From contig JAEMGR010000005.1 of NCBI GenBank assembly GCA_016458225.1, positions 558,001 to 622,000 on the forward strand: a DNA stretch of 64,000 nucleotides, given 5' to 3'. Positions 1-64,000 of this stretch are shown in pieces. This DNA comes from Myxococcaceae bacterium JPH2. GTDB lineage: Bacteria > Myxococcota > Myxococcia > Myxococcales > Myxococcaceae. The notes beneath the pieces are model-generated. The model had not been told where the DNA came from, did no database searches, and worked only from the letters and a program-made list of their open reading frames with translations. The first letter of the stretch is position 1. Every line of letters begins with the position of its first letter. The translations under genes and the position numbers were made by a program.

Positions 1-1839
1 CGGGAGGGCCTCGGCCAGCAGGACGTTCACGTCACCGGCCTCGTGCGCCAACCGGTACTCCAAGAAGCCTTGCGCGCGGCGCCCCAGGACGAGCAGCGCC
101 CGTGCCGCCACGCGATGCGAGGGCGCGTCCACGGGCCGCAGGTAGAGCGCGCGGTTCACGAACGCGAGCGCGGATCCCGCCTGCGCGGAGCCCTGATTGG
201 CGTACGCCACGCCCACCGCCTGGTACAGCAGGTAGTCGGACGGGTGCAGGTCGATGAGCGCCAGGCCCCGCTCGCGCACCTGCTCCAGTGGGGCCTTCGC
301 AGCCACGAGCCCCACCAGCTCGGACTCCGCCGACTCCAGGTCGTGGCGCCCCAGCCACGCCGCCCCGAGCGACAGCGCGCCGAGCCCCACCGCCCAGGCC
401 ATCGCGGGCCGAGGCCGCACGCTGCGCAGCGCCGAACCCGCGCGAGCCTTGTCCTCGGAGGGACGCGCCACGGTGCCCAGCACCACCCACGCGGCGACCG
501 CGCACGCGGGCAACTCCAGGCTGAAGTCGAAGAGGTTGTGCAAGCCCAACGCGGCCACACCGCCGAGCGCGGCCAGCTCCGCCGCGCCATGCCCCTCCTG
601 CCGCAGCAGTCGCAGGAAGGCCCATGCGCCCAACACCAGCAGCATGAGCCCCGGGACACCGAACTCCGCGCCCCACTGGAGCACGACGTTCTCCGGATGG
701 GTGAGCGTGTTGGGATTGGGCTCCGTCTGGTAGCGCGGGAAGGTGGGCTCGAACGCGCCGCGCCCCATGCCGAGCACGGGGAAGGACTCCGCGGCCCGCA
801 CCATCATCGGCCACAGCTCCACCTTGCTGTGGCGCAGCTTGTCCACGCTGTCCGCCGTGCGCGCCTCGGCCCACAGGCGATCCGCGGCCAGATAGGCGCC
901 CGACGCCAGCACGGCCAGGAGCCCGAACAGCACCGCCGCGCTGCGCCCCCACATGGGCATCGGTCGGCCCTCACCGCCGCGCCGCTGCCGGATGAGCAGC
1001 AGCGCCAGCAGCACCTGACCGAACACGAAGAACACGATGCCGCCGCGAGACAGCGACAGCAGCACACCCGCGCCCGACACGAGCGCGGCCAGCGCAAACA
1101 GGAGCGCCCGCACCCGCTCGCCCACCGTCAACGCCAGCCCCAAGGACACCGTGGCCGCCAGCCCCAGGAAGCCCGCCAGGTGGTTGGGATTGGCGAAGAA
1201 CGTCACCAGCGTCGGCTGCGCGTGCACCCACGGCAGCACGCCAAACAGCGCGTTGACGCCAAACAGCGCGTGACCGAATCCCACCGCCGCCACGCCCGCG
1301 CCCGTGAAGGCCACCACCGACAGCAACCGTTGCCGCGAAGCGCGCGAGCGACACACCTGCACGGCCGCGAGGAACGCCATGAGGTAGGCGAGGTGCTTCG
1401 CCAGCTCCCGCCACGTGGCCGGAGGATCCATCGACACCGGCCGAAGCCCCGTGAGCCCCAACGGAACGAGCGCGAACTCGCGCAGGGACGCCGCCTCGGG
1501 GCTGAAGACCTCGAGCACCGCCGTGGGCAACGGCACCAACTGCGCGAGACACAGCGCGATGGCGCCCACCAGCGGCGCCGCGAGCCAGGGCACCAAGAAG
1601 GACTGTCCCTGCCGCCGCGCGCCCACCGAGGCCAGCCCCAGTGCCAACCCGGCCACCACGCCCAGCGGCACGAGTCCCCAGCGAGCCGCGCCACCCAGGG
1701 ACAAGGGCCCCATGACGACGAGCACCGCGAGCGCGGCTTCCGCGAACACGGTGAACCGAGAGGTACGACGAGAAGCGGGGGACATGGGGGCGCGCGCGAT
1801 TATGTCACGAGCGCGCGGCCGCGCCCGATTCCGGCCCAT
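1..1839 (-). CDS. O-antigen ligase/Wzy-family polysaccharide polymerase with C-terminal TPR-like region (partial, C-terminus outside window)
   Basis: An integral-membrane protein of the O-antigen ligase/Wzy superfamily, expected to polymerise undecaprenyl-linked repeat units on the periplasmic face of the inner membrane. About 613 residues lie in the window and the 3' end is missing. Alternating hydrophobic segments fill roughly residues 30-460. The periplasmic-loop signatures FFANPNHLAGFLGL and THPENVVLQWGAEFGVPG are typical of the family. After residue about 500 the protein becomes soluble and helical (LIDLHPSDYLLYQAVGVAYA, then RALYLRPVDAPSHRVAARAL), which looks like TPR repeats. The ATG at 1839 is chosen because GAGGAG sits 5 nt upstream; an internal ATG at 1785 has no ribosome binding site. 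It could be the polymerase for the whole locus or a ligase; a second candidate lies at 33708-35186. The family call is firm, the exact role is inferred. Confidence 0.85.
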   Translation of the reverse strand, partial: MGRNRARPRARDIIARAPMSPASRRTSRFTVFAEAALAVLVVMGPLSLGGAARWGLVPLGVVAGLALGLASVGARRQGQSFLVPWLAAPLVGAIALCLAQLVPLPTAVLEVFSPEAASLREFALVPLGLTGLRPVSMDPPATWRELAKHLAYLMAFLAAVQVCRSRASRQRLLSVVAFTGAGVAAVGFGHALFGVNALFGVLPWVHAQPTLVTFFANPNHLAGFLGLAATVSLGLALTVGERVRALLFALAALVSGAGVLLSLSRGGIVFFVFGQVLLALLLIRQRRGGEGRPMPMWGRSAAVLFGLLAVLASGAYLAADRLWAEARTADSVDKLRHSKVELWPMMVRAAESFPVLGMGRGAFEPTFPRYQTEPNPNTLTHPENVVLQWGAEFGVPGLMLLVLGAWAFLRLLRQEGHGAAELAALGGVAALGLHNLFDFSLELPACAVAAWVVLGTVARPSEDKARAGSALRSVRPRPAMAWAVGLGALSLGAAWLGRHDLESAESELVGLVAAKAPLEQVRERGLALIDLHPSDYLLYQAVGVAYANQGSAQAGSALAFVNRALYLRPVDAPSHRVAARALLVLGRRAQGFLEYRLAHEAGDVNVLLAEALP

Positions 1840-2172
1840 GCTGGCTCCTCGGACGCCCGCCGAGCACGCGCGTCACGGCCCCTGAAACACGCCGGATGAA
1901 ACAAGCTCAGAGCCCCCTGAGCGTCGGGCGCTTCGCCCTCGGGTCGCACACGCCTGGTCAAAGGCGGACACCCGGCCCCGCCCCGAAGGCAGCTCCATCA
2001 CGCTTCTTCGAGCACGGGGTGGCCCTCGCATGCGGCCCACCCGGGACACGGGCTCCCAGGTCCGAGCCTCCAGGCGAGCGGGCAGCCCAGCCCTCCGCCC
2101 GCGCACACGAGGGACACCGGCGCGCTTCCATCGCTTGCATCCCGGGGGCCATCTGGCATCTTCCGCGAGCCC
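1840..2172. other. Divergent intergenic region without a recognised gene
   Basis: These 333 bases separate the minus-strand polymerase gene from the plus-strand lipoprotein gene, so promoters for both should lie here. I see no convincing -35/-10 or -24/-12 pair. A small hairpin (GGGCG CTT CGCCC, 1926-1938) is present but is only 5 bp long. Confidence 0.4.
1845..1850 (-). promoter_or_regulatory. Ribosome binding site deciding the start of the Wzy-family gene
   Basis: On the minus strand GAGGAG lies 5 nt before the ATG at 1839. The alternative in-frame ATG at 1785 has only C-rich sequence upstream, so the longer start is preferred. Confidence 0.6.
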
Positions 2173-2448
2173 ATGCGTCGCCTCGTCCTCACCGCCACCC
2201 TGCTCTGCGCCACCCTGTCCGGGCTCACCGCGTGCAAGAGCGCCTGCCGCGAGCTGTCCGAGAAGCTCTGCGATTGCGCCGTCAACTCCGTGGAGAAGCA
2301 GGCCTGCGAGCGCCGCGCCGCGCAGGAGGAGGGCCGCGTCGAGCCCACCGCTGACGACGACCTCGCCTGCGAGGCGAAGCTGGACGTGTGCGACTGCCAC
2401 GTCATCGAGACGGACGAAGGCAAGCGCAACTGCGGCCTGGCCCGCTAG
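2173..2448 (+). CDS. Small Cys-rich predicted lipoprotein
   Basis: A 91-residue protein with a lipoprotein signal peptide: a basic start (MRR), a hydrophobic core, and the lipobox LTAC ending at Cys21, the expected lipidation site. The mature part is short, charged and Cys-rich (Cys25, then CDC, C, C and CDC patterns), suggesting disulfide bonds outside the cytoplasm. I do not recognise a family. It converges on the acyltransferase gene at 2445, with a 4-nt overlap of the two coding ends. The ATG has no strong ribosome binding site, but the signal peptide fits this start. Function unknown. Confidence 0.7.
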   Translation: MRRLVLTATLLCATLSGLTACKSACRELSEKLCDCAVNSVEKQACERRAAQEEGRVEPTADDDLACEAKLDVCDCHVIETDEGKRNCGLAR

Positions 2449-3611
2449 CCCTGGCTGGCGGACAGCTTCGCGGCGCCCTCCGCCTCCACCCACGGCTGGA
2501 GCGCGCGCCGCACCCGCGAGCGCCACGGCGTCTCCACCCAGTGGTGGACCGCCAGCGACGCGGGCACCAGCAACACCATCAGCAATCCCAGCCATCGCCA
2601 CGGTGAGGACAGGTCCAATCGGGACTCCAGTCCGTGCACCACCTCGCTCACCGGGTACTGCAGCAGATACAGGGCATAGCTCGCACCGCCGAGCCGCACC
2701 GCGAGCGGCCGCGACAACACCCGGCCCAGCAGCCCTCCACCGCGCGCCAACCCATACACGAGCAGCCCGGACGCCGGCGCCAGCAGCGCGTTGTGCATCA
2801 GCGGGTACGGCAGCGCGGGCCCCGCAGCGAAGCCCGCCACGAGCAGACCCGCCCCCACCAGCGCCATCCAGGTTCCTGAGCGGGGACTCGCGGCCTCACG
2901 CTCGCGCACGAAGGCCACGCCCAGCATCACCCCCAGCAGGAACTCCGGCAGCCGCGCCAGCGGGCTGAACTTGAGGGCCGTCAGCCACGTGCCGGAGGCA
3001 TACACGTCAAAGGGGCCCGGACCATCTGGCTGGAGCCAGAGGTAGAGCAGCGAGGGGACGAGCCCCAACCCCCAGACCCCCGCCAGCGCCAGGACGAGGC
3101 CCCCTCCGCGAGGTGTCCGCAGCCGACGCGCCAGGCTCGGGAAGACCGCGTAGAAGAAGGCCTCCACGGCCACGGACCAGCCCGGCGGGTTCCAGTAGAG
3201 CGCCAGCTTGGGCACCCACGCCTGGAGCAGCAGCAGCGTGGCCATCCCGGCGCTCCCGAGCTTGAGGGACGCAACCGCCGGCGCATTGACCGCCAGCGAG
3301 CGCCCCATCGTCGGTGGCGCCGAGAGCACGAACGCGAGCAGGAAGACGGGGTACACGCGGGCCAGCCGCGCGCTCCAGAACGCGCGAACCCCACCGCGCA
3401 TCGCCCCGTCCGCGCTCACGTAGTTGTACGCGAGCACGAAGCCCGACAGGACGAAGAACACCCCCACCGAGGCGTAGCCCGCGCCCACGAGATGGCGCAG
3501 CCACGTCGGCGCATCGTCCATGCACGGCACGGCGAAGTGGAACAGCACCACATGCAGGGCCGCGTAGAAGCGCAGCCCCGTGAGTGCATCCAACGAACCG
3601 CCCGGCTTCAC
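2445..3611 (-). CDS. Acyltransferase-3 (OafA-type) membrane O-acyltransferase
   Basis: A 388-residue multi-spanning protein of the acyltransferase-3 family, which transfers acetyl or other acyl groups onto sugars of exported polysaccharides. It opens with the family signature LDALTGLRFYAALHVVLFHF, carrying the conserved His, followed by the SARLARVYPVF segment and WSVAVEAFFYAVFPSL. About ten membrane segments follow. The start is taken as GTG at 3611 because it overlaps the TGA of the upstream UDP-glucose dehydrogenase gene by 4 nt (GTGA), implying translational coupling. An open frame continues further upstream but runs inside the dehydrogenase gene. It closely resembles the acyltransferase at 24542-25738 (shared AFFYAVFP and ARLPEF motifs), so these two look like paralogues. 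Likely role: acylation of the polysaccharide made by this locus. Confidence 0.85.
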   Translation of the reverse strand: MKPGGSLDALTGLRFYAALHVVLFHFAVPCMDDAPTWLRHLVGAGYASVGVFFVLSGFVLAYNYVSADGAMRGGVRAFWSARLARVYPVFLLAFVLSAPPTMGRSLAVNAPAVASLKLGSAGMATLLLLQAWVPKLALYWNPPGWSVAVEAFFYAVFPSLARRLRTPRGGGLVLALAGVWGLGLVPSLLYLWLQPDGPGPFDVYASGTWLTALKFSPLARLPEFLLGVMLGVAFVREREAASPRSGTWMALVGAGLLVAGFAAGPALPYPLMHNALLAPASGLLVYGLARGGGLLGRVLSRPLAVRLGGASYALYLLQYPVSEVVHGLESRLDLSSPWRWLGLLMVLLVPASLAVHHWVETPWRSRVRRALQPWVEAEGAAKLSASQG

Positions 3612-4906
3612 CGACGGCCGATGCTGAAGTGGGTGAAGCCCAGCTCCCGCATGCGAACCGGGTCGTAGATGTTGCGCCCGTCGAAGATGACCGGCGCCTT
3701 CATGAGCGCCTTCATGCGCTCGAAGTCCGGGTGACGGAACTCGTTCCACTCCGTGACGACGAAGAGCGCGTCCACGCCCTCCAGCGCCTCGTAGGGCACC
3801 GACGCGTAGCGGATGCGATCGCCGAAGACGCGCTTGGCGGCGTGCGCGGCCACCGGATCATGCGCCACCACCTGCGCGCCCTTGCCGATGAGCCCCTCGA
3901 TGACCTCGATGGCCGGCGCCTCGCGCATGTCGTCCGTCTTCGGCTTGAAGGCCAGACCCCAGACGCCGAACTTCTTGCCCTCGAGCGAGCCGAAGTGCTT
4001 CACGGCCTTGGTCACCAGCAGCTTCTTCTGGCGCTCGTTGGTGCGCTCCACCGCGCGCAGCAGGTCCAGCTCCAGGCCGTACTCACGCGCCGTCGTGACG
4101 AGCGCCTTCACGTCCTTGGGGAAGCACGAGCCGCCGTAGCCCACGCCCGGGAAGAGGAACGGGTAGCCGATGCGCTTGTCCGCGCCCAGGCCCTTGCGCA
4201 CGAAGTCCACGTCCGCGCCCACCTTCTCGCAGAGCGCGGCGACGTCGTTCATGAACGAGATGCGCGTGGCCAGCATCGCGTTGGCCGCATACTTCGTCAG
4301 CTCCGCCGAGCGCGTGTCCATGAACAGGATGGGGTGCTCGGTGCGCACGAAGGGGGCGTACAGCTCGCCCATCACCTTGCGCGCGCGCTCGGACTCCACG
4401 CCGATGACGACGCGGTCCGGCTTGAGGAAGTCGTCCAGCGCGGCGCCTTCCTTGAGGAACTCGGGGTTGGAGACGACGTCGAACTCGGCGCTCGCCACCT
4501 TCGCGATGGCCGCGCGCACCTTGTCGGCGGTGCCCACCGGCACGGTGCTCTTGTCCACCACCACCGTGTACTGCTTGATGGCGCGGCCAATCTGCTCGGC
4601 GGCGGCCAACACGTACTGGAGGTCGGCCTCGCCGCTCTCACCCTCGGGCGTACCCACCGCGATGAACACCACCTGCGCGGGAGCCACCGCCTCGGTCAGG
4701 TTCGTGGTGAACGCGAGCCGCTTCTCCCGCACGTTCTTGCGGATCAGCTCCTCGAGCCCCGGCTCGTAGATGGGCACTTCGCCCGCCAGGAGCATGCGAA
4801 TCTTCCGCTCGTCGATGTCCACACACGTGACATCGTTCCCGGAGTCCGCGAAGCAGGTTCCCGCGACGAGCCCGACGTAGCCCGTACCGATGATGGCAAT
4901 GCGCAT
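3608..4906 (-). CDS. ugd: UDP-glucose 6-dehydrogenase
   Basis: A 432-residue UDP-glucose/GDP-mannose dehydrogenase that oxidises UDP-glucose to UDP-glucuronate with NAD+, supplying uronic acid for the polysaccharide. The N-terminus has the NAD-binding motif IGTGYVGLVAG (6-16). Further landmarks are the acidic DID at the end of strand two, YEPGLEEL at 47-54, NPEFLKEG at 148-155, and the catalytic cysteine in GVGYGGSCFPKD (Cys261). The UDP-binding C-terminal domain (FGVWGLAFKPKTDDMREAPA) is complete and the length is normal. It overlaps the acyltransferase gene downstream by 4 nt. The substrate UDP-glucose is the best guess; a UDP-N-acetyl sugar dehydrogenase cannot be excluded from sequence alone. 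Confidence 0.93.
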   Translation of the reverse strand: MRIAIIGTGYVGLVAGTCFADSGNDVTCVDIDERKIRMLLAGEVPIYEPGLEELIRKNVREKRLAFTTNLTEAVAPAQVVFIAVGTPEGESGEADLQYVLAAAEQIGRAIKQYTVVVDKSTVPVGTADKVRAAIAKVASAEFDVVSNPEFLKEGAALDDFLKPDRVVIGVESERARKVMGELYAPFVRTEHPILFMDTRSAELTKYAANAMLATRISFMNDVAALCEKVGADVDFVRKGLGADKRIGYPFLFPGVGYGGSCFPKDVKALVTTAREYGLELDLLRAVERTNERQKKLLVTKAVKHFGSLEGKKFGVWGLAFKPKTDDMREAPAIEVIEGLIGKGAQVVAHDPVAAHAAKRVFGDRIRYASVPYEALEGVDALFVVTEWNEFRHPDFERMKALMKAPVIFDGRNIYDPVRMRELGFTHFSIGRR

Positions 4907-5008
4907 TGAAAGACCCAGTCCCCAGCGTTGGGAGTGACGGCTCGGGACTCATACGCCGAGACCCACACCGAAAGGAAGTCCGTCCCGGGTACCAGGGTCC
5001 CGCCAGCC

Positions 5009-5980
5009 TCAGCGCCCCGCCAGCAGGCGCCGGAGCCGCTCCACCCCTCGGAGCGCCGTGGTCCGCCCCGGGGTGCTCACCGGACCCACCACGAGCCGGT
5101 CCAACAGCTCGCGGGTCGCGCCCCGCAGAGGCGGCATCGCCGCGGTGGCCTGCGGCGCCGCGTCCACGAAGATGCGCGCCACGATGGCCAGCGACGTGTA
5201 CAGCGCGCGCTCCATGCGCCACGCCTTGGCCCGCTCCAGCAGGGCGGGGACATCCAGGGTCCGGGAGTACACCCCACCCATCCACGTCGCGCCCGTGACG
5301 AGTTCGCGCATGTCCACGAAGGACAGCCAGGGCACGTCATAGCCGCGGCTGGCCTGATCCAACGCGAGCAGCAGCACCGCGTCTTCCAGGTCGGGCCGGA
5401 ACACCGAGGGCCCATACACTTTCATGGCCCGGGAGCGCTCGAACACGGCGGCGAGCTGCTCTCGGCGCTGCGGACCCAGGACGTCCGAATAGAGATAGAT
5501 GGGGGTTCGCCCATCGGACACCACGCGCGTGGCGCCGCTGCCGGAGGTGTCCTCCTCGGGACGGAAGTCGTGGTTGGACAAAAAACCGGCGAAGCCATCC
5601 ACATCCATCCGGCGCAGCAGCACCTGGATGTCGAGCACGGGCCGGAAGCCCACGTGCGGATAGAGCGCCTCGGCGAACGACGCGCCCCCCAGCAGGAGCA
5701 GCTTGCGTCCTTCCAGCTCGTCCACGATGCGCTTGAAGTGGACCAGCTTCATCACGTTGTCGTTCACCGACCCCTGATAGATGGTCATCAGTCGGTCGCG
5801 CGCCCACTCGGGCGCATGGCCGCCTCCCAACCGATACTCGAGGTTGTAGGCCGCCAGCGGCGCCAGGCCCTGGGCAATGGCCCAGTCCACGTACTCCTCC
5901 CAGGGAGCGCCCTTCAGCCCTCCACGGGGTGGATCAAACGCGGCAAGGGTGCGGACGGTATCGATGAGGCTCGGCGCCAT
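5009..5980 (-). CDS. Nucleotidyltransferase-fold family protein (NTP_transf_5-like) with degenerate DxD
   Basis: A 323-residue protein of the group annotated as nucleotidyltransferase family proteins found in polysaccharide loci. The signature region LLLLGGASFAEALYPHVGFR (residues 94-113) matches the family pattern in which a nucleotide-binding G(G/K)xx motif precedes an R...DxD metal site. Here the metal site reads LDIQVLL (Asp117, Gln119), so the second Asp is replaced by Gln. The neighbouring homologue at 6030-7088 has the intact DVD. This copy may therefore be inactive as a transferase or act as a partner. The start at 5980 has AGGGG about 8 nt upstream. True substrate unknown. Confidence 0.7.
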   Translation of the reverse strand: MAPSLIDTVRTLAAFDPPRGGLKGAPWEEYVDWAIAQGLAPLAAYNLEYRLGGGHAPEWARDRLMTIYQGSVNDNVMKLVHFKRIVDELEGRKLLLLGGASFAEALYPHVGFRPVLDIQVLLRRMDVDGFAGFLSNHDFRPEEDTSGSGATRVVSDGRTPIYLYSDVLGPQRREQLAAVFERSRAMKVYGPSVFRPDLEDAVLLLALDQASRGYDVPWLSFVDMRELVTGATWMGGVYSRTLDVPALLERAKAWRMERALYTSLAIVARIFVDAAPQATAAMPPLRGATRELLDRLVVGPVSTPGRTTALRGVERLRRLLAGR

Positions 5981-6029
5981 GGTGCGGCCCCTTTAACGGG
6001 CGGAACGCACCCGCCGCAATGCCCGCATG

Positions 6030-7088
6030 TCACCCCGCACTGTTTCCCCGGAATCCGTCCAGTCGCGCCCGGGCCGCGGCCTCCAGGCGGCGCAGCGTGT
6101 ACCGGGCCATGTCCCCCACGTGCGGCGCCAAGAGGAGCTTGGCCGCCATCCACGCGGGCTTGCTCTTCGCCAGCCCCGTGCTCAGCAACCGCGCTTCGGA
6201 GAAACAGCGCGCCGCCACCTCTCGCTGCCACCACGGAGGCGCCAGGGCCGAGAGCACGTCCGCGGGCACGGGCGCCGCCATCAGCCGGTGCGCCGCCTCC
6301 CACGCGTACCACGCCAGATGTGGCAGCGCCGTCTCCCGCGCGAGCGAAACCACCTCCGCCCAATCCAAGGGCGCCCGCGCCGCGCTCGGCAGCGCCAGGA
6401 GCTTCAGGTCGAACAGCCACGCCAACCGCTGGAGCAAGTGATTGCTGGCGTGCAGCGCCAGGTACACCGCCTCGTCCTCCGCGTTCGGATGGCGCACGCG
6501 CAAGCCATCCCACTCCTCGACCTCCGAGCGCGCCACCAGCGCATCGCCCTCCAGCGCGCGGCCGTAGCCCGCGAGCGCCCGGAAGTGCAGCTCCACCAAC
6601 CCGGCGGCGCCCGTCAGCTCCAGGTGATGCGAGTCCTCATGGGCGTGCGCGGGGCCGCGGATCCGCAACCCCAGCCCCGTGAGCGCGCGCACGGAACGGT
6701 CCACCTCGGCGCGAGTCACCAGCAAGTCGACATCGCTCGTCGCGCGCTGGAGTGGGTCCGGATACAGCCGCCGCGCCAACCCGTATCCCTTGAGCAACAC
6801 CGGCGTCACGCCTTCCGAAGCCAGCGCCTTCACGGCCTTCGCGAGCAGCGCCTTCACGCGCATCACGCGGGCAGCGTTGCCCAACGACTCGCGGCGGAGC
6901 AGCGCACGGGCCTCGTTGGGAAGTGTCCACCCCGCGCGCGACACCGCGTGCTCGACGAACCCCACGAGCCCATGCCGAACCGAGGCCTGGACGAACGCGA
7001 CCGCGTGCTCGGGCGCCACCGACGCGGCCGGGGCAGCGGGCCACGCGCGCAGCAACGACACCAGCGCGAGCCCGCCCTCCGTGCTCAC
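6030..7088 (-). CDS. Nucleotidyltransferase family protein (NTP_transf_5-like), intact DxD
   Basis: A 352-residue protein with the family signature VLLKGYGLARRLYPDP (97-112) followed by the metal site SDVDLLV (Asp119 and Asp121), as in polymerase-beta-like nucleotidyltransferases. These proteins are common in capsule and exopolysaccharide loci, but their substrates are not established. The gene starts with GTG at 7088, overlapping the stop of the WecA-like gene by 4 nt (GTGA), and is followed 50 nt later by a paralogue with a degenerate metal site. Co-transcription with the initiating transferase suggests a role in precursor handling or regulation of synthesis, but this is inference. Confidence 0.75.
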   Translation of the reverse strand: MSTEGGLALVSLLRAWPAAPAASVAPEHAVAFVQASVRHGLVGFVEHAVSRAGWTLPNEARALLRRESLGNAARVMRVKALLAKAVKALASEGVTPVLLKGYGLARRLYPDPLQRATSDVDLLVTRAEVDRSVRALTGLGLRIRGPAHAHEDSHHLELTGAAGLVELHFRALAGYGRALEGDALVARSEVEEWDGLRVRHPNAEDEAVYLALHASNHLLQRLAWLFDLKLLALPSAARAPLDWAEVVSLARETALPHLAWYAWEAAHRLMAAPVPADVLSALAPPWWQREVAARCFSEARLLSTGLAKSKPAWMAAKLLLAPHVGDMARYTLRRLEAAARARLDGFRGNSAG

Positions 7089-8572
7089 CGTCGGAGCGCA
7101 ACCACGCGCGCGCCCGGAGCATCAGCAAGGAACAACAACGCCGCGGCACGCGCAGCCACCGCGTCCGCCACGACCTCCAGGGCCAGCTCCTCATCGCGGT
7201 TGATGGCCTCGCGCCCATCGCGCCAGCCGAGCACCAGCGCGCCGAGCACCGACTCCTGATGCTTCACCTCGATGCAGACCTCCAACGGCGCGGCCGTGTC
7301 CTGCCCAGGCCGCTGCGTCTCGAAGACCACGCCATCGGTCAGGCCATCTCGGACCTGCCGGAAGCGCAGCTCCTGGCGGGCCGCGTCCAGCGCTTCGGCC
7401 AGCGGGCGCACGGCGTTCCAGATGCCCTGGAGTGAGCCCGCGCCGCGCACCTCCGAGGTGACGTCGGTGACGAGCTGGCGCAGGCGGATGTTGCGCTGGC
7501 GCACCTGCTGAACCACCCCGGCGCTCTTGAGGTCCAGGTAGCCCAGCTTGCGCATCAACACGACGATGACGATGGCCATGCCGGTGAGCAGCAGGGCGCT
7601 CTGCGCGGTGTTGGCGAAGTTGAGCCCGAGCGCCGTGAGCGTGAACAGGCCGCAGAGGCCATACAGCACGAGCACGCTGCTGCGGTGGCTGAGCAACAGG
7701 CGGCTCATCAGGCGGTGGTGGATGTGCTCCTTGTCCGCGCTGAACAAGGGCCGCCCGAGCAACGAGCGGCGGATCATGGCCAGCAGGGTGTCCATGATGG
7801 GCAGGCCCAGCGACATGATGGGCACGAGCATGGCCACGGCGGTGCCGCTCTTCGTGCACGTCTTGATGGACACGGCCGCGAGCACGAAGCCGAGGAACAT
7901 GCTCCCGGTGTCCCCCATGAAGATGGAGGCCGGGTTGAAGTTGAACACCAGGAACCCAAGGATGGCGCCCGCGAGCGCGGCCATCAGCAAGCACAGCAAC
8001 ACGTCCCCGCGAGCCAGCGCGAGGATGAAGTTGGTGCCCACGCCGAAGAACGCCACGCCGCCCGCGAGCCCATCCAGTCCATCGATGAGGTTGAGCGCGT
8101 TGACCACGCCCACCACCCACAGCACGGTGAACGGAAGGCTGAGCACACCGAGCGGCAGCTCGAGCCCGAAAGGATTGGCGAGCGCCTCGATGCGAAAGCC
8201 GAGCGCATAGAGGCCCAGCGCCACCGCGAGCTGCACGGAGAACTTCAGCCGCGCGCCGGCGCCGCGCAGGTCGTCATAGAGCCCCAGCGCCGCGATGATG
8301 GCGCCGCCGATGAAGAGGCCGGCGATCAGCGCGGTCTGCGCGCGGAACTGGAAGCCCACGCCCGAGTCCACGAGGAACAGCGCGCACAGCGGCGCGAAGA
8401 ACCCACCGACGATGCCAATGCCGCCGAGCCTCGGAATGGGCCGGACATGCACCTTGCGACTCGAGTTCGCCTGGTCGAGCCAACCCCACGCATGGGCGCG
8501 GTTGCGCACCACGAGCGTGAGCACCAGGGCCACCATGAGCGAGATGAGGAAAGCGACGAAGAAGGTGACCAT
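7085..8572 (-). CDS. WecA/MraY-type polyprenyl-phosphate sugar-1-phosphate transferase with C-terminal GAF-like extension
   Basis: A 495-residue polytopic enzyme expected to start repeat-unit synthesis by moving a sugar-1-phosphate (GlcNAc-1-P in WecA) from UDP-sugar to undecaprenyl phosphate at the inner membrane. Family motifs are all present: LYDDLRG with the paired Asp (100-101), NALNLIDGLDGLAGG (158-172), FMGDTGS (219-225) and the loop motif KEHIHHRL (281-288). About eleven membrane segments occupy residues 1-340. Unlike plain WecA, a soluble tail of about 145 residues follows (352-495): a charged helix (VRQRNIRLRQLV), then a domain ending VLGALVLGW...EELALEVVADAVAARAAALL, which resembles the end of a GAF domain. 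The gene is followed with a 4-nt overlap by a nucleotidyltransferase-like gene. It is the likely initiating enzyme of the locus. Confidence 0.9.
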   Translation of the reverse strand: MVTFFVAFLISLMVALVLTLVVRNRAHAWGWLDQANSSRKVHVRPIPRLGGIGIVGGFFAPLCALFLVDSGVGFQFRAQTALIAGLFIGGAIIAALGLYDDLRGAGARLKFSVQLAVALGLYALGFRIEALANPFGLELPLGVLSLPFTVLWVVGVVNALNLIDGLDGLAGGVAFFGVGTNFILALARGDVLLCLLMAALAGAILGFLVFNFNPASIFMGDTGSMFLGFVLAAVSIKTCTKSGTAVAMLVPIMSLGLPIMDTLLAMIRRSLLGRPLFSADKEHIHHRLMSRLLLSHRSSVLVLYGLCGLFTLTALGLNFANTAQSALLLTGMAIVIVVLMRKLGYLDLKSAGVVQQVRQRNIRLRQLVTDVTSEVRGAGSLQGIWNAVRPLAEALDAARQELRFRQVRDGLTDGVVFETQRPGQDTAAPLEVCIEVKHQESVLGALVLGWRDGREAINRDEELALEVVADAVAARAAALLFLADAPGARVVALRR

Positions 8573-8676
8573 GCGAGTGGATGCCGGAGGTCATGGTGAG
8601 GGTCACTGCCCGGCGCGTCAACGTGTGTCATCCCCGAGCAGCGCGGTCGATCCCCTCCTCGGCGGGAAAGCTCAGT

Positions 8677-9846
8677 TCAAGACGTCGCGCGTGCGTTCAG
8701 CAAGGATTTGTAAAGCCCAACCATCCGCTCGGCGATATCTGGCCAGAAAAGTCCAGAGACAGCGTTCTGCGCGGCCCGCCGCAGGGCGAGTCGGCGTCCA
8801 CCATCACTCGCGAGGGTGTTCACCGCGGCCACCATCGCCGACACATCTCCGATGGGCACCCGCAGGCCGGACTCCTCATGCGCCACCACTTCCTGCGCCA
8901 CGCCCACCGGCGTCGTGACGGGCACGAGTCCACACGCCATCGCCTCCACGAGCGCCATGCCGTAGCCCTCGCTGTGGCTGGGGAACAAGAGCACCTCTTC
9001 GCTCGCGAGCAGCCGCGGCAGCTCCGCGTTGGGATAGCGGGAGATGACCCGCAGTCGCTCGCGTACGGCTGGAGGGAAGGACTCGAGCACCTCGCGCTCG
9101 GCCACGCCCGTGCCCAGCAGTGTCAGGGTGAAGGGGAGCCCTTGCGCGAACAGCGCCTTCGTCACGGCGACCAGCACCGCCGTGCCCTTGGCGGGCAGCC
9201 AGCTCCCCACGAAGGCCAGACGCAGCGGCCCGTCTTCGGGCACGGGCCGCGCGGGCGGCAGTCCATGGAAGACCGCGGGGAGCGCGTGCGGAATGACACT
9301 GAGGCGTGTGGCGGGCACCCCCAATCGCTCACGCGCGTAGGTCGCGTCCTGCGTGTTGAGCAGCACCGTGTGGTCGGCCAAGAGCAGCGACTGCCGCACT
9401 TCCCAGAGGCGAAAGCCGCCATGGTAGAGCGGGTACTTCCAGCTCAGGTGATGCAGCCCTTTGGACGAGTCCGCGCGGAGCCGCTCGGAATAGGTGTGCT
9501 CCAAGCCGTGACTGCGCGTCACCAGCACCTGTCCACGCGAGGCCCCGGGCCGCCCCGCGCGCGCCCAAGGCCAGCAATCGCCCGTCGTGACGTCGAGCAC
9601 GTCATAGCGCCCCGCCACCCGCGCCAGATGCCGCGCGAGTTCCCAGGGGAAGCGCACGCCGTGCCACGCGGTGTACTCACGGGTGCCGGGAAAGGCTTCC
9701 GTGTAGCTGAAGTAGTCCACGACGCATCCGCGTGCCGCGAGCGCGTTCCCCAGCGCCAGCGTCACTCCCGGAGCCCCCATGTCCGGGTCGAGCGGATGAT
9801 GAATGGCCAGGAGCACCCGCAGCCCACGGCCTCTGCCGTCTTGCAT
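8677..9846 (-). CDS. GT4-type glycosyltransferase
   Basis: A 389-residue retaining glycosyltransferase of the GT4/GT-B type. The N-terminal half begins VLLAIHHPLDPDMGAPG, a glycine-containing acceptor-side loop. The C-terminal half has the nucleotide-sugar half-site: FVGSWLPAKG, the motif EGYGMALVE with its paired Glu (about 293 and 301), then MACGLVPV. The ATG at 9846 is chosen because longer starts would overlap the upstream gene, which ends at 9855. It resembles its upstream neighbour over the first 40 residues (VDYFSY against VDYEWF after ALGNALAARG/AVGDALAARG), so the two appear to be tandem paralogues. Donor and acceptor sugars cannot be read from the sequence. Confidence 0.87.
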   Translation of the reverse strand: MQDGRGRGLRVLLAIHHPLDPDMGAPGVTLALGNALAARGCVVDYFSYTEAFPGTREYTAWHGVRFPWELARHLARVAGRYDVLDVTTGDCWPWARAGRPGASRGQVLVTRSHGLEHTYSERLRADSSKGLHHLSWKYPLYHGGFRLWEVRQSLLLADHTVLLNTQDATYARERLGVPATRLSVIPHALPAVFHGLPPARPVPEDGPLRLAFVGSWLPAKGTAVLVAVTKALFAQGLPFTLTLLGTGVAEREVLESFPPAVRERLRVISRYPNAELPRLLASEEVLLFPSHSEGYGMALVEAMACGLVPVTTPVGVAQEVVAHEESGLRVPIGDVSAMVAAVNTLASDGGRRLALRRAAQNAVSGLFWPDIAERMVGLYKSLLNARATS

Positions 9847-9854
9847 GCGCGTCC

Positions 9855-10997
9855 TCAGCCCAGACCGCGCTCGAACCGAAGTCGCTGACAGAACGACTCG
9901 GTGTCCTCGGCGGTCTGGTCCCACGTGCGTTGCCGCGCACGCTCCTGTCCGGAGCGACGAACGCGCGCCACCAGCTCGGGATTCCGAAGCGACTCGTCGA
10001 GAAGACGCTCCCAGCCCGCGGAGTCACCGGCTTCACAGAAGAGGGCATCTCGACCGTTGAGGGCGAGGTCGCCCAGGCCGCCCTCGTCGAAGCCCACCAC
10101 ACAGAGTCCGCTGGCCATGCCCTCGAGCCACGTCTTTCCAAAGCCCTCGAAGTACGAGGGGAACAGCAGCACGTCGTGCTCCGCGTACACCTGGCGCAAC
10201 GCCGTGCGAGGCATCCACGAGTGGACGCGCAGACGCTCGCCGAACGCGGGCCCGTAGGCGCGACGGATGTGCTCCTCCGCCGACCCGTTCACGACGAACG
10301 TCAGCTCCAAGCCCGGATGGCGCTGCGCCAGTCGAGGCAGCACGTCCTCCATCAGCCCAGCGCCCTTGCGCCAGAGATAGCTGCCCACGAAGAGCAGTCG
10401 CGGCATGCGCACGGTCGGCTCGACCAGCGCATCCTCGAGGAAGTCCTGCCCCAGGCCGTAGCGGATGAAGCCCACCTTGCTCGCAGGCAAGGAGTAGGTG
10501 TCGCGAACGAAGTCCGCGCAGCGCGAGGACGGCGCGATGACGCCATGACACGCGCGCGCGGTGCGCCAGCAGGCCATGACCGCCATGGCACCACTGGCGC
10601 CCGAGAGCACCCGGCGGGAGGTCGCCTTCACGGGCTCATAGCCCAGGCGCTTCTCCGCCAGCAGCAAGCGGTGCTCCCAACCATGGGTGCGATTGAGGAA
10701 GAGCGTGTTCGGATGGTGCCGAGGCAGCAACTCATACGCGAGATAGGCCTGAGGCTGGCTCACCAGCACCACGTCGTAAGCCTGCTGCTTCAATCGGGAC
10801 GACAGGGCCCTCAGCTGGCGTACAGGGGTCTCGAAGTGGCGCCGCAGCGCCGCATGGGGAACCACGCCTTCATCCGCGAACCACTCATAGTCGACCCCGT
10901 GGCCACGAGCGGCCAAGGCGTCGCCGACGGCCAGCACGGAGCCAGCCGAACCGCTGTTCGGATCCGGAGCAAACTGGGCTGCCACGAGGAATCGCAT
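9855..10997 (-). CDS. GT4-type glycosyltransferase
   Basis: A 380-residue GT-B fold transferase. It starts MRFLVAAQFAPDPNSGSAGS, a typical first strand and glycine loop. The donor half has LLFVGSYLWRKGAG, FPSYFEGFGKTWLEGMASG with the E-x7-E motif, and a TRP-rich C-terminal helix. A GTG just ahead (11000) is an alternative start. The gene lies 8 nt before the similar glycosyltransferase at 8677-9846 and is divergent from the acyltransferase at 11145. It presumably adds one sugar of the repeat unit on the cytoplasmic side of the membrane. Confidence 0.87.
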   Translation of the reverse strand: MRFLVAAQFAPDPNSGSAGSVLAVGDALAARGHGVDYEWFADEGVVPHAALRRHFETPVRQLRALSSRLKQQAYDVVLVSQPQAYLAYELLPRHHPNTLFLNRTHGWEHRLLLAEKRLGYEPVKATSRRVLSGASGAMAVMACWRTARACHGVIAPSSRCADFVRDTYSLPASKVGFIRYGLGQDFLEDALVEPTVRMPRLLFVGSYLWRKGAGLMEDVLPRLAQRHPGLELTFVVNGSAEEHIRRAYGPAFGERLRVHSWMPRTALRQVYAEHDVLLFPSYFEGFGKTWLEGMASGLCVVGFDEGGLGDLALNGRDALFCEAGDSAGWERLLDESLRNPELVARVRRSGQERARQRTWDQTAEDTESFCQRLRFERGLG

Positions 10998-11144
10998 CAC
11001 TCGACTTCATAGGACAGGACTCCGTGCCCTGGCGATAGGTCTCGCAAGGGCGCGTTCACGGACAGTCGTCCCGAGAGCGAACGGGCAATCACGGAGGCAT
11101 TGCCGTCCCCGAGCCCGTGTGAAAGACAATGCGAGGCGCCCTTC

Positions 11145-12290
11145 ATGCCCTCCCCTCACCCGCAGACCTCAGACTCGGGAGTCCTGTCCCCAGGGCCCTC
11201 ACGCAAGGACGGCCTGGATGTGCTGCGGGCCTTGGCCATCGTCTCGGTGCTCTGCTTCCACGCCCCGGAGTCCGTGCGGCGCGCCCTGCCGGACATGCTC
11301 CGCGCGGGCTTCGACGTCGGCTGGGTGGGCGTGGACCTGTTCTTCGTCCTCTCCGGCTACCTGATTGGTCGGCAGGTGTTCGCGACGGAGGACGCAGCGC
11401 CTCTGGGACTTCAGCTCCGCACGTTCTGGCTCAAGCGGTGGATGCGCACGCTCCCGCTCTACTTCTTGGTCCTCGCCTTCCATGCACTGAAGCCATGGTT
11501 GCTGGGGACCCCCTTCGTGGGAGGAGGTTGGCACTACCTCGTCTTCCTCCAGAACTACGTCGGCGTGCGCGACTTCGTGCAGAGCTGGTCGCTCTGTGTC
11601 GAGGAGCACTTCTACGTGGTCCTGCCGTTGCTCGCCTTCGGCCTTCGTGCCCGCTCCGCTCCCGCCTGGGTCTGGATGATGCCTGGAGCCCTGAGCGTGG
11701 TGGCCCGAGCGTGGGAGGTACACACCGCCGCGCCCGGCCTGTTGCCCGTGGAACAGTGGGTGCGCTTGCAGTGGCCCACGCACCTCCACCTGGATGGACT
11801 CGCGGTGGGTGTCTTTCTCGCGAAGACCGCGCCGCGCTGGCAACGGTGGACCCCAGCTCGGCGCGGGGCCTGTGGCGTGATGGGCGCGGTGTTGCTCGGG
11901 GTGACCTTGGTGGCGTGCGTGCCTCACCTGCCGGACTGGGGAGGCGTGTGGATCTTCGCCGGGCTCGCGGTGGGATTTGGTGGATTGCTCGTGGCCACGG
12001 AAGCGATTGCGCTGCCCACGCCGCTGAGAGGCCTCGTGTACCAGGCCGCGGTCCTCTCGTATGGCACCTACCTCTGGTTCGGAGTCGTGGCGCGCGTGTT
12101 CGAGCGGCGGAACCTGACCCTGGGTGTATGGGGATTGGACCTGCTCGCCTTCATCGCGGTGACGCATGGGCTCGCGTGGGTGACGTACGTCGCGGTGGAG
12201 AGACCTGCCCTGCGGCTGCGGGATAGGCTGCTGGCGTGGCAGGCCTCGCGGGCAGAAGCGCGTGACGGGGTCGTGGAGCCTGGACGCTAA
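11145..12290 (+). CDS. Acyltransferase-3 family membrane protein
   Basis: A 381-residue polytopic O-acyltransferase. Family landmarks are LDVLRALAIVSVLCFHAP with the conserved His, GWVGVDLFFVLSGYLIG, the FWLKRWMRTLPLYF basic segment, and SWSLCVEEHFYVVLPLL. It belongs to a different branch from the two other acyltransferases here, which share AFFYAVFP in place of EEHFYVVLP. The ATG at 11145 has GAGG about 10 nt upstream and is preferred to an in-frame ATG 45 nt earlier. It is followed 32 nt later by a methyltransferase gene on the same strand, and both are divergent from the surrounding minus-strand genes. Likely modifies the polysaccharide or a sugar precursor. Confidence 0.85.
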   Translation: MPSPHPQTSDSGVLSPGPSRKDGLDVLRALAIVSVLCFHAPESVRRALPDMLRAGFDVGWVGVDLFFVLSGYLIGRQVFATEDAAPLGLQLRTFWLKRWMRTLPLYFLVLAFHALKPWLLGTPFVGGGWHYLVFLQNYVGVRDFVQSWSLCVEEHFYVVLPLLAFGLRARSAPAWVWMMPGALSVVARAWEVHTAAPGLLPVEQWVRLQWPTHLHLDGLAVGVFLAKTAPRWQRWTPARRGACGVMGAVLLGVTLVACVPHLPDWGGVWIFAGLAVGFGGLLVATEAIALPTPLRGLVYQAAVLSYGTYLWFGVVARVFERRNLTLGVWGLDLLAFIAVTHGLAWVTYVAVERPALRLRDRLLAWQASRAEARDGVVEPGR

Positions 12291-12322
12291 CGAATTGGCC
12301 GTACCGACACAGGAGCAGGACC

Positions 12323-12916
12323 ATGCGGGTCACCACTCACTTCGCCCTCTGGTTGGCGGGACTGGCGCAGGCTGAAACGCAGACCACCGCCGCCGAGCGA
12401 GCTTGCCTCGCCAAGCACGCCGCGGGACGGCGGAGGCTGGTGGAAGTCGGTGTCTGGCATGGCGTGACGACGCGGGTGCTGCGCGCGGTGATGGATCCGA
12501 CTGCGACGCTCTGGGCCGTGGATCCCTATCCCGTGGGGCGCTTGAAGGTGAGCGTGCAGCAGGTCATCGCGCACCGAGAGGTCGCCAGCGTCCGCAACGG
12601 ACACGTGCAGTGGGTGCGCACGACGGGGGCGGACGCCGCGCGAGAGCACCGTGCACAGGGCTTCCCTGCTCCGGATTTCATCTTCATCGATGGGGACCAC
12701 AGCTACGAAGGGCTGCAAGCGGACTGGACCGGCTGGAGTCCGCTGGTCGCCCCTGGGGGCATCATCGCCCTGCATGACAGCCACTCCACGCCCCAGCGCC
12801 CGCTCGAGACCGCCGGTAGCGCTCGGTACACGAGCGAAGTCATCATGCAGGACAAGAACTATGAGCGAGTCGAGACCTCCGACTCGCTCACCGTGATGCG
12901 CCGCCGCGTGAGTTGA
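12323..12916 (+). CDS. Class I SAM-dependent methyltransferase (Methyltransf_24-like)
   Basis: A 197-residue protein with a Rossmann methyltransferase core: motif I LVEVGVWHGVTTRVLRAV (residues about 39-56) for S-adenosylmethionine, the acidic end of strand two in LWAVDPYPVG, FIFIDGDHSYEGLQADW, and GGIIALHDSH. The IDGDHSYEG block is typical of small methyltransferases that modify sugars or lipids in surface-polysaccharide loci. AGGAG stands about 8 nt before the ATG. It forms a two-gene unit with the acyltransferase upstream and ends at a strong hairpin (12932-12965). Substrate unknown. Confidence 0.85.
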   Translation: MRVTTHFALWLAGLAQAETQTTAAERACLAKHAAGRRRLVEVGVWHGVTTRVLRAVMDPTATLWAVDPYPVGRLKVSVQQVIAHREVASVRNGHVQWVRTTGADAAREHRAQGFPAPDFIFIDGDHSYEGLQADWTGWSPLVAPGGIIALHDSHSTPQRPLETAGSARYTSEVIMQDKNYERVETSDSLTVMRRRVS

Positions 12917-12931
12917 AGCGACGGCAGTAAT

Positions 12932-12965
12932 CATGGCCGCGTCAATCACATCTGACGCGGCCATG
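12932..12965. terminator. Bidirectional terminator hairpin between converging genes
   Basis: A perfect 13-bp inverted repeat, CATGGCCGCGTCA and TGACGCGGCCATG, with an 8-nt loop, lies between the methyltransferase (+) and the RHS gene (-). No long T-tract follows on either strand, so intrinsic termination is likely but not certain. Confidence 0.75.
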
Positions 12966-12977
12966 ACCGGAAAGGCG

Positions 12978-15900
12978 TCACTTTTTCGGATCGGGCTTGG
13001 TTGAATCCCTCAAAGGCACCCAGTCAGTCCTTGGGACATTTCCCACACCTTTTCCATCAATCCAATCCTGATCCTTCCATCCACCACGAGCCACCTGCCC
13101 GACTATCGCAACGAGGTTATTGGCCCCGACATCTGCAGCCGGATCGGGACTGTTCAACAACTCTACATCTGAGAGTGGGTGCGCTTCAGTCACTACCACT
13201 CCGCCAGGGTTCATTGCGACATCCACACCGTCCGTAGTCTTGAAGACAGCGCCTGGTTTATCTTTCGTCGCAACACCATCCTGAGGACCAACCCATACCT
13301 GACCAGGACTCACCGCAACCGGCACACTCGAGTTGTCGACCCTCACCGTCTTGATCAAATCCCCATGTGCATTCTCAATACGAGCCACTTGCCCATTTGC
13401 CTCGGGCTTCACCATGCACTCATTTACATTATCTTTACTACATGAAACATCTCGACCATCCACATCACTCATCACAATCGGATTGTTCGAAGCATAGCGA
13501 TACACACCAACACCGCCTGCATTACTCACCATTTCGACAACCCACTTAGTACTCAAGAGCATGGGCTCCGGACCGAGATACCGTCCGCTGCGCGGCTCGT
13601 AGTAGCGATTCCAGTTCTCGAACAGGTCCGTCTCGGAGTCGTGGTACTGGCCCGGGAAGCGCAACGGCGTCCATGTCGGAGTCGCACCCGACTGGAAGCG
13701 GCGATACTCCAATCCCTCCAGCGAAGCCTCGCCTGTCGCGCCCGCCGTCGCCGGAGACTTGAAGCGCAACTGGAGCGTGCCGTCCGTCCCCGTCTGCGCC
13801 CAATCAGTCACGACCCCCGTCCCTGACATATTGCTCAACAACGTGGAAGCGCCCGATACACCATTCACCAAAGTCCCACTCCCATCCGCCAGATACACCC
13901 CGCTTCCGCTCGCGCTATCGAGGAATGCGAGCCGTGCGCGCATCTGCGTCACCGTCGCGGTCGAAGCCGGAGCCTTCAGCGCGGAGAACAGCGCATCCTG
14001 CCCCGTTCCCAGCACAGGCGAGCTGGCCACGCGGGTCGTGCGGTTGACCTGCCCATACGGGTCATAGTCGCCCACGCCCGCGACGCGCCGATACGAATCC
14101 AAGACCAGCACCGGCTTCCCCAGACCATCCGTGACGATGAAGTAGAGCCCGCACTTCGCCGGCTCTCCATTCCGCGGGCAATCTCCCACCAGGTCCTGTG
14201 CACGCTGACCACTGAGGCTGCTGCGACTCTTGAAGAAGGCGAGCGGCCGATTGTCGAGCCAGATGTACTCGTCGCGAACCGAGTCCGCCGTCGACAAGTC
14301 GAACCCCGTGTGCCCCCAGTCTTCCAGGAGCCGCGTCCCGTCGTAGAAGTACTCGTCCTCGGGCATCCCCGCCGGGGTATCCAGCAAGTAGCGCTTGAGG
14401 CGGCGTCGGCCCTGCGCGTCGTAGAAGTACTCATACGAGCGACCTTCGCTATCGGACACCATTCGATAGACAGCCCCGACGGCTGCATTGGCCCCCGTCG
14501 TGGAAGGATCCAGCGACAGCACATAGAACGGTGAGCCGACGGGATCCGTCTTCTGCTTGTAGTCAGCCACCTGCTTGACGCGACCATCGGCGTCATAGCC
14601 ATAGCGCTGAGTCACCTTGAACTCGCGCGGGCACGAACCGCCCGAGCACGCATTCGGTGTCCACGAGCGAGTCATGAGCCAATCCACCCGAGGAGCCCCA
14701 GCGTCGTACTCGCTGACGTACTGCCATCCATCCAGGAACTCAGAGGTCCTGTTTCCGCGGGCGTCGTACTCGTATGCGCGCGACTGGTACGAGCCGCCTT
14801 CGTTCATGCCCGGGGACGTGAGCTGCTGCGCGAACCTCAACTGCAAGCGTGCGTCGTAGCCCTGCGCACCTGAACCGGAGTCCGCGTATCGCACCGAGTT
14901 CGGCGCGACACTTCCGATCTCCAGGAGGCACGTGTCCTCTTGGAGTGCCTGGTCTCCCTTCCACGTATAGGCGCGCTTGAAGATGTCCCCAAGCACTCCG
15001 CCCGCCTCCACCTTCGAGACCGTCAGCCCAGAGAGTCGACCGGAGGTATCCCCCGTGCTGGCGAAGCCCGTCCCATTGCAGCTCGTGAGCGGCTGGTTCG
15101 AGCCGCCTCGGTGGTACTCCACCCGCACCTGCTTGTTCGAGGCGGGCGCACTGGGCGCGTTGAGCACGTAGGAGCGCAGGCCGCCGAACGGCTCCCAGCG
15201 AGCATCGTCGATGAGCGTCACCATGCCCGACCAGGAGGTCCCATCCCACGTCGTCGCGGAGATCGACTTCACGCGGTGCGAACGCCCCGTCGTGTTGCCG
15301 TAGTAGCCGTAGGACACATAGCGCCCACCAGGCATCCACTCATTCATCAACAAGCCCGTTCGGTCGTAATAGAGGACACGATTGGGAGAGGCATTCGTAT
15401 GGGCACCGACGCACGGATGCGTCCGGGCCGCCCAGCCGGTCTGCTTGCGCACACGGTAAAGGCCAATCATGTTCCCGTGCGCGTCATACTGATACCAAGA
15501 GTCTCCGAACGAGTCCGTCAACACCTGCGCCCGCCCCAAGGCCAGCGCGGGACGACTCGGGGAAGAGGCAGGACAAGCCGATGGCGCGGCGACCTCGTTG
15601 TCGTAGGCAAAACGATAGAGCGACTCCACCGAACTCGACGTGACGGCATTCGCGCCCCGCAGGCGTCCCAAGCTGTCGTACTCGTAATCCAGCCACTGCA
15701 TGACGGTGGCGGCGGACATGGCGGGCGTCTGCTCACGGACGAGGTTTCCCGCCGCGTCGTACTCGAACTGATAGATGCCGCGGCCCTGCCCCGAGGAGCC
15801 GGACTCTTGCGGCCCCAGGGCCCAAGGAGCATGGACGCGCACGACGTTGCCGAAGTCGTCATGCTGGTAGTTCACGACAGGCTGGCTGCACGTGCCGGCG

Positions 15901-18900
15901 CCAGGCGGACAGCCCTGCTGGACACTCCGAAGGTTTCCGGCCGGGTCATAGGAGAGGAGTGTCCGCACCGCGTTCCCAGCGGTCGAGTTGGGGCCCAGCG
16001 GCTCCACGAGGCTGACCAGTCGATTGAGCCGGTCATACGAGAATGCCGTGCACTGCGGACTCAGCGGCTGCGGTGAGCCACTGCTCAGCGTGTTGGGGTC
16101 AATCCCTCCGCAGAGAGGGGGCGGGACCGACGCCCCCGGCTGATAGGCCAAGCCCATGCCGATGCGATTGCCCTGCGCATCGAACAGGCCCGTCTGGGAA
16201 TAGATGGCTGCCGCCGTGGGCGAGGGTCCCGGAGAATTGGTCCCGGACGCCTCGAACGTGATGCGGCCCAGGGGGTCGCCCTCGAAGTAGCGCGTGCGGC
16301 GCACTGCCCCGGTCTCATCGCGATAGGTCTCGCTCCGCAGCTTCCCCTGGCGATACGTGTAGTCGACGCGCTCGGAGTAGACCGCGCCCCCCGGAGTCGC
16401 CGACGAGGCCTTCCACTGCAACAGATCCGAGCGAGGGTGCGCCCCACCCGAGTCGGCGCAGTCCGCCCCCGGAGCAACCCCCAGACGGAAGCACTGCACC
16501 TCGTAGTGCCCATCCGGGTGCTTGATGTAGTCGCCGTGCGCGCCGTTGTCATAGCCATACTCCGTGACGGCCTCCAACGAGGTCCCGACAGCGGTCGTGA
16601 ACCGGGCCAGACGCTCACCCGCATACTCGAAGGTCGTCACGATTCCATTCGGGTCGGTGCTCTGGAGCAACCGTCCCCGCGAGTCATACGCATCGTAGGT
16701 CGTATCGAGGAACGTCCCGGTGCATCCCGCGCTCGTCGCCTGCGTGCAGACCCGCTTCTTCGAGACACGACCCGCCCGCTGCCCCGTCGAGGTGTCCGCC
16801 CAGTATTCGTACCGGGTCAGTGGGAAGGTGTACGCAGGCTTCCCGGAGGGCGCCGCCTTGTCGCAGGTCGTCGAGGTCTGACTCTCCACGAGGCAGGGCC
16901 CCATGACGGCTCGGATGCGCCCGCGGGGATCCTGCGCCGCGCCCGCGCTTCGAGAGCAATCATCGCTCGTGCAATAGAAGGTCCCAACGAGCCGCGGCGT
17001 GCGCGCCCAGGTGTGGGTGCCGTCCGAAAACTCCCACGTCAGCCCGGAGCGAATGACGCCCTGCAACTGATTGGTGAAGGAGTCATATTGCATGAACACC
17101 CCAGCCTGGGCGCCCGGGACGTCCTCACTGAAGGCGGAGGGTGAGAGCTTTGACTGAACCAACTGCTCAAACCCGCGCTGCGAAGCCGCGCGGGTGGCCC
17201 CGCCATACGCGTAGGTGTACTGGTTGACCAGGAGCGGTGAGCCTCCATCCTCACCAGTCGCCCCCAGATAGACCCGGTTGAGTTCGGCGGGAGGAAGGAA
17301 CCCGGCCGACAGCACATCGGTTCCCGTCGCGAGCCCATGCTCGAAGACCGAGAAGCTCCCGTTGGGCTGCTGCTGGTACTGCGCCACCTCGACCTTGCCA
17401 GTCCGGCCGACGGGCGACAGGAACGTCATGTCCCAGGCTGTCGTCGCCCCAGCCGTCGCGAGCCCGGCGCACATCCCGCCGTCGCACTGCGCCACCACCT
17501 GCGTCTTCCCCAAGACAGGGCCCTGATCGCCTCGTGGCGCCCATCCACTCAGCTTCATCAAGAATCGATGCTCGACCGAGGACACCGCAGTCCCCGTTCC
17601 ATCTCCCAGGAGCGACTGACTGCTCGTGAAGGACTGGTACTGATTGGGGCCACACGGCGACGTCAGCGTCAGCGACATCATCCCGGGCGCACACCCATTC
17701 CCGGAGACGCCAATGGAATACGCGTCGTGCGGACTCACCTCCTGACCGACATACCCTTCGGCGATTCCGCCATCCGTGCCCGTCAGACTCTGCCGAACGA
17801 CGAGCACGCCATCCCGGGTCACTTCCCAGATGGGCTGTCCCTGAGCATCACGATAGGCGTAGTTCATCACCGTCCCAGGAACCGTTCCGCCACCCGACAT
17901 CGAACGGTCCGGCCACTGGGTTCCGGAGACCAGACCCGCCTTGCTCTCCAGATACGAGTACTGAACCGCGCCAACCTCCAGGCTGCCACCTCGCCCGACA
18001 ACATCGACGGACGCCACCACGCACTCCTTCGTCTTCCCATCGATGAGTGTGGGAACACGGGCCGGAAGCGCCTGATAGTGGAACACCAGCTTGTCCCCGC
18101 TGGCGGTGGTGACTGAATCCAGGACGGGCAGGTCCGCGCCCAAGACACCCGTTGTGCCCTCGGACGGCGTGCACTCCGCCGGGCTCTTGCTGCTGGGAAT
18201 GGCATAGGAGAGACGCACCGCGCGCCGATGACATGAGGCAACGACGTCCACTCCAGCATCCTCCTGGCCCTCGGATGGACACGAGGCGGCGTCATATTGG
18301 GATGGCTCGACGTAGCTGAGGAAGTACGCGCCCTGCCAGATCATCTGCTGTGAGCGCACCGGCAGGTCCTTCAACACGTAGATGGGGCGAAGCGTCCGAT
18401 AGTGATAGCGCCCCGAGGTGGTGTACACGATGAAGCCGTCACCGCTCCGCTGGATCTTCATGGACTGCTCGGACTCATCCCGGCTGAAACAGCCATCCGA
18501 CTCGCAGGCCGCGAAGGTCTTCTTCGTTCCCGCCGGGCCGCCGTAGACATCCCAATAGGTCATGTCCTCGCAGGACGGCGTCTGGGGATCGCCACTGCAA
18601 TGACTGCCCGTGTGCACCCGGAGCAGGATGAAGCTGTGAAAGTTGTGCCACCATTGGAGCGAAGCACCCGAGCGCCCTCCCGTCGCGGCCATGTGGCCGA
18701 ACGGCGCGGGGAGGACCTGGGCCGGGTCGGCCTCGAGCCACGCGTTGTTGGCGCCGCTGAAGTGACGCTCGAGCGTGGCCCCGCCAAAGGGAGCGGAGAG
18801 CTTGAGGTCCTTGTTTGAGTAGCTCGGCTTGAGGGAGCCCAGCGCCACGGGGCTGGCCTGAGCCACGCCGAACTGGCCCGAGCCACCCAATGGCGGGAGA

Positions 18901-19052
18901 GGATTGAGACTGGCCTGGGCGATCTTCTCTTCAATCTCGTCATCCGGCAGCGGGTCATCCGTCCCGGTTGCGATGGCAATCACCGCCACCAGACTGAACG
19001 ACAGACACACGACCACCGGGGTGCGGCGCCACCAGGGCCCGCCCCGCGTCAT
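12978..19052 (-). CDS. RHS/YD-repeat protein with variable, lower-GC C-terminal tip
   Basis: A 2024-residue secreted or surface RHS protein. A signal/anchor segment (TPVVVCLSFSLVAVIAIATG) begins about 10 residues from the ATG at 19052; a TTG at 19067 is an alternative start. Next comes an RHS N-terminal motif (DLKLSAPFGGATLERHF). Many YD repeats follow in the second half, such as YDAYDSRGRLLQSTDPNG and YDPAGNLRSV. The RHS core ends with FPGQYHDSETDLFENWNRYY, SGRYLGPEP and YRYASNNP. After DVDGR comes a 158-residue tip unlike the core, with no toxin motif that I recognise. By hand count 13021-13560 is about 52% GC, well below its surroundings, as expected for an exchangeable tip. No immunity-type gene follows: only 61 nt separate it from a converging methyltransferase. 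A Cys-rich lipoprotein gene lies just upstream. Function as a polymorphic toxin or as a surface protein is inference. Confidence 0.88.
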   Translation of the reverse strand: MTRGGPWWRRTPVVVCLSFSLVAVIAIATGTDDPLPDDEIEEKIAQASLNPLPPLGGSGQFGVAQASPVALGSLKPSYSNKDLKLSAPFGGATLERHFSGANNAWLEADPAQVLPAPFGHMAATGGRSGASLQWWHNFHSFILLRVHTGSHCSGDPQTPSCEDMTYWDVYGGPAGTKKTFAACESDGCFSRDESEQSMKIQRSGDGFIVYTTSGRYHYRTLRPIYVLKDLPVRSQQMIWQGAYFLSYVEPSQYDAASCPSEGQEDAGVDVVASCHRRAVRLSYAIPSSKSPAECTPSEGTTGVLGADLPVLDSVTTASGDKLVFHYQALPARVPTLIDGKTKECVVASVDVVGRGGSLEVGAVQYSYLESKAGLVSGTQWPDRSMSGGGTVPGTVMNYAYRDAQGQPIWEVTRDGVLVVRQSLTGTDGGIAEGYVGQEVSPHDAYSIGVSGNGCAPGMMSLTLTSPCGPNQYQSFTSSQSLLGDGTGTAVSSVEHRFLMKLSGWAPRGDQGPVLGKTQVVAQCDGGMCAGLATAGATTAWDMTFLSPVGRTGKVEVAQYQQQPNGSFSVFEHGLATGTDVLSAGFLPPAELNRVYLGATGEDGGSPLLVNQYTYAYGGATRAASQRGFEQLVQSKLSPSAFSEDVPGAQAGVFMQYDSFTNQLQGVIRSGLTWEFSDGTHTWARTPRLVGTFYCTSDDCSRSAGAAQDPRGRIRAVMGPCLVESQTSTTCDKAAPSGKPAYTFPLTRYEYWADTSTGQRAGRVSKKRVCTQATSAGCTGTFLDTTYDAYDSRGRLLQSTDPNGIVTTFEYAGERLARFTTAVGTSLEAVTEYGYDNGAHGDYIKHPDGHYEVQCFRLGVAPGADCADSGGAHPRSDLLQWKASSATPGGAVYSERVDYTYRQGKLRSETYRDETGAVRRTRYFEGDPLGRITFEASGTNSPGPSPTAAAIYSQTGLFDAQGNRIGMGLAYQPGASVPPPLCGGIDPNTLSSGSPQPLSPQCTAFSYDRLNRLVSLVEPLGPNSTAGNAVRTLLSYDPAGNLRSVQQGCPPGAGTCSQPVVNYQHDDFGNVVRVHAPWALGPQESGSSGQGRGIYQFEYDAAGNLVREQTPAMSAATVMQWLDYEYDSLGRLRGANAVTSSSVESLYRFAYDNEVAAPSACPASSPSRPALALGRAQVLTDSFGDSWYQYDAHGNMIGLYRVRKQTGWAARTHPCVGAHTNASPNRVLYYDRTGLLMNEWMPGGRYVSYGYYGNTTGRSHRVKSISATTWDGTSWSGMVTLIDDARWEPFGGLRSYVLNAPSAPASNKQVRVEYHRGGSNQPLTSCNGTGFASTGDTSGRLSGLTVSKVEAGGVLGDIFKRAYTWKGDQALQEDTCLLEIGSVAPNSVRYADSGSGAQGYDARLQLRFAQQLTSPGMNEGGSYQSRAYEYDARGNRTSEFLDGWQYVSEYDAGAPRVDWLMTRSWTPNACSGGSCPREFKVTQRYGYDADGRVKQVADYKQKTDPVGSPFYVLSLDPSTTGANAAVGAVYRMVSDSEGRSYEYFYDAQGRRRLKRYLLDTPAGMPEDEYFYDGTRLLEDWGHTGFDLSTADSVRDEYIWLDNRPLAFFKSRSSLSGQRAQDLVGDCPRNGEPAKCGLYFIVTDGLGKPVLVLDSYRRVAGVGDYDPYGQVNRTTRVASSPVLGTGQDALFSALKAPASTATVTQMRARLAFLDSASGSGVYLADGSGTLVNGVSGASTLLSNMSGTGVVTDWAQTGTDGTLQLRFKSPATAGATGEASLEGLEYRRFQSGATPTWTPLRFPGQYHDSETDLFENWNRYYEPRSGRYLGPEPMLLSTKWVVEMVSNAGGVGVYRYASNNPIVMSDVDGRDVSCSKDNVNECMVKPEANGQVARIENAHGDLIKTVRVDNSSVPVAVSPGQVWVGPQDGVATKDKPGAVFKTTDGVDVAMNPGGVVVTEAHPLSDVELLNSPDPAADVGANNLVAIVGQVARGGWKDQDWIDGKGVGNVPRTDWVPLRDSTKPDPKK

Positions 19053-19104
19053 CAGAGGAGGAGTCAAGTTGAGGTTCTTTCAGTTGTGGCCCGAGGGCCA
19101 GGAT

Positions 19105-19557
19105 TCAGGGAACAGGGGACGGGGACGGGCCTTCACCGACAGCCTCGGGAGGCGCGCGTGGCGGAAGACAGACTGCTTCCTTCGCGCCAGGGACCACGCT
19201 CACACAGCGCCACTCGGGCAAGCATTCAGCGCTGGATTGGCAACGACGGCTGCACACGTAGCCCGAGCCTCGCTCCGGTCGGGCGTGCACACACACCTGA
19301 CTGAGACACTCCGAGGCGCCGTGCGCGCTGCAGTCCTCACCGACTTGTTTGTTTGCGGCCTGGTCCATGGGAGCGGGTCGCCACTCGCTCACCACGGTCC
19401 GGGTGCCATCGTCGGTTTTCGGCAGCGACTCCGCACGGCCCTTGTCGAGTGCCGGGTTGCACGCCACCAGTCCCACGAGGAGCAAGGCACTTGCCGCCAG
19501 ACTCCTCGAACCCACCTTCCCCATGCGGGGCCACGCCATCTCCAATACCGACATCAT
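19105..19557 (-). CDS. Cys-rich predicted lipoprotein upstream of RHS gene
   Basis: A protein of up to 150 residues with a lipoprotein signal ending LLLVGLVAC (Cys33). The mature part has about nine further Cys in two clusters (CSAHGASECLSQVC and CSRRCQSSAECLPEWRC), then a Pro-rich tail. The spacing suggests small disulfide-knotted modules common in myxobacterial surface lipoproteins. The start is uncertain: ATG at 19557 follows GAGGG directly, while ATG at 19524 gives a more standard signal peptide length. It ends about 50 nt before the RHS gene on the same strand, so the two are probably co-transcribed. It could help present the RHS protein or be its partner, but nothing in the sequence proves that. 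Confidence 0.7.
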   Translation of the reverse strand: MMSVLEMAWPRMGKVGSRSLAASALLLVGLVACNPALDKGRAESLPKTDDGTRTVVSEWRPAPMDQAANKQVGEDCSAHGASECLSQVCVHARPERGSGYVCSRRCQSSAECLPEWRCVSVVPGAKEAVCLPPRAPPEAVGEGPSPSPVP

Positions 19558-19604
19558 CCCTCACGCGACAGAGCATTGATTGAACTGGAATGCAAAGTCA
19601 CGTG

Positions 19605-19610
19605 TGTCAA
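19605..19610 (-). promoter_or_regulatory. Possible -35 element for the lipoprotein-RHS unit
   Basis: The minus strand carries a perfect TTGACA, 48 nt before the ATG at 19557, in a gap between genes that is less GC-rich than its surroundings. The best downstream -10-like hexamer (TTCAAT) is 20 nt away, which is too far for a standard sigma-70 promoter. Confidence 0.25.
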
Positions 19611-19671
19611 TAGCTGAGGCCAGTCCGACAAACAAGCCCCACTCGCGAAACAGCCATTTCGTGTCTCGGTG

Positions 19672-20724
19672 TCACATCGTGGGTTCGGCCAGGAGGGCGG
19701 CGCCAATGGCTCCCGACAGGTCTCCCAACTCGGCGACGTGAATCAATGGGGCACGCTCGGGGATGAACAGGTGGGGATACATCGACTCCGCGATGCGTCC
19801 CGCGTACTCCGGCCCCAGTCGCGTCCCGAGGCCTCCCCCCAGAATCACGGCTTCGACATCCAACAGGTTGATGGCCGAGGCAATGGCTGCTCCCAGCATC
19901 TCGATGGCCCGGTCAATCAACGCGATGGCCAATCCATCCTTCTTCTGCAAGGCGCTCATCCAGACACCGCTCGACAACCGCGAGCGTCCTTTGTCTCGCA
20001 TGATGTCGAAGAGCTGGGTGCGCCGCCCGCGATGCACCTCCTTGCGCGCCTTGCGCTCCATGGAAGCGCGTCCCGCATACGCTTCCAGGCATCCCCGTCG
20101 GCCACACCCGCAGAGCGCGCCATCGGGCTTCACGACCATGTGGCCGATCTCCCCCGCGCCGCCGCGCCCACGCCAAGGCGTGCCATCCAACACCAATCCA
20201 CCGCCCACGCCCGTGCCCCACCACACCCCCAACACCGAGCGATAGGGACGGCCCGCCCCCAGCCGGTACTCAGCCGCCACGGCCACCTGGACGTCATTGC
20301 CCAGCACCACCCGCCCTTTCACCAGGTCGCCCAGGTCCGCGGCCACGGGGTAGGGCTTCTCCCAATCCGCGACCACGTTGGTGGCGTGCGCGAGCGTGCC
20401 GTGATTGGCATCCACCGAGCCAGGAGCTCCCACCCCAATGCCTGACAGCCGAGGCGTCGCCAGCCCCGCGGCGACCGCCGCTTCCTCCAGGGTGCCGTAC
20501 ATCTCCCGGACGACCTCACCGGGCCCGCCCTTGCCTGGTGTTGGGTGGCGTGCCTGACCGAGCACCTCGCCCCGTGCATCGACGACCACGGCCTCGATCT
20601 TCGTGCCTCCCAGATCGATGCCACCCCAGACGCGCAGCTTGCCAGTGCGGGCCTTGGAGGTTCGCGGCATCGCGCGCGGCTTCTTCCGCGTCACACGAGA
20701 CGTCGTCGTCTTTCGCGTGGCCAT
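19672..20724 (-). CDS. ROK-family sugar kinase (glucokinase-like)
   Basis: A 350-residue ROK protein expected to phosphorylate a hexose such as glucose or an N-acetyl sugar with ATP. Landmarks are the phosphate loop WGGIDLGGTKIEAVVVD, GVGAPGSVD, VVLGNDVQVAVAAEYRLG, GTGVGGGLVLDG, GAGEIGHMVV with the conserved Glu-His pair, and the zinc site CGCGRRGCLEAYAG. A basic, low-complexity leader of about 30 residues (ATRKTTTSRVTRKKPRA) precedes the domain. The ATG at 20724 is preferred because GGGAGG lies 7 nt upstream. It sits among polysaccharide genes on the minus strand and may supply phosphorylated sugar precursors. Kinase activity is well supported by motifs; the exact sugar is not. Confidence 0.88.
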   Translation of the reverse strand: MATRKTTTSRVTRKKPRAMPRTSKARTGKLRVWGGIDLGGTKIEAVVVDARGEVLGQARHPTPGKGGPGEVVREMYGTLEEAAVAAGLATPRLSGIGVGAPGSVDANHGTLAHATNVVADWEKPYPVAADLGDLVKGRVVLGNDVQVAVAAEYRLGAGRPYRSVLGVWWGTGVGGGLVLDGTPWRGRGGAGEIGHMVVKPDGALCGCGRRGCLEAYAGRASMERKARKEVHRGRRTQLFDIMRDKGRSRLSSGVWMSALQKKDGLAIALIDRAIEMLGAAIASAINLLDVEAVILGGGLGTRLGPEYAGRIAESMYPHLFIPERAPLIHVAELGDLSGAIGAALLAEPTM

Positions 20725-20731
20725 TCCCATG

Positions 20732-20737
20732 CCTCCC
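20732..20737 (-). promoter_or_regulatory. Ribosome binding site deciding the ROK kinase start
   Basis: GGGAGG on the minus strand stands 7 nt before the ATG at 20724 but only 1 nt before the alternative in-frame ATG at 20730, favouring the shorter protein. Confidence 0.5.
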
Positions 20738-20888
20738 AGTCGCGGCAGCCAGGCCCTGGCGCCCTCCGCAATCTGGTCAGCACCGCTGGCGACTGAGGGC
20801 CGGCGTCCAAGCCAGCCCTCGACGGACCGCATGAGCCTGGGACACGCGAACACCCCTCAGCGCGGCCCCTTGGTCCTCCGCGGCGCGC

Positions 20889-21749
20889 TTACACTGGCAC
20901 CGGCCGGAACAAGAGGTTGGGCGAGAGCGCCGCCACCGAGAGGCCGTGAACGGTCTGCGAAGCGGGGATCTCCGCGTAGCCAACGGACGCCAGCAACGAC
21001 ATCACCTCGTCGCGGCTGGAGCCCGCGCGGCGCAGCAACGAGTCCACCACCTCGATGACAAGCAAGCGGGGACGCCGCGCCTTCAGCGTGGCCAACATGC
21101 CGCGCAAGACCTCGGCCTCCGCGCCCTCGACGTCCATCTTCAGGACATCCCACCGCTCCAGGGGACGTGCCTCCGCCCACGCATCGAACGTCGTGACCTG
21201 CACCGAGATGGACTGCGCTCCGGTGCCGTACAACGAACGCACGCCGACATCGTGGGACCCGAGCTCGGCGGAGCTGCGGAGCTGCGCGGTGCGCGGACGG
21301 TCTCCCAGCGCGACCTGCACCACCTCCAGGCTCCCGGCCACGCTGTTCTGCTCCGCGAGCCGCCGCAGCCGCTCCGCCGTGTCCGGCGCTGCCTCGAAGG
21401 CAAACACCTTCCCGCGAGAGCCGTCCTGAAGCATCCGCGCCACGGGCAGGCAATGGACGCCGATGTTGGCCCCGACATCCACCAGCACTCCGCCGCCGCG
21501 CAGCTCGGCCATGAGCAAGGCATGCAGCTCAGGCTCATAGGAGCCACAGAAGAAGAGGTGTCGCTGGAGGTTGTCTCCCAGCATCACCTCGAAGCGGATG
21601 CCGTCATACGTCACGGTGAACGGCTTCTTGCTGTAGCTGAAGTGGCGGATCAGCCGAGCGTGGAAGGTCCGCGCCAGCTCCGACCGGGTGCTCCAGGGAT
21701 ACACCCCACGAGCCACATGCCCCACGGCGCGAACAATGGTCTTCTTCAC
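20889..21749 (-). CDS. FkbM-family methyltransferase
   Basis: A 286-residue SAM-dependent methyltransferase of the FkbM type, which O-methylates sugars or similar hydroxyls. Motif I is VLVDVGANIGVHCLPVARML (residues 88-107), followed by VFAFEAAPDTAERL, ALGDRP, and the FkbM hallmark LERWDVLKMDVEGAEAEVL, where Asp, Glu and Gly of KMDVEGAE mark the family. It starts with GTG at 21749, immediately after the TGA of the upstream glycosyltransferase, with AAGGGG about 8 nt ahead, so the two are co-translated. Likely methylates a sugar of the polysaccharide repeat. Confidence 0.88.
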   Translation of the reverse strand: MKKTIVRAVGHVARGVYPWSTRSELARTFHARLIRHFSYSKKPFTVTYDGIRFEVMLGDNLQRHLFFCGSYEPELHALLMAELRGGGVLVDVGANIGVHCLPVARMLQDGSRGKVFAFEAAPDTAERLRRLAEQNSVAGSLEVVQVALGDRPRTAQLRSSAELGSHDVGVRSLYGTGAQSISVQVTTFDAWAEARPLERWDVLKMDVEGAEAEVLRGMLATLKARRPRLLVIEVVDSLLRRAGSSRDEVMSLLASVGYAEIPASQTVHGLSVAALSPNLLFRPVPV

Positions 21750-22847
21750 TCAGCTACCCCTTTCAGCGTCTCGAAGCAGCGCCCGGTAGAACCCCACCAC
21801 ATCCTCGCGCTCGCGCGCCGGAGCGTACTCCCGATGGACGAACTCCGAGGCACTCCGCGACATGGCCTCGAAGCGAGCCGGGTCCTCACGGTGGAGTCGA
21901 ATCGCCTCCTCCACGCGCTGACTGAAGGCCACGATGTTCCCCTGCTCCACGGGCAGAGACCACTCGGGGCGAAGGAACTCGCGCCCACCTTGCCCATGGA
22001 AGCCCACGACCAGGCAGCCGCACGCCATCGCCTCCACCGGCGGGAGCCCGAAGCCCTCCTGATGGCTGAAAGTGAGGAACAACGCCGAGCCCCGCAGCGC
22101 CTCGGCCACGCGCGCCGGGGTAAGCCCTTGCAGGATGTCGACGGCCCAGTCGCGCAGGCTCCCACGCGCGCGCAGCATCTGCAGCACCTGGACCGCGTCC
22201 TCCCGGTTGCGGCGCGACATGAGCGCGATGCGACGGCGAGACTCGCGCCCGCGTGCATGAAAGAGCGTGGGGTCCACCGCCGGGTGGACGCGCTCCACGC
22301 GAACGGATGGGAACGCGTAGCGCAGGTAGGCGGCGCTGTCCTCGGACACGACCAGCACCGCGCTCAGGTCCGGGTTGTCTTGATAGGGCGAAGGCGCGGT
22401 GTCCGTGAGTCCAGCGCGCGCGAAGGTGAGGTAGGCGCCCTGGTTGAAGAGGACCTGCCGGACGCCCCTCGGGAGTCGGCGGATGGAGGCGCCGTACACC
22501 TCCGGCACCACCAGGATGTCCTGGGCGCCGACGGGCGTGGAGGGCACGTGGCGGATCCGCGTGTGGTGCTCGAACCAGGTGCACGCGAAGCCCGGCCGCG
22601 AATGGAGGACCGCGGCCGAGATTCCCGCCTGCTCGAGCAGGTCCACATGGCGGTACAGCGTGCGGATGCCCCCGCTCGGCTCGTCGTAGTCCGGCGTGAG
22701 GAAGTAGACAGTGGGCGGTGTCGTCCGCGGGCCTTCGTGTCGCCGCAGCACGGGCACCTCGGCGCCAGCAGGCCGAGCCATGCCCAGACGCCGCAGCGCG
22801 GAGCGGGCCACACCGCGAAGAAGGGCTCGCGGGTCCAATGGGCTCAC
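21750..22847 (-). CDS. GT4-type glycosyltransferase
   Basis: A 365-residue GT-B transferase. The N-terminal half carries VYFLTPDYDEPSGGIRTLYR, with the GG(I) acceptor loop. The donor half has IALMSRRN, ALFLTFSHQEGFGLPPVEAM with E-x7-E, and ACGCLVVGFHGQGG. The GTG at 22847 is chosen because GAGGAGG ends 4 nt upstream; longer open sequence exists but lacks such a site. It is divergent from the Wzx flippase gene and is followed directly by the FkbM methyltransferase, suggesting that one enzyme adds the sugar the other methylates. Confidence 0.86.
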   Translation of the reverse strand: MSPLDPRALLRGVARSALRRLGMARPAGAEVPVLRRHEGPRTTPPTVYFLTPDYDEPSGGIRTLYRHVDLLEQAGISAAVLHSRPGFACTWFEHHTRIRHVPSTPVGAQDILVVPEVYGASIRRLPRGVRQVLFNQGAYLTFARAGLTDTAPSPYQDNPDLSAVLVVSEDSAAYLRYAFPSVRVERVHPAVDPTLFHARGRESRRRIALMSRRNREDAVQVLQMLRARGSLRDWAVDILQGLTPARVAEALRGSALFLTFSHQEGFGLPPVEAMACGCLVVGFHGQGGREFLRPEWSLPVEQGNIVAFSQRVEEAIRLHREDPARFEAMSRSASEFVHREYAPAREREDVVGFYRALLRDAERGS

Positions 22848-22851
22848 GTGT

Positions 22852-22858
22852 CCTCCTC
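22852..22858 (-). promoter_or_regulatory. Ribosome binding site deciding a GTG start
   Basis: GAGGAGG on the minus strand ends 4 nt before GTG 22847 and fixes the start of the glycosyltransferase gene within a longer open frame. Confidence 0.5.
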
Positions 22859-23042
22859 TCGGGCGCGTGGGGCCGCGTCCCGTCAAGCGAACGCGGGTGA
22901 TTAGCCGACGCGGTGGTGAGCGACAAGCAGCAAGGAGGGTCGAACTTGGATGCTCCCCTGGCCCACCTGCATGCACGGGCCCTGCCTCGACCGTCGCTTG
23001 TCCCCTCCCCTCCTGGCGCATACGCTCCCGCGCTCCCCCATC

Positions 23043-24545
23043 ATGAGCAGCCGTCCCGCATCGAATCCGGAGCAGGCCCGGTCAGACGTCAAGACCCGCG
23101 CCTTCCGCTCCATCGTCGCCTTGACCCTGCGCACCTTTGCGTCTCAGGGGCTGCGCGTCGTCAACGCACTCGTCCTTTCCCGGCTGCTCTTCCCGTCGGA
23201 CTACGGGGCGTTTGGCATTGTCGCGTTCGCGACGTCGCTCGGCGCCTATCTGGGTGACCTGGGGCTGAGCGCCTCACTGGTGCGCCAGTCGCATGAGCCC
23301 ACCGAGGACGAGACCACCACCGCGTTCTGGAGCCATCAGGCCCTGACCGGCTCCATCGTGGCGCTGCTCCTGGTGCTCGCGCCGCTCGTCTCGAGCGCAT
23401 ACGACCTGGGTCCTTCCGGCACGCCCATGGTGTGCGCCATGGCGGTGGGCCTGTTCTTCTCCTCGCTGCGCGTCATCCCCATGATGATGCTGGAGCGCCA
23501 CCTCCACTTCCCCGCCGTGGCGAGGATGGAGCTCGTCGAGGGGCTGACCCAGACCGGGACGACCATCGCCTTGGCCCTCCTCGGCTGGGGCCCGTGGGCC
23601 CTGGCTCTCGGTGGGCTCGTGCGTGGCGCGGTGGGGCTGGTGATCCTCTGGAGCGCCTCGCCCTGGCGCCCCCGTGGCCGCTTCCGCAAGGACATCCTTC
23701 AGCGCCTGCTGGGCTTCGGCATCTGGTTCCAGTTGGGAGGCATCATCCCCGCCATCCTCTCCGGGTGGATTCCGCTCATCGTCGGGAAGCTGCTGGGGAA
23801 GGACGCGGTGGGCCTGGTGAACTGGGCGTGGGCGCTCGCGTCGGTGCCGTTGATGATCAGCGGCATCCTCAACCGCGTCGCGTATCCCGCGTACAGCCGC
23901 ATGCAGGAGGACGGCGCGGGGCTGGCGGAATACCTGCGCACCTCCATCCGGCGCATCAGCGCGGTGCTGTGTCTGGCCATTCCCTTCGGCGTCATCGCGC
24001 TGCCCATGCTCATCCCCATCGTGTTTGGCGAGCGATGGAGACCTGCCGCCCCGCTGGTCCAGTGGTACACGCTGGAGGCCACGCTCATGGCGGTGCACGG
24101 GCTGCTGTGCTCGCAGCAGAACGCGAGCGGACAGGCGCGTGAGCGCGTCTATGTCACCACCGTGTCGAGCATCCTGCGCGCGGGCCTGGGAACGCTCGCG
24201 GTGATGCACCTGGGCATCGTCGGCATCGGCATCATGGGCGCGACCATGACGCTGACCGAGCTGTGGCTCACCGCCTGGATGGTGGCCCGCCGCAGCCCGC
24301 ATCTGACCGGACTGGAGGCCGAGGTGATGGAGCCCTTCCTGACGGTGGGCGCGCTGTTGGCGTTCGCCGTGGCGGTGTCGCGCTTCGCGACCGGCGAACA
24401 AGGCCCCCTCGTCCAGGCGCTCGTCGCGAGCGGCGCGCTGGCGCTTGGCGTGGTCGCCCGGGAGCGACTGCGCAGGGGGCTGTCCCTCATGGGCGAGGTG
24501 CGCTCCGTCGTCCAGTACGTGCGGTCGAGGCGGGCCGCCTCGTGA
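23043..24545 (+). CDS. wzx: Wzx-type polysaccharide flippase
   Basis: A 500-residue MATE/MVF-superfamily transporter of the Wzx (RfbX/MurJ-like) group, which flips lipid-linked repeat units to the periplasm. About 12-14 hydrophobic segments span the protein. The N-terminus carries FASQGLRVVNALVLSRLLFP followed by YGAFGIVAFATSLGAYLGDL, typical of the family (a Ser/Ala-rich helix, then LxxxDYG). Further in is LLGFGIWFQLGG with LLGKDAVGLVNWAWALASVP, the conserved start of the second half. The ATG at 23043 is the first that gives a standard cytoplasmic leader. It overlaps the next acyltransferase gene by 4 nt. It is the only flippase in the window, so it should serve this locus. Confidence 0.88.
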   Translation: MSSRPASNPEQARSDVKTRAFRSIVALTLRTFASQGLRVVNALVLSRLLFPSDYGAFGIVAFATSLGAYLGDLGLSASLVRQSHEPTEDETTTAFWSHQALTGSIVALLLVLAPLVSSAYDLGPSGTPMVCAMAVGLFFSSLRVIPMMMLERHLHFPAVARMELVEGLTQTGTTIALALLGWGPWALALGGLVRGAVGLVILWSASPWRPRGRFRKDILQRLLGFGIWFQLGGIIPAILSGWIPLIVGKLLGKDAVGLVNWAWALASVPLMISGILNRVAYPAYSRMQEDGAGLAEYLRTSIRRISAVLCLAIPFGVIALPMLIPIVFGERWRPAAPLVQWYTLEATLMAVHGLLCSQQNASGQARERVYVTTVSSILRAGLGTLAVMHLGIVGIGIMGATMTLTELWLTAWMVARRSPHLTGLEAEVMEPFLTVGALLAFAVAVSRFATGEQGPLVQALVASGALALGVVARERLRRGLSLMGEVRSVVQYVRSRRAAS

Positions 24546-25738
24546 CGAACGCCGAGCCAGGCGAGCGGCCAGGGCTCGCCGCGCTCACGGGACTGCGCTT
24601 CCTCGCCGCCATGGGCGTGCTGGGCTTCCACTACTACTGCGGCCCTTGCGAACCCCACCTGCCCGCGTGGGTGGGACAACTGCTCGGCGCCGGCTTCACC
24701 ACGGTCAGCCTCTTCTTCATCCTGTCTGGCTTCATCCTCGCCTACACCTACCTGGACGCGACGGGGAACTTCCGCGGCGCGCTGTCCACCTTCGCCCGCG
24801 CCCGCTTCGCGCGGCTCTACCCCATCTACTTCGTGGCGTTGGTGGTGGAGCTTCCCTTCTTCATCCGCTCCACCCAGCTCGCTGCGCCCAAGGCGAGCGC
24901 GGTCGAGGTCTGCCGGCACACGGTCGCCACGCTGACGCTCACGCAGTCCTGGGGCATGGATGTGTCGCGCCCCATCTGGAACATCGTCGCCTGGACCCTC
25001 TCGGTCGAGGCCTTCTTCTACGCGGTCTTCCCCCGCCTCGGCCCCAGCCTGGGTCGCCTGCGCGCGCGGAGCCTCCTCGCCGTGGCCGCAGGCGCATGGT
25101 TGCTGGGACTCAGCCCGCATGCCGCGCCCTTGGCCGAGTCGTGGTTGAGCGCCCATGACGCGCCGGCGCTCCTGCGTTCAGCACTGAGCGCGTGGAGCCG
25201 AGCGATGGCCATCGCCATTCCACTGGCGCGGCTGCCGGAGTTCGTCATCGGCGTCTGCCTGGGCGTCCTCTTCCTTCGCGCGCCCCAGCCGGCTGGGAGT
25301 CCGCGCACGCGCACCCTGGGCGTCCTCGTGACCGGGCTCGCGCTGGCCATCGCGGTCTCATGGGTTGATGGTCCGCCCTCGCCCTTCCTGCAGAGCGCGG
25401 TCCTGGTGCCCTTGTTCGCGCTGCTCATCTTCCTGCTCGCGGGTGGAGTCGCCTGGCGAGGACTGGGACTGGCAACGCGCGGGCTCGCGGTCCTGGGGGG
25501 CGCCAGCTACGCGCTCTACATGACCCACGGCGCGGTGCTGAACTCCCTGCTCGCGCTCAACACGCGCTCCCTGGGGCTCGGGCACAACACGGTCGCCTTG
25601 CTGGCCATGCCCTGCGCGGTGCTGCTCTCGGTCGTGCTCTTCCGATTCATCGAGGAGCCCGCGCGAGCATGGCTCCGGCGGCCACGCGCCTCGCTCGCGG
25701 TCGCGAGGCCCGCGGTCCCAGCCTCCACCGGGGATTGA
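24542..25738 (+). CDS. Acyltransferase-3 family membrane protein
   Basis: A 398-residue polytopic O-acyltransferase starting at GTG 24542, overlapping the Wzx stop codon by 4 nt (GTGA). Family signatures are LAALTGLRFLAAMGVLGFHY with the conserved His, FARLYPIYFV, WTLSVEAFFYAVFPRL, and ARLPEFVIGVCLGVLFLR. It is a paralogue of the acyltransferase at 2445-3611. Coupling to the flippase suggests that it acylates the repeat unit around the time of export, with acyl transfer on the periplasmic side as known for this family. It ends 11 nt before a converging glycosyltransferase gene. Confidence 0.87.
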   Translation: MTNAEPGERPGLAALTGLRFLAAMGVLGFHYYCGPCEPHLPAWVGQLLGAGFTTVSLFFILSGFILAYTYLDATGNFRGALSTFARARFARLYPIYFVALVVELPFFIRSTQLAAPKASAVEVCRHTVATLTLTQSWGMDVSRPIWNIVAWTLSVEAFFYAVFPRLGPSLGRLRARSLLAVAAGAWLLGLSPHAAPLAESWLSAHDAPALLRSALSAWSRAMAIAIPLARLPEFVIGVCLGVLFLRAPQPAGSPRTRTLGVLVTGLALAIAVSWVDGPPSPFLQSAVLVPLFALLIFLLAGGVAWRGLGLATRGLAVLGGASYALYMTHGAVLNSLLALNTRSLGLGHNTVALLAMPCAVLLSVVLFRFIEEPARAWLRRPRASLAVARPAVPASTGD

Positions 25739-25749
25739 GGCCCAACGCG

Positions 25750-26679
25750 TTAGCCGTCTCGTCCCCGGCGGATCAGCGAGGTGGCGAGCACATACGGAGG
25801 GAACCCCAGCATGTAGCGCCAGCGAGGGACCTCCAGGTGATAGGCGAGGCTCCTGCGATACAGGTCCAACGCCAGCCCCCATCGACGATGCGCGAGCATC
25901 CAGTGGGTGACGTGACGCAGGCCGAAGAGCAGCATCATCAGCCGCTCCCGCCGCCGCGCCGCGCCCCCGGGATACTGCCCCTGCTGCTCCTGCTCCATCA
26001 GGAACACCGTGCCCTCGTGGCCGCGCTCCAGGTCGGTCGAAGAGGAGCCCGAGTGCCTGCGATAGCCGAGCGTCACGGGTGATTCGATGAAGGCAAATCC
26101 TGGCTCGACGCCCAGGCGGTACAGCAGGTCGTAGTCCTCGGCGACGATGCGCCGCGCGCAGAAGCCACCCACGCGCCGCAGGGCCTCCGTGCGCACCGCC
26201 ACGGCGCACGCGGTCCGGATGAAGCGGGACTCCGCGCTGGCCAGATAGTCCGCGAAGAACCGCGTCCTCGGCGGCTCGGACTCCGTCCCCTTCAACTCCG
26301 ATGGATCCGCGAAGGTCTTGGCCTGTCCCATCACGACCGCGGGGTCACCGTGCATCCGGATGGCCTCGCGATAGGTCGACAGCGTCCAGGGGAACCAGAG
26401 GTCATCGCTGTCGAGGAAGACGACATACTCACCGCGCGCCTCCCGAATCCCCAGGTTGCGAGCCATGCCCTGTCCCGCGTTCGCCTGGCGCAGCACGCGC
26501 ACCCGGTCACCATGCCGGGCCAGCGAGGCCACCGTGTCATCGGTGGAGCCGTCATCGATGACGAGCACCTCGTAGTCCGTGTCGTCCTGCGCGAAGACCG
26601 AGGCGAGGGTCTCCTCCAACAACCGCGCGCGGTTGTACGTGGGGATGACGACGGAGAAGTAAGGCATCCGCGGCCGCAT
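25750..26679 (-). CDS. GT2-type glycosyltransferase
   Basis: A 309-residue GT-A fold inverting transferase. It opens YFSVVIPTYNRARLLEETL, then VLVIDDGSTDDTVASL, ANAGQGMARNLGIREARGE and the metal site VFLDSDDLW (DxD). An acidic ED motif (IVAEDYDLLYRLG) marks the expected catalytic base. The ATG at 26679 overlaps the upstream stop by 1 nt (TGATG); a TTG 3 nt earlier and an ATG 15 nt later are alternatives. It forms a pair with the GT2 gene upstream. The donor sugar is unknown. Confidence 0.87.
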   Translation of the reverse strand: MRPRMPYFSVVIPTYNRARLLEETLASVFAQDDTDYEVLVIDDGSTDDTVASLARHGDRVRVLRQANAGQGMARNLGIREARGEYVVFLDSDDLWFPWTLSTYREAIRMHGDPAVVMGQAKTFADPSELKGTESEPPRTRFFADYLASAESRFIRTACAVAVRTEALRRVGGFCARRIVAEDYDLLYRLGVEPGFAFIESPVTLGYRRHSGSSSTDLERGHEGTVFLMEQEQQGQYPGGAARRRERLMMLLFGLRHVTHWMLAHRRWGLALDLYRRSLAYHLEVPRWRYMLGFPPYVLATSLIRRGRDG

Positions 26680-27632
26680 CAACCCACGCGCGTGCGCAGC
26701 CCCATCTGGGCGATGCGCGCGAAGGTGGACAGCTGCCGTTTGTACTCCGCGAGGGTCGAGCGCTGGCGCAGCAGGGTCTGCGTCAGCACCGCGGAGTTGT
26801 AGGGCAGCGTCCCCACGAGGATGAGCCGCAAGAGCGCCTCATGCATGCGGCCATGGTGCTTGCGGAAGTACGCCAGCCGGGTGCGCCACAGCTCCACGCG
26901 GACCTTGTCCGGCCCCGTCACGGAAGGACGGAACGAGCGGCTCGTCAGGTGCGTAATGACCGCTTCTGGACAGAAGGCCACCTCCCAGCCCGCCTTCCAG
27001 GCCCGGACGCACCAGTCCGTGTCCTCGGTGTTCCCCAGCGGCGACATCACTTCGTCGAGCAGCCCTACGTCGCGCAGGCACTCTTCCCGGACGACGATGC
27101 ACGCGCCCAGCACCCAGTTGACCCGCGCCTCCTCCTGACCGAACTGCGCCGGGTCGATGTTCCGTCCCTTCAGGAAGTGCAGCGGGCGCGGGAGGAAGAC
27201 CAGGTCGAACAAGGCCCCGGACAGCGACATGGGGCGGAACGTGCAGTTCTGGATGGTGCCGTCCGCGTTCAGCAGACGGGCGCCCGCCATGCCCACGCGC
27301 GGATTCTCGTCCATGAAGCGAACCAGGGCGTCGAAGGCCCCTTCGTGGACGATGGTGTCGTCGTTGAAGATGCAGATGTGCCGGCCCTCGGCCTGCTTCA
27401 GCACCTGGTTGTGGTTGGCCGAGAACCCCTTGCGCTCCGTGTTGAAGATCCAGCGCACGGCTGGGAAGTCGCGCTGCATCTCCGCCACGCCGCGCCCGTC
27501 CGTCGCGTTGTCCACGACCCACACCTCGTACGAGATGTCGTGCGTGGTCGCGTGCAGCGTGCGCAGGCAGTCGTGCAGCAGGTGAGGGTTGCTGTGATTG
27601 ACGATGGAGATGACAAGGTCGGGCTTCTTCAT
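26679..27632 (-). CDS. GT2-type glycosyltransferase (rhamnosyltransferase-like)
   Basis: A 317-residue GT-A transferase of the rhamnosyl/galactofuranosyltransferase style. The sequence starts ISIVNHSNPHLLHDCLRTL, then WVVDNATDGRG, ERKGFSANHNQVLKQAEG and the metal site IFNDDTIVHEGAFDAL. The conserved catalytic segment reads GNTEDTDWCVRAWKAGW. Downstream is HLTSRSFRP. It begins with ATG 27632 and is coupled to the GT2 gene behind it. It is divergent from the four-gene glycosyltransferase run at 27785-32617. It probably adds a deoxy sugar, but that is only family resemblance. Confidence 0.87.
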   Translation of the reverse strand: MKKPDLVISIVNHSNPHLLHDCLRTLHATTHDISYEVWVVDNATDGRGVAEMQRDFPAVRWIFNTERKGFSANHNQVLKQAEGRHICIFNDDTIVHEGAFDALVRFMDENPRVGMAGARLLNADGTIQNCTFRPMSLSGALFDLVFLPRPLHFLKGRNIDPAQFGQEEARVNWVLGACIVVREECLRDVGLLDEVMSPLGNTEDTDWCVRAWKAGWEVAFCPEAVITHLTSRSFRPSVTGPDKVRVELWRTRLAYFRKHHGRMHEALLRLILVGTLPYNSAVLTQTLLRQRSTLAEYKRQLSTFARIAQMGLRTRVG

Positions 27633-27784
27633 GCGTCGCGAGTCGGACCGTAGCGGGCGACCTCGGGGACCTCAAGCGCACTGCGCCGACATGTTTCCCC
27701 TTCGCCACCGGAGGCGGTGTAAGACACCCGCGCTCGCCGGACGCTCCGGCATGCCCGCCTGCCCTGCGCTCGGGTGACCTTCGC

Positions 27785-28936
27785 GTGCACGACGCCCCTC
27801 CTGATTGGCACCTGCTGACCGGTGAGTATCCGCCCCAGCCCGGCGGGGTCGGCGACTACACCCGCCTCGTGGCCGAGGCCCTGGCTCGCACGGGAGCGGG
27901 CGTCCATGTGTGGGCACCGGGGCCCGAGGGCATCACGAACGAAGCGGGCGTCACCGTGCATCGCGCGCCGCGCCTCTTCACCGCGGGCCTGCTTGGGCTC
28001 ACGCGCGCGCTGAATGCCTGCCGCGCTCCCCGTCGCCTGCTTCTCCAGTACGTCCCGCACGCCTTCGGCATGAAGGCCATGAACCTGCCCTTCTGCGCCT
28101 GGTTCGCGTCGCGACGACACGACGAGCGCTGGGTCCTCTTTCACGAGGTGGTCTATCCCTTCGAGCCGGGGGCGCCACTTCGACGGCACGTCCTCGCGGG
28201 CGTCACCCACGTGATGGCGCGCTCGGTGGCGAGCACCGCCGACCGCGTCTTCGTCTCCATTCCTTCCTGGGTCGAACCCCTGCCCGGCGATGCGCGTCGC
28301 CGAGCGGAATGGCGCCCCGTCCCCAGCAACCTCCCCACGCAGGCACCGGAAGACCGCGTGCGGGAAGCCAGGGCGGAGCTGGGAACAGGCCCCGTGCTGG
28401 GTCACTTCGGGACCTATGGGCCGAGCATCACCCGATTGCTGGAGCCGCTCCTCGTCCGCCTCCTGAGCGGAGACGCTCGGAGACGGGCGTTGCTGCTCGG
28501 ACGTGGTGCGCTCGCCTATCGCGCGGCCCTCGCGGGACGTCATCCGGAGCTGGCCGGTCAGCTCAGGGCGCTCGACGCGCTGACCCCTGCGGATGCGGCG
28601 GTCCACCTCAAGGCGTGTGATGTGCTGTTGCAACCGTATCCGGATGGCGTCAGCAGCCGGCGCGGGAGTGCCATGGCGGGCCTGGGGTTGGGCGTGCCGC
28701 TCGTCACCAACACCGGGCACCTCACCGAGCCGCTCTGGCGCGAGCGGCGCCCCGTGGCACTCACGGAGGGAAGCGACCCCGTCGCGATGGCCACGGCCAC
28801 GGAGCGTCTGCTCAGTCACCCCGACGAGCGCCACGCCCTGGCCACGCGCGCCGTCGAGGTCTACCAGGAGCACTTCGCGCTGGAGCGCACGCTGGAAGCG
28901 CTGTTCGCCTCCCCGACGAAGAGGCCAACGCCATGA
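27785..28936 (+). CDS. GT4-like glycosyltransferase with degenerate E-x7-E motif
   Basis: A 383-residue GT-B protein starting at GTG 27785. The N-terminal acceptor loop is WHLLTGEYPPQPGGVGDYTR, typical of GT4. A donor half is recognisable (GHFGTYG, then LLQPYPDGVSSRRGSAMAGL and GLGVPLVTN). The usual E-x7-E pair is replaced by DGVSSRRGS, a variant seen in a sub-group of such enzymes. First gene of a four-gene plus-strand glycosyltransferase run; its end overlaps the next start by 4 nt (ATGA). It may be active with different donor contacts or be a partner subunit. Confidence 0.8.
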   Translation: MHDAPPDWHLLTGEYPPQPGGVGDYTRLVAEALARTGAGVHVWAPGPEGITNEAGVTVHRAPRLFTAGLLGLTRALNACRAPRRLLLQYVPHAFGMKAMNLPFCAWFASRRHDERWVLFHEVVYPFEPGAPLRRHVLAGVTHVMARSVASTADRVFVSIPSWVEPLPGDARRRAEWRPVPSNLPTQAPEDRVREARAELGTGPVLGHFGTYGPSITRLLEPLLVRLLSGDARRRALLLGRGALAYRAALAGRHPELAGQLRALDALTPADAAVHLKACDVLLQPYPDGVSSRRGSAMAGLGLGVPLVTNTGHLTEPLWRERRPVALTEGSDPVAMATATERLLSHPDERHALATRAVEVYQEHFALERTLEALFASPTKRPTP

Positions 28937-30099
28937 CGGAGCGACGGACTCCCCTGCGACTGGCGCTCCTGCTCGACCCTCGAGAAGAGGGCTGGCCCAG
29001 CATGGACCTGGTGGGCGAGGCCCTGCACGAGCAACTCGCCGCACGCCCCGACGACGTCGCGGTCACCTTGATGCGGCCAGGCATCCCCGCCATCGCGCGA
29101 AGCCTCCCTCGCGTGGGCGAGCGAAATGCCGCACTCAATGCGGACCGGCTGCTCACGCGCTTCGGGCTCTATCCCGCACAGGCGCTGCTCGAACGCTCGA
29201 AGCAGGACGCGTTCCACGTCGTGGACCATTCCTACTCACAGCTCGTGCATGCGCTGCCCGCGGCGCGAACAGGGGTCTTCTGCCACGACCTGGATGCGTT
29301 CCGCTCGGTGCTGGAGCCTGAGCGGGAGCCCCGTCCCGCCTGGTTCCGACTGATGGCACGAGCGAGCCTCCGTGGACTGCAGCGCGCCGCCATCGTCTTC
29401 CACAGCACGCAGGCCATCCGCGAGGAGCTGCTGCGCCACGACGTGGTCGACGCCGGGCGCCTCGTGTGGGCCCCGTATGGCGTTTCATCGGAGTACCAGC
29501 CCGAAGCGCTGCCAGGAGATGACAGCGAGGCCGTGCTGGCGCCGCTGCGAGGCAGGCCCTATCTGCTGCACGTGGGCAGCTCCATTCCGCGCAAGCGCTT
29601 GGACGTCCTCTTCTCCGTCTTCGCCGCGCTGCGAGCCCGGCATCCCGACTTGATGCTCGTGCAGCAAGGGGGAGCCCTGAACCCGACCCAGCGCGAACAG
29701 GTCGCCCGGCTGGGTCTCGGCGACGCCCTCCTCCAGCCACCACGGCAGGAGCGCGCGACCCTCGCGGGGCTGTATCGACGGGCCCGGATGGTCCTCGTGC
29801 CCAGCGAGGCAGAGGGCTTCGGGCTGCCCGTCATCGAGGCGCTCGCATGCGGCGCGCCCGTGGTGGCCAGCGACCTCCCGGTCCTGCGCGAGGTGGGCGC
29901 GGAGGCTTGCGACTACTGCCCCGTGGGCGACGTGAGCGCCTGGACGGACACGCTGGACGCGCTGCTCACCGGACGCAGACACCCCGCGCCTCGCGACACG
30001 CGCCTGGCGCGAGCGGCCCGCTTCACGTGGAGCGCCCACGCGAACACCGTGCTGGAGGCCTACCGCGAAAGACTCCCGGGCCGAGGCGGAACGGCTTGA
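28933..30099 (+). CDS. GT4-type glycosyltransferase
   Basis: A 388-residue GT-B transferase whose ATG overlaps the previous stop by 4 nt. The donor half is clear: YLLHVGSSIPRKRLDVLF, LYRRARMVLVPSEAEGFGLP with E-x7-E (EGFGLPVIE), ALACGAPVVASDLPVLREV. The N-terminal half (LALLLDPREEGWPSMDLV) is less typical, and a possible acceptor-side segment is FHVVDHSYSQLVHAL. It is part of the run 27785-32617 and probably extends the same oligosaccharide. Confidence 0.86.
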   Translation: MTERRTPLRLALLLDPREEGWPSMDLVGEALHEQLAARPDDVAVTLMRPGIPAIARSLPRVGERNAALNADRLLTRFGLYPAQALLERSKQDAFHVVDHSYSQLVHALPAARTGVFCHDLDAFRSVLEPEREPRPAWFRLMARASLRGLQRAAIVFHSTQAIREELLRHDVVDAGRLVWAPYGVSSEYQPEALPGDDSEAVLAPLRGRPYLLHVGSSIPRKRLDVLFSVFAALRARHPDLMLVQQGGALNPTQREQVARLGLGDALLQPPRQERATLAGLYRRARMVLVPSEAEGFGLPVIEALACGAPVVASDLPVLREVGAEACDYCPVGDVSAWTDTLDALLTGRRHPAPRDTRLARAARFTWSAHANTVLEAYRERLPGRGGTA

Positions 30100-30133
30100 C
30101 CACCCTGGATGGGTCTGATTCCGTCCCAGCGCC

Positions 30134-31363
30134 TTGCGCATCCTCTTCCTCAACCCGGTGGGCATCCTGGGCGGTGCCGAGCGCGCGCTCCTGGACCTGA
30201 TGGACTGCTTGCGGCGCGAAGACGCGCGCCTCTCGCTCCATCTGCTCGCGGGGACCGACGGACCGCTGCTGGATGAGGCGCGTCGCCTCGGCGTGGAGGC
30301 CAGATGGCTGCCCTTGCCCGAGCGACTGTCCGCGCTGGGAGACAGTGGCTTGCGAGGACAGGGGCTGCGCCAGACCTGGCGCTTCGCACGAGACCTGGCA
30401 CCCACTCCCGCGCTCCTCGCGACATATGGCTGGGAACTCCGGCGCGCAGTGCAGCAGATCGCCCCGGACCTGCTGCACTCCAATGGCATCAAGACCCACC
30501 TGCTGAGCCCCGCCACGCTGGGCTTGCCCTTGCGGCGTGTGTGGCACGTGCACGACTTCCTCGGGGAGCGCCCCCTGGTGCGCCGCGCGCTACGGGTCCT
30601 GCGTCCACTGGCATCCGCGGCCATCGCCAACTCGCGTGCCGTGGGCGAGGACGCGCGCGCGGTGCTCGGGGAGGTGCCCGTGCAGGTCGTCTACAACGGC
30701 GTGGATGTCGAGCGCTTCGCACCGGGCCCGGGAGACGGCTCGCGTCTGGACCAATTGGCGGGCCTGCCCCCGGCGCCCGAGAACACGCTGCGCGTCGGGC
30801 TCGTCGCCACCTATGCCCGATGGAAGGGACACGAGGTCTTCCTGGAGGCCGCGGCGCGGCTCAAGTCCCAAGCCCCGTCGGCGCCCTTCACGCGGTTCTA
30901 TCTCGTGGGCGCGCCGCTCTATCGCACGCCCGACTCCCAGTTCTCCGAGGACGAGCTGCGGCAACGCATCGCCTTCCATGGACTGGAAGGACGGGTGGGC
31001 CTGATTCCCTTTCAAGCCGAGCCCGCCGGCATCTACCGAGCCCTGGATGTCTTCGTCCACGCGAGCACGCGCCGCGAACCCTTTGGCCTGACCATCGCGG
31101 AGGCACTCGCGTGTGGCCGGCCCTCAATCATCTCGCAGTCGAGCGGGGCCGCCGAGGTGCTGCGCGACGGTGAAGAGGTGCTGTCCATTCCCTCGGGCGA
31201 TGCCGCGGCGCTCGCCACCGCGATGCACACCCTGCTCCACGATGCGGAGAGGAGGGCACGACTCGGGCAGGCCGCCCGGCACGCGGCGGAGGCGCGCTTC
31301 TCTCGCGAGCGCTATGCCCGCGAGGTGCTCGCCGTGTACCGGCAACTCCTGGCGAGTCCGTGA
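30134..31363 (+). CDS. GT4-type glycosyltransferase
   Basis: A 409-residue GT-B transferase starting at TTG 30134, the only start that keeps the first strand LRILFLNPVGILGGAERALL, with the GGAE loop of GT4 enzymes. Next is LLHSNGIKTHLLSPA and VWHVHDFLGERP. The donor half has VVYNGVDVERFAPGPG, VGLVATYARWKGHEVF, HASTRREPFGLTIAEALACG with E-x7-E. It follows the previous transferase by 34 nt, without a strong ribosome binding site, so translation may depend on read-through from upstream genes. Confidence 0.87.
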   Translation: MRILFLNPVGILGGAERALLDLMDCLRREDARLSLHLLAGTDGPLLDEARRLGVEARWLPLPERLSALGDSGLRGQGLRQTWRFARDLAPTPALLATYGWELRRAVQQIAPDLLHSNGIKTHLLSPATLGLPLRRVWHVHDFLGERPLVRRALRVLRPLASAAIANSRAVGEDARAVLGEVPVQVVYNGVDVERFAPGPGDGSRLDQLAGLPPAPENTLRVGLVATYARWKGHEVFLEAAARLKSQAPSAPFTRFYLVGAPLYRTPDSQFSEDELRQRIAFHGLEGRVGLIPFQAEPAGIYRALDVFVHASTRREPFGLTIAEALACGRPSIISQSSGAAEVLRDGEEVLSIPSGDAAALATAMHTLLHDAERRARLGQAARHAAEARFSRERYAREVLAVYRQLLASP

Positions 31364-31459
31364 CACAGACCGCGCAGGGCCCAGCTTGACCCGACACCAG
31401 GGCTCTGGTTCGGTCATCGCTCCGGGGACGCACCCCGGTGCACGTCGAGGATTCGTGTC

Positions 31460-32617
31460 GTGAAGCAGCCGCGCCGGCTCGTCAGTGTGTCGCACTCCTA
31501 TGTCGTCGGGCTCAACCGTCGACTCGCCAACGAGATGGCCCGCGTGGGCGCGGGGCGCTGGGCAGTCACCGCGGTGGCTCCGCGCTCCTTCCGAGGGGAC
31601 CTCGGTCCGCTCACCCTCCAGCGCGCCCCGGACGAACCCGCTCACGTGGAGGCGGTGCGAGCCCTGCTGAGCCGGTCACTCCATGCCTTCGTCTACGGGC
31701 CGGAGCTTCGCGCGCGCCTGTCGGGGAACGTCTCCCTGGTGCACTCGTGGGAAGAGCCCTACGTGATGGCCGGATGGGAAGTGGCCATGCTCACGCCACG
31801 CCGCGTTCCACTCGTCTTCTGCACCGCACAGAATCTCTCCAAGCAATATCCCTTCCCCTTCGCGCAGGCCGAACGGTTCGTCGTGCGGCGCGCCGCGGGA
31901 TGGATTGCCTGGGGCCAGACGGTGCGAGACACGCTGCTCACGCGCGCGGGGTACGAGCAGCGCCCCTCTCGCGCCATCCCCATGGGCGTGGACGTGGAGC
32001 TGTTCCATCCCAACCGTCCCGCGGGAGAAGACTTCCTGCGAGGCCTGGGCTGGGCCTCCGCCGGTCCTCCCGTCGTGGGCTACCTGGGCCGCTTCGTTCC
32101 CGAGAAGGGCGTGCCGCTCCTGATGGCCGCGCTGGAGCGACTTTCCACGCCCTGGCGGGCGCTCTTCGTGGGCGGAGGCCCCATGAAGGAGCACCTGCGC
32201 GCGTGGGGCAAACGCTTCGAGGACCGCGTGCGCGTGGTGACGGGCGTCCCTCACGGCGACGTGCCACGCGCGCTCAACGCGATGACGGTGCTGTGCGCGC
32301 CCAGCCAGACCACGCCCCGCTGGAAGGAACAGTTCGGTCGCATGCTCGCCGAGGGATTCGCCTGCGGCATCCCAGTCCTCGGCAGCGACTCAGGCGAGGT
32401 TCCACGAACCGTGGGCGACGCGGGCTGGGTGCTCCCCGAGACCAACCCCGAGGCCTGGACGGCCGCGCTGGCCCGATTGCTGGAGAGCCCGGAGCAGCGC
32501 GATGAACTCGCCGCGCGAGGACGGGACCGGGCGCTGACTCACTTCGCCTGGCCCGTGGTCGCGCGGGCCCACCTCGACTTCTTCGAGCAGATCCTCGAAG
32601 GCTCACCCCTCCAATAG
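31460..32617 (+). CDS. GT4-type glycosyltransferase
   Basis: A 385-residue GT-B transferase starting at GTG 31460, with GAGG about 10 nt upstream. Signatures include VSVSHSYVVGLNRRLANEM, SLVHSWEEPYVMAGW, AIPMGVDVELFHPNRP, GYLGRFVPEKGVPLLMAAL and WKEQFGRMLAEGFACGIPVL (E-x7-E in EQFGRMLAE). It closes the four-gene plus-strand run. The gene end overlaps the end of the converging glycosyltransferase (32603-33736) by 15 nt. Confidence 0.86.
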   Translation: MKQPRRLVSVSHSYVVGLNRRLANEMARVGAGRWAVTAVAPRSFRGDLGPLTLQRAPDEPAHVEAVRALLSRSLHAFVYGPELRARLSGNVSLVHSWEEPYVMAGWEVAMLTPRRVPLVFCTAQNLSKQYPFPFAQAERFVVRRAAGWIAWGQTVRDTLLTRAGYEQRPSRAIPMGVDVELFHPNRPAGEDFLRGLGWASAGPPVVGYLGRFVPEKGVPLLMAALERLSTPWRALFVGGGPMKEHLRAWGKRFEDRVRVVTGVPHGDVPRALNAMTVLCAPSQTTPRWKEQFGRMLAEGFACGIPVLGSDSGEVPRTVGDAGWVLPETNPEAWTAALARLLESPEQRDELAARGRDRALTHFAWPVVARAHLDFFEQILEGSPLQ

Positions 32618-33736
32618 CTTCACGAACGAGGCCGCCATCGCGTCCCATGAGCGGGCGCGCAGCACGTCCGACAGTGCAGCCACCCGAGGCGCCAGCGCGT
32701 CCGCCTCCGAGCGCCACGACTCCAGTGCCTGCACCAGAACCTCCACCTCGTCCGATGCGTCCAGCAGCAAGCGGCGCAGCTCGGGCGGATAGCACTCCGC
32801 CACCCCCGCCGAGCGACTCACCAGTGCGGGGACACCCGCGCACAGCGCTTCGTGCACGCCCAACCCATAGGGCTCGTAGCGAGTGGGCGCCACCAACACA
32901 TCCGCCGCGGACAGGAGCACGTGGACGTCCTTCCGGAAGCCCAGGAACTGGATCCGCGAACCCATCCCCTGCGCCAGCGCCTGTCGTTCCCAAGCGCTCC
33001 GCTGGGCGCCCTCTCCGACGACCTTCAGCTCCACGTCCCACCCCTCCCGCGCGCACAAGCGAGCCCACGCGGCGAAGAGGCGATCGAACCCCTTGCGGCG
33101 ATCTCCCAACGCCCCGATGAAGAGCGCCACCCGCCGCCCCTCCGACCAACCCAAGGCCGCTCGAGCCGCGCGCCGTTCATCCGGCGAAGGAGGACGGAAG
33201 CGCCCCGGGTCGCTTCCCAGATAGACAACGTGAACACGGTGCTCGGGCACGCCCGTGGCGGACAGCAAGTCCTCACGCGTGCGCGCGGAGTTGGCGATGA
33301 TGATGCGCGCGCGACGCAATGCCACGCGCTCGCGTTGGACATACAGCGCGTGGCTCATCTGCGTCTTGAGCCGCCTCAGTGGAGTGCCGGTCGCCTCGGG
33401 TGCCCAGGCCCCGTGTACGTAGTGCACCCAGTTGACCGCGGGCACCGCGCAGTTGCCGCCATTGGCCACCACCTCGCCCCCCTCGGCCAGGGTGCGCGTA
33501 GCCCAGAAGCGGCCCGCCGCATCCAGGAGCGGCTCCCCGAGCAGCGCTGCGCCCGCGGGCCTCGGCACCTTCACGAAGTGCACGCGAGGGTGCTGGCGCA
33601 GCGAGTCCGAGATCCGATGCGCCACCAGACGCACCTTCCCCCCCTGTCGCACGAGCCAATCCGCCAGAGCGAGGTTCGCGCGATCCATCCCCCCCGTGTC
33701 GACGAAGTCACCTGCGATGAGGGTGTAGGGTCGCAT
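32603..33736 (-). CDS. GT4-type glycosyltransferase
   Basis: A 377-residue GT-B transferase, ATG 33736. N-terminal GDFVDTGGMDRANLALADWL carries the GGM acceptor loop. The donor half shows VVYLGSDPGRFRPPSP, ALFIGALGDRRKGFDRLF, LVAPTRYEPYGLGVHEALCAG with E-x7-E (EPYGLGVHE). It starts inside the 3' end of the polymerase-like gene (29-nt overlap), so these minus-strand genes form one operon running from wzc. Its own 3' end overlaps a converging gene by 15 nt. Confidence 0.87.
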   Translation of the reverse strand: MRPYTLIAGDFVDTGGMDRANLALADWLVRQGGKVRLVAHRISDSLRQHPRVHFVKVPRPAGAALLGEPLLDAAGRFWATRTLAEGGEVVANGGNCAVPAVNWVHYVHGAWAPEATGTPLRRLKTQMSHALYVQRERVALRRARIIIANSARTREDLLSATGVPEHRVHVVYLGSDPGRFRPPSPDERRAARAALGWSEGRRVALFIGALGDRRKGFDRLFAAWARLCAREGWDVELKVVGEGAQRSAWERQALAQGMGSRIQFLGFRKDVHVLLSAADVLVAPTRYEPYGLGVHEALCAGVPALVSRSAGVAECYPPELRRLLLDASDEVEVLVQALESWRSEADALAPRVAALSDVLRARSWDAMAASFVKLLEG

Positions 33737-35186
33737 GATGGTAGGCGCTGTAGAGCGCGGCGTTGAGCAGCCAGAACTCCATGCCGGACTGGCTCATGAA
33801 AAAGGGATAGCTGAACGTCAGCGCGAGCGCGCCCAGGTCATAGGCGAACAACAAGCTGCCCCAGAGCCAGAACTCACCGGACAGCTCATCGCGACGGCGC
33901 GCCACCTGGAATCCCCACGCCATCGTCACGAGCAACGCGAGGGGATACAGCAGGATGCCCAGCGCGCCTCCGTCGTAGACCCAGGCGGTCCACTGAATCT
34001 CCGCCCACAGCGGAGGGTGCTCGGGGTCCCGGTTGTCGCCGAAATAGGCGTTGGCCATGCCGTAGCGACCCAGCCCGGCGCCCAGCGGATACTCCGGCAG
34101 CGCCTCGCCGAACGTGCTCTCCAGGAAGTGGCCGCGGTTGCTTTGGTAGACATTGCCCGGCGTGCTGTCGAAGAGCGTGTTCCAGCGCGACAGCACCGCG
34201 TCGCCGCCCATGGTGAGCGCCCAGCCGAAAGCCAGCACGGCCAGCGTCCCCACCACGGAGGCCAACGTGACCATGCGCACCAGACGCCCACTGAGCGTCA
34301 GCACGACGCCCATGGCCACCATGCACACCGCCAACGTGACGGCGGCGGCCCGGACCTGACACAAATACAGACTCACCAGGCCAACGCCGATGCCCGCCAC
34401 CGCCAGCACCTGCCAAGGCGACCTGCGTCCGCTCAGCAGCAGCCCTCCGCCCAGCAGCACCGAATAGAACGCGCCGGTGGCCGCTCCGCCCGGCAGGTCC
34501 GTCAGCCCCATGGGGCGAAAGACACGCTCACCCGTCGTCGTCTCGAACTGGAGGCTGCGCAGGTAGCCCTCGCCCTGACTTTCGACGATGGACGACAGCG
34601 CCGGCTGGAAGCGGCCCGGGAAATAGACCTGGAGCACGCCAACGGTCGCGCTCGCCATATTGAAGAGAAAGAGCAACACGACGATGCGGCGGAACATCCG
34701 CTCGTCGATGACCAGACGCGTGGCCCAGAAGATGGGCGCGAGGACCGAGAGCTGGATGCCGAGTTGCACGGCCGCAGCCATGGGGCTGTTCGTGCTCGGG
34801 TGGAAGAAGTTCAGCGCCGCGATGCCGACCGCGGCCATCAAGAAGCCCCGCGCGGGGTGGCGACGGCCCTGCCCGGGAACCATGACGAGCAGTGCCAGAC
34901 TCGTTCCGAACGCGGTGATGCGAAACAACACGCGCAGCGGAGAGAGCGCGCCCACCAGCAACGCGAGCTGACAGGTGATCAGCAACGCGATGAAGAAGAT
35001 GACCACGCGCCCCGAGCCCAGGAAGCCTGCCGCGGGCGCCGCGGGCTGTGGGTTCGCGGAGGTCGTCGCGGCACCCGGGGCGTCTCCTCCTTCAGGGAGT
35101 CGGACGTAGCGCTTGCGCAGCACCCCCGGGCCTTGCAGCTCCGGGCGCACTGGCCGCACGGACAGCGCGGACCTCGGGGCGCTCAT
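33708..35186 (-). CDS. Wzy-like O-antigen ligase/polymerase superfamily membrane protein
   Basis: A 492-residue protein with a cytoplasmic N-terminal stretch of about 50 residues (Pro/Ala-rich), followed by about 10-12 membrane segments (VVIFFIALLITCQLALLV, LLVMVPGQG, FLMAAVGIAALNFF and others). The large periplasmic loop has PLGAGLGRYGMANAYFG and HPPLWAEIQWTAWVYDGGAL, which resemble the PxxGxGxG and H/E-rich loop of Wzy and O-antigen ligases. The ATG overlaps the stop of the upstream gene by 4 nt. Two proteins of this superfamily are in the window; this one lies inside the glycosyltransferase/wzc operon and is the more direct candidate for chain polymerisation. Confidence 0.8.
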   Translation of the reverse strand: MSAPRSALSVRPVRPELQGPGVLRKRYVRLPEGGDAPGAATTSANPQPAAPAAGFLGSGRVVIFFIALLITCQLALLVGALSPLRVLFRITAFGTSLALLVMVPGQGRRHPARGFLMAAVGIAALNFFHPSTNSPMAAAVQLGIQLSVLAPIFWATRLVIDERMFRRIVVLLFLFNMASATVGVLQVYFPGRFQPALSSIVESQGEGYLRSLQFETTTGERVFRPMGLTDLPGGAATGAFYSVLLGGGLLLSGRRSPWQVLAVAGIGVGLVSLYLCQVRAAAVTLAVCMVAMGVVLTLSGRLVRMVTLASVVGTLAVLAFGWALTMGGDAVLSRWNTLFDSTPGNVYQSNRGHFLESTFGEALPEYPLGAGLGRYGMANAYFGDNRDPEHPPLWAEIQWTAWVYDGGALGILLYPLALLVTMAWGFQVARRRDELSGEFWLWGSLLFAYDLGALALTFSYPFFMSQSGMEFWLLNAALYSAYHHATLHPHRR

Positions 35187-36298
35187 CGGCCCGCCCTCCG
35201 CAGCGAGGCGACGTCACTCTCCAGTCCCGCCAGGAACGCGCCGGGCTCACACAGCGCACGGGCTCGCGCGGGCCCCGCGCTCCCCAGTGTCTCGCGCAGC
35301 GCCGCGTCCCCGATGAGCCGGCGCAGCGCACCCGCCAGCGCCTCCGCGTCAGGCTGTACGAGCACGCCACACGAACCATCCACGATCTCAAGCGGCCCAC
35401 CGAGCGCGGTCGTCACCACCGGCAGCCCGGCCTGCAAGGCCTCGACGAACGCCAGCCCGAAGGGCTCCGCTCCCGTGTTGGGCTGACAGTGCATCTCCGC
35501 CGCGCGCAACAGCCGCGGGACATCCGAGCGCTGCCCCAGGAAACGCACCCGCGCCCCGAGCCCCAACTCCTCGGCCCGCGCGCGCAGCGAATCCAGGTAC
35601 GCCTCTTCCTCCGGCCGCTGCGCCCCGCCAATCACCCACGCTCGCCAGCGAGGCACGTCGCGCAATTGGCCCAGGGACTCCAGCAGCAGCCGCTGCCCCT
35701 TCCACTCCTGCATGCGGCTGGCCTGGACGATGACGACGTCCTCATCGCTCGCGCCCAGCTCCGCGCGCAGCGACCCACGCGCGTCAGCGGACAGGGGCTC
35801 GGCGGTGGCGGCCAGCGGCGGGTGACGCACGCGGTGCGGCGTGCGCGGATACACGTTCGGCAGCGTCGCCGCCGAGTACCTGCTGTTCGACAGCGCGAGG
35901 TCCGGCTCGGTGACGCGCGCCCATCGCTCCAGCCAATGCGCGCCTTGCAGCGCATCGTGCTGATAGAAAATCAGCGGCACACCCGCCGAGCGCGCCACCG
36001 GACCGAAGAGCGCCTGCGGCCACGCCGCGTGACACACCACCGCCGCGAAGTCCTCGCGCTTCAGCAGCCGCATCAACTCGCGACGCGCGTTCCACACGGA
36101 CCAGGGCCGGCTCACCTTCACCGGGCCAAGCAGGTGCACCCGCGCGCCGGCCTCGCGCAGCTCCGAGGCCACGCGTCCCTCGAAGCACAGCGCGAACTCG
36201 TGCCGGCGTCCGCCGTCGCGAGCCGCGTCCGCCAGCGCCACCGTGCGCAGGAAGACCTCGATGCCTCCATAGAGATTGCCGCTGGAGACGTGCAGCAC
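35183..36298 (-). CDS. GT4-type glycosyltransferase
   Basis: A 371-residue GT-B transferase starting at GTG 36298, 14 nt behind the upstream glycosyltransferase. N-terminal LHVSSGNLYGGIEVFLRTV carries the GGI(E) loop. A His-containing segment (VPLIFYQHDALQGAHWLER) matches GT4 acceptor regions. The donor half has IVQASRMQEWKGQRLLLESL, EPFGLAFVEALQAGLPVV with E-x7-E, and GVLVQPDAEALAGAL. A plausible sugar-adding enzyme for the same repeat unit. Confidence 0.87.
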   Translation of the reverse strand: MLHVSSGNLYGGIEVFLRTVALADAARDGGRRHEFALCFEGRVASELREAGARVHLLGPVKVSRPWSVWNARRELMRLLKREDFAAVVCHAAWPQALFGPVARSAGVPLIFYQHDALQGAHWLERWARVTEPDLALSNSRYSAATLPNVYPRTPHRVRHPPLAATAEPLSADARGSLRAELGASDEDVVIVQASRMQEWKGQRLLLESLGQLRDVPRWRAWVIGGAQRPEEEAYLDSLRARAEELGLGARVRFLGQRSDVPRLLRAAEMHCQPNTGAEPFGLAFVEALQAGLPVVTTALGGPLEIVDGSCGVLVQPDAEALAGALRRLIGDAALRETLGSAGPARARALCEPGAFLAGLESDVASLRRAGR

Positions 36299-36312
36299 AC
36301 GCGGGGCCGAGC

Positions 36313-37551
36313 TCAGGACGCGCCTCCCGCCGCGCGAGGCAAGGACACGTCAGTGGGCGACACCACCGGCGCGGGCCGTCCGAGCGCCTCCGCGTAGAAC
36401 ACCAGGCTGCGCGACGCCATCACATCGTGTCGGAACTCCGCCACCGCGCGCTTCCTCGCGGCCTGCCCCAAGCGCTCGGCCAACCCTGGCTCTTCCAACA
36501 GCCGCCGCGACGCCAAGGCCAGCGCCAGCGCGTCCCCCACCAGAACCGTCAGCCCCGTCAGCCCGTCCTGGCTCACCCAGGGCACACCCGAGTGAGGAAT
36601 GGCGGTGTTGATGACAGGCAACCCGCTGGCCATGGCCTCCACCTGTGACAAGCCATACGCCTCGCTGCGTGCATTGCTCGGGAACCACAAGGCCGTGGCC
36701 GCGCGATAAGCGCCTCGCAGCGCGTCCGGAGACAGATACCCCGCCCACGTCACGCGCGACTCGACGCCCAAGGCCCGCGCACGCGCACGGCCGGACTCCG
36801 CCAGCGGCCCCTCGCCCACCACCAACAGGCGCCCAGGCACGCGCGTCAGTGCCTCCAGCGCGGTGAACAAGCCCTTGTAGTAGACGAGCCGGCCCACCAT
36901 CAGCCACAGCGGTCCACCGTGCGCCCGCTCACGCGCCTCGGCGTCGAGCACCGCCGACGAAGGCTCCAAGAAGGGCGCAACATCAATGCCCAGCGGCAGC
37001 GCCCGCACCTTGCGGTGGAACATCCGCAGGAGCGGCGAGCCTTGGACATACGCCTCGCTGGTGGAGAACACCCGGCGAGCCCGTGCATAGGCGATGGCCT
37101 CGAAGGGCCGAAAGAGCGCACCCGCGATGCGCTGACGGATGACGTCACTGTGATGCGTGATGAAGAGTGGTGGCAGCCGAGGCAGTGCGTCCAGCGCGAG
37201 CGTGAGCGTGGGATTGGGCGTGTGCAGGTGCAGCACGTCCACGCCTCGGGACAACGCGCGGCGCAGCACGCGCGGCAGATCCACCATCACGTCCATGCGC
37301 GCCACGGACGCCTGCCGGCCCAGCCGCACCACACGAACCAAGCCGTCCCACTCCTCGCGCGTCGCGCTGCGGCCTCGGAACTCGTGGCTCGTGTCCCCTT
37401 CATCCGCCGAGTGGTTGGCGACGAGCACCTCCACCTGGGCGCCGAGCGCGGCCTGCTCCCGCGCCAGCGTCTGGACATGCCCTTCCATGCCACCCGACGC
37501 GGGCGGATAGAACTTGCCCAGGTGCAGCACCCGCAGGCCGGCCGCCGTCAC
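36313..37551 (-). CDS. GT4-type glycosyltransferase
   Basis: A 412-residue GT-B transferase. It starts at GTG 37551, which overlaps the wzc stop by 4 nt (GTGA); a long open frame further upstream lies inside wzc. N-terminal LRVLHLGKFYPPASGGMEGH has the GGME loop, then VDVLHLHTPNPTLTLAL and PLFITHHSDVIRQ. The donor half has LPLGIDVAPFLEPS, LMVGRLVYYKGLFTALEAL, RSEAYGLSQVEAMASGLPVI with E-x7-E. Coupled translation with the chain-length/tyrosine kinase gene suggests it acts in the same complex. Confidence 0.88.
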   Translation of the reverse strand: MTAAGLRVLHLGKFYPPASGGMEGHVQTLAREQAALGAQVEVLVANHSADEGDTSHEFRGRSATREEWDGLVRVVRLGRQASVARMDVMVDLPRVLRRALSRGVDVLHLHTPNPTLTLALDALPRLPPLFITHHSDVIRQRIAGALFRPFEAIAYARARRVFSTSEAYVQGSPLLRMFHRKVRALPLGIDVAPFLEPSSAVLDAEARERAHGGPLWLMVGRLVYYKGLFTALEALTRVPGRLLVVGEGPLAESGRARARALGVESRVTWAGYLSPDALRGAYRAATALWFPSNARSEAYGLSQVEAMASGLPVINTAIPHSGVPWVSQDGLTGLTVLVGDALALALASRRLLEEPGLAERLGQAARKRAVAEFRHDVMASRSLVFYAEALGRPAPVVSPTDVSLPRAAGGAS

Positions 37552-39740
37552 GAGTGCGCCACCCCATCCTTGGACTCGTCCGCGTACTGGCCATAACCCT
37601 GATAGGCCATGTACGCGTCGTTGTAGCGCTGGGCGCGCAGGTCCACGTCGTTGAGGATGGCCCCGTACATGCGCGCCTGCACATCCGCCAGCGAGCGCAG
37701 CGCGCGCCGCGCGGACTCGCGGTTCGTGCGTCCGGCCTTCAGCACCAGCACCACGCCATCGCTCTGCGTGGCCAGCACCGCGGCGTCCGCCACCGCGTTG
37801 AGCGGCGGGCTGTCCAGGATGATGCGGTCGAACCGCTCCGAGGCCGCGCGCAAGAGGTCCGCGAACGCCCGCGTGTGGAGCAGCTCCGCCGGATTGGGCG
37901 GCAGCGGACCGCACGGCAGCACGAAGAGGTTGGGCACCTCGGTGCTCTTCACCGCCGCCTCCAGCGAGCCCTCGCCCACCACGAGCGAGCTGATGCCCAT
38001 CTCGTTGGGCACGCCGAACGCGCGGTGCAGCCGAGGCCGCCGCATGTCCGTGTCCAGCAGCAGCACGCGATTGCCGCTCTGGGCCATGGCCACGCCCAGA
38101 TTGATGCACGTGGTGGACTTGCCCTCCTGCGGCCCGCTGGAGGTGATGACCATCGTCTTGAAGGGCTTGTCCGGCGACATGAACAGCAGGTTCGTCCGGA
38201 TGGCGCGGCAGCACTCCGCCACCGAGGACTTCGGCTCGCGGTGCACGTACAAGTCGCGCTCCTTGGGCTGCTTGCCTCCCTCGATGCGCGGCACCACGCC
38301 CAGGAACGCGAGCCCCAGCCGCTCCTCCACGTCCGCCTGCGAGGACACGCTGTTCTCCAGGAGGTCCAGGAGCAGCGCCACGCCCAGGCCCGCGAGCAGG
38401 CCCAGCACCAGCCCCACCATCAGGTTGCGCCGCACATTGGGGCGCACCGGGGCAAAGGCGGGCCGCGCCGCGTCCAGCACGCGCACGTTGCTCGTGCGCA
38501 GGAGGCCCGACAGCTCGATGTCCTTCAGGCGCTTGAGCACCAGCTCATACAAACGCTGGTTGTTGTCCGACTCGCGCTTGAGCCGGTCGAACTCGATGGA
38601 CTTCTTGTTCACCACGAAGGCCTCGGCCTTCGCCGTCTCCAACAGCTTCTCCAGGTTGCGCTCCTGCGCCACGGCCTCCGCGAGCGCCGTCTCCGCCGCG
38701 CGCACCACGTTGTTGAGGCTCTTGAGCAGGTCCTCGCGCATCACCGCCAGCTTGCGGGTGCACTCGAGGAGCTTGGGGTGTTCGGGCAGATAGCGCTCGG
38801 TCAGCTCCGCGCACACGCCACGCTGTTCCACGTAGCGCGACTTGAGCTCCTGGATGGGGCCGTCCTTGGCACCGGGCAGCGCCTCCGCCCACGTCTCATC
38901 ATCCCCCGCGGACTTGCGCAGCTGACGGATGGCATCCACGCGGGCCTGCTGCTCGGCGATGCGCGTGCGCACCTCGGTGAGCTTCAGGTTGTATGTGTTG
39001 ATGCGCTCGCTGACGATGCTCATCCGTGACTCCAGCGACGTGGACAACATGTCCGCGTCCTTCTTGAAGTCATAGACAGCCATCTCGCTCGTCTTGGATT
39101 GGTGCGCCAGCTCGTCGAGCCGCCCCTCCAACCAGCTCCGCGCGTCTTCCGTCATCCGCAGCTTGAGGGCCAGGTTCTCCGCCATGTACGCGGCGGCCAC
39201 CTCGTTGGCCAGGAGCGCCGCGCGAGGAGGGTCTCCGTCCTCCACGGCGATGTTCATCACCCGCGAGTCCTTCTCCGGCAGCACGCGGATGCGGTGCTGG
39301 AGCATGTCCACCGCGTCCGTGGCCTGCATGGCCTGCACGCGCGCCGTCTCGTTCTGGATGTGCGCCAGCCCGAGGAAGGCCGCGTCGTTGCTCAGCCCCA
39401 GCTTGTCCACCACGCGGCTGGCCACGGCGCGCGAGGTGATGATCTCACTCTGGGTGGCGTAGTACTCCTTGTTGAACCAGTAGTTGCTGCGCTCCTCCCC
39501 CATCACTTCCTTCACCTCGCCATCCAGGATGCGGGGCGCGGTGACGTCGATGATGAGCGAGGTGCTGGCCGCGTAGACCTTGGGCTGGCGCAGCGTGTAG
39601 GCCGAGGCGACCGCCGCGACGATCGCGGCGACCCCGAGCACCACCCACTTGCGCCGCCACAGCGCACGCGCGCGCTGCACCAAGGCTGAAGGCGTCAGGC
39701 CACCCGAGGGGGCAGCCGGTTCGAACAGGCTTCCTTCCAC
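37548..39740 (-). CDS. wzc: Wzc-type polysaccharide co-polymerase with BY-kinase domain
   Basis: A 730-residue inner-membrane protein that controls chain length and export and autophosphorylates on tyrosine. TM1 lies at about 32-50. A periplasmic coiled-coil region runs from residue about 65 to 440. TM2 (LMVGLVLGLLAGLGVALLL) is followed by the cytoplasmic BY-kinase: Walker A SSGPQEGKST (534-543), Walker A' VLLLDTDMRRPRLH, Walker B IILDSPP. The C-terminus has a Tyr cluster (RYNDAYMAYQGYGQY; Tyr706, 710, 713, 716, 719), the autophosphorylation tail. GTG 39740 is chosen because GGGAG lies 6 nt upstream. Co-polymerase and kinase are fused in one chain. It resembles M. xanthus BtkB/WzcB, from memory. 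No partner phosphatase is visible in the window. Confidence 0.93.
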   Translation of the reverse strand: MEGSLFEPAAPSGGLTPSALVQRARALWRRKWVVLGVAAIVAAVASAYTLRQPKVYAASTSLIIDVTAPRILDGEVKEVMGEERSNYWFNKEYYATQSEIITSRAVASRVVDKLGLSNDAAFLGLAHIQNETARVQAMQATDAVDMLQHRIRVLPEKDSRVMNIAVEDGDPPRAALLANEVAAAYMAENLALKLRMTEDARSWLEGRLDELAHQSKTSEMAVYDFKKDADMLSTSLESRMSIVSERINTYNLKLTEVRTRIAEQQARVDAIRQLRKSAGDDETWAEALPGAKDGPIQELKSRYVEQRGVCAELTERYLPEHPKLLECTRKLAVMREDLLKSLNNVVRAAETALAEAVAQERNLEKLLETAKAEAFVVNKKSIEFDRLKRESDNNQRLYELVLKRLKDIELSGLLRTSNVRVLDAARPAFAPVRPNVRRNLMVGLVLGLLAGLGVALLLDLLENSVSSQADVEERLGLAFLGVVPRIEGGKQPKERDLYVHREPKSSVAECCRAIRTNLLFMSPDKPFKTMVITSSGPQEGKSTTCINLGVAMAQSGNRVLLLDTDMRRPRLHRAFGVPNEMGISSLVVGEGSLEAAVKSTEVPNLFVLPCGPLPPNPAELLHTRAFADLLRAASERFDRIILDSPPLNAVADAAVLATQSDGVVLVLKAGRTNRESARRALRSLADVQARMYGAILNDVDLRAQRYNDAYMAYQGYGQYADESKDGVAHS

Positions 39741-39746
39741 GTCTCT

Positions 39747-39751
39747 CTCCC
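39747..39751 (-). promoter_or_regulatory. Ribosome binding site deciding the wzc start
   Basis: GGGAG on the minus strand lies 6 nt before GTG 39740. Longer open sequence upstream would start inside the divergent promoter region. Confidence 0.5.
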
Positions 39752-39909
39752 GGAGCACATCTGGCGAGGCGCGCCAGCCCGGCGTCGCCGCCCCGACCTG
39801 CACCCACACCCGCTCGAATATCCGGACCGAGCGTGCAACGTCCCCGCCGGGTTGTCCATCGTCCCGGCACTGCTTGGACGCTCCTCGTCCATTCGGCCCC
39901 ACAGCAGGC

Positions 39910-39925
39910 TGGCACACTCCAGGCG
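39910..39925 (+). promoter_or_regulatory. Possible sigma-54 type -24/-12 element before the GT2-methyltransferase fusion
   Basis: The sequence TGGCAC, 5 nt, then AGGCG gives a perfect -24 box and a GC at the -12 position with the correct 10-nt GG-GC spacing. The -12 box (AGGC) is weak against TTGC. The next gene starts at 39949. Only a suggestion. Confidence 0.22.
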
Positions 39926-39948
39926 TGCCTGTGCTACTCACCCCCGCC

Positions 39949-41295
39949 ATGAGTCTGTCGCTCTCCGTCATTCTTCCCTACGACGCCAGCACCGCAGGGG
40001 CCGCGGCTCGCTTCGCGCGGGCTCTGTCCGGAAAGGCACAGGTCGTCCTCGCGGGTGACGGCCCCATGGACGTGCCCCCTGTGCCTGGAGTCGAAGGCGT
40101 CGTCGCGCCTGGCGGGAAGGGAGCGGCCCTGCGCGCCGCGCTGCCCCTGGTGAAGGGGGACGTGACAGTCATCCAGGACCCCGACATCGCCTACGCGCTG
40201 GATGTCTATGACACGCTGGTGCGCCCCATCCTCGACGACACGGCGGATGGCGTCTTCGGCCGTCGGCCCGGCCTGGCCCCCGAGCTGTGGGCGGATCGCG
40301 CGCTCGGAGGCGTCACCCGCTTCGTCACCGACGTGCCCCTGACGGATCCGCTCACCGGACTGCGCGCCTTCCGCACCGAGGCCCTGCGCGCCATCCACCT
40401 CACCAGTGACGACGAGGCCGTCGACGCGGAGCTGGTGGTGAAGCTGGCCGCCCACCTCTTCCGACTCACCGAGATATCCCTGCCACCGCTGCAGGGGACT
40501 CCGAAGCGCCCGGTGGCCACGCACCTCGCGCGGCTGCGCACGCTGATGCGCTACGCCACCGTGCGAGACGACGCGGACAACCAACACGAGGGTTACTCCA
40601 CGCTGGAGCGCATGGACGGCGCCACCCACTACAACCAGTGGTTGGGCCGCCGGTTCCGCGAGCACCTCGGGCGCCGCGTGCTGGAGATTGGCGCGGGCAT
40701 CGGCACCATCACGCGCGAGCTGGAGTCCGGCGCCGAGCTGCTCGTCGCGTTGGAGGTCGAGCGCTTCTACGTGGACCGGCTGAAGAACATGTTCCGCGGC
40801 AAGCCCCACGTGCGGCCCTACCTGTCCGACGTGGCGCTGGCGGACTGGGAAGCCCTGAAGGCCGAGCACCTGGACACCATCGTCCTCTCCAACGTGCTGG
40901 AGCACATCCCGGACGACGCGGCGGCCGTGCGTCGCTTCCGGCAAATCCTCGCATCGGAGGGCCGCGTGCTCATCCTGGTGCCCGCGCTGCCCTCGCTCTT
41001 CGGCGCCATCGACGAAGCCGTGGGCCACTACCGCCGCTACACGCCGGACTCGCTGCGCGCGCTCCTGGAGACCAATGGCTTCGAGGTGGAGCGGCTGGAG
41101 TGGATGAACCTGGTGGGCCTGCCGGGTTGGTTCCTCAACAGCCGCATCCTGCGCCGCCGCGCGGTGCCCAAGCTCCAGCTCCGCATGTATGACGCGCTCG
41201 CGCCTCTCTTCGCCCAGGCGGAGCGGAACGTGAAACTGCCTGTGGGAATGAGCCTGTTCGCCGTGGCGCGCGTCACCGGAGACGCCGCGCCGTGA
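39949..41295 (+). CDS. GT2-like domain fused to SAM methyltransferase
   Basis: A 448-residue two-domain protein. Residues 1 to about 205 resemble dolichol-phosphate-mannose-synthase-like GT2 enzymes: LSVILPYDAST, GGKGAALRAALPLVKGD and VIQDPDIAYALDVYDTLVRP, though the nucleotide-binding first part (VLAGDGPMDVPP) is unusual and the metal site reads DPD. From about 205, HYNQWLGRRFREHLGRRVLE leads to a methyltransferase: motif I VLEIGAGIGTITREL (245-259), ALEVERFYVDRL, LDTIVLSNVLEHIPDD, GRVLILVPALPSLFGAIDEA. It overlaps the next gene by 4 nt. The combination may add and then methylate a sugar on a polyprenyl carrier; the order of reactions is inference. Confidence 0.82.
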   Translation: MSLSLSVILPYDASTAGAAARFARALSGKAQVVLAGDGPMDVPPVPGVEGVVAPGGKGAALRAALPLVKGDVTVIQDPDIAYALDVYDTLVRPILDDTADGVFGRRPGLAPELWADRALGGVTRFVTDVPLTDPLTGLRAFRTEALRAIHLTSDDEAVDAELVVKLAAHLFRLTEISLPPLQGTPKRPVATHLARLRTLMRYATVRDDADNQHEGYSTLERMDGATHYNQWLGRRFREHLGRRVLEIGAGIGTITRELESGAELLVALEVERFYVDRLKNMFRGKPHVRPYLSDVALADWEALKAEHLDTIVLSNVLEHIPDDAAAVRRFRQILASEGRVLILVPALPSLFGAIDEAVGHYRRYTPDSLRALLETNGFEVERLEWMNLVGLPGWFLNSRILRRRAVPKLQLRMYDALAPLFAQAERNVKLPVGMSLFAVARVTGDAAP

Positions 41296-42992
41296 GCGCC
41301 GCGCCCGAGCCCGTGACCGCTGGGGCGCCCCCCGCCGAGTCTCCCGGCGCGCCCGCTCCCAATGCCACGCCTCGGGCCATCGGAATGCCGCGCGCGGCGT
41401 GGGCCGCCATGGCGGCGCTGTACCTCTTGCTGTTTCCCTACCATCCCGGACTCCGCTCTCCGAACGAGCTGTGCCGGCTGTGGCAGACCCGGGCGCTGGT
41501 GGAGTACGGCACGCTCGACATCAACGGCGCGCTGCGGGACTACGGGCCGGTGGGCGACCTGTCCGTGAAGGACGGGAAGTACTACCCCTCCAAGGCGCCC
41601 CTGCTGTCATTCGCCGCGGTGCCCGTGTACGCCGCGCTGCGAGCCCTGGGCGGAGGCTATCGCTACGCGGTGCCCGAGGTCCCCCTCGTCTTCTTCACGC
41701 GGCTGCTGCTCACCGTCCTGCCCACGCTCGTCCTGCTGTGGCTCGTGCGCCGCTTCCTTGGGGCCCACCTGTCCGCCCGCGTCGCGGACGCCGTCACGCT
41801 GACCTACGCCCTGGGCTCGCTGGCGTTCAGCTACTCGCTGCTCTTCATGAGCCACCAGACGACCGCGGTGCTGCTCTTCGCGGGCTTCTACGCGCTCTGG
41901 AGGCTCGCGCGGGGCGAGTGGCGTGAGCGGGGCTACCTCGTGGCGGGAGCCTGTGCCGGAGCCACGGTCGCCGCCGAGTACACGGGCGCGCTGGGCGTGC
42001 TCGGGTTGATTCTCTACGCGGTCCTCACGCTGCTCTCGGGCGAAGGCCCGTGGGCGGCGCGCGCACGACGGCTGGCGCGCGCGACAGGGCTCGCCGCGCT
42101 GGGGGCGCTGCCCTTCGTGGTGGGGCTGATGCTCTACCACCAGGCAACGTTCGGACACCCGCTGGAGACGGGCTACAAGCACCTCAACGACTCGGCCTAT
42201 CAGCCGTGGCACCTGGGTGGATTCCTGGGCATCCGCACGCCGGATCCGCGCGCCTTCGCCCTGTCCTTCTTCTCTCCGCTGCGGGGCCTGTTCACCCTGT
42301 CGCCGTTCCTGCTGCTCGCGCTCCCCGGGCTCGTGCTGCTGAAGCGGCAGGCGCGCGAGGCCGCGTCGCTGCGTCCGCTGCTCTGGCTCACCGCTGCGCT
42401 GCTGGTGGGCTACACGTACTTCACCTCGTCCTTCTCGTATGACTCGTGGGGCTGGACCACGGGCCCCCGTCACCTGACGGGCCTGGTGCCGTTCCTCCTG
42501 CTGCCCGTGGGACTCGTGCTGGAGCGAGTGCGCGACGCCTCGCGCCCGCTCACCCGAGGCATCGCGGCCATGGCCTGCGCGACGTCCGTCCTCTTCACCG
42601 GGTTGGCCACCTTCATCAACTACATCCCCGATGACGTCTCGACGCCGCTGTTCGGACTCGCCGAGCCGCTGCTCAGCGCCGGCTACTTCCCGCCCAGCGT
42701 GCTCGACTTCCTCGGTGTCCCGTCGCAGGTGGCGGGGCTCGCGATGCTCGCGCTGCTCGTCGGCGTGGCCGTGAGCCTCTTCGTCGAGCTGGGCCGGACA
42801 CCGGACACGGGACGCCGTCTCGCGCCGAGCGTCTGGATCGCCGGGCTCGTCACCGTGGGACTCCTGGGCGCGGCGCAGGCGCTGGCCACGCGCGGAGACA
42901 CCGCGGACCGCAACGCGGTGCGCTTCCTCCAGTCCGTCTGGTTGACCCCTCCCCACGGGGCTGTGTCGTTCTGGCCCCGTACGGGAGAGTGA
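41292..42992 (+). CDS. GT-C-like polytopic membrane glycosyltransferase candidate
   Basis: A 566-residue integral-membrane protein starting at GTG 41292 (overlaps the fusion gene by 4 nt). The first half has a hydrophobic segment, then a loop SPNELCRLWQTRALVEYGTL and VGDLSVKDGKYYPSKAPLL, which resemble PMT/ArnT-like proteins with acidic residues in the first periplasmic loop. About 10-11 hydrophobic segments follow (LLFAGFYALWRLARG, LGLILYAVLTLL, LFTLSPFLLLALPGLVLL and others). A GT2 of the polyprenyl-phosphate-sugar-synthase type is the previous gene, so this may be the matching periplasmic sugar transferase. No perfect GT-C signature is seen; medium confidence. Confidence 0.65.
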   Translation: MSAAPEPVTAGAPPAESPGAPAPNATPRAIGMPRAAWAAMAALYLLLFPYHPGLRSPNELCRLWQTRALVEYGTLDINGALRDYGPVGDLSVKDGKYYPSKAPLLSFAAVPVYAALRALGGGYRYAVPEVPLVFFTRLLLTVLPTLVLLWLVRRFLGAHLSARVADAVTLTYALGSLAFSYSLLFMSHQTTAVLLFAGFYALWRLARGEWRERGYLVAGACAGATVAAEYTGALGVLGLILYAVLTLLSGEGPWAARARRLARATGLAALGALPFVVGLMLYHQATFGHPLETGYKHLNDSAYQPWHLGGFLGIRTPDPRAFALSFFSPLRGLFTLSPFLLLALPGLVLLKRQAREAASLRPLLWLTAALLVGYTYFTSSFSYDSWGWTTGPRHLTGLVPFLLLPVGLVLERVRDASRPLTRGIAAMACATSVLFTGLATFINYIPDDVSTPLFGLAEPLLSAGYFPPSVLDFLGVPSQVAGLAMLALLVGVAVSLFVELGRTPDTGRRLAPSVWIAGLVTVGLLGAAQALATRGDTADRNAVRFLQSVWLTPPHGAVSFWPRTGE

Positions 42993-42994
42993 CA

Positions 42995-43006
42995 GCCCCG
43001 CGGGGC
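42995..43006. repeat. GC-rich perfect palindrome after the GT-C-like gene
   Basis: GCCCCGCGGGGC is a 12-nt perfect palindrome beginning three bases after the stop codon. A hairpin of only about 4 bp is possible, so it is a poor terminator by itself. Confidence 0.35.
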
Positions 43007-43015
43007 AATGCGCCT

Positions 43016-43028
43016 CGCAAAGTTTGCG
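43016..43028 (+). promoter_or_regulatory. Candidate operator palindrome upstream of pilus operon A
   Basis: CGCAAA G TTTGCG is a perfect 6+1+6 palindrome, 157 nt before the first pilX ATG. Together with its flank it reads CTCGCAAAGTTTGC. The same motif with C in the centre precedes operon B (51595-51605). The match of 13 of 14 bases at two homologous operons suggests a shared regulator site. Confidence 0.55.
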
Positions 43029-43037
43029 CGGTACGCA

Positions 43038-43057
43038 CGGCTTGTCATCGCAAGCCG
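43038..43057. promoter_or_regulatory. Hairpin in the leader of pilus operon A
   Basis: CGGCTTG and CAAGCCG form a perfect 7-bp stem around the loop TCATCG. It starts 9 nt after the palindrome and lies 128 nt before the pilX ATG. It could be a terminator of the GT-C gene, an operator or an RNA structure; I saw no equivalent in operon B. Confidence 0.4.
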
Positions 43058-43185
43058 CGTCGCTCCATACCCAGCCCTTAAAGACAAACACCCGCAACTG
43101 CTGCGCGGGACTCCCGTCTCGAACGGGCCCGTGGCTTGCTGAATCTCCAGGGCCCGCCTCCGCCCAGCCGGCGAGGAGTCCTGCG

Positions 43186-43992
43186 ATGAACAAGCAGTTT
43201 GTGTTGAGTAGTCATCGCCTCGCGCGTCGCGCCAGGTCAAACACACACATCCGTCAGCGGACCCACCTCCAGCGTGGTTTCTCCATGCTGCTGGCGCTGG
43301 GGCTCGTGGCGCTCGTCACCACGGCGGTGCTGGTGTCACTGCGTGCCGTCAGCGCCGAAGCCAGTCTCCAGGCGCATGAGCGGCGCGCCCGCGAGGCACT
43401 CTTCGCCGCCGAGGCGGGCATGGCGGAGGGGCGCGTGGTGGTGCAGTCACTGCTCGGCGCGAGCAACAACTACACGGGCGTCATCGAGGCCCTCGGCAAC
43501 CTGCGCACGCCGGGCGGAGGCGCCGATGGCTACGTCAGCGAGACAGCGGACGGGCTGCCCAGCGCGCCAGGCAACGAGTGGTACCAGGTCATCAGCCGCA
43601 CCGACTACACGATGTCGCGAGGCCCCGGCGCCGCCATCGACCCAGGAGTGAGCACGCCCAACGCCGAGCTGAACGGTCCCACCGGAGTGGCCATCGAGGA
43701 CTACCCGGAGCCCCTGGGCGTGCACTACCGCGTGTTCCTGGTGGATGACGCGGACGAGGCGCCTCTCTCCAACCGGCGCATCGATACCAACAACCAGGTG
43801 TGGCTGGTCTCCGTGGGCGAGGTGGATACGCCCGGAGGCATGCCCTACCGCACCATCATCCGCTCCCTCGTCACCAACGAGAACAGCATCGGTTCAGGCG
43901 GCGGCTATTGCCAGAAGGGCGGCTGTGACGCCGCTCATCAAGCGGGCGGCACGGGCGTCGTGGGTGGAGCCGGCAACGTCTACGGCGGGTAG
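43186..43992 (+). CDS. pilX: PilX-like minor pilin, operon A
   Basis: A 268-residue type IV pilus minor pilin of the PilX type. ATG 43186 is chosen because GAGGAG lies 8 nt upstream. A basic leader (SSHRLARRARSNTHIRQRTH) ends in QRG before the hydrophobic helix FSMLLALGLVALVTTAVLV, the prepilin cleavage site and transmembrane/assembly helix. Position +5 is Leu rather than Glu, as expected for PilX/GspK-class pilins. The rest is a soluble, low-hydrophobicity domain with a Cys pair near the C-terminus (GYCQKGGCDAAH). It opens an operon with PilY1, PilV, PilW and FimU, which form the tip/priming complex of the pilus. Confidence 0.88.
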   Translation: MNKQFVLSSHRLARRARSNTHIRQRTHLQRGFSMLLALGLVALVTTAVLVSLRAVSAEASLQAHERRAREALFAAEAGMAEGRVVVQSLLGASNNYTGVIEALGNLRTPGGGADGYVSETADGLPSAPGNEWYQVISRTDYTMSRGPGAAIDPGVSTPNAELNGPTGVAIEDYPEPLGVHYRVFLVDDADEAPLSNRRIDTNNQVWLVSVGEVDTPGGMPYRTIIRSLVTNENSIGSGGGYCQKGGCDAAHQAGGTGVVGGAGNVYGG

Positions 43993-44022
43993 TCGCACCG
44001 CGCATTCATTGGGGGATTCACC

Positions 44023-47000
44023 ATGCACCTCACACGCGTCCTCATCTCCGCTGGCGTGCTGACTGTGGCGGGAGTCGTCCTCGCCCAGGGCACGGATGGC
44101 GGCACCGGCACGAGCACCGGCGTCGGCTTGTGCATCGACACCACCGGCACCGACAAGCAGCCACCCTTCACCCGCGACGCGGGCATTCCCAGCGCCATCA
44201 TCGTCACGGAAGACGCGCCGCCCAAGCTGCGGCTCAACACCAACCTCAACGTGTTGGACCCAGAGCGCATCATCCTCCCCTTCGAGCAGGACATCGAAGG
44301 GCTCATCGTGGATGACCAGGCCGGCAACGGCGCGTCCCACACGCTCGGGTGGTTCTATTACGACGACCTCATCCGCCTGGGTTACGTGGACATCAAGGAC
44401 CCCAACGACCCCAACGACGATGTGTTGGTGGATCGCAACGGCAACGGGGTGCCGGACTTCCACGAGGACCTCTACAACATCTCCGCGGGAAGCTCCGCGC
44501 GCGCCTATGTCGGCCGCGATGGGCCGCGCTGCCCCGGCCGGGCGCTGTTCAACCACGTCATCCAGGACGGCGGCACCCGCCAGTTCCGCGAGCCGGACCT
44601 GCTGACGGGCCCGTGCAGCTCCGGCGGGAGCTACATGGCCAATCACGGTCCCAGCCGGTGGAACGCCGGGACGGGATATCCACCGCAACCCACCACGGGC
44701 GGCATCGTCGGTCAGGTCGTCAGCGACTTCGCCGGCAGCCCGTACGACTTCCTCGACAGCAACGACAACCTCAACGCGAGCGCCATCCCCGACAAGGTGG
44801 ATGGCTGGTTCAGCGACCGAGGCGCCTTCCCGCACATCCCGAACCTGCTCGAGCCGGCAGACCCCGCCAATGACAACAAAGGCATCGGCCACCTCGTCTT
44901 CCTCGCCACCGACGACGACGACAACAAGTGCCCCCAGTCTGGCACCGCCGAGTGCCTGTCTCCGCGCATCGCGTGGGACAAGAACGACGACCTTGGAGAC
45001 GGCATCCCGGACTACAAGGCGAGCGCCTTCGACACCAATGGTCGCCTCAAGCCCGGTCGCAGCGCCGCCGAGCCCATCACCGAGGAGGACCGGCGGGTGA
45101 AGATGGGCCACATCGACGGCAACCGTGAGCTGGTCTTCTTCCTCATTGTCTACGTGGAGCAAATCTACGGCGCCGCCACGGACTCGTGCTTCGCGACCCA
45201 GTACTTCGCGGACGGTGGCGCGCAGTGCAACCTCTGGATGCACGGGGACATCAACGTCTTCTTCTCCAAGACGTTGCTCAACATGGACCTGCACCAGAGC
45301 CTCAACACCACCACGGTGACGACCAAGAACCTGAGTTCGGGCTGGCTGAGCAGCACTGCGTACAACCGGTTGAAGCAAGACGGCGGCGCCTACGGCGGCA
45401 TCACCTTCCCCTCAGGCCAGACTCAGAAAGTGATGTCTTACAACCGTCGCGCGGCGCACACGCTCGTGGGTGCGCCACGAAACAACCCGCTCGTCTGGAT
45501 CCTCGGCTGGGAAGACCAGAACGCTGGCGGTAACCGGACGTACGACGACATCGTCATCCTCATCAACAAACAGAACAACGGCTCGTACCGCTCGGACGTC
45601 GTGTCAGACATCTCTCTGGACGAGGCCCAGGACTACACCATCACCGAGGTCACCTTCGAAGCGGATGACCAGGCGTTCTTCGTGGCCGATGGAGGAACGA
45701 GCAATGCCTGTCGCAGACAGGTGGGTTCCTCCGACGGCGGCACAAGCCTGAGCCAGCCGAAAATCACCTATCAGGTGGCACTGGACTGCAAGGAGTGCAC
45801 GGCCAACTGCGACACCGCCACGCCCACGTTCGTGGTGAAGAGCAACCCGTCCTGGGTGGACGTCCCAATGCCCGACCCGGACGGCGGTACGGCCGCGCGG
45901 CACGTGACATCCGTGGTGAATGACTTCTTGGAGCGCGGCTTCACCGGCTCGCAGCTGTGCTGGCGGGCCATGCTCGAGAGCCCGGGCGAGGCCTGTCAGC
46001 CCACCATCAACGACGTCAACGTCTCCTACAAGGCGCAGAAGGCGGGCGAGTACGGACGCGCATCCCTCACCCCGCTGGCCAACGCTGTCGTGTATGGCGT
46101 GTATGAGACGCCAGGCCGGACCTGGTTCAGCCCCACGGGCGTGAATCCCTCCGCCCGCGTCTACGACCATGGCGACGTGGACCTCGCGGACCGCGGCCAC
46201 GTCCACCTCAAGTTGATGTACGACCCGGATGACCCGAACACGGGCTACAGCCCGTTCCAGCCGCGCTGGGACTCTGGCGACCAATTGAGCGACTGGACGC
46301 GCACCACCAGCGCCAGCAACCTGGATGCGCGCAAGCTCGTGTCGTGGGACCCGACCGCGTCCCGGCGCTGGCGCGCCACCGCGGACTATCTCCAGGACAG
46401 CACGAGCCCCGCGTTCCCCGGCAACCTGTGCGGCATCGAGTCCGCGGGCGTCTACCAGTATGACCTGAACCACAAGAACGGCTGCGACGACGACGACCGG
46501 GCCACGCTGCGCAACTGGCTCTATGGCTGGGAATACCGAGACAGCACCACGGGCGCCTCGAGCACACGGCGCGCCTGGCCCATGGGCGGGGTGAACCTGT
46601 CCACCGCCGCCGTGGTGGGACCGCCCGGGATTCCCCCCTGGATGCTGAAGTCCTCGAACAACGAGCTGGACCGCTTCGTGTCGCGCTTCCAGAGCGACTC
46701 GCGCATCGCGCAGCGGCCCACGATGGCCTACGTGGGCACCACGCAGGGCTATCTGCACGCGCTGGCCACGGGGCGCTACCGCTCGAACGACGACACCTGC
46801 ACGAGCATCGTGGAGCACCAGGGCTACTTTGCTCGCGCGGGCGGCTGCACCAGCGGCCGCGACTACGGCACCGGCGACGAGGTGTTCGCGTACCTGCCTT
46901 ACAAACTGCTGCCCTTCTACGTGGAGAACTTCCGCCGAAAGGGCGACGCCAGCCTCGCGCGCGCCACCGTGGACGCCTCGCCCGCGGTGGCGGACGTGGA

Positions 47001-48348
47001 CCTGGGCCAGACCGGCGAGTACAGCGACACCACGGGCTACACCGCGACCGCCACCAACCAGTGGCGGCTGGACACCAGCAGCCCCACCACCGGCGCCAAG
47101 ACGGTGTTGGCGAGCGCCACGGGTCCCAAGCAGAGCGTCTTCTTCGCCTTGGACATCAGCAATCCGAGCGACACGAAGTTCCCCATGCCGCTGTGGGAGT
47201 TCGACATGCGGCGCGACCGGTTCCGCACCACGTCGGGCCAGCCGTGCGCGGACACGAACACCAACTGCAAGAGCTTGCCCGACCTGTTCGTGGCCGCGGG
47301 GGCCGTGAAGCCCGACACCACGGGCTCACGCCACGCCCCCACCGTCGTGCGCATGGACTTCGGCCCGGGCGGCACGAAGTGGGTGGCCGTCTTCGCCACC
47401 GACTACCTGCCCGACGCCACCAACCCCACCACCGCCAACAGCGTGGGCACCGTCTACCTCATCGACATGAAGACGGGCCTGCCGGTGCAGGTGCCGGGGG
47501 GCAGCACCCGCTCGCGGCTCGCGGGCATCGTCACCCTGGGCAGCGCCGCGGACGCCAACGAAGGCATCGGCGGTGAAGTCGCGGCGGTGGACGCCAACGA
47601 CGACGGCGTCTTCGACGTGCTCTACGTCCCCTCGACGTCGGGGAAGATCTACCGCATCAACACGAGCGACGTGGACACCACGGGCCGGCCGCTGGGCAAG
47701 GTGCTCGCCTCGTGCGTCATCGCGGACGCGAAGACGGTGACGGACGTGCCCGCCGCGTGGCGGCCCTACCAGCGCATCTTCTCCAGCATCTCCGTGAAGC
47801 TGGAGCGAGGCGGCAGCGGGAACGTGGCGCACATCTACTTCGGCACCGCCAACAGCCCGGACCTGGCCAACGAGCCCGAGGACCTGGCGCCCCTCGCCTC
47901 CAAGCCGCACTACTACTTGATGGCCTTCAACGACCCCCGTCCGCTGGGCGCGACCTGCGGCGGCACGTATGCGTGGGCCCAAGAGCTGGCGGCGGGACAG
48001 CTCGTCTGGGGTGGCGTGGCCTCGAGCAGCGACAACGTCTTCACCACCACGGCCTCGGGCAAGGCCGCCAACATCTGCAGCCTGAACGCGGAGGGCGGCA
48101 AGCTCTACGCCTACAGCGCGGCTGGCGTCGCGGCACCGGGCAACGGCGCGTCGCTCGGAGGTCAGGGCGTGAACGCGCCCGTGCTCTACGACAACCACCT
48201 CATCATCCTCACGGCGGACTCGAAGATTCGCGTCCTGGGCGAGAAGGGCAAGTTCAACAACCCAGGCGGCGCGGGCCTGCAACGTCGCTCCAACGTCCTC
48301 ATCTGGGACGTGCGCTCCGGCTCGAAAATCCAGGAGGTCGTGCCGTGA
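44023..48348 (+). CDS. pilY1: PilY1-type pilus tip protein, operon A
   Basis: A 1441-residue secreted PilY1, the adhesin and priming factor at the T4aP tip. A signal peptide ends about residue 21 (LTVAGVVLAQG). An N-terminal region of about 600 residues contains an EF-hand-like acidic loop (DRNGNGVPDFHED) and a DUF4114-like element (WILGWEDQNAGG, DDIVILI). The last 600-700 residues form the PilY1 beta-propeller, starting TMAYVGTTQGYLHALATG. The calcium loop is DANDDGVFD (1190-1198). No VWA domain is evident. Its paralogue lies in operon B. The stop overlaps the pilV start by 4 nt. In M. xanthus, PilY1 and minor pilins are known to form the pilus tip; that this copy does so is inferred. Confidence 0.93.
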   Translation: MHLTRVLISAGVLTVAGVVLAQGTDGGTGTSTGVGLCIDTTGTDKQPPFTRDAGIPSAIIVTEDAPPKLRLNTNLNVLDPERIILPFEQDIEGLIVDDQAGNGASHTLGWFYYDDLIRLGYVDIKDPNDPNDDVLVDRNGNGVPDFHEDLYNISAGSSARAYVGRDGPRCPGRALFNHVIQDGGTRQFREPDLLTGPCSSGGSYMANHGPSRWNAGTGYPPQPTTGGIVGQVVSDFAGSPYDFLDSNDNLNASAIPDKVDGWFSDRGAFPHIPNLLEPADPANDNKGIGHLVFLATDDDDNKCPQSGTAECLSPRIAWDKNDDLGDGIPDYKASAFDTNGRLKPGRSAAEPITEEDRRVKMGHIDGNRELVFFLIVYVEQIYGAATDSCFATQYFADGGAQCNLWMHGDINVFFSKTLLNMDLHQSLNTTTVTTKNLSSGWLSSTAYNRLKQDGGAYGGITFPSGQTQKVMSYNRRAAHTLVGAPRNNPLVWILGWEDQNAGGNRTYDDIVILINKQNNGSYRSDVVSDISLDEAQDYTITEVTFEADDQAFFVADGGTSNACRRQVGSSDGGTSLSQPKITYQVALDCKECTANCDTATPTFVVKSNPSWVDVPMPDPDGGTAARHVTSVVNDFLERGFTGSQLCWRAMLESPGEACQPTINDVNVSYKAQKAGEYGRASLTPLANAVVYGVYETPGRTWFSPTGVNPSARVYDHGDVDLADRGHVHLKLMYDPDDPNTGYSPFQPRWDSGDQLSDWTRTTSASNLDARKLVSWDPTASRRWRATADYLQDSTSPAFPGNLCGIESAGVYQYDLNHKNGCDDDDRATLRNWLYGWEYRDSTTGASSTRRAWPMGGVNLSTAAVVGPPGIPPWMLKSSNNELDRFVSRFQSDSRIAQRPTMAYVGTTQGYLHALATGRYRSNDDTCTSIVEHQGYFARAGGCTSGRDYGTGDEVFAYLPYKLLPFYVENFRRKGDASLARATVDASPAVADVDLGQTGEYSDTTGYTATATNQWRLDTSSPTTGAKTVLASATGPKQSVFFALDISNPSDTKFPMPLWEFDMRRDRFRTTSGQPCADTNTNCKSLPDLFVAAGAVKPDTTGSRHAPTVVRMDFGPGGTKWVAVFATDYLPDATNPTTANSVGTVYLIDMKTGLPVQVPGGSTRSRLAGIVTLGSAADANEGIGGEVAAVDANDDGVFDVLYVPSTSGKIYRINTSDVDTTGRPLGKVLASCVIADAKTVTDVPAAWRPYQRIFSSISVKLERGGSGNVAHIYFGTANSPDLANEPEDLAPLASKPHYYLMAFNDPRPLGATCGGTYAWAQELAAGQLVWGGVASSSDNVFTTTASGKAANICSLNAEGGKLYAYSAAGVAAPGNGASLGGQGVNAPVLYDNHLIILTADSKIRVLGEKGKFNNPGGAGLQRRSNVLIWDVRSGSKIQEVVP

Positions 48349-48863
48349 GTCGCGTCGCGTTCACCGGCGCGCCTCGCGGCGTCACGCTGCTGGAGACCAT
48401 GGCCACCGCCGTGGTGCTGCTCGTGGGGATGCTGGCGGTCATGGCCGCCCTGCTGGCCGCCTCCAAGCAGAACCGCCGCAACCTCGTCCAGACACAGGCG
48501 ACCCACGTCGCGGAACAGGAGCTGGAGCGCATCGCGGGCACCCGCTGCGACAACATCGACCGGGCCGACCCCTGCGCGAACATCAAGCGAATGGACCAGA
48601 CCCAGCGCAAGGTGTTCTGGAGCGCCAACGGCGAGCCCTCCGACAGCCCCTCTCCTCCAGGTGCCCAGCCGCAGCTCGAGTACGACGTCGCCATCGACGT
48701 GGACCCGCCCTTCGAGGGCAGTGAGGTGGGCTCGCCCAGCCTCACGCGGCTCGAGGCCACCGTGCCCCTGGCCAACGTGCTCAACGTGCGCGTCACCGTG
48801 AGCTGGGAGCTGCCAGGAGCGGAGCGGCGCGCCGTGGCCCTGCAAACCCGGGTGGCGCCATGA
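48345..48863 (+). CDS. pilV: PilV-like minor pilin, operon A
   Basis: A 172-residue prepilin starting at GTG 48345, overlapping the PilY1 stop (GTGA) with AGGAGG 8 nt upstream. The cleavage motif is APRG then VTLLETMATAVVLLVGML, with Glu at +5 of the mature protein. It has an N-terminal assembly helix of about 25 residues, then a soluble domain with one Cys pair (RCDNIDRADPC) and the end VALQTRVAP. This ending is nearly the same as in operon B (VVLQTRVAP). Adjacent pilW follows with a 4-nt overlap. Confidence 0.88.
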   Translation: MSRVAFTGAPRGVTLLETMATAVVLLVGMLAVMAALLAASKQNRRNLVQTQATHVAEQELERIAGTRCDNIDRADPCANIKRMDQTQRKVFWSANGEPSDSPSPPGAQPQLEYDVAIDVDPPFEGSEVGSPSLTRLEATVPLANVLNVRVTVSWELPGAERRAVALQTRVAP

Positions 48864-50092
48864 GCCATCGCCTCCACTCGCGAGGGTTCTCGCTCATCGA
48901 GCTGCTCATCGCCTCCGCCATTGCCATCGCGCTCATCTCCGCCGCCATCTCCGTGGGATTGCAGTTGCAACGCCGTGGCGTTTTGGAAGAACGGACGATG
49001 GAGACCCAGAACGCGGCCCGGGCCGCGCGGGACCTCTTCGCCTTCGGCGTCCAGCGCGCGGGCGCGGGCGCGGGCTCGTCACCGCTCGCCATCGGCAACA
49101 CGCCCGCGAGCCGGCCAGACCTGCGCTACCCGGTCTGGGTGACGACGCAGGCCGACTTCGCCACGGACCCTTCGTTCGCACTGCCGTCCGGTCCCTATCA
49201 AGACCTGCGCTCGGATGTGCTCCGCATCTGGGAGACGGATCCCGGCAACATGCTCCGGCTCGTGGCGTGTCAGAGCGGGACGTTCGCGTGGACGGGCGGT
49301 CGGCTGTGCACGCAGACCCGGCCACCCGAGGGGCTCAAGAACCTGTTGGTGGCGGTGGTCGCGCCGCACGGCGCCGGAGGCAAGCGACCCATCGCGTGCG
49401 TCGGGATGTTGGGCAGCACGTTCGACCAGACCATCAACCCGCCCCTGGACAGTGAATACTCCGTGGACTTCTCGCCTGGCGTCCCGGGGCTGCCAGCCCT
49501 CGCGTCCACGCACGAGTGCGGCGCGCCCCCTGTCGCGAGCGGCGTGGACGGAGGCGGCGGCGTCCCCCTCCAGCTCTGGGACGCACCGGACCTGTATGTC
49601 ATGCCCATCACCGCGCGCGACTTCCGGGTGAACTGGAAGGGCGGTGCACCCGCGCTCGAGATGGACTCCGATGGCTTCATCCCCGACTCGGGCTTCACGG
49701 TGGTGTCGCGAGACATCGAGCGGCTCCAGGTCTTCCTGGGCGTCGTCCCCACGGATAACTCCGACGCGGGGGTGCTGCTCTTCCCGGACGCGGTCGCGGG
49801 ACGGCCCGCGCTCGACACCTGCACGTTCAGCTCCTGTTCCCCCTTCATCACGTGGGACGCTGGGACGCTCGTCTCGGCGGATGAAGGGCCGGACACTCCC
49901 CGCGACAAGTTGATGCAGCGCGTGCGGTTGGTGGAGCTGCGCATCACCGCGCGCTCGGAGCGACTGGACCGGCTGGCGGACCTGGCCACCGACGGAGGGC
50001 TCGACGATGACGGCAACATCCAGGACGGCTACAAGCGGAGGCACTCCGTCATCCGCCTGTCTCCGAGGAACTTCGGCTATGCGGGCCAATGA
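48860..50092 (+). CDS. pilW: PilW-like minor pilin, operon A
   Basis: A 410-residue prepilin with the cleavage site SRG then FSLIELLIASAIAIALI, Glu at +5. The rest is a large soluble domain with several Cys, ending DGYKRRHSVIRLSPRNF, near-identical in style to the operon B copy (DGFKRRTFTFRVTPRNF). The ATG overlaps the pilV stop (ATGA), and the end overlaps the fimU start by 14 nt. Large PilW-type minor pilins of about 400 residues are typical of myxobacterial clusters. Role: part of the tip/priming complex with PilY1. Confidence 0.87.
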   Translation: MSHRLHSRGFSLIELLIASAIAIALISAAISVGLQLQRRGVLEERTMETQNAARAARDLFAFGVQRAGAGAGSSPLAIGNTPASRPDLRYPVWVTTQADFATDPSFALPSGPYQDLRSDVLRIWETDPGNMLRLVACQSGTFAWTGGRLCTQTRPPEGLKNLLVAVVAPHGAGGKRPIACVGMLGSTFDQTINPPLDSEYSVDFSPGVPGLPALASTHECGAPPVASGVDGGGGVPLQLWDAPDLYVMPITARDFRVNWKGGAPALEMDSDGFIPDSGFTVVSRDIERLQVFLGVVPTDNSDAGVLLFPDAVAGRPALDTCTFSSCSPFITWDAGTLVSADEGPDTPRDKLMQRVRLVELRITARSERLDRLADLATDGGLDDDGNIQDGYKRRHSVIRLSPRNFGYAGQ

Positions 50093-50708
50093 CAGACACG
50101 CGGGCCGGCTGCGCGCGGGCATGAGCCTGTTGGAGCTGATGGTGACCTTGGCCATCCTTACGGTCTTCGTCTCCCTGAGCGTCGCGGGCTTCCAGGGGAT
50201 GACGGAGCGGCAGCGCGTGGGAGGCGCGCAGCGGGAGATCCTCCTGATGATGCGGGAGGCGCGGCAGCAGGCGCGCGCCTCGCTCCAGCCCGTGCGGCTG
50301 ACCCAATGGACCACCGATGAGGACGGGCGCGCTGTCACCCGCATCCGCTGGGAGCGACTGCCGTGCGACAACACCTGGGGCACGACCTGTCCCCGCGTGG
50401 AGTGCGCCACCAATGCCTGCGGCGTGGGCGCGTGCGACTGCGGCCCGGGCGTAGGGCAGCCCGTGGTCATCCCCCGCGGACTGGAGGCCACTTCGCTCGA
50501 CCGCCTCTGCTGGTTGGGGGACTCGGCCCGGCCCGTGGCGCCGCAGGGCACCACCGTCTGTGTCGAAGCCTCCACGCCTCCCGCCCAGGGCAGCCTGGTG
50601 CTGCGTCGCGACGGAGTGCCGGACCAGGTCATGGACGTGGACGGCCTGACGGGGACCGTCCGCGTGGTCGACTGCACCCGGCTCCCCAGCGCTCCTGGCT
50701 GTTCGTAG
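50079..50708 (+). CDS. fimU: FimU/GspH-like minor pilin, operon A
   Basis: A 209-residue prepilin. ATG 50079, with GAGGA about 9 nt upstream, overlaps the pilW end by 14 nt. The cleavage motif is LRAG then MSLLELMVTLAILTVFVSL with Glu at +5. A Cys-rich segment follows (PCDNTWGTTCPRVECATNAC, GACDC), likely disulfide-bonded in the periplasm, similar to the paralogue in operon B (ACGNTWDNGTCP). FimU/GspH pilins sit at the base of the minor pilin complex. A cytochrome c gene begins 76 nt later. Confidence 0.88.
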   Translation: MRANDRHAGRLRAGMSLLELMVTLAILTVFVSLSVAGFQGMTERQRVGGAQREILLMMREARQQARASLQPVRLTQWTTDEDGRAVTRIRWERLPCDNTWGTTCPRVECATNACGVGACDCGPGVGQPVVIPRGLEATSLDRLCWLGDSARPVAPQGTTVCVEASTPPAQGSLVLRRDGVPDQVMDVDGLTGTVRVVDCTRLPSAPGCS

Positions 50709-50784
50709 GACGACGCCAGCGCCCGGCCGCCGTATAGTCACCGCATCCCGAGCGACCTGGGTCGCTCCCTGACGGAGACGGTGA

Positions 50785-51105
50785 ATGAAGACGCGGGTTG
50801 CCCTCGTGCTGGCCCTGTCGCTGGCTGCCACTGCTCACGCCGAGACCACGGCGGAGGTTTGGACGGCCAAGTGCAAGTCCTGCCACGGCGAAGACGGCAA
50901 GGCTCACACGACCCTGGGCAAGAAGGAGTCCATCGTCGACATGAGCCAGCCTGCCTGGCAGAAGGCCGAGACCGACGCCGACATCCGCGAGGTGATTGCC
51001 GATGGCTCCTCGCGCAACTCCAAGATGAAGGCCTACAAGGACAAGCTCACGCCGGAGCAGATTGACGCGCTGGTGGGATACATCCGCACGTTCCAGAGCA
51101 AGTAG
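50785..51105 (+). CDS. Class I c-type cytochrome, canonical His/Met
   Basis: A 106-residue secreted cytochrome c with a signal peptide ending AHA. The haem site is CKSCH (30-34), and the distal ligand candidate is Met81 in NSKMKAYKDKLTPEQ, followed by the C-terminal helix IDALVGYIRTF. All canonical features of a small class I cytochrome are present. GGAGACGG lies near the ATG. It follows the operon A fimU gene at 76 nt and is probably co-transcribed. Cytochromes near minor pilin genes are notable because TfcP, encoded with operon B, supports PilY1 folding; whether this one is an electron carrier or has a similar role is open. Confidence 0.88.
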   Translation: MKTRVALVLALSLAATAHAETTAEVWTAKCKSCHGEDGKAHTTLGKKESIVDMSQPAWQKAETDADIREVIADGSSRNSKMKAYKDKLTPEQIDALVGYIRTFQSK

Positions 51106-51164
51106 GGCGCCCCTGAATAACCCCGGCGCGGCAGCGTCCGGGGAACGGAGAATCGGAGCCGCCC

Positions 51165-51509
51165 ATGAAGAACCTCACTGTCGCCCTCGTGTTCGTGCTG
51201 TCCCTGGTCAGCCTGTTCGCCACCGTGCGAGCAGAGGCACTGTCCACGCCGCGCATCGAGAAGGGCCTGTCACGCCCCGAGCCCCTCCTGGCCGCGAAGC
51301 CCAAGGGCGGAGACGGCAAGGGCGGCGGCAAGGGGGGAGGCAAGGGCGGCAACGGGGACGACAAGGGCGGCAAGGACAACGAAGAGGACGAAGAGGAGTA
51401 CCGCCAGCAGTACCAGGGCCTGAGCCAGAGCGCCGCGCTGGAGCTGGTGGACCCGGGCGCCCTCGACAACCTCCTCCGCCTGCAGGCCCGCGTCCGCCGA
51501 GGCCGCTGA
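51165..51509 (+). CDS. Small secreted Gly/Lys/Asp-rich protein of unknown function
   Basis: A 114-residue protein with a cleavable signal peptide (MKNLTVALVFVLSLVSLFAT, cleavage near VRA-EA). The middle is low complexity: a run of Gly and Lys (KGGDGKGGGKGGGKGG), then an acidic stretch (NEEDEEEY). The end is helix-like, with RQQYQGLSQSAALEL and DNLLRLQARVRRGR. It follows the cytochrome gene by 59 nt; an A/G-rich stretch (GGGGAACGGAGA) precedes the ATG. I do not recognise a family. The charge-rich sequence suggests a flexible, secreted, possibly polysaccharide- or metal-binding protein, but no function can be claimed. Confidence 0.6.
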   Translation: MKNLTVALVFVLSLVSLFATVRAEALSTPRIEKGLSRPEPLLAAKPKGGDGKGGGKGGGKGGNGDDKGGKDNEEDEEEYRQQYQGLSQSAALELVDPGALDNLLRLQARVRRGR

Positions 51510-51594
51510 GCACCGCCGCCAAAACCCACACCAGGAGTCCTTCTCCCCCCGCCGCACACGCGCGCGGGGTGGGTCTGCAAAAAGTAGGGGGCTC

Positions 51595-51605
51595 GCAAAC
51601 TTTGC
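51595..51605 (+). promoter_or_regulatory. Candidate operator palindrome upstream of pilus operon B
   Basis: GCAAA C TTTGC (a 5+1+5 palindrome) in the context CTCGCAAACTTTGC repeats the motif at 43014-43027 apart from the central base. It lies 104 nt before the pilX ATG at 51710. Confidence 0.55.
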
Positions 51606-51609
51606 AATG

Positions 51610-51624
51610 GAGAACACTGTTCTC
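51610..51624 (+). promoter_or_regulatory. Second palindrome in the promoter of operon B
   Basis: GAGAACA C TGTTCTC is a perfect 7+1+7 palindrome, 4 nt after the first. It has no counterpart in operon A and could bind a different regulator. Confidence 0.4.
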
Positions 51625-51709
51625 TCGGCAACATCGAGCCACACTCCAAGTGATTTCAGTATGTTAGGGTAGGCAACTGTCGGCATGCGGATTGCTCGCT
51701 TGTCGACGT

Positions 51710-52480
51710 ATGCAGCCTTCAAGAGATGGAACGCGGGGGGACCGCGCTCGCCAGGGAGTTCACGCCGCGGCGCGGCGCCGGACCGGGGGCTTCGCCCTCA
51801 TCGTGGCGCTGGGAGTCGTGGCGGTCGTCACCCTGGCGGTGATGCTCAGCTTCAGCGTCGTTGGACGCGAGTCCGATGCGCAGGCCGACGCCCGGCGGAA
51901 GAAGGAAGCCTTCTTCGCGGCGGAGGCCGGCATGGCCGAGGGGCGCGAAGTGATGCGCCTGCGGCTGGGTGAGAGCGACCTGACCTACAACCAGGCCATC
52001 ACGGCACTCGGCGCCGCGGTGGCCGAGCCCGGACTCGGCTCCCCCGGGCACCCCTGGTTCGAGGTCCTCCCCGGCCCCGGCGCGGACCGTTGGAACTACT
52101 ACCCGCTCACGCCAGCGACCATGGATGCTTCCGAGTTGGCCAGCGGCGCGAGCACGCGGGTGGCCAATCAGCTTTACGAGGACTATCCCACGCAGAGCAC
52201 CACGCGATACCGCGTGTTCTTGCGGGACGATGACGACGGAGACAGCGACTTCGCCTCGGATTCCAACCGGCAGGTCTGGCTCGTCGCCGTGGGTGAGGTG
52301 CTCAATCCGCAAGGACGCCCCACCCGCTCCATCGTGCAAGCCCTTGTCACCAACGGCAATGCCCAGACGATGAACGGCCCCGGCTGCGTCAACCGCGGGT
52401 GTGGTCCCGACAACAACTTCAACAACAACCAAGACCAAGACTCGCCCACCAATCTGGGCAACGTCAAAAACATTCCGTAG
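51710..52480 (+). CDS. pilX: PilX-like minor pilin, operon B
   Basis: A 256-residue minor pilin with the cleavage site RRTGG then FALIVALGVVAVVTLAVML; position +5 is Val, without Glu as expected for PilX/GspK-class pilins. The start is uncertain: ATG 51710 is chosen, while a TTG 18 nt earlier would also be in frame; neither has a clear ribosome binding site. The C-terminal half shares the pattern NRQVWLVAVGEV with its operon A paralogue (NNQVWLVSVGEV), followed by a Cys pair (GCVNRGC) and an Asn-rich tail (NNFNNNQDQD). Gene order pilX-tfcP-pilY1 follows. Confidence 0.86.
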   Translation: MQPSRDGTRGDRARQGVHAAARRRTGGFALIVALGVVAVVTLAVMLSFSVVGRESDAQADARRKKEAFFAAEAGMAEGREVMRLRLGESDLTYNQAITALGAAVAEPGLGSPGHPWFEVLPGPGADRWNYYPLTPATMDASELASGASTRVANQLYEDYPTQSTTRYRVFLRDDDDGDSDFASDSNRQVWLVAVGEVLNPQGRPTRSIVQALVTNGNAQTMNGPGCVNRGCGPDNNFNNNQDQDSPTNLGNVKNIP

Positions 52481-52498
52481 GCCCCCGGAAAGCCACTC

Positions 52499-52951
52499 AT
52501 GATTCGCATGAAACTCATGTTGCTGCCCCTGGTGCTCCTGCCGTGTCTGGCGGGCGCGGAGGACTCCGGGGAGACGCTCTTCAACAAGGCCTGCTCGCAT
52601 TGTCATACAGCGCGGCGCTCCGACAAGGAGGCCAAGGCCCATCCCACGGTGGCGCGTGACAGCAAGGTCATCCCGTCGATGGACATGGCCATCCAGAACC
52701 GCTCAGCCGAGCAGCTTCGCACCTGGATTCAGGCCCCTCACAAGGTGAATGCGAAGACCGGCTGTGACACGCGGCAACTGCGCGCCGAGGACGTGGACGC
52801 GGTGATGGGCTACCTGTCCACGCTCGCCGTGCCGCCCCAACTGCCGCGCCAGGAGATGTTGCGCCAGCAGTTGCAAGAGAAGCTCAAGGCCCAACGCGCC
52901 AGCCAGCAATCCAACACCCACCAGCCCAGCTCCTCCCCGGGGGTGAAGTGA
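52499..52951 (+). CDS. tfcP: TfcP-like noncanonical cytochrome c
   Basis: A 150-residue secreted cytochrome c with a signal peptide (MLLPLVLLPCLAGA) and haem site CSHCH (32-36). There is no methionine at the expected distal position; a Cys lies there (KTGCDTRQLR, Cys89). This fits His/Cys ligation reported for M. xanthus TfcP, which helps PilY1.1 take up calcium rather than carrying electrons. A C-terminal extension of about 40 residues (QLPRQEMLRQQLQEKLKAQR, then Ser/Pro-rich) is also like TfcP. It lies between pilX and pilY1 of operon B. Orthology is strong by context plus motif, but the ligand is inferred from sequence only. Confidence 0.82.
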   Translation: MIRMKLMLLPLVLLPCLAGAEDSGETLFNKACSHCHTARRSDKEAKAHPTVARDSKVIPSMDMAIQNRSAEQLRTWIQAPHKVNAKTGCDTRQLRAEDVDAVMGYLSTLAVPPQLPRQEMLRQQLQEKLKAQRASQQSNTHQPSSSPGVK

Positions 52952-55900
52952 TGCGCACCTTAGTCCGAGCCCTCGCGGCCCTTTCCCTGCTCGCGATGCC
53001 CGTGAGTGGGAGCGCGGCCCCCGCCAAGCTGTGCCAGGACGATCTCTCGCAGGATCGCCAGCCGAACTTCAACACCGGTGACGGCAGCCTCCAGGTCGCC
53101 AACCAGACCATCGTCACCACCAACGATTCTCCGCCGCGGCTCCAGCTCAACACGAACCTGGCGCGCCTGGACCCCGAGCACATCTACTTCCCGTTCGATC
53201 AGCACGTCACCATCAGCTACGTGTATGAGTCCGCCGGCGCCTCGCACGCGCTGGGCTACATGTACCTGGATGACGTGAAGGCCCGCGGATACCTGGACGC
53301 CAACGGCAACCTCGCGGATACGAACAACAACGGCATCCTCGACCTGCACGAGGACCTGTTCAACCTCGCGCCGACGACGCCCGCCAGCGAGGCCCGTCCA
53401 TACATCGGCAGCGCGCGACGCTGCACGGGCAAGGTCTTCACCTCAGGAGGGAAGACCTATACCCAACCCGAGCTCGCCATGAAGGGCTGTGACTCGGGTG
53501 TCTTCGAGCGCAAGTCGCTGTCCGACGCGCGCCCCGGGCATGTCACGGAAGACATCGACGTCGACATCATCGGTCGGTCGGAGAGCGACTCCTTTGTCGC
53601 GAGCGACGCTGACTACTCAGACAACGGTCTGTTCCCGCACATCCCCAACCTGCTGGAGCCTGCCTCTGTATCGAACGGCAACAAGGGCATGGGGAAGATG
53701 GTCTTCCTCCTCGCCGACGACGACAGCGACCGGAAGACCTACAACAACCTCTCTCCCGTCGTGGACTCGGAGGACTCGGATGACGGCGTTCCGGACTACG
53801 ACACCTCCAAGTACGACTCCAGCGGTCTGGTGCGAAACACCAATCAGGATCCCGGAGTCACGGCCTTCGACCGGACCGTCGACCTGGGACAGATTCAAGG
53901 CGGCAAGGAGATCGTGTTCTTCCTCGTCGTCTACTACGCGCCCCGTCACAACCTCGACGCGGGCAATGCCTATCCCTGCCTGAAGCGAGATCCGGCGGAT
54001 GGAAAGTGCCTGCTCCACTTGAAGACGCCCGTCTCGGTCTTCTTCTCCAAGGCTGCGTGGAACCTGGACCAGAACTTCATCGGTGGGCGGGTCACGGAGC
54101 GCAACATCGGCTGCTCGTATGACGACGGCTGCAACCCCGACGACGCCACGAGCGTGAACAACCTCGGCTGCGCGACGGTAAACCCCGTTGGCCCGAAGGC
54201 GTGCGGCTGGCTGGCCGGCCCGAAGTCGGACACGGGATCCACGCTCGGCCGTCTGAAGAACCTGGCGGTCTACGGCAACCTGGACATGCCCATGGAGAAG
54301 GTCACGCTGGCGCGACCGCCGCCTCCTGCCAGTGGCGTGGACATGAACTACATGCCGCACGTCATCGTGGGCGCGCCGTCCACGGACCCCTTCCGCTGGA
54401 TTCTTGGCTTCGAGGACCTCAGCGGCGGTGGTGACCGCGACTTCAACGACGTCGTGTTCGTGGTCAACAAGGAGAACGGCGGAGGCCTGCGCTCCGCCAC
54501 CGTGTCCGGCGACATCTCGCCCGACATCGCCGAGGACTTCACCATCACCAAGGTGCGCTTCAAGCGACAGGATGACTACGCTCCGGCGCCACGAACCTGC
54601 GCGGGCGGCGCGCCGTGCTGGGCCGAGGAGACGCCGGGAGCCTGCACGCCGCCCAGCGGCGTCCGCCCGTCCATCCAGTACTCGGTGGCGGTGGATTGTC
54701 GCAACTGCTCCAACGGCACCTGCACGCCAAACCTCAATCCTCAGTGGATCCCGGTGAACTTCGATCCCGCGCCGAACAACCAAGTGAAGGAGCTGGACAT
54801 CCAGGCGCTCGGCTTCACCGGTTCCCAGCTCTGCTGGAAGGTGGACATCAGCAGCCCGAACGAGCGGTGCCGCCCCATCATCGACAACATCGACGTGGGC
54901 TATCAGGCCGTCCGCTCCGGCAACTACGCACGCGCCTCGCCGTCCACCTTGGGCAATGCCGTGGTCTGGGGTGTCAACGAGACGCCTGGCAAGAGCTGGG
55001 GCCAGAACTGGCCTACCTCGGGCGTGCCCGCGGCGGGCAATCGCCTCTATGACGGGAGCAAGGATTTCACCCCGCGGGGACACTTGTATCTCGAGTCTCT
55101 CTATGACCCCGAGAACCCGGACGCGACCCACCTCGTCCAGCGCTGGGAGGCAGGCCGGGTGATGGCGCTGTCGTTCTCGGGCAGCGGCTCTCCGTCGAGC
55201 CGCAACCTCTACACCGTGGACAGCACCGGCGCGCGCATCAACCTCACCCAGGTGGACGCGGGTAGCAACGCGACGGCGGCCGTCAACCCGCTCTTCCCTG
55301 ACTCGCTCTGCGACACGCTCATCAATGGGCAGCGCGTCTATGACCTCAACCATGACGGCGCATGCCGCACGCCCAGCGGCTCCACGGCGGACAAGAAGAG
55401 CAGCTCGGACGACCAGAACGACCGCAAGGCCCTCATTGACTGGCTCTACGGCTGGGAGGATCGCCACGACGTCAGCCCCACCAGCGCGGCGAAGCGTCCG
55501 TGGCCCTTCGGCGGCATCAACCTCTCCACCGTGGCGCTCGCGGTCCCGCCGTTCTACGACACGTGGTACCAGAACGCGCGTCCCGCCGAGCGCGACCTGT
55601 ACCGCCGCAACTTCGCGGAGCCGCTCAAGCAGCGGCCGACGATTGCCTACGTCGGCACGATGACGGGCCTCCTGCATGGCTTCAACTCGGGCGACTTCCG
55701 TGGAGAGAAGCAGGACACCTGCGCCGAGAAGCCGCAGCAGCGCGGATTCTTCCTTCCGGACGGCGCCTGCCAGACGAGCAGTCCCTATACCCATCGCGCC
55801 TATGGAACCGGCGAGGAGAGCTTCGCGTATCTGCCGCGAATGCTGCTGGACCGCTACCGGAACAACTACGTGCAGTTCCCCGGCTCCGCGAGCCTGCCGC

Positions 55901-57195
55901 GCCCGCAGGCGGATGCCTCTCCCGCCATCGCGAACGTGGACCTGGGCATCGTGAGCAAGCCGGCCTGGACGCGAGAGACCACGGCCTCTCGCACGACGGG
56001 CGCCAAGACGGTCCTGGTCTCCGCGACGGGTAAGAACAGCCCGGTGGTCTTCTCGCTCGACATCACCAACCCCGCGGACTCCTGGTACCCGCTGCCCATG
56101 TGGGAGTTCAGCCTCGCGGACACGGCGGTGAACACGGCCTTCACCAACGCTCGCGCCACCAACCCGACGGTAAAGCTGCCGGACAACACGGGCTCTCGCC
56201 ATGCCCCCTCCGTGGGGCGCATCGCATGGGGCCCCACGGATTCCGTCTGGGCGGCGGTGGTTGGCACCGACTATGTGCCCGCCTCGGGGCGCACGGGCTC
56301 TGTCTTCCTCATCGACATGAAGACCGGGCGGCCGATGAACTACGGAGGCACGGGTGCTGGCGCCAACGCGGGCGTCATCACGCTGGACTCGGGTTCGGGC
56401 GTGGCCGCGGAGTCCGCGCTGATGGACCTGGACCAGGACGGCACCTACGACGTCATCTACGTGCCCACCACGGCCGGCCATGTCTACCGCATCAACCTGC
56501 GCAAGGTGGACACCACCGCGAGTCTGGGCACCAAGGTCCAGACGTGTCTCGTGGCGGACGCCCCCCTGGCCGCGTCGTTGGACCCCAACGCCGCACAGAG
56601 CCAGGACCAGAGCTACCAGCAGATCTACTCCAACCTCGCGGTGAAGCTCGTGCCGGGCCCCAATGGCCCCGCGGTGCGCTTCTTCTTCGGCACGGGCGAC
56701 AACCCGGACGAGTTCTCCGACGGGCCCGCCGACAAGAGCCACTATCGCTACCATCTGTTCGGCTATGAGGACCAGAACCCCACCGGCAACGGTGGCTGTG
56801 CGGTGAACGCGCTCACCCCCATGTGGGTGGTGCCCCTCGAAGAGGGCCAGACGGTGTGGGGTGGCGTGGCCATCAATCAGAAGGACGTCTTCGCGACCAC
56901 CGCCGTGGGCAAGGCCGCGGATATCTGCAATCTGAGCGACTCGGAGAGCGGCAAGTACTACGCGGTCAGCCAGACCCCGACGGGGCCCATCACGGCCCCC
57001 CATGGCACAGACCTGGAAGGCCATGGCGTCAATGCGCCCATCGTCCACGACAACCATCTCTTCATCCTCACCGCGACGGGCGGCATGCAGATCCGAGGCG
57101 AGGAGAAGTGGAACAACGGCAAGTCCGCCAATGGCGCCACCCGGTCGCGTATCCTCATCTGGGAGCCGGTTCCGGACGGAAAGCTGCCGCAATGA
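52951..57195 (+). CDS. pilY1: PilY1-type pilus tip protein, operon B
   Basis: A 1414-residue secreted PilY1 paralogue of the operon A protein. A signal peptide (LVRALAALSLLAMPVSGSAA) ends near residue 23. The N-terminal region carries an acidic loop (DTNNNGILDLHED) and a DUF4114-like segment (WILGFEDLSGGG, DRDFNDVVFVV). The C-terminal propeller begins TIAYVGTMTGLLHGFNSG. The calcium loop is DLDQDGTYD (1159-1167). ATG 52951 overlaps the tfcP stop; a GTG 3 nt earlier is possible. With TfcP next to it, this resembles M. xanthus PilY1.1, whose stability depends on calcium. The final bases overlap pilV by 4 nt. Confidence 0.93.
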   Translation: MRTLVRALAALSLLAMPVSGSAAPAKLCQDDLSQDRQPNFNTGDGSLQVANQTIVTTNDSPPRLQLNTNLARLDPEHIYFPFDQHVTISYVYESAGASHALGYMYLDDVKARGYLDANGNLADTNNNGILDLHEDLFNLAPTTPASEARPYIGSARRCTGKVFTSGGKTYTQPELAMKGCDSGVFERKSLSDARPGHVTEDIDVDIIGRSESDSFVASDADYSDNGLFPHIPNLLEPASVSNGNKGMGKMVFLLADDDSDRKTYNNLSPVVDSEDSDDGVPDYDTSKYDSSGLVRNTNQDPGVTAFDRTVDLGQIQGGKEIVFFLVVYYAPRHNLDAGNAYPCLKRDPADGKCLLHLKTPVSVFFSKAAWNLDQNFIGGRVTERNIGCSYDDGCNPDDATSVNNLGCATVNPVGPKACGWLAGPKSDTGSTLGRLKNLAVYGNLDMPMEKVTLARPPPPASGVDMNYMPHVIVGAPSTDPFRWILGFEDLSGGGDRDFNDVVFVVNKENGGGLRSATVSGDISPDIAEDFTITKVRFKRQDDYAPAPRTCAGGAPCWAEETPGACTPPSGVRPSIQYSVAVDCRNCSNGTCTPNLNPQWIPVNFDPAPNNQVKELDIQALGFTGSQLCWKVDISSPNERCRPIIDNIDVGYQAVRSGNYARASPSTLGNAVVWGVNETPGKSWGQNWPTSGVPAAGNRLYDGSKDFTPRGHLYLESLYDPENPDATHLVQRWEAGRVMALSFSGSGSPSSRNLYTVDSTGARINLTQVDAGSNATAAVNPLFPDSLCDTLINGQRVYDLNHDGACRTPSGSTADKKSSSDDQNDRKALIDWLYGWEDRHDVSPTSAAKRPWPFGGINLSTVALAVPPFYDTWYQNARPAERDLYRRNFAEPLKQRPTIAYVGTMTGLLHGFNSGDFRGEKQDTCAEKPQQRGFFLPDGACQTSSPYTHRAYGTGEESFAYLPRMLLDRYRNNYVQFPGSASLPRPQADASPAIANVDLGIVSKPAWTRETTASRTTGAKTVLVSATGKNSPVVFSLDITNPADSWYPLPMWEFSLADTAVNTAFTNARATNPTVKLPDNTGSRHAPSVGRIAWGPTDSVWAAVVGTDYVPASGRTGSVFLIDMKTGRPMNYGGTGAGANAGVITLDSGSGVAAESALMDLDQDGTYDVIYVPTTAGHVYRINLRKVDTTASLGTKVQTCLVADAPLAASLDPNAAQSQDQSYQQIYSNLAVKLVPGPNGPAVRFFFGTGDNPDEFSDGPADKSHYRYHLFGYEDQNPTGNGGCAVNALTPMWVVPLEEGQTVWGGVAINQKDVFATTAVGKAADICNLSDSESGKYYAVSQTPTGPITAPHGTDLEGHGVNAPIVHDNHLFILTATGGMQIRGEEKWNNGKSANGATRSRILIWEPVPDGKLPQ

Positions 57196-57719
57196 CAGAC
57201 ACGCGTAGACACGCGCCCCGAGGCGCGACCCTGTTGGAGGTCATGGCCACCATGGCGGTGCTGCTGCTCGGCATCGCCGCGGCCATGACCGTGGTGGCGG
57301 CGACCAGCCGTTCCAATCGGAGGACACTCACGTCCATCCAGGCGCAGCTCATCGCCGAGCAGTACCTGGAGAACATCACGGCCCAGGGCTGCAACCCGGT
57401 TCCCCCGGCGTGCAGCAATCTGGCGGCGTGGGACAAGCGGCGCGAACTCGTGTACCAGACCGCCGCGGGGCAGTTCAGCACCACGCCGCCCGGAGCGGGT
57501 GTCACGGCGCGCCAGTACGAAGTGGCCGTCGACGTCGATGGGCCCACGCTGCCCGGCTCCATCGAGAACGGCTCTCAGGGTGAGCCGTCCATCTCCCGCA
57601 CGCTGGTGGGCACCAATACGGGCAACCTCGTCAACGTCCGCGTCTCGGTGAGCTGGGAGGAACTCGGCTCGCGAGCGGGCCGTCAGGTCGTCGTCCTCCA
57701 GACTCGGGTGGCCCCGTGA
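57192..57719 (+). CDS. pilV: PilV-like minor pilin, operon B
   Basis: A 175-residue prepilin; ATG 57192 overlaps the PilY1 stop (ATGA). The cleavage site is APRG then ATLLEVMATMAVLLLGIAA with Glu at +5. The C-terminus (VVVLQTRVAP) is almost the same as in the operon A PilV, confirming paralogy. A Cys-containing segment (QGCNPVPPACSN) lies mid-protein, at the same place as the Cys pair in the operon A copy. Its stop overlaps the pilW start by 1 nt. Confidence 0.88.
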   Translation: MTDTRRHAPRGATLLEVMATMAVLLLGIAAAMTVVAATSRSNRRTLTSIQAQLIAEQYLENITAQGCNPVPPACSNLAAWDKRRELVYQTAAGQFSTTPPGAGVTARQYEVAVDVDGPTLPGSIENGSQGEPSISRTLVGTNTGNLVNVRVSVSWEELGSRAGRQVVVLQTRVAP

Positions 57720-58957
57720 TGCGCCGCATGAGGAAGCCTCGGGGCTTCACCCTGCTGGAGGTCATGGTCGCTGCGGGCCTGGCTGTCATCGTGCTCGCGA
57801 CGGGCCTCGCCGTGGGCATGCAGATGCAGCGGCGCGCCGTCTTCGAGGAACAGACGATGATGGCCCAGGTCACGGGCAAAGCCGTCAAGGACCTGCTGAC
57901 CACGGACTTGGAGCGCGCAGGCCAGGGTATGGGGAATTCCCCCATGACCTACGGGCAGAACGACAGGCGAGTCGCCCTCAGCGCCTGGACCGAGCCCGAC
58001 TTGAAAACCACCGTCGCGCAGCCTTCGCTGATGCCGGACTTTTCGTTCAACCTGCCTTCCGGCGTCTACGCGAACATGAAGTCGGACGCGCTCCAACTCG
58101 TCTGGGGCGATACACAGTCCATGATTACGCTCCAGGCTTGCCCGCCGGGATCCGGGCCTGGAGTTCGAGAGAAAGACACGGACAACTACTGCGCGGCCAC
58201 CAATCCGCCCCTGGGACTACAACCGCCAGCCGGGCAGACAACAGCCGCGCTGGTGGTGAATCCATTCAAGGAAGCCATTCCACCGCTGGCCGCCTGTCAC
58301 ATCAAGATCTCCTCGATCAGCACCTCCCCCCCGAAGGTCAACGCGAATCCTGGCACCAATAACGACACCGGCGATCCCTGCTCTTCCACGACCGAAGGGC
58401 CGAAGAAGCCGGATTGGACCAACGACGGCTGGCGCGTCATGCGGACCCTGGGCGCGGCATACCGCGTGAACTGGGTATCGGCGGGGACGGAGCCACAGCT
58501 CGAGTACCTGCCGCCCGGAGCAGGCTCGTGGCAGGTCGTGAGCCGCGACGTGGAGCGCATGAAGGTGCGCATGGGCGTCATGGACCTGCTCAGCCCCAAC
58601 CTCGATCTGCGGTGGTTCCCGGACGCTGCGGCGGGACGTCCTCCGATTGATGGCTGCACGATCGCCAAGATGACCAGTGGTGAGTGCAGCCTTGACTCGA
58701 CTGCGGATGGTGGCTCGCCACTGCTCCCTCTTCCCACCACGAACGCCGATCTCATCCTGCAACTGCGCGAGCGCGTGCGAGAGGTGGAGATCACCCTGAC
58801 CATCCGCACGCGTCGGGCCGATCGCGACGCCGTGGATCTCTCCGCCGTGGATGAAGAGGGCATGGTGAAGGATGGCTTCAAGCGGCGTACGTTCACGTTC
58901 CGGGTGACGCCGCGAAACTTCGCGTCCACTGGCCTCCTGCCTCCGATTGGACCCTGA
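57719..58957 (+). CDS. pilW: PilW-like minor pilin, operon B
   Basis: A 412-residue prepilin. ATG 57719 overlaps the pilV stop (TGATG); a GTG 3 nt earlier is possible. The cleavage site is KPRG then FTLLEVMVAAGLAVIVLA, with Glu at +5. A long soluble domain ends DGFKRRTFTFRVTPRNF. It shares MQRRAVFEEQTM with the operon A copy (LQRRGVLEERTM) just after the helix. A second pilin gene follows after 2 nt. Confidence 0.87.
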   Translation: MRRMRKPRGFTLLEVMVAAGLAVIVLATGLAVGMQMQRRAVFEEQTMMAQVTGKAVKDLLTTDLERAGQGMGNSPMTYGQNDRRVALSAWTEPDLKTTVAQPSLMPDFSFNLPSGVYANMKSDALQLVWGDTQSMITLQACPPGSGPGVREKDTDNYCAATNPPLGLQPPAGQTTAALVVNPFKEAIPPLAACHIKISSISTSPPKVNANPGTNNDTGDPCSSTTEGPKKPDWTNDGWRVMRTLGAAYRVNWVSAGTEPQLEYLPPGAGSWQVVSRDVERMKVRMGVMDLLSPNLDLRWFPDAAAGRPPIDGCTIAKMTSGECSLDSTADGGSPLLPLPTTNADLILQLRERVREVEITLTIRTRRADRDAVDLSAVDEEGMVKDGFKRRTFTFRVTPRNFASTGLLPPIGP

Positions 58958-58959
58958 CC

Positions 58960-59580
58960 ATGAAGTCCGTGCGTGGAATGACGTTGCTGGAGATCATGGT
59001 CGCCTTGGCGATCCTTGGCATCCTCACCAGCGTGGCGGTGGTGAACTTCCAGTCGCAGCTCACCACCCAGCGCGAGAACGAGGCGACGCGCGCGCTCTGG
59101 TCCTCCGCGCTGAGCGCCCGCCAGCGCGCCGTCGCCACCAATCAGCCGGTGCGCGTCGTGGTGGAGGACAACGTCACGCAGGCGGATGGCAGCCTTCGCA
59201 CGGTGGCGCGCTGGGAACGGCTCGCGTGTGGCAACACCTGGGACAACGGCACGTGCCCCATGGCCGCGTGCCTGTCCGCCACCTGCCGCACCAATGCCGC
59301 CTGCTGCAACGAAGTGGGGCCGGACATCGTGCTGCCGCGCACCATGACGGCCACGGAGATCAACGGCCTGTGCTTCCTGCCGGGCACGGGGCGCGCGGTG
59401 ACCAACATGGCCTGCCCGCAGAATGCCGCCATCAATCCCATCACCGCGCGGTTCATGTTCTCGTCGAGCCGGGCGCGCTCTGTCTTGTCCGTGGAGCCGC
59501 TCACGGGGCTGTCCAACGTGCTGGACTGTGATTCCCAGTACGTCGTGACGCACCCCGAGGCCGCCTGCACCGCGCCTTGA
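58960..59580 (+). CDS. fimU: FimU/GspH-like minor pilin, operon B
   Basis: A 206-residue prepilin with the cleavage site VRG then MTLLEIMVALAILGILTSV, Glu at +5. The Cys-rich region (ACGNTWDNGTCPMAACLSAT, then CRTNAACC) mirrors the operon A FimU. It is the last gene of operon B and ends at a strong hairpin (59587-59621). It begins 2 nt after pilW, so translation is coupled. Confidence 0.88.
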   Translation: MKSVRGMTLLEIMVALAILGILTSVAVVNFQSQLTTQRENEATRALWSSALSARQRAVATNQPVRVVVEDNVTQADGSLRTVARWERLACGNTWDNGTCPMAACLSATCRTNAACCNEVGPDIVLPRTMTATEINGLCFLPGTGRAVTNMACPQNAAINPITARFMFSSSRARSVLSVEPLTGLSNVLDCDSQYVVTHPEAACTAP

Positions 59581-59586
59581 GCCGTG

Positions 59587-59621
59587 CTTCCCGCGAGCGC
59601 CGTCACGGGCCTCGCGGGAAG
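59587..59621. terminator. Bidirectional terminator hairpin between fimU and the histidine kinase
   Basis: CTTCCCGCGAG and CTCGCGGGAAG form a perfect 11-bp stem around a 13-nt loop between two converging genes. The right arm overlaps the last codons of the kinase gene. No T-tract follows on either strand. Confidence 0.72.
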
Positions 59622-61111
59622 TTCACCACGCCCGCGGGCCGGGCCACCCGAGGCAGCGTGACGCTGAAGCACGTCCCGTGTTCCTGGGACGAGGCCACCT
59701 CCACGCGCCCGCCGTGCGCCTGGACAATCTGCGACACGATGTAGAGCCCCAGCCCCAGGCCGCCGCGCACCGGGTGCGGCTGGCCGGGCTCGGTCTCCCC
59801 CTTGCGGAAGGGCTCGAAGAGCGACGGCAGCAGCGACTCGGGGATGGGCGGCCCCATGTTGTGCACCTCCATGCGCTGGAAGAGCGGCTCGCTCGACTCC
59901 AGCGACACCCGGACGCGCGAGCCATCCACGCTGTGCTGGAGCGCGTTGCCCACCAGATTGGAGAGCACCTGCGCCAGTCGCTCCTCGTCCCAGATGCCGC
60001 GGCACTCGCCCCGCACCTGGAGATCCACGCCGCGCTCGGGGTGCGCGGGCTCCAGCTCCGCGATGATGCGGCGGCACACGTCCTCCAAGCACATCTCGGT
60101 GGGACGCAGCGGGATGCCTCCGGCCATCCGCGCGCGCGTGAAGTCGAGCAACTGCTTCACCAGCCGCGCCATGCGCTCGGCGCTCCCGTCGATTCGCTGC
60201 ACGCCCCGGCGCACCTCGGGCGGTAGCGAGGCCCGCGCCAGGAGCGCCGCGGCGGACAGGCGCACCGCGGCCAGGGGATTGCCCAGGTCGTGCCCCAACA
60301 CACCGATGAAGCGCTCCTGGTAGCGCGCCTCCTGCTCGCGCTCCTCCTCCTGACGGCGGCGCGCGGTGACATCCCGGCTGATGCCGAACAGGCCATACAC
60401 GGTGCCATCGCGCCTGCGCAGGACGCCCTTCGTGGTCTGCCAGACGCGACCGCTGCCGGGGCCGCCCTCGGAGTTCTCATACGTGGCCGTGCGCGCGGAG
60501 GCGAGCACCGCATCATCATGGGCTCGCGCGTCCCGGGCCTGTGTCTCGCCGAGCAGGTCCTCGTCGGTGCGTCCGAGGATCTCCTTCGCGGGGCGCTCGA
60601 AGGCGCGCGCCGTGGCGCCATTGATGAGCACGTAGCGCCCATCCAAGCCCTTCACGTAGATGGCGTCGGTGGCGCTCTCGATGACGGCGTGCAGGAGCGC
60701 GTGATCCCTCCGCAGCGCCTCCTCCGAGGCCATCCGCTCTGTGAGGTCCTCCAGGAAGACCACGACGCCGTCCTTCCCGGGCGCCACACGGGCCTGAAGC
60801 CACACCGTACCCACGGGCGACTGGCGAGACAGGCGCAAGGACTCGGGCGTGCCGCGCAACGCGACGCGCACGCACGCGGCGAACAGGCCACACTCTCGGA
60901 CCCAGGGCACCTCCGCCGCGAGTCGCCGGCGCACGAGCTGTGCGTCCTCGCGGCCCAGCCACGCCTCGGCATAGGCGTTGGCGGAGACGCACTCGAAGTC
61001 GAAGATGCCGCCCTCGGGAGACCACAGGCTGCGCAGGACGACCAGCGCCTCCGAGGCCACCGGCTCGTGCCACGTCTCCGGACGAGCGCTGTTTCCACGA
61101 CCGGGATGCAT
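59603..61111 (-). CDS. PAS-domain sensor histidine kinase (orphan)
   Basis: A 502-residue cytoplasmic kinase: two PAS-like domains (about 20-125 and 135-255), the dimerisation/phosphoacceptor helix RFIGVLGHDLGNPLAAVRLS with His at about 274, then the ATPase domain. In the ATPase part the N box is LSNLVGNALQHS, and the F and G2 boxes are LFEPFRKG and GGLGLGLYIV. The G1 box reads HNMGPPIP instead of DxGxG, a form often seen in myxobacterial kinases. No transmembrane segment and no response regulator are adjacent, so the signal and partner are unknown. The start is uncertain: ATG 61111 is shown; ATG 61243 would add 44 residues. It converges with operon B. Confidence 0.85.
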   Translation of the reverse strand: MHPGRGNSARPETWHEPVASEALVVLRSLWSPEGGIFDFECVSANAYAEAWLGREDAQLVRRRLAAEVPWVRECGLFAACVRVALRGTPESLRLSRQSPVGTVWLQARVAPGKDGVVVFLEDLTERMASEEALRRDHALLHAVIESATDAIYVKGLDGRYVLINGATARAFERPAKEILGRTDEDLLGETQARDARAHDDAVLASARTATYENSEGGPGSGRVWQTTKGVLRRRDGTVYGLFGISRDVTARRRQEEEREQEARYQERFIGVLGHDLGNPLAAVRLSAAALLARASLPPEVRRGVQRIDGSAERMARLVKQLLDFTRARMAGGIPLRPTEMCLEDVCRRIIAELEPAHPERGVDLQVRGECRGIWDEERLAQVLSNLVGNALQHSVDGSRVRVSLESSEPLFQRMEVHNMGPPIPESLLPSLFEPFRKGETEPGQPHPVRGGLGLGLYIVSQIVQAHGGRVEVASSQEHGTCFSVTLPRVARPAGVVNFPRGP

Positions 61112-61301
61112 GGTTGGCGTGGCCCCCCACGGCACGAATACCGAGGCCAGGGTAGTGCCACGCTCCAGCCCCAGCCATCCGTCCCACGGGAGCCTGCCGG
61201 ATGTCGGACACAAGCGGCCGAGAGGTCCTTCTCCCCGCCGCATGGCGAACAGTCCGATCCGTCGTTGACGGGGTCGGACCCGGGCCCTAATTACCCAGGG
61301 C

Positions 61302-61316
61302 CCCCCCGAGGGGGGT
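61302..61316 (+). promoter_or_regulatory. Leader hairpin overlapping the mfd ribosome binding site
   Basis: CCCCCCC GA GGGGGG forms a very GC-rich hairpin. The purine run of its right arm (GAGGGGGG) is also the only Shine-Dalgarno-like sequence of mfd, about 6-7 nt before ATG 61323. Folding would hide the ribosome binding site. Confidence 0.45.
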
Positions 61317-61322
61317 CCTCGA

Positions 61323-64000
61323 ATGGACAGTCCTTTCACTCAGAAGCGGGATGCGGACACGGCACGCGGTGGAGTGCCGACCGTGGCAGGTGACTCCTTC
61401 ACGAAGTTGCTCGAGGGCCTGCGCCCCGGGCGCCGGGTTCGCACGCAAGGCCTGAAGGGCGCCGCGCGCGGACACCTCCTCGCCCGGCTCCATCGCGAGC
61501 TGCGAGCGCCCCTGGTGTGCGTGGCGGCGGACGAGGAGTCCGCCGACGCCCTGGCGCACGACCTGGCCTTCTTCCTGGGAGGCTCCGGAACGCTGCTCGC
61601 GCCCGAGGTGCTCCGGCTGCCCGCCGACGAGGTCCTCCCCTACGACGAGCTGTCTCCCGACGCGGCGACCGTCACCGCGCGCCTGGGCGCCCTCTACCAC
61701 CTGGGACAAGGCACGCGCTTCCCCGCCCTGGTGCTGTCGCTGCGCGGCTTGTATCGCCGCGTTCTGCCTCCCGCCGTGGTGCGCGCGCTGAGCGAGCGCA
61801 TCTCCGTGGGGCAGGACTTCGATCGCGACTCGCTGGCGCTCAAGCTCGCGCGGATGGGCTACCAGAACAGCCCGCTCGTGGAGGACGTGGGCACCTTCAG
61901 CGTGCGCGGTGGACTGCTGGACGTGTTCAGCCCGCTCTACGACAAGCCCGTGCGCCTGGAGTTCTTCGGCGACACCATCGAGTCCATCCGCGCGTTCGAC
62001 CCGGAGTCGCAGCGCACGGTGGATGCGCTGAAGTCCGTGGATCTGGTGCCCGCGCGAGAGGCGCTCCTCACCGACGAGACGCGTCCCCGCGCGGAGGCCG
62101 CCGCCCGCGAGGTGGCCGACCGCATCAACCTGCCCACCATCAAGCTGCGCGAGCGACTGGAGGCGCTGCGCGACGGTCTGCCGAGCTTCGGCCTGGAGGG
62201 GCTGCTGCCTGGCTTCTTCGAGGGCGGGCTCGCCACCGTGTTCGACTACCTGCGCGCATGGGCCGAGGCCCCGGTCTTCTACCTGGATGACCCCGTGGCC
62301 CTGGAGCGCGCGGGCGTGGAGCTGTGGGGCGAGTTGGAGCGCTCCGCCCAAGCCGCGGATGAGCGACAGGACCTCGCCTATCCGCCCGCGACGCACTTCC
62401 TCGCGGCGACGGACGTGGCGAACGCGCTCCACGCGTTCCGCGTCCTGGAGGGAGGCGGCCTGTCCCTCATGCAGGGCGAGCCGCCAGTGCTGTTCCAGTT
62501 CGGCTCGACCCACGACCTGCGCGACGCCATCCTCGCGCACCACGGCGAAGAGGGGGCGCTCACGCCGCTGGTGGACCGGCTGCGACAGTGGCGCGAGTCA
62601 CGCGTGGCCAGCGTGGTGGCGTGCGGCACGCTGAGCCAGGCGGATCGGCTCAAGCGCTTGCTGTTGGATCGCGGCGTCATGGTGAAGCTGCACACTGAGC
62701 CGCTCGGCGACCCCGAGGCGCTGTACGACCCGGCGGTGTGGGCCCACCTCTTCACGGGCGAGGTGAGCCAGGGCTTCGTGGATGGCGGCGGCGGGCTCGC
62801 CGTCCTGGCGGACGAAGAGATTTTCGGCGTGCGGGCGCGCCGGCGCGTCAAGCGCAGCAAGAAGCTGGACGCGTTCGCGGCCGGGTTCGGAGACCTGAAG
62901 GAGGGAGACCTCATCGTCCACTCCGACTTCGGCATCGGCCGCTACGCGGGCCTGACGAAGATGCAGGTGAACAACGTGCCAGGGGACTTCCTCGTCCTCG
63001 AGTACGCGGGGCGGGACAAAATCTATCTGCCCGTGGGCCGCATGCGGCTCATCCAGAAGTTCACCGGCGGCAATCCCGAGACGGTGCAGCTGGACAAGCT
63101 GGGCACCACGAGCTGGGAGAAGACGAAGAAGCGCGTCAAGGAGCAGCTGCTGAAGATGGCGGCGGAGCTCCTGCAGATCGCCGCCGCGCGCAAGGCGCAC
63201 CCCGGATACGCCTTCCAGGCACCGGACCGCTACTTCGCGCAGTTCGAAGCGGACTTCGAGTTCGACGAGACGCCCGACCAGGCCAAGGCCATCGAGGACG
63301 TGCTCGCGGACATGCAGAAGCCGGAGCCCATGGACCGGCTCGTCTGCGGCGACGTGGGCTACGGCAAGACCGAGGTGGCCATGCGCGCCGCGTTCAAGGC
63401 CGCGCTGGACCGCAAGCAGGTGGCGGTGCTGGTCCCCACCACGGTGCTGGCGCAGCAGCACTTCCTCTCGTTCAAGAAGCGCTTCAAGGACTACCCCGTC
63501 ACGGTGGAGGTCATCTCCGGACTCAAGAAGCCACCCGAGGTGCGCGACATCCTCAAGCGCGCCAAGGAGGGCAAGGTCGACATCCTCATCGGCACGCACA
63601 AGCTGCTCGCGGGCGATGTGACGTTCAAGGACCTGGGCCTGATGATTGTCGACGAGGAGCAGCGCTTCGGCGTGAAGCAGAAGGAGTCGCTCAAGCGGCT
63701 GCGCACGCAGGTGGACGTGCTCACGCTCACGGCCACGCCCATCCCTCGCACGCTGCACATGAGCATGTCCGGCGTGCGCGACATGAGCATCATCGCCACG
63801 CCGCCGCAGGACCGGCGCGCCATCCGTACCTTCGTGATGAAGTTCGAGCACCAGGTCATCAAGGACGCCATCGAGCGAGAGATTGCGCGCGGCGGCCAGG
63901 TGTTCTTCGTGCACAACCGGGTGGAGTCGCTCCCGTCCATCGAGCAGCTCCTGAAGGACCTGGTGCCTCAGGTGTCCTTCGGCGTCGCGCACGGACAGAT
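61323..64000 (+). CDS. mfd: Transcription-repair coupling factor Mfd (partial, C-terminus outside window)
   Basis: Mfd displaces stalled RNA polymerase at DNA damage and recruits UvrA. The first 892 residues are in the window (full proteins are about 1150). The UvrB-homology region starts at about 30, with LPADEVLPYDELSPDAATVTAR and EDVGTFSVRGGLLDVFSPLY. The RNA polymerase interaction domain begins about residue 525 (LKEGDLIVHSDFGIGRYAGL). The RecG-like translocase has Walker A GDVGYGKT (676-683), IGTHKLLAGDV and the DEEQ box (777-780), then TLTATPIPRTLHMSMSG. ATG 61323 follows GAGGGGGG. It is divergent from the histidine kinase and not part of the polysaccharide or pilus operons. Confidence 0.97.
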   Translation, partial: MDSPFTQKRDADTARGGVPTVAGDSFTKLLEGLRPGRRVRTQGLKGAARGHLLARLHRELRAPLVCVAADEESADALAHDLAFFLGGSGTLLAPEVLRLPADEVLPYDELSPDAATVTARLGALYHLGQGTRFPALVLSLRGLYRRVLPPAVVRALSERISVGQDFDRDSLALKLARMGYQNSPLVEDVGTFSVRGGLLDVFSPLYDKPVRLEFFGDTIESIRAFDPESQRTVDALKSVDLVPAREALLTDETRPRAEAAAREVADRINLPTIKLRERLEALRDGLPSFGLEGLLPGFFEGGLATVFDYLRAWAEAPVFYLDDPVALERAGVELWGELERSAQAADERQDLAYPPATHFLAATDVANALHAFRVLEGGGLSLMQGEPPVLFQFGSTHDLRDAILAHHGEEGALTPLVDRLRQWRESRVASVVACGTLSQADRLKRLLLDRGVMVKLHTEPLGDPEALYDPAVWAHLFTGEVSQGFVDGGGGLAVLADEEIFGVRARRRVKRSKKLDAFAAGFGDLKEGDLIVHSDFGIGRYAGLTKMQVNNVPGDFLVLEYAGRDKIYLPVGRMRLIQKFTGGNPETVQLDKLGTTSWEKTKKRVKEQLLKMAAELLQIAAARKAHPGYAFQAPDRYFAQFEADFEFDETPDQAKAIEDVLADMQKPEPMDRLVCGDVGYGKTEVAMRAAFKAALDRKQVAVLVPTTVLAQQHFLSFKKRFKDYPVTVEVISGLKKPPEVRDILKRAKEGKVDILIGTHKLLAGDVTFKDLGLMIVDEEQRFGVKQKESLKRLRTQVDVLTLTATPIPRTLHMSMSGVRDMSIIATPPQDRRAIRTFVMKFEHQVIKDAIEREIARGGQVFFVHNRVESLPSIEQLLKDLVPQVSFGVAHGQ

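Follow-up and report, generated by a model that had tools for sequence, protein, structure and literature searches.

The window that we analyzed, a 64,000-nucleotide stretch of a Citreicoccus genome, contains two full minor-pilin/PilY1 operons arranged head-to-tail beside a polysaccharide locus: operon A at 43186-50708 and operon B at 51710-59580. Most likely, this pairing represents the older form of the BPS-side locus and has been retained in Citreicoccus, and both operons carry the same rare palindrome and a sigma54-type promoter upstream. Taken as a whole, we consider it likely, though well short of certain, that the region holds two tip complexes under a common activator in an older tandem, with later losses and moves. 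Every named gene is present, intact, and on the plus strand, in the order given by the original prediction. The same A-B tandem is also found in C. inhibens, the second Citreicoccus genome, which excludes misassembly of a single strain as its cause.

Gene content of the two operons

Operon A consists of pilX (43186..43992), pilY1 (44023..48348), pilV (48345..48863), pilW (48860..50092), and fimU (50079..50708), all on the plus strand. The GTG start of pilV, for which orthologues were found, overlaps the pilY1 stop, and both PilW and FimU match the Pfam family N_methyl. The PilY1 protein (1441 aa) is of the PilY1.2 type and has an altered DUF4114 pocket, GGNRTYDDIV. On its own it reached no family in a Pfam profile search, and a profile of the A and B PilY1 proteins had no match among solved structures at E 0.01. 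PilY1-A nevertheless aligns with PilY1-B over its whole length, which together with the altered pocket motif supports a predicted DUF4114 domain and propeller in this protein.

Operon B contains all of pilX, pilY1, pilV, pilW, and fimU in one operon, as well as tfcP. Its pilX extends from about 51710 to 52480, with an inferred start (a TTG at 51692 falls within the promoter), and is followed on the same plus strand by tfcP (52499..52951; Pfam Cytochrom_C), pilY1 (52948..57195), pilV (57192..57719), pilW (57716..58957), and fimU (58960..59580). In an alignment with the M. xanthus homologue, TfcP, encoded directly upstream of pilY1, conserves both the CxxCH motif (here CSHCH) and the distal Cys, and heme ligation is predicted. 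PilY1-B (1415 aa), of the PilY1.1 type by its position in trees, matches DUF4114 and T4P_PilY1, the C-terminal propeller, in Pfam, and its DUF4114 pocket is intact (GGDRDFNDVV). BLAST identities between the A and B proteins are 40% for PilX, 36% for PilY1, 43% for PilV, 33% for PilW, and 37% for FimU. A third pilY1 occurs elsewhere on the same contig.

Between the operons lie two small plus-strand genes that the original prediction had overlooked. One encodes a small cytochrome c (50785..51105; Pfam Cytochrome_CBB3, 5e-11), and the other a short, secreted Lys/Gly-rich protein, here called kg (51165..51509), with no Pfam match. We considered the cytochrome as a second TfcP and rejected it, as its gene belongs to the surrounding chromosomal frame even in genomes without operon A, and the protein has a canonical-looking CxxCH plus a Met rather than the distal Cys. 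A consensus scan found neither a sigma70 promoter nor an intrinsic terminator between A and B, and the stability of a hairpin at 51505-51600 is modest for a sequence of its composition (z -2.0).

The shared chromosomal frame and the history of the tandem

Myxococcus, Corallococcus, and Citreicoccus share a common frame at this locus, in the order wzc, methyltransferase, TM566, slot 1, cytochrome c, kg, slot 2, and mfd. At the left end, wzc (37548..39971, minus strand; Pfam Wzz, GNVR, and AAA_31) encodes a polysaccharide copolymerase of the BPS-type WzcB, with a fused tyrosine-kinase-like domain as described for WzcB (PMC7310880), and the orthologues that Myxococcus and Corallococcus have at this position are about 80-85% identical. 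The methyltransferase gene (40450..41295, start approximate, plus strand; Pfam Methyltransf_23) is kept in the frames that we read, while TM566 (41292..42992, plus strand), which borders slot 1, occurs in 86 of the 96 genomes of the family. These three neighbors of operon A are the same as in M. xanthus AM003, confirming that the tandem sits beside the BPS locus. The cytochrome c gene has the same position in Myxococcus and Corallococcus, and also in several outgroup genera. After slot 2 there is a gene for a PAS histidine kinase (59603..61339, start approximate, minus strand; Pfam PAS_4, HisKA, and HATPase_c), which Myxococcus also has but which we did not find in the Corallococcus loci that we read. 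Two further open frames on the right flank (m418 and m464) are antisense frames of mfd and not genes.

The genera differ in how the slots are filled. In Myxococcus, slot 1 either holds operon A or is empty, and in Corallococcus, operon B occupies slot 2. Across 145 genomes from the order, both slots are filled, with A and B adjacent, only in the two Citreicoccus genomes (G000 and G055). The junctions are clean, and we saw no relics of A in slot 1 of Corallococcus or of B in slot 2 of Myxococcus. M. xanthus cluster 2 (PilY1.2, MXAN_1020) resembles operon A in its gene order pilX-pilY1-pilV-pilW-fimU, in the frame genes flanking it on both sides, and in its clade, with 56% identity between the PilY1.2 of AM003 and the PilY1 of operon A; unlike in Citreicoccus, however, slot 2 lacks a second operon. 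Cluster 1 (PilY1.1 and TfcP, MXAN_0362/0363) is like operon B in its genes, the distal Cys of TfcP, the intact DUF4114 pocket, and its clade, but it lies at another chromosomal site, by ileS. As the original prediction had stated, the two sets are separate in M. xanthus-like genomes, where they lie about 0.8 Mb apart and it is the PilY1.2 set that adjoins the BPS locus. The Corallococcus BPS-side operon, which also has tfcP, matches operon B in its location in slot 2 after cytochrome c and kg, its palindrome, and its promoter spacing, and this locus differs from that of Citreicoccus in its empty slot 1 and in the kinase gene, which we did not find there.

All Myxococcus loci of the cluster 1 type that we compared occupy one common ileS-linked site, and the interval between ileS and lgt measures 12.5 kb in a Myxococcus genome (G118), against 2.7-6.6 kb in the genomes of Citreicoccus, Corallococcus, and an outgroup (G045). 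As the ileS-linked site is empty in the latter three, the separate positions of the two sets in M. xanthus are probably derived. The history would then be that Corallococcus lost A, and that the B-type operon of Myxococcus came to the ileS-linked site.

The original prediction had proposed duplication of a whole operon, and the duplication itself stands, whereas a local or recent event does not. In the PilY1 tree, PilY1-A groups with 17 Myxococcus BPS-side operons, including that of M. xanthus AM003, in the PilY1.2 clade (support 100), while PilY1-B falls in the PilY1.1-type clade (support 100), and the minor-pilin trees agree at the level of the A and B classes. Judged from these trees, the A/B split is older than the genera, and the whole-operon duplication is ancient rather than local. 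One operon copied beside itself in Citreicoccus and later diverged would account for the adjacency, the common direction and gene order, and the similar protein ends, but this reading is refuted by trees in which A and B are not sisters, and we regard it as extremely improbable. The operons are only 33-43% identical and their clades predate the genera, and in a genome that does have a true local tandem of two B-type operons (G120), the copies are close relatives. The matching protein ends cited in favor of duplication carry no weight here, as LQTR-A in PilV and RNF in PilW recur in many far-apart A- and B-type operons. With separate clades that include the M. xanthus cluster 1 and cluster 2 types, and with no sister pair within the window, ancestral adjacency is better supported than local duplication.

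It is also conceivable that Citreicoccus, like its sister Corallococcus, once carried B alone, in slot 2, and gained A in slot 1 by transfer from a Myxococcus-like donor, with the frame genes common to both as the route, and the trees bear on this in both directions. An rpoB tree built from matched open frames joins Citreicoccus and Corallococcus (100/99), and A is absent from all Corallococcus loci read. Myxococcus has two A subtypes, and Citreicoccus A is the sister of one of them, a position that would permit transfer; the A subtypes within Myxococcus do not follow rpoB, which indicates that the cassette does get exchanged. A clade of Myxococcus A operons alone is rejected by the concatenated A proteins (p-AU 0.0003), while PilY1 alone gives p-AU 0.09. 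Against a transfer, there is no sign of a Myxococcus origin in TM566, the methyltransferase, cytochrome c, kg, or the kinase: the tree of TM566 and the methyltransferase places Citreicoccus with Corallococcus (support 100), as rpoB does, and the Citreicoccus PAS kinase places outside Myxococcus. Citreicoccus A is moreover as deep as the old splits of Myxococcus A, so that no recent donor is seen, and vertical descent would be expected to leave Citreicoccus outside the A2 subtree, as is the case. We therefore consider such a secondary assembly unlikely and favor the older tandem. The branching order inside the B clade is only weakly suggested by the trees: Citreicoccus B joins the Corallococcus slot-2 operons for PilY1 (81-95 SH-aLRT) and the other Corallococcus copy for the minor pilins (85), and the concatenation gives 70, with the alternative not rejected (p-AU 0.20).

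Promoter elements and regulation

Both operons are preceded by a palindrome and a sigma54-type promoter on the plus strand. For operon A these are CTCGCAAAGTTTGCG at 43014..43028, a candidate enhancer for an NtrC-type activator, and a GG-N10-GC element, GGCCCGTGGCTTGC, at 43126..43139; for operon B they are CTCGCAAACTTTGC at 51592..51605 and GGCATGCGGATTGC at 51682..51695. The tight palindrome, CGCAAANTTTGC, has exactly two sites in 9.0 Mb, at the A and B promoters, with none for a reversed-pattern control and an expectation of 0.01 for its core in the window. A looser palindrome is located upstream of 17/17 A-type, 12/12 slot-2, and 16/17 ileS-site operons, and a sigma54 element upstream of 17/17 A-type (1.1 expected), 12/12 slot-2 (0.6 expected), and 15/17 ileS-site operons. 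Genome-wide the loose form, CTCGCAANNNTTGC, is hardly more common than its reversed control; what is unusual is its placement, together with the tight form, and not its abundance. The sites resemble the M. xanthus NmpR enhancer, GCGCA-N5-TGCGC (PMC11841059), in that they are NtrC-type palindromes, share the core GCA-N5-TGC, precede a sigma54 element, and belong to a pathway linked to pilus-driven motility. The resemblance extends only to the published core, as the outer bases of the Citreicoccus palindromes differ (CTC...).

The original prediction had raised co-regulation as a hypothesis, and the shared rare palindrome and the sigma54-type promoters lend it support. Based on these elements, one putative NtrC-type activator probably switches both operons. 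In M. xanthus, however, cluster 2 is upregulated during development and is not bound by HsfA, which binds the pilY1.1 promoter and regulates cluster 1 in growth (PMC9109919, PMC13190605), and thus simple co-expression of the two classes does not hold in that species; the papers on HsfA that we read print no consensus for its binding site. By analogy, B could be a vegetative and A a developmental tip set, each Citreicoccus operon having its own promoter. Separate regulation of this kind would be compatible with either history, but we think it somewhat unlikely given that the same tight palindrome marks both promoters and nothing else in the genome, and that the same class of element precedes both operon classes in Myxococcus.

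Predicted tip complexes and their significance

From gene content and operon class, we infer that the region encodes two separate tip complexes for the type IVa pilus machine, of the PilY1.2 type in operon A and of the PilY1.1 type with TfcP in operon B. In each, four minor pilins and one PilY1 would prime and cap the pilus, and TfcP would act as the calcium helper of the PilY1 of operon B. Because the DUF4114 Ca/sugar pocket is intact in B and altered in A, the two complexes probably present different adhesive heads. The biology of the M. xanthus orthologs has been described (PMC7541494, PMC8833165, PMC9109919, PMC13190605), and clusters 1 and 3 of that species are the only ones known to give a tip/priming complex that assembles on the pilus and supports motility (PMC7541494, PMC8833165). 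None of the papers that we read mentions the tandem, the shared frame, or the palindrome, and the words Citreicoccus, Corallococcus, promoter, and BPS are absent from the main text of a 2026 survey of myxobacterial PilY1 proteins (PMC13190605).

We tentatively suggest, at somewhat less than even confidence, that a single putative NtrC-type activator acting on CTCGCA-N5-TGCGAG defines a small, dedicated PilY1 regulon that extends over Myxococcus, Corallococcus, and Citreicoccus. In the last of these it would switch two different adhesive tips from one locus, and the cell might mix or exchange tips coordinately beside its polysaccharide genes. The two Citreicoccus control sites and their orthologues provide concrete bench targets, and the locus makes two questions testable, namely what activates the PilY1 clusters and whether the two tip types occur in the same cell. 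The locus also offers a simple history for the far-apart tip clusters of M. xanthus, in which the older arrangement seems to have been a tandem at the BPS-side locus.

Gene content and class of the two operons

The two complete PilY1/minor-pilin operons predicted to lie in tandem are both real and complete. On the forward strand, operon A runs from pilX (from 43186) through pilY1 (44023-48348), pilV and pilW to fimU, ending at 50708, and operon B from pilX (about 51710) through tfcP (52499-52951), pilY1 (52948-57195), pilV and pilW to fimU, ending at 59580. Several gene starts overlap the preceding stop, a pattern also described in the M. xanthus clusters (PMC13190605). Between the operons we found two genes absent from the original list, encoding a small cytochrome c (50785-51105) and kg, a short secreted Lys/Gly-rich protein (51165-51509). 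Further right, mfd starts at 61323 on the forward strand, and the long opposite-strand open frames there are antisense. This genome belongs to Citreicoccus; the tandem is also present in C. inhibens, whose PilY1-A is 93% identical to the one here. A third pilY1 lies on the same contig about 390 kb left of the tandem (L192, 6857-11320; 1487 aa, propeller by Pfam).

Judged by their sequences, operons A and B are old paralogues, with identities of 40% (PilX), 36% (PilY1), 43% (PilV), 33% (PilW) and 37% (FimU). In a 69-row PilY1 tree, operon A groups with 17 Myxococcus operons beside BPS-type polysaccharide genes, including M. xanthus AM003, and operon B with PilY1.1-type operons (support 100 for each); the concatenated minor pilins give the same placement. 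The duplication of a whole operon that was originally proposed is ancient and not local: each operon sits in its own PilY1 clade with operons of other genomes. TfcP of operon B has CxxCH and the distal Cys. The DUF4114 domain of B-type PilY1 proteins carries GGDRDFND[VI]V, whereas A-type proteins have GG[DN]RTY.DIV at that position where the motif is found, in keeping with the Asp reported to be missing from PilY1.2 (PMC9109919). This motif difference suggests that the two heads probably bind differently.

Other PilY1-like genes were also encountered. Free-standing ones, in rows of two or three (G058:C1:876307-882604; G057:C488:21085-28551; L030, 9488-17326), match PilY1 only over the N-terminal half that includes DUF4114 (about 600-750 aa) and lack the propeller. 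Locus L074 (G108:C56:17601-21449) is a decayed pilY1 that contains internal stops, and no minor pilins were recognised near it. The Myxococcus-type PilY1.1 cluster L044, sister to that of G100, comes from a record titled Comamonas sp. KCTC 72670, which is probably mislabelled or contaminated.

A shared frame with two slots

Citreicoccus, Myxococcus and Corallococcus share a frame of wzc, a methyltransferase gene, TM566, slot 1, cytochrome c, kg, slot 2, PAS kinase and mfd, the slots being the places where an operon may lie; the PAS kinase was not found after slot 2 in the Corallococcus loci. In Myxococcus, A occupies slot 1 and slot 2 is empty, and four genomes have neither operon in the frame. 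In Corallococcus slot 1 is empty and B sits in slot 2; Citreicoccus has both slots filled, A adjoining B in only 2 of 145 genomes of the order, the two Citreicoccus. Outgroup genera have TM566, and often cytochrome c, without either operon.

The M. xanthus sets do lie apart, as originally stated, the PilY1.1 set at the ileS site and the PilY1.2 set on the BPS side. All Myxococcus cluster 1-type loci compared occupy a single site adjoining ileS. Myxococcus G118 has 12.5 kb between ileS and lgt, against 2.7-6.6 kb in the two Citreicoccus genomes, in four of Corallococcus and in the outgroup genome G045. Both Citreicoccus intervals, when read, contained no operon, which makes it probable that the ileS position is derived. 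At this site a Pyxidicoccus-like genome carries a true tandem of two B-type operons (L058 and L059, G120:C1:1039205-1051674), close relatives in the tree.

Because slot 2 is common to Citreicoccus and Corallococcus, and slot 1 to Citreicoccus and Myxococcus, an ancestral A-B tandem is the simplest account; on this view Corallococcus would have lost A, and Myxococcus would have either relocated B or lost it and gained it again. Citreicoccus and Corallococcus group together by rpoB (100/99) and by TM566 plus methyltransferase (100). Ancestral adjacency was one option of the original prediction, and its tree check placed A and B in separate clades with the M. xanthus types, but PilY1, minor pilins and the concatenation give no firm branch order within the B clade.

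Operon A might alternatively have entered Citreicoccus by transfer. Its Citreicoccus copy branches beside one of the two A subtypes seen in Myxococcus, as its sister; a Myxococcus-only A clade is rejected by concatenation (p-AU 0.0003) but not by PilY1 alone (0.09). The subtypes (L060, L075, L077, L079, L106, L108 and L115 versus L063-L067, L070 and L080-L082) share one fixed site. Their distribution is at odds with rpoB, so the A operon is a cassette exchanged between species at that site. Transfer into Citreicoccus is possible on these grounds, but the flanking genes on both sides bear no sign of Myxococcus origin.

Promoters and putative joint control

Both pilX genes are preceded by a GG-N10-GC element ending TTGC, a mark of sigma54 promoters. 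The element is present at 17/17 A-type, 12/12 slot-2, 15/17 ileS-site and 4/4 other Corallococcus promoters (1.1, 0.6, 1.1 and 0.5 expected from shuffles). Some 85-110 bp further upstream, both operons have a palindrome whose 11-base core is expected 0.01 times by chance in the window. The pattern CGCAAANTTTGC has two sites in the 9.0 Mb genome, exactly the promoters of A and B, and its reverse has none. A looser GCAA-N3-TTGC lies upstream of all 17 A-type and all 12 slot-2 operons, and CGCA-N5-TGC upstream of 16 of 17 at the ileS site; the looser palindrome was found upstream of 0/4 other Corallococcus copies. For CTCGCAANNNTTGC, with 12 distinct sites in five genomes, the count is hardly above the reversed-pattern control, and it is placement that stands out: eight fall at pilX promoters of the operons described here, namely those of A and B in each Citreicoccus genome, of the slot-2 operon in two Corallococcus genomes, and of pilX1 and pilX2 in a single Myxococcus, and two lie inside Myxococcus open frames. 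The only others in the two Corallococcus genomes, two sites, precede an unlinked PilY1-like gene (L187, 2-3584; L188, 3-3724) with a weak propeller match (E 0.002).

As the NtrC-type activator NmpR binds GCGCA-N5-TGCGC above sigma54 promoters (PMC11841059), the palindrome is likely read by an activator of this type. HsfA is a candidate activator for one operon class only; it binds the promoter of pilY1.1 and not that of pilY1.2 (PMC9109919). The paired control sites suggest that A and B may be switched jointly. A working tip/priming complex is known for M. xanthus clusters 1 and 3 (PMC7541494, PMC8833165); TfcP would aid calcium binding by the B adhesin, and the two sets might exchange tips. 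The tandem is a real arrangement of known parts, whose history is informative and whose regulatory prediction is sharp.
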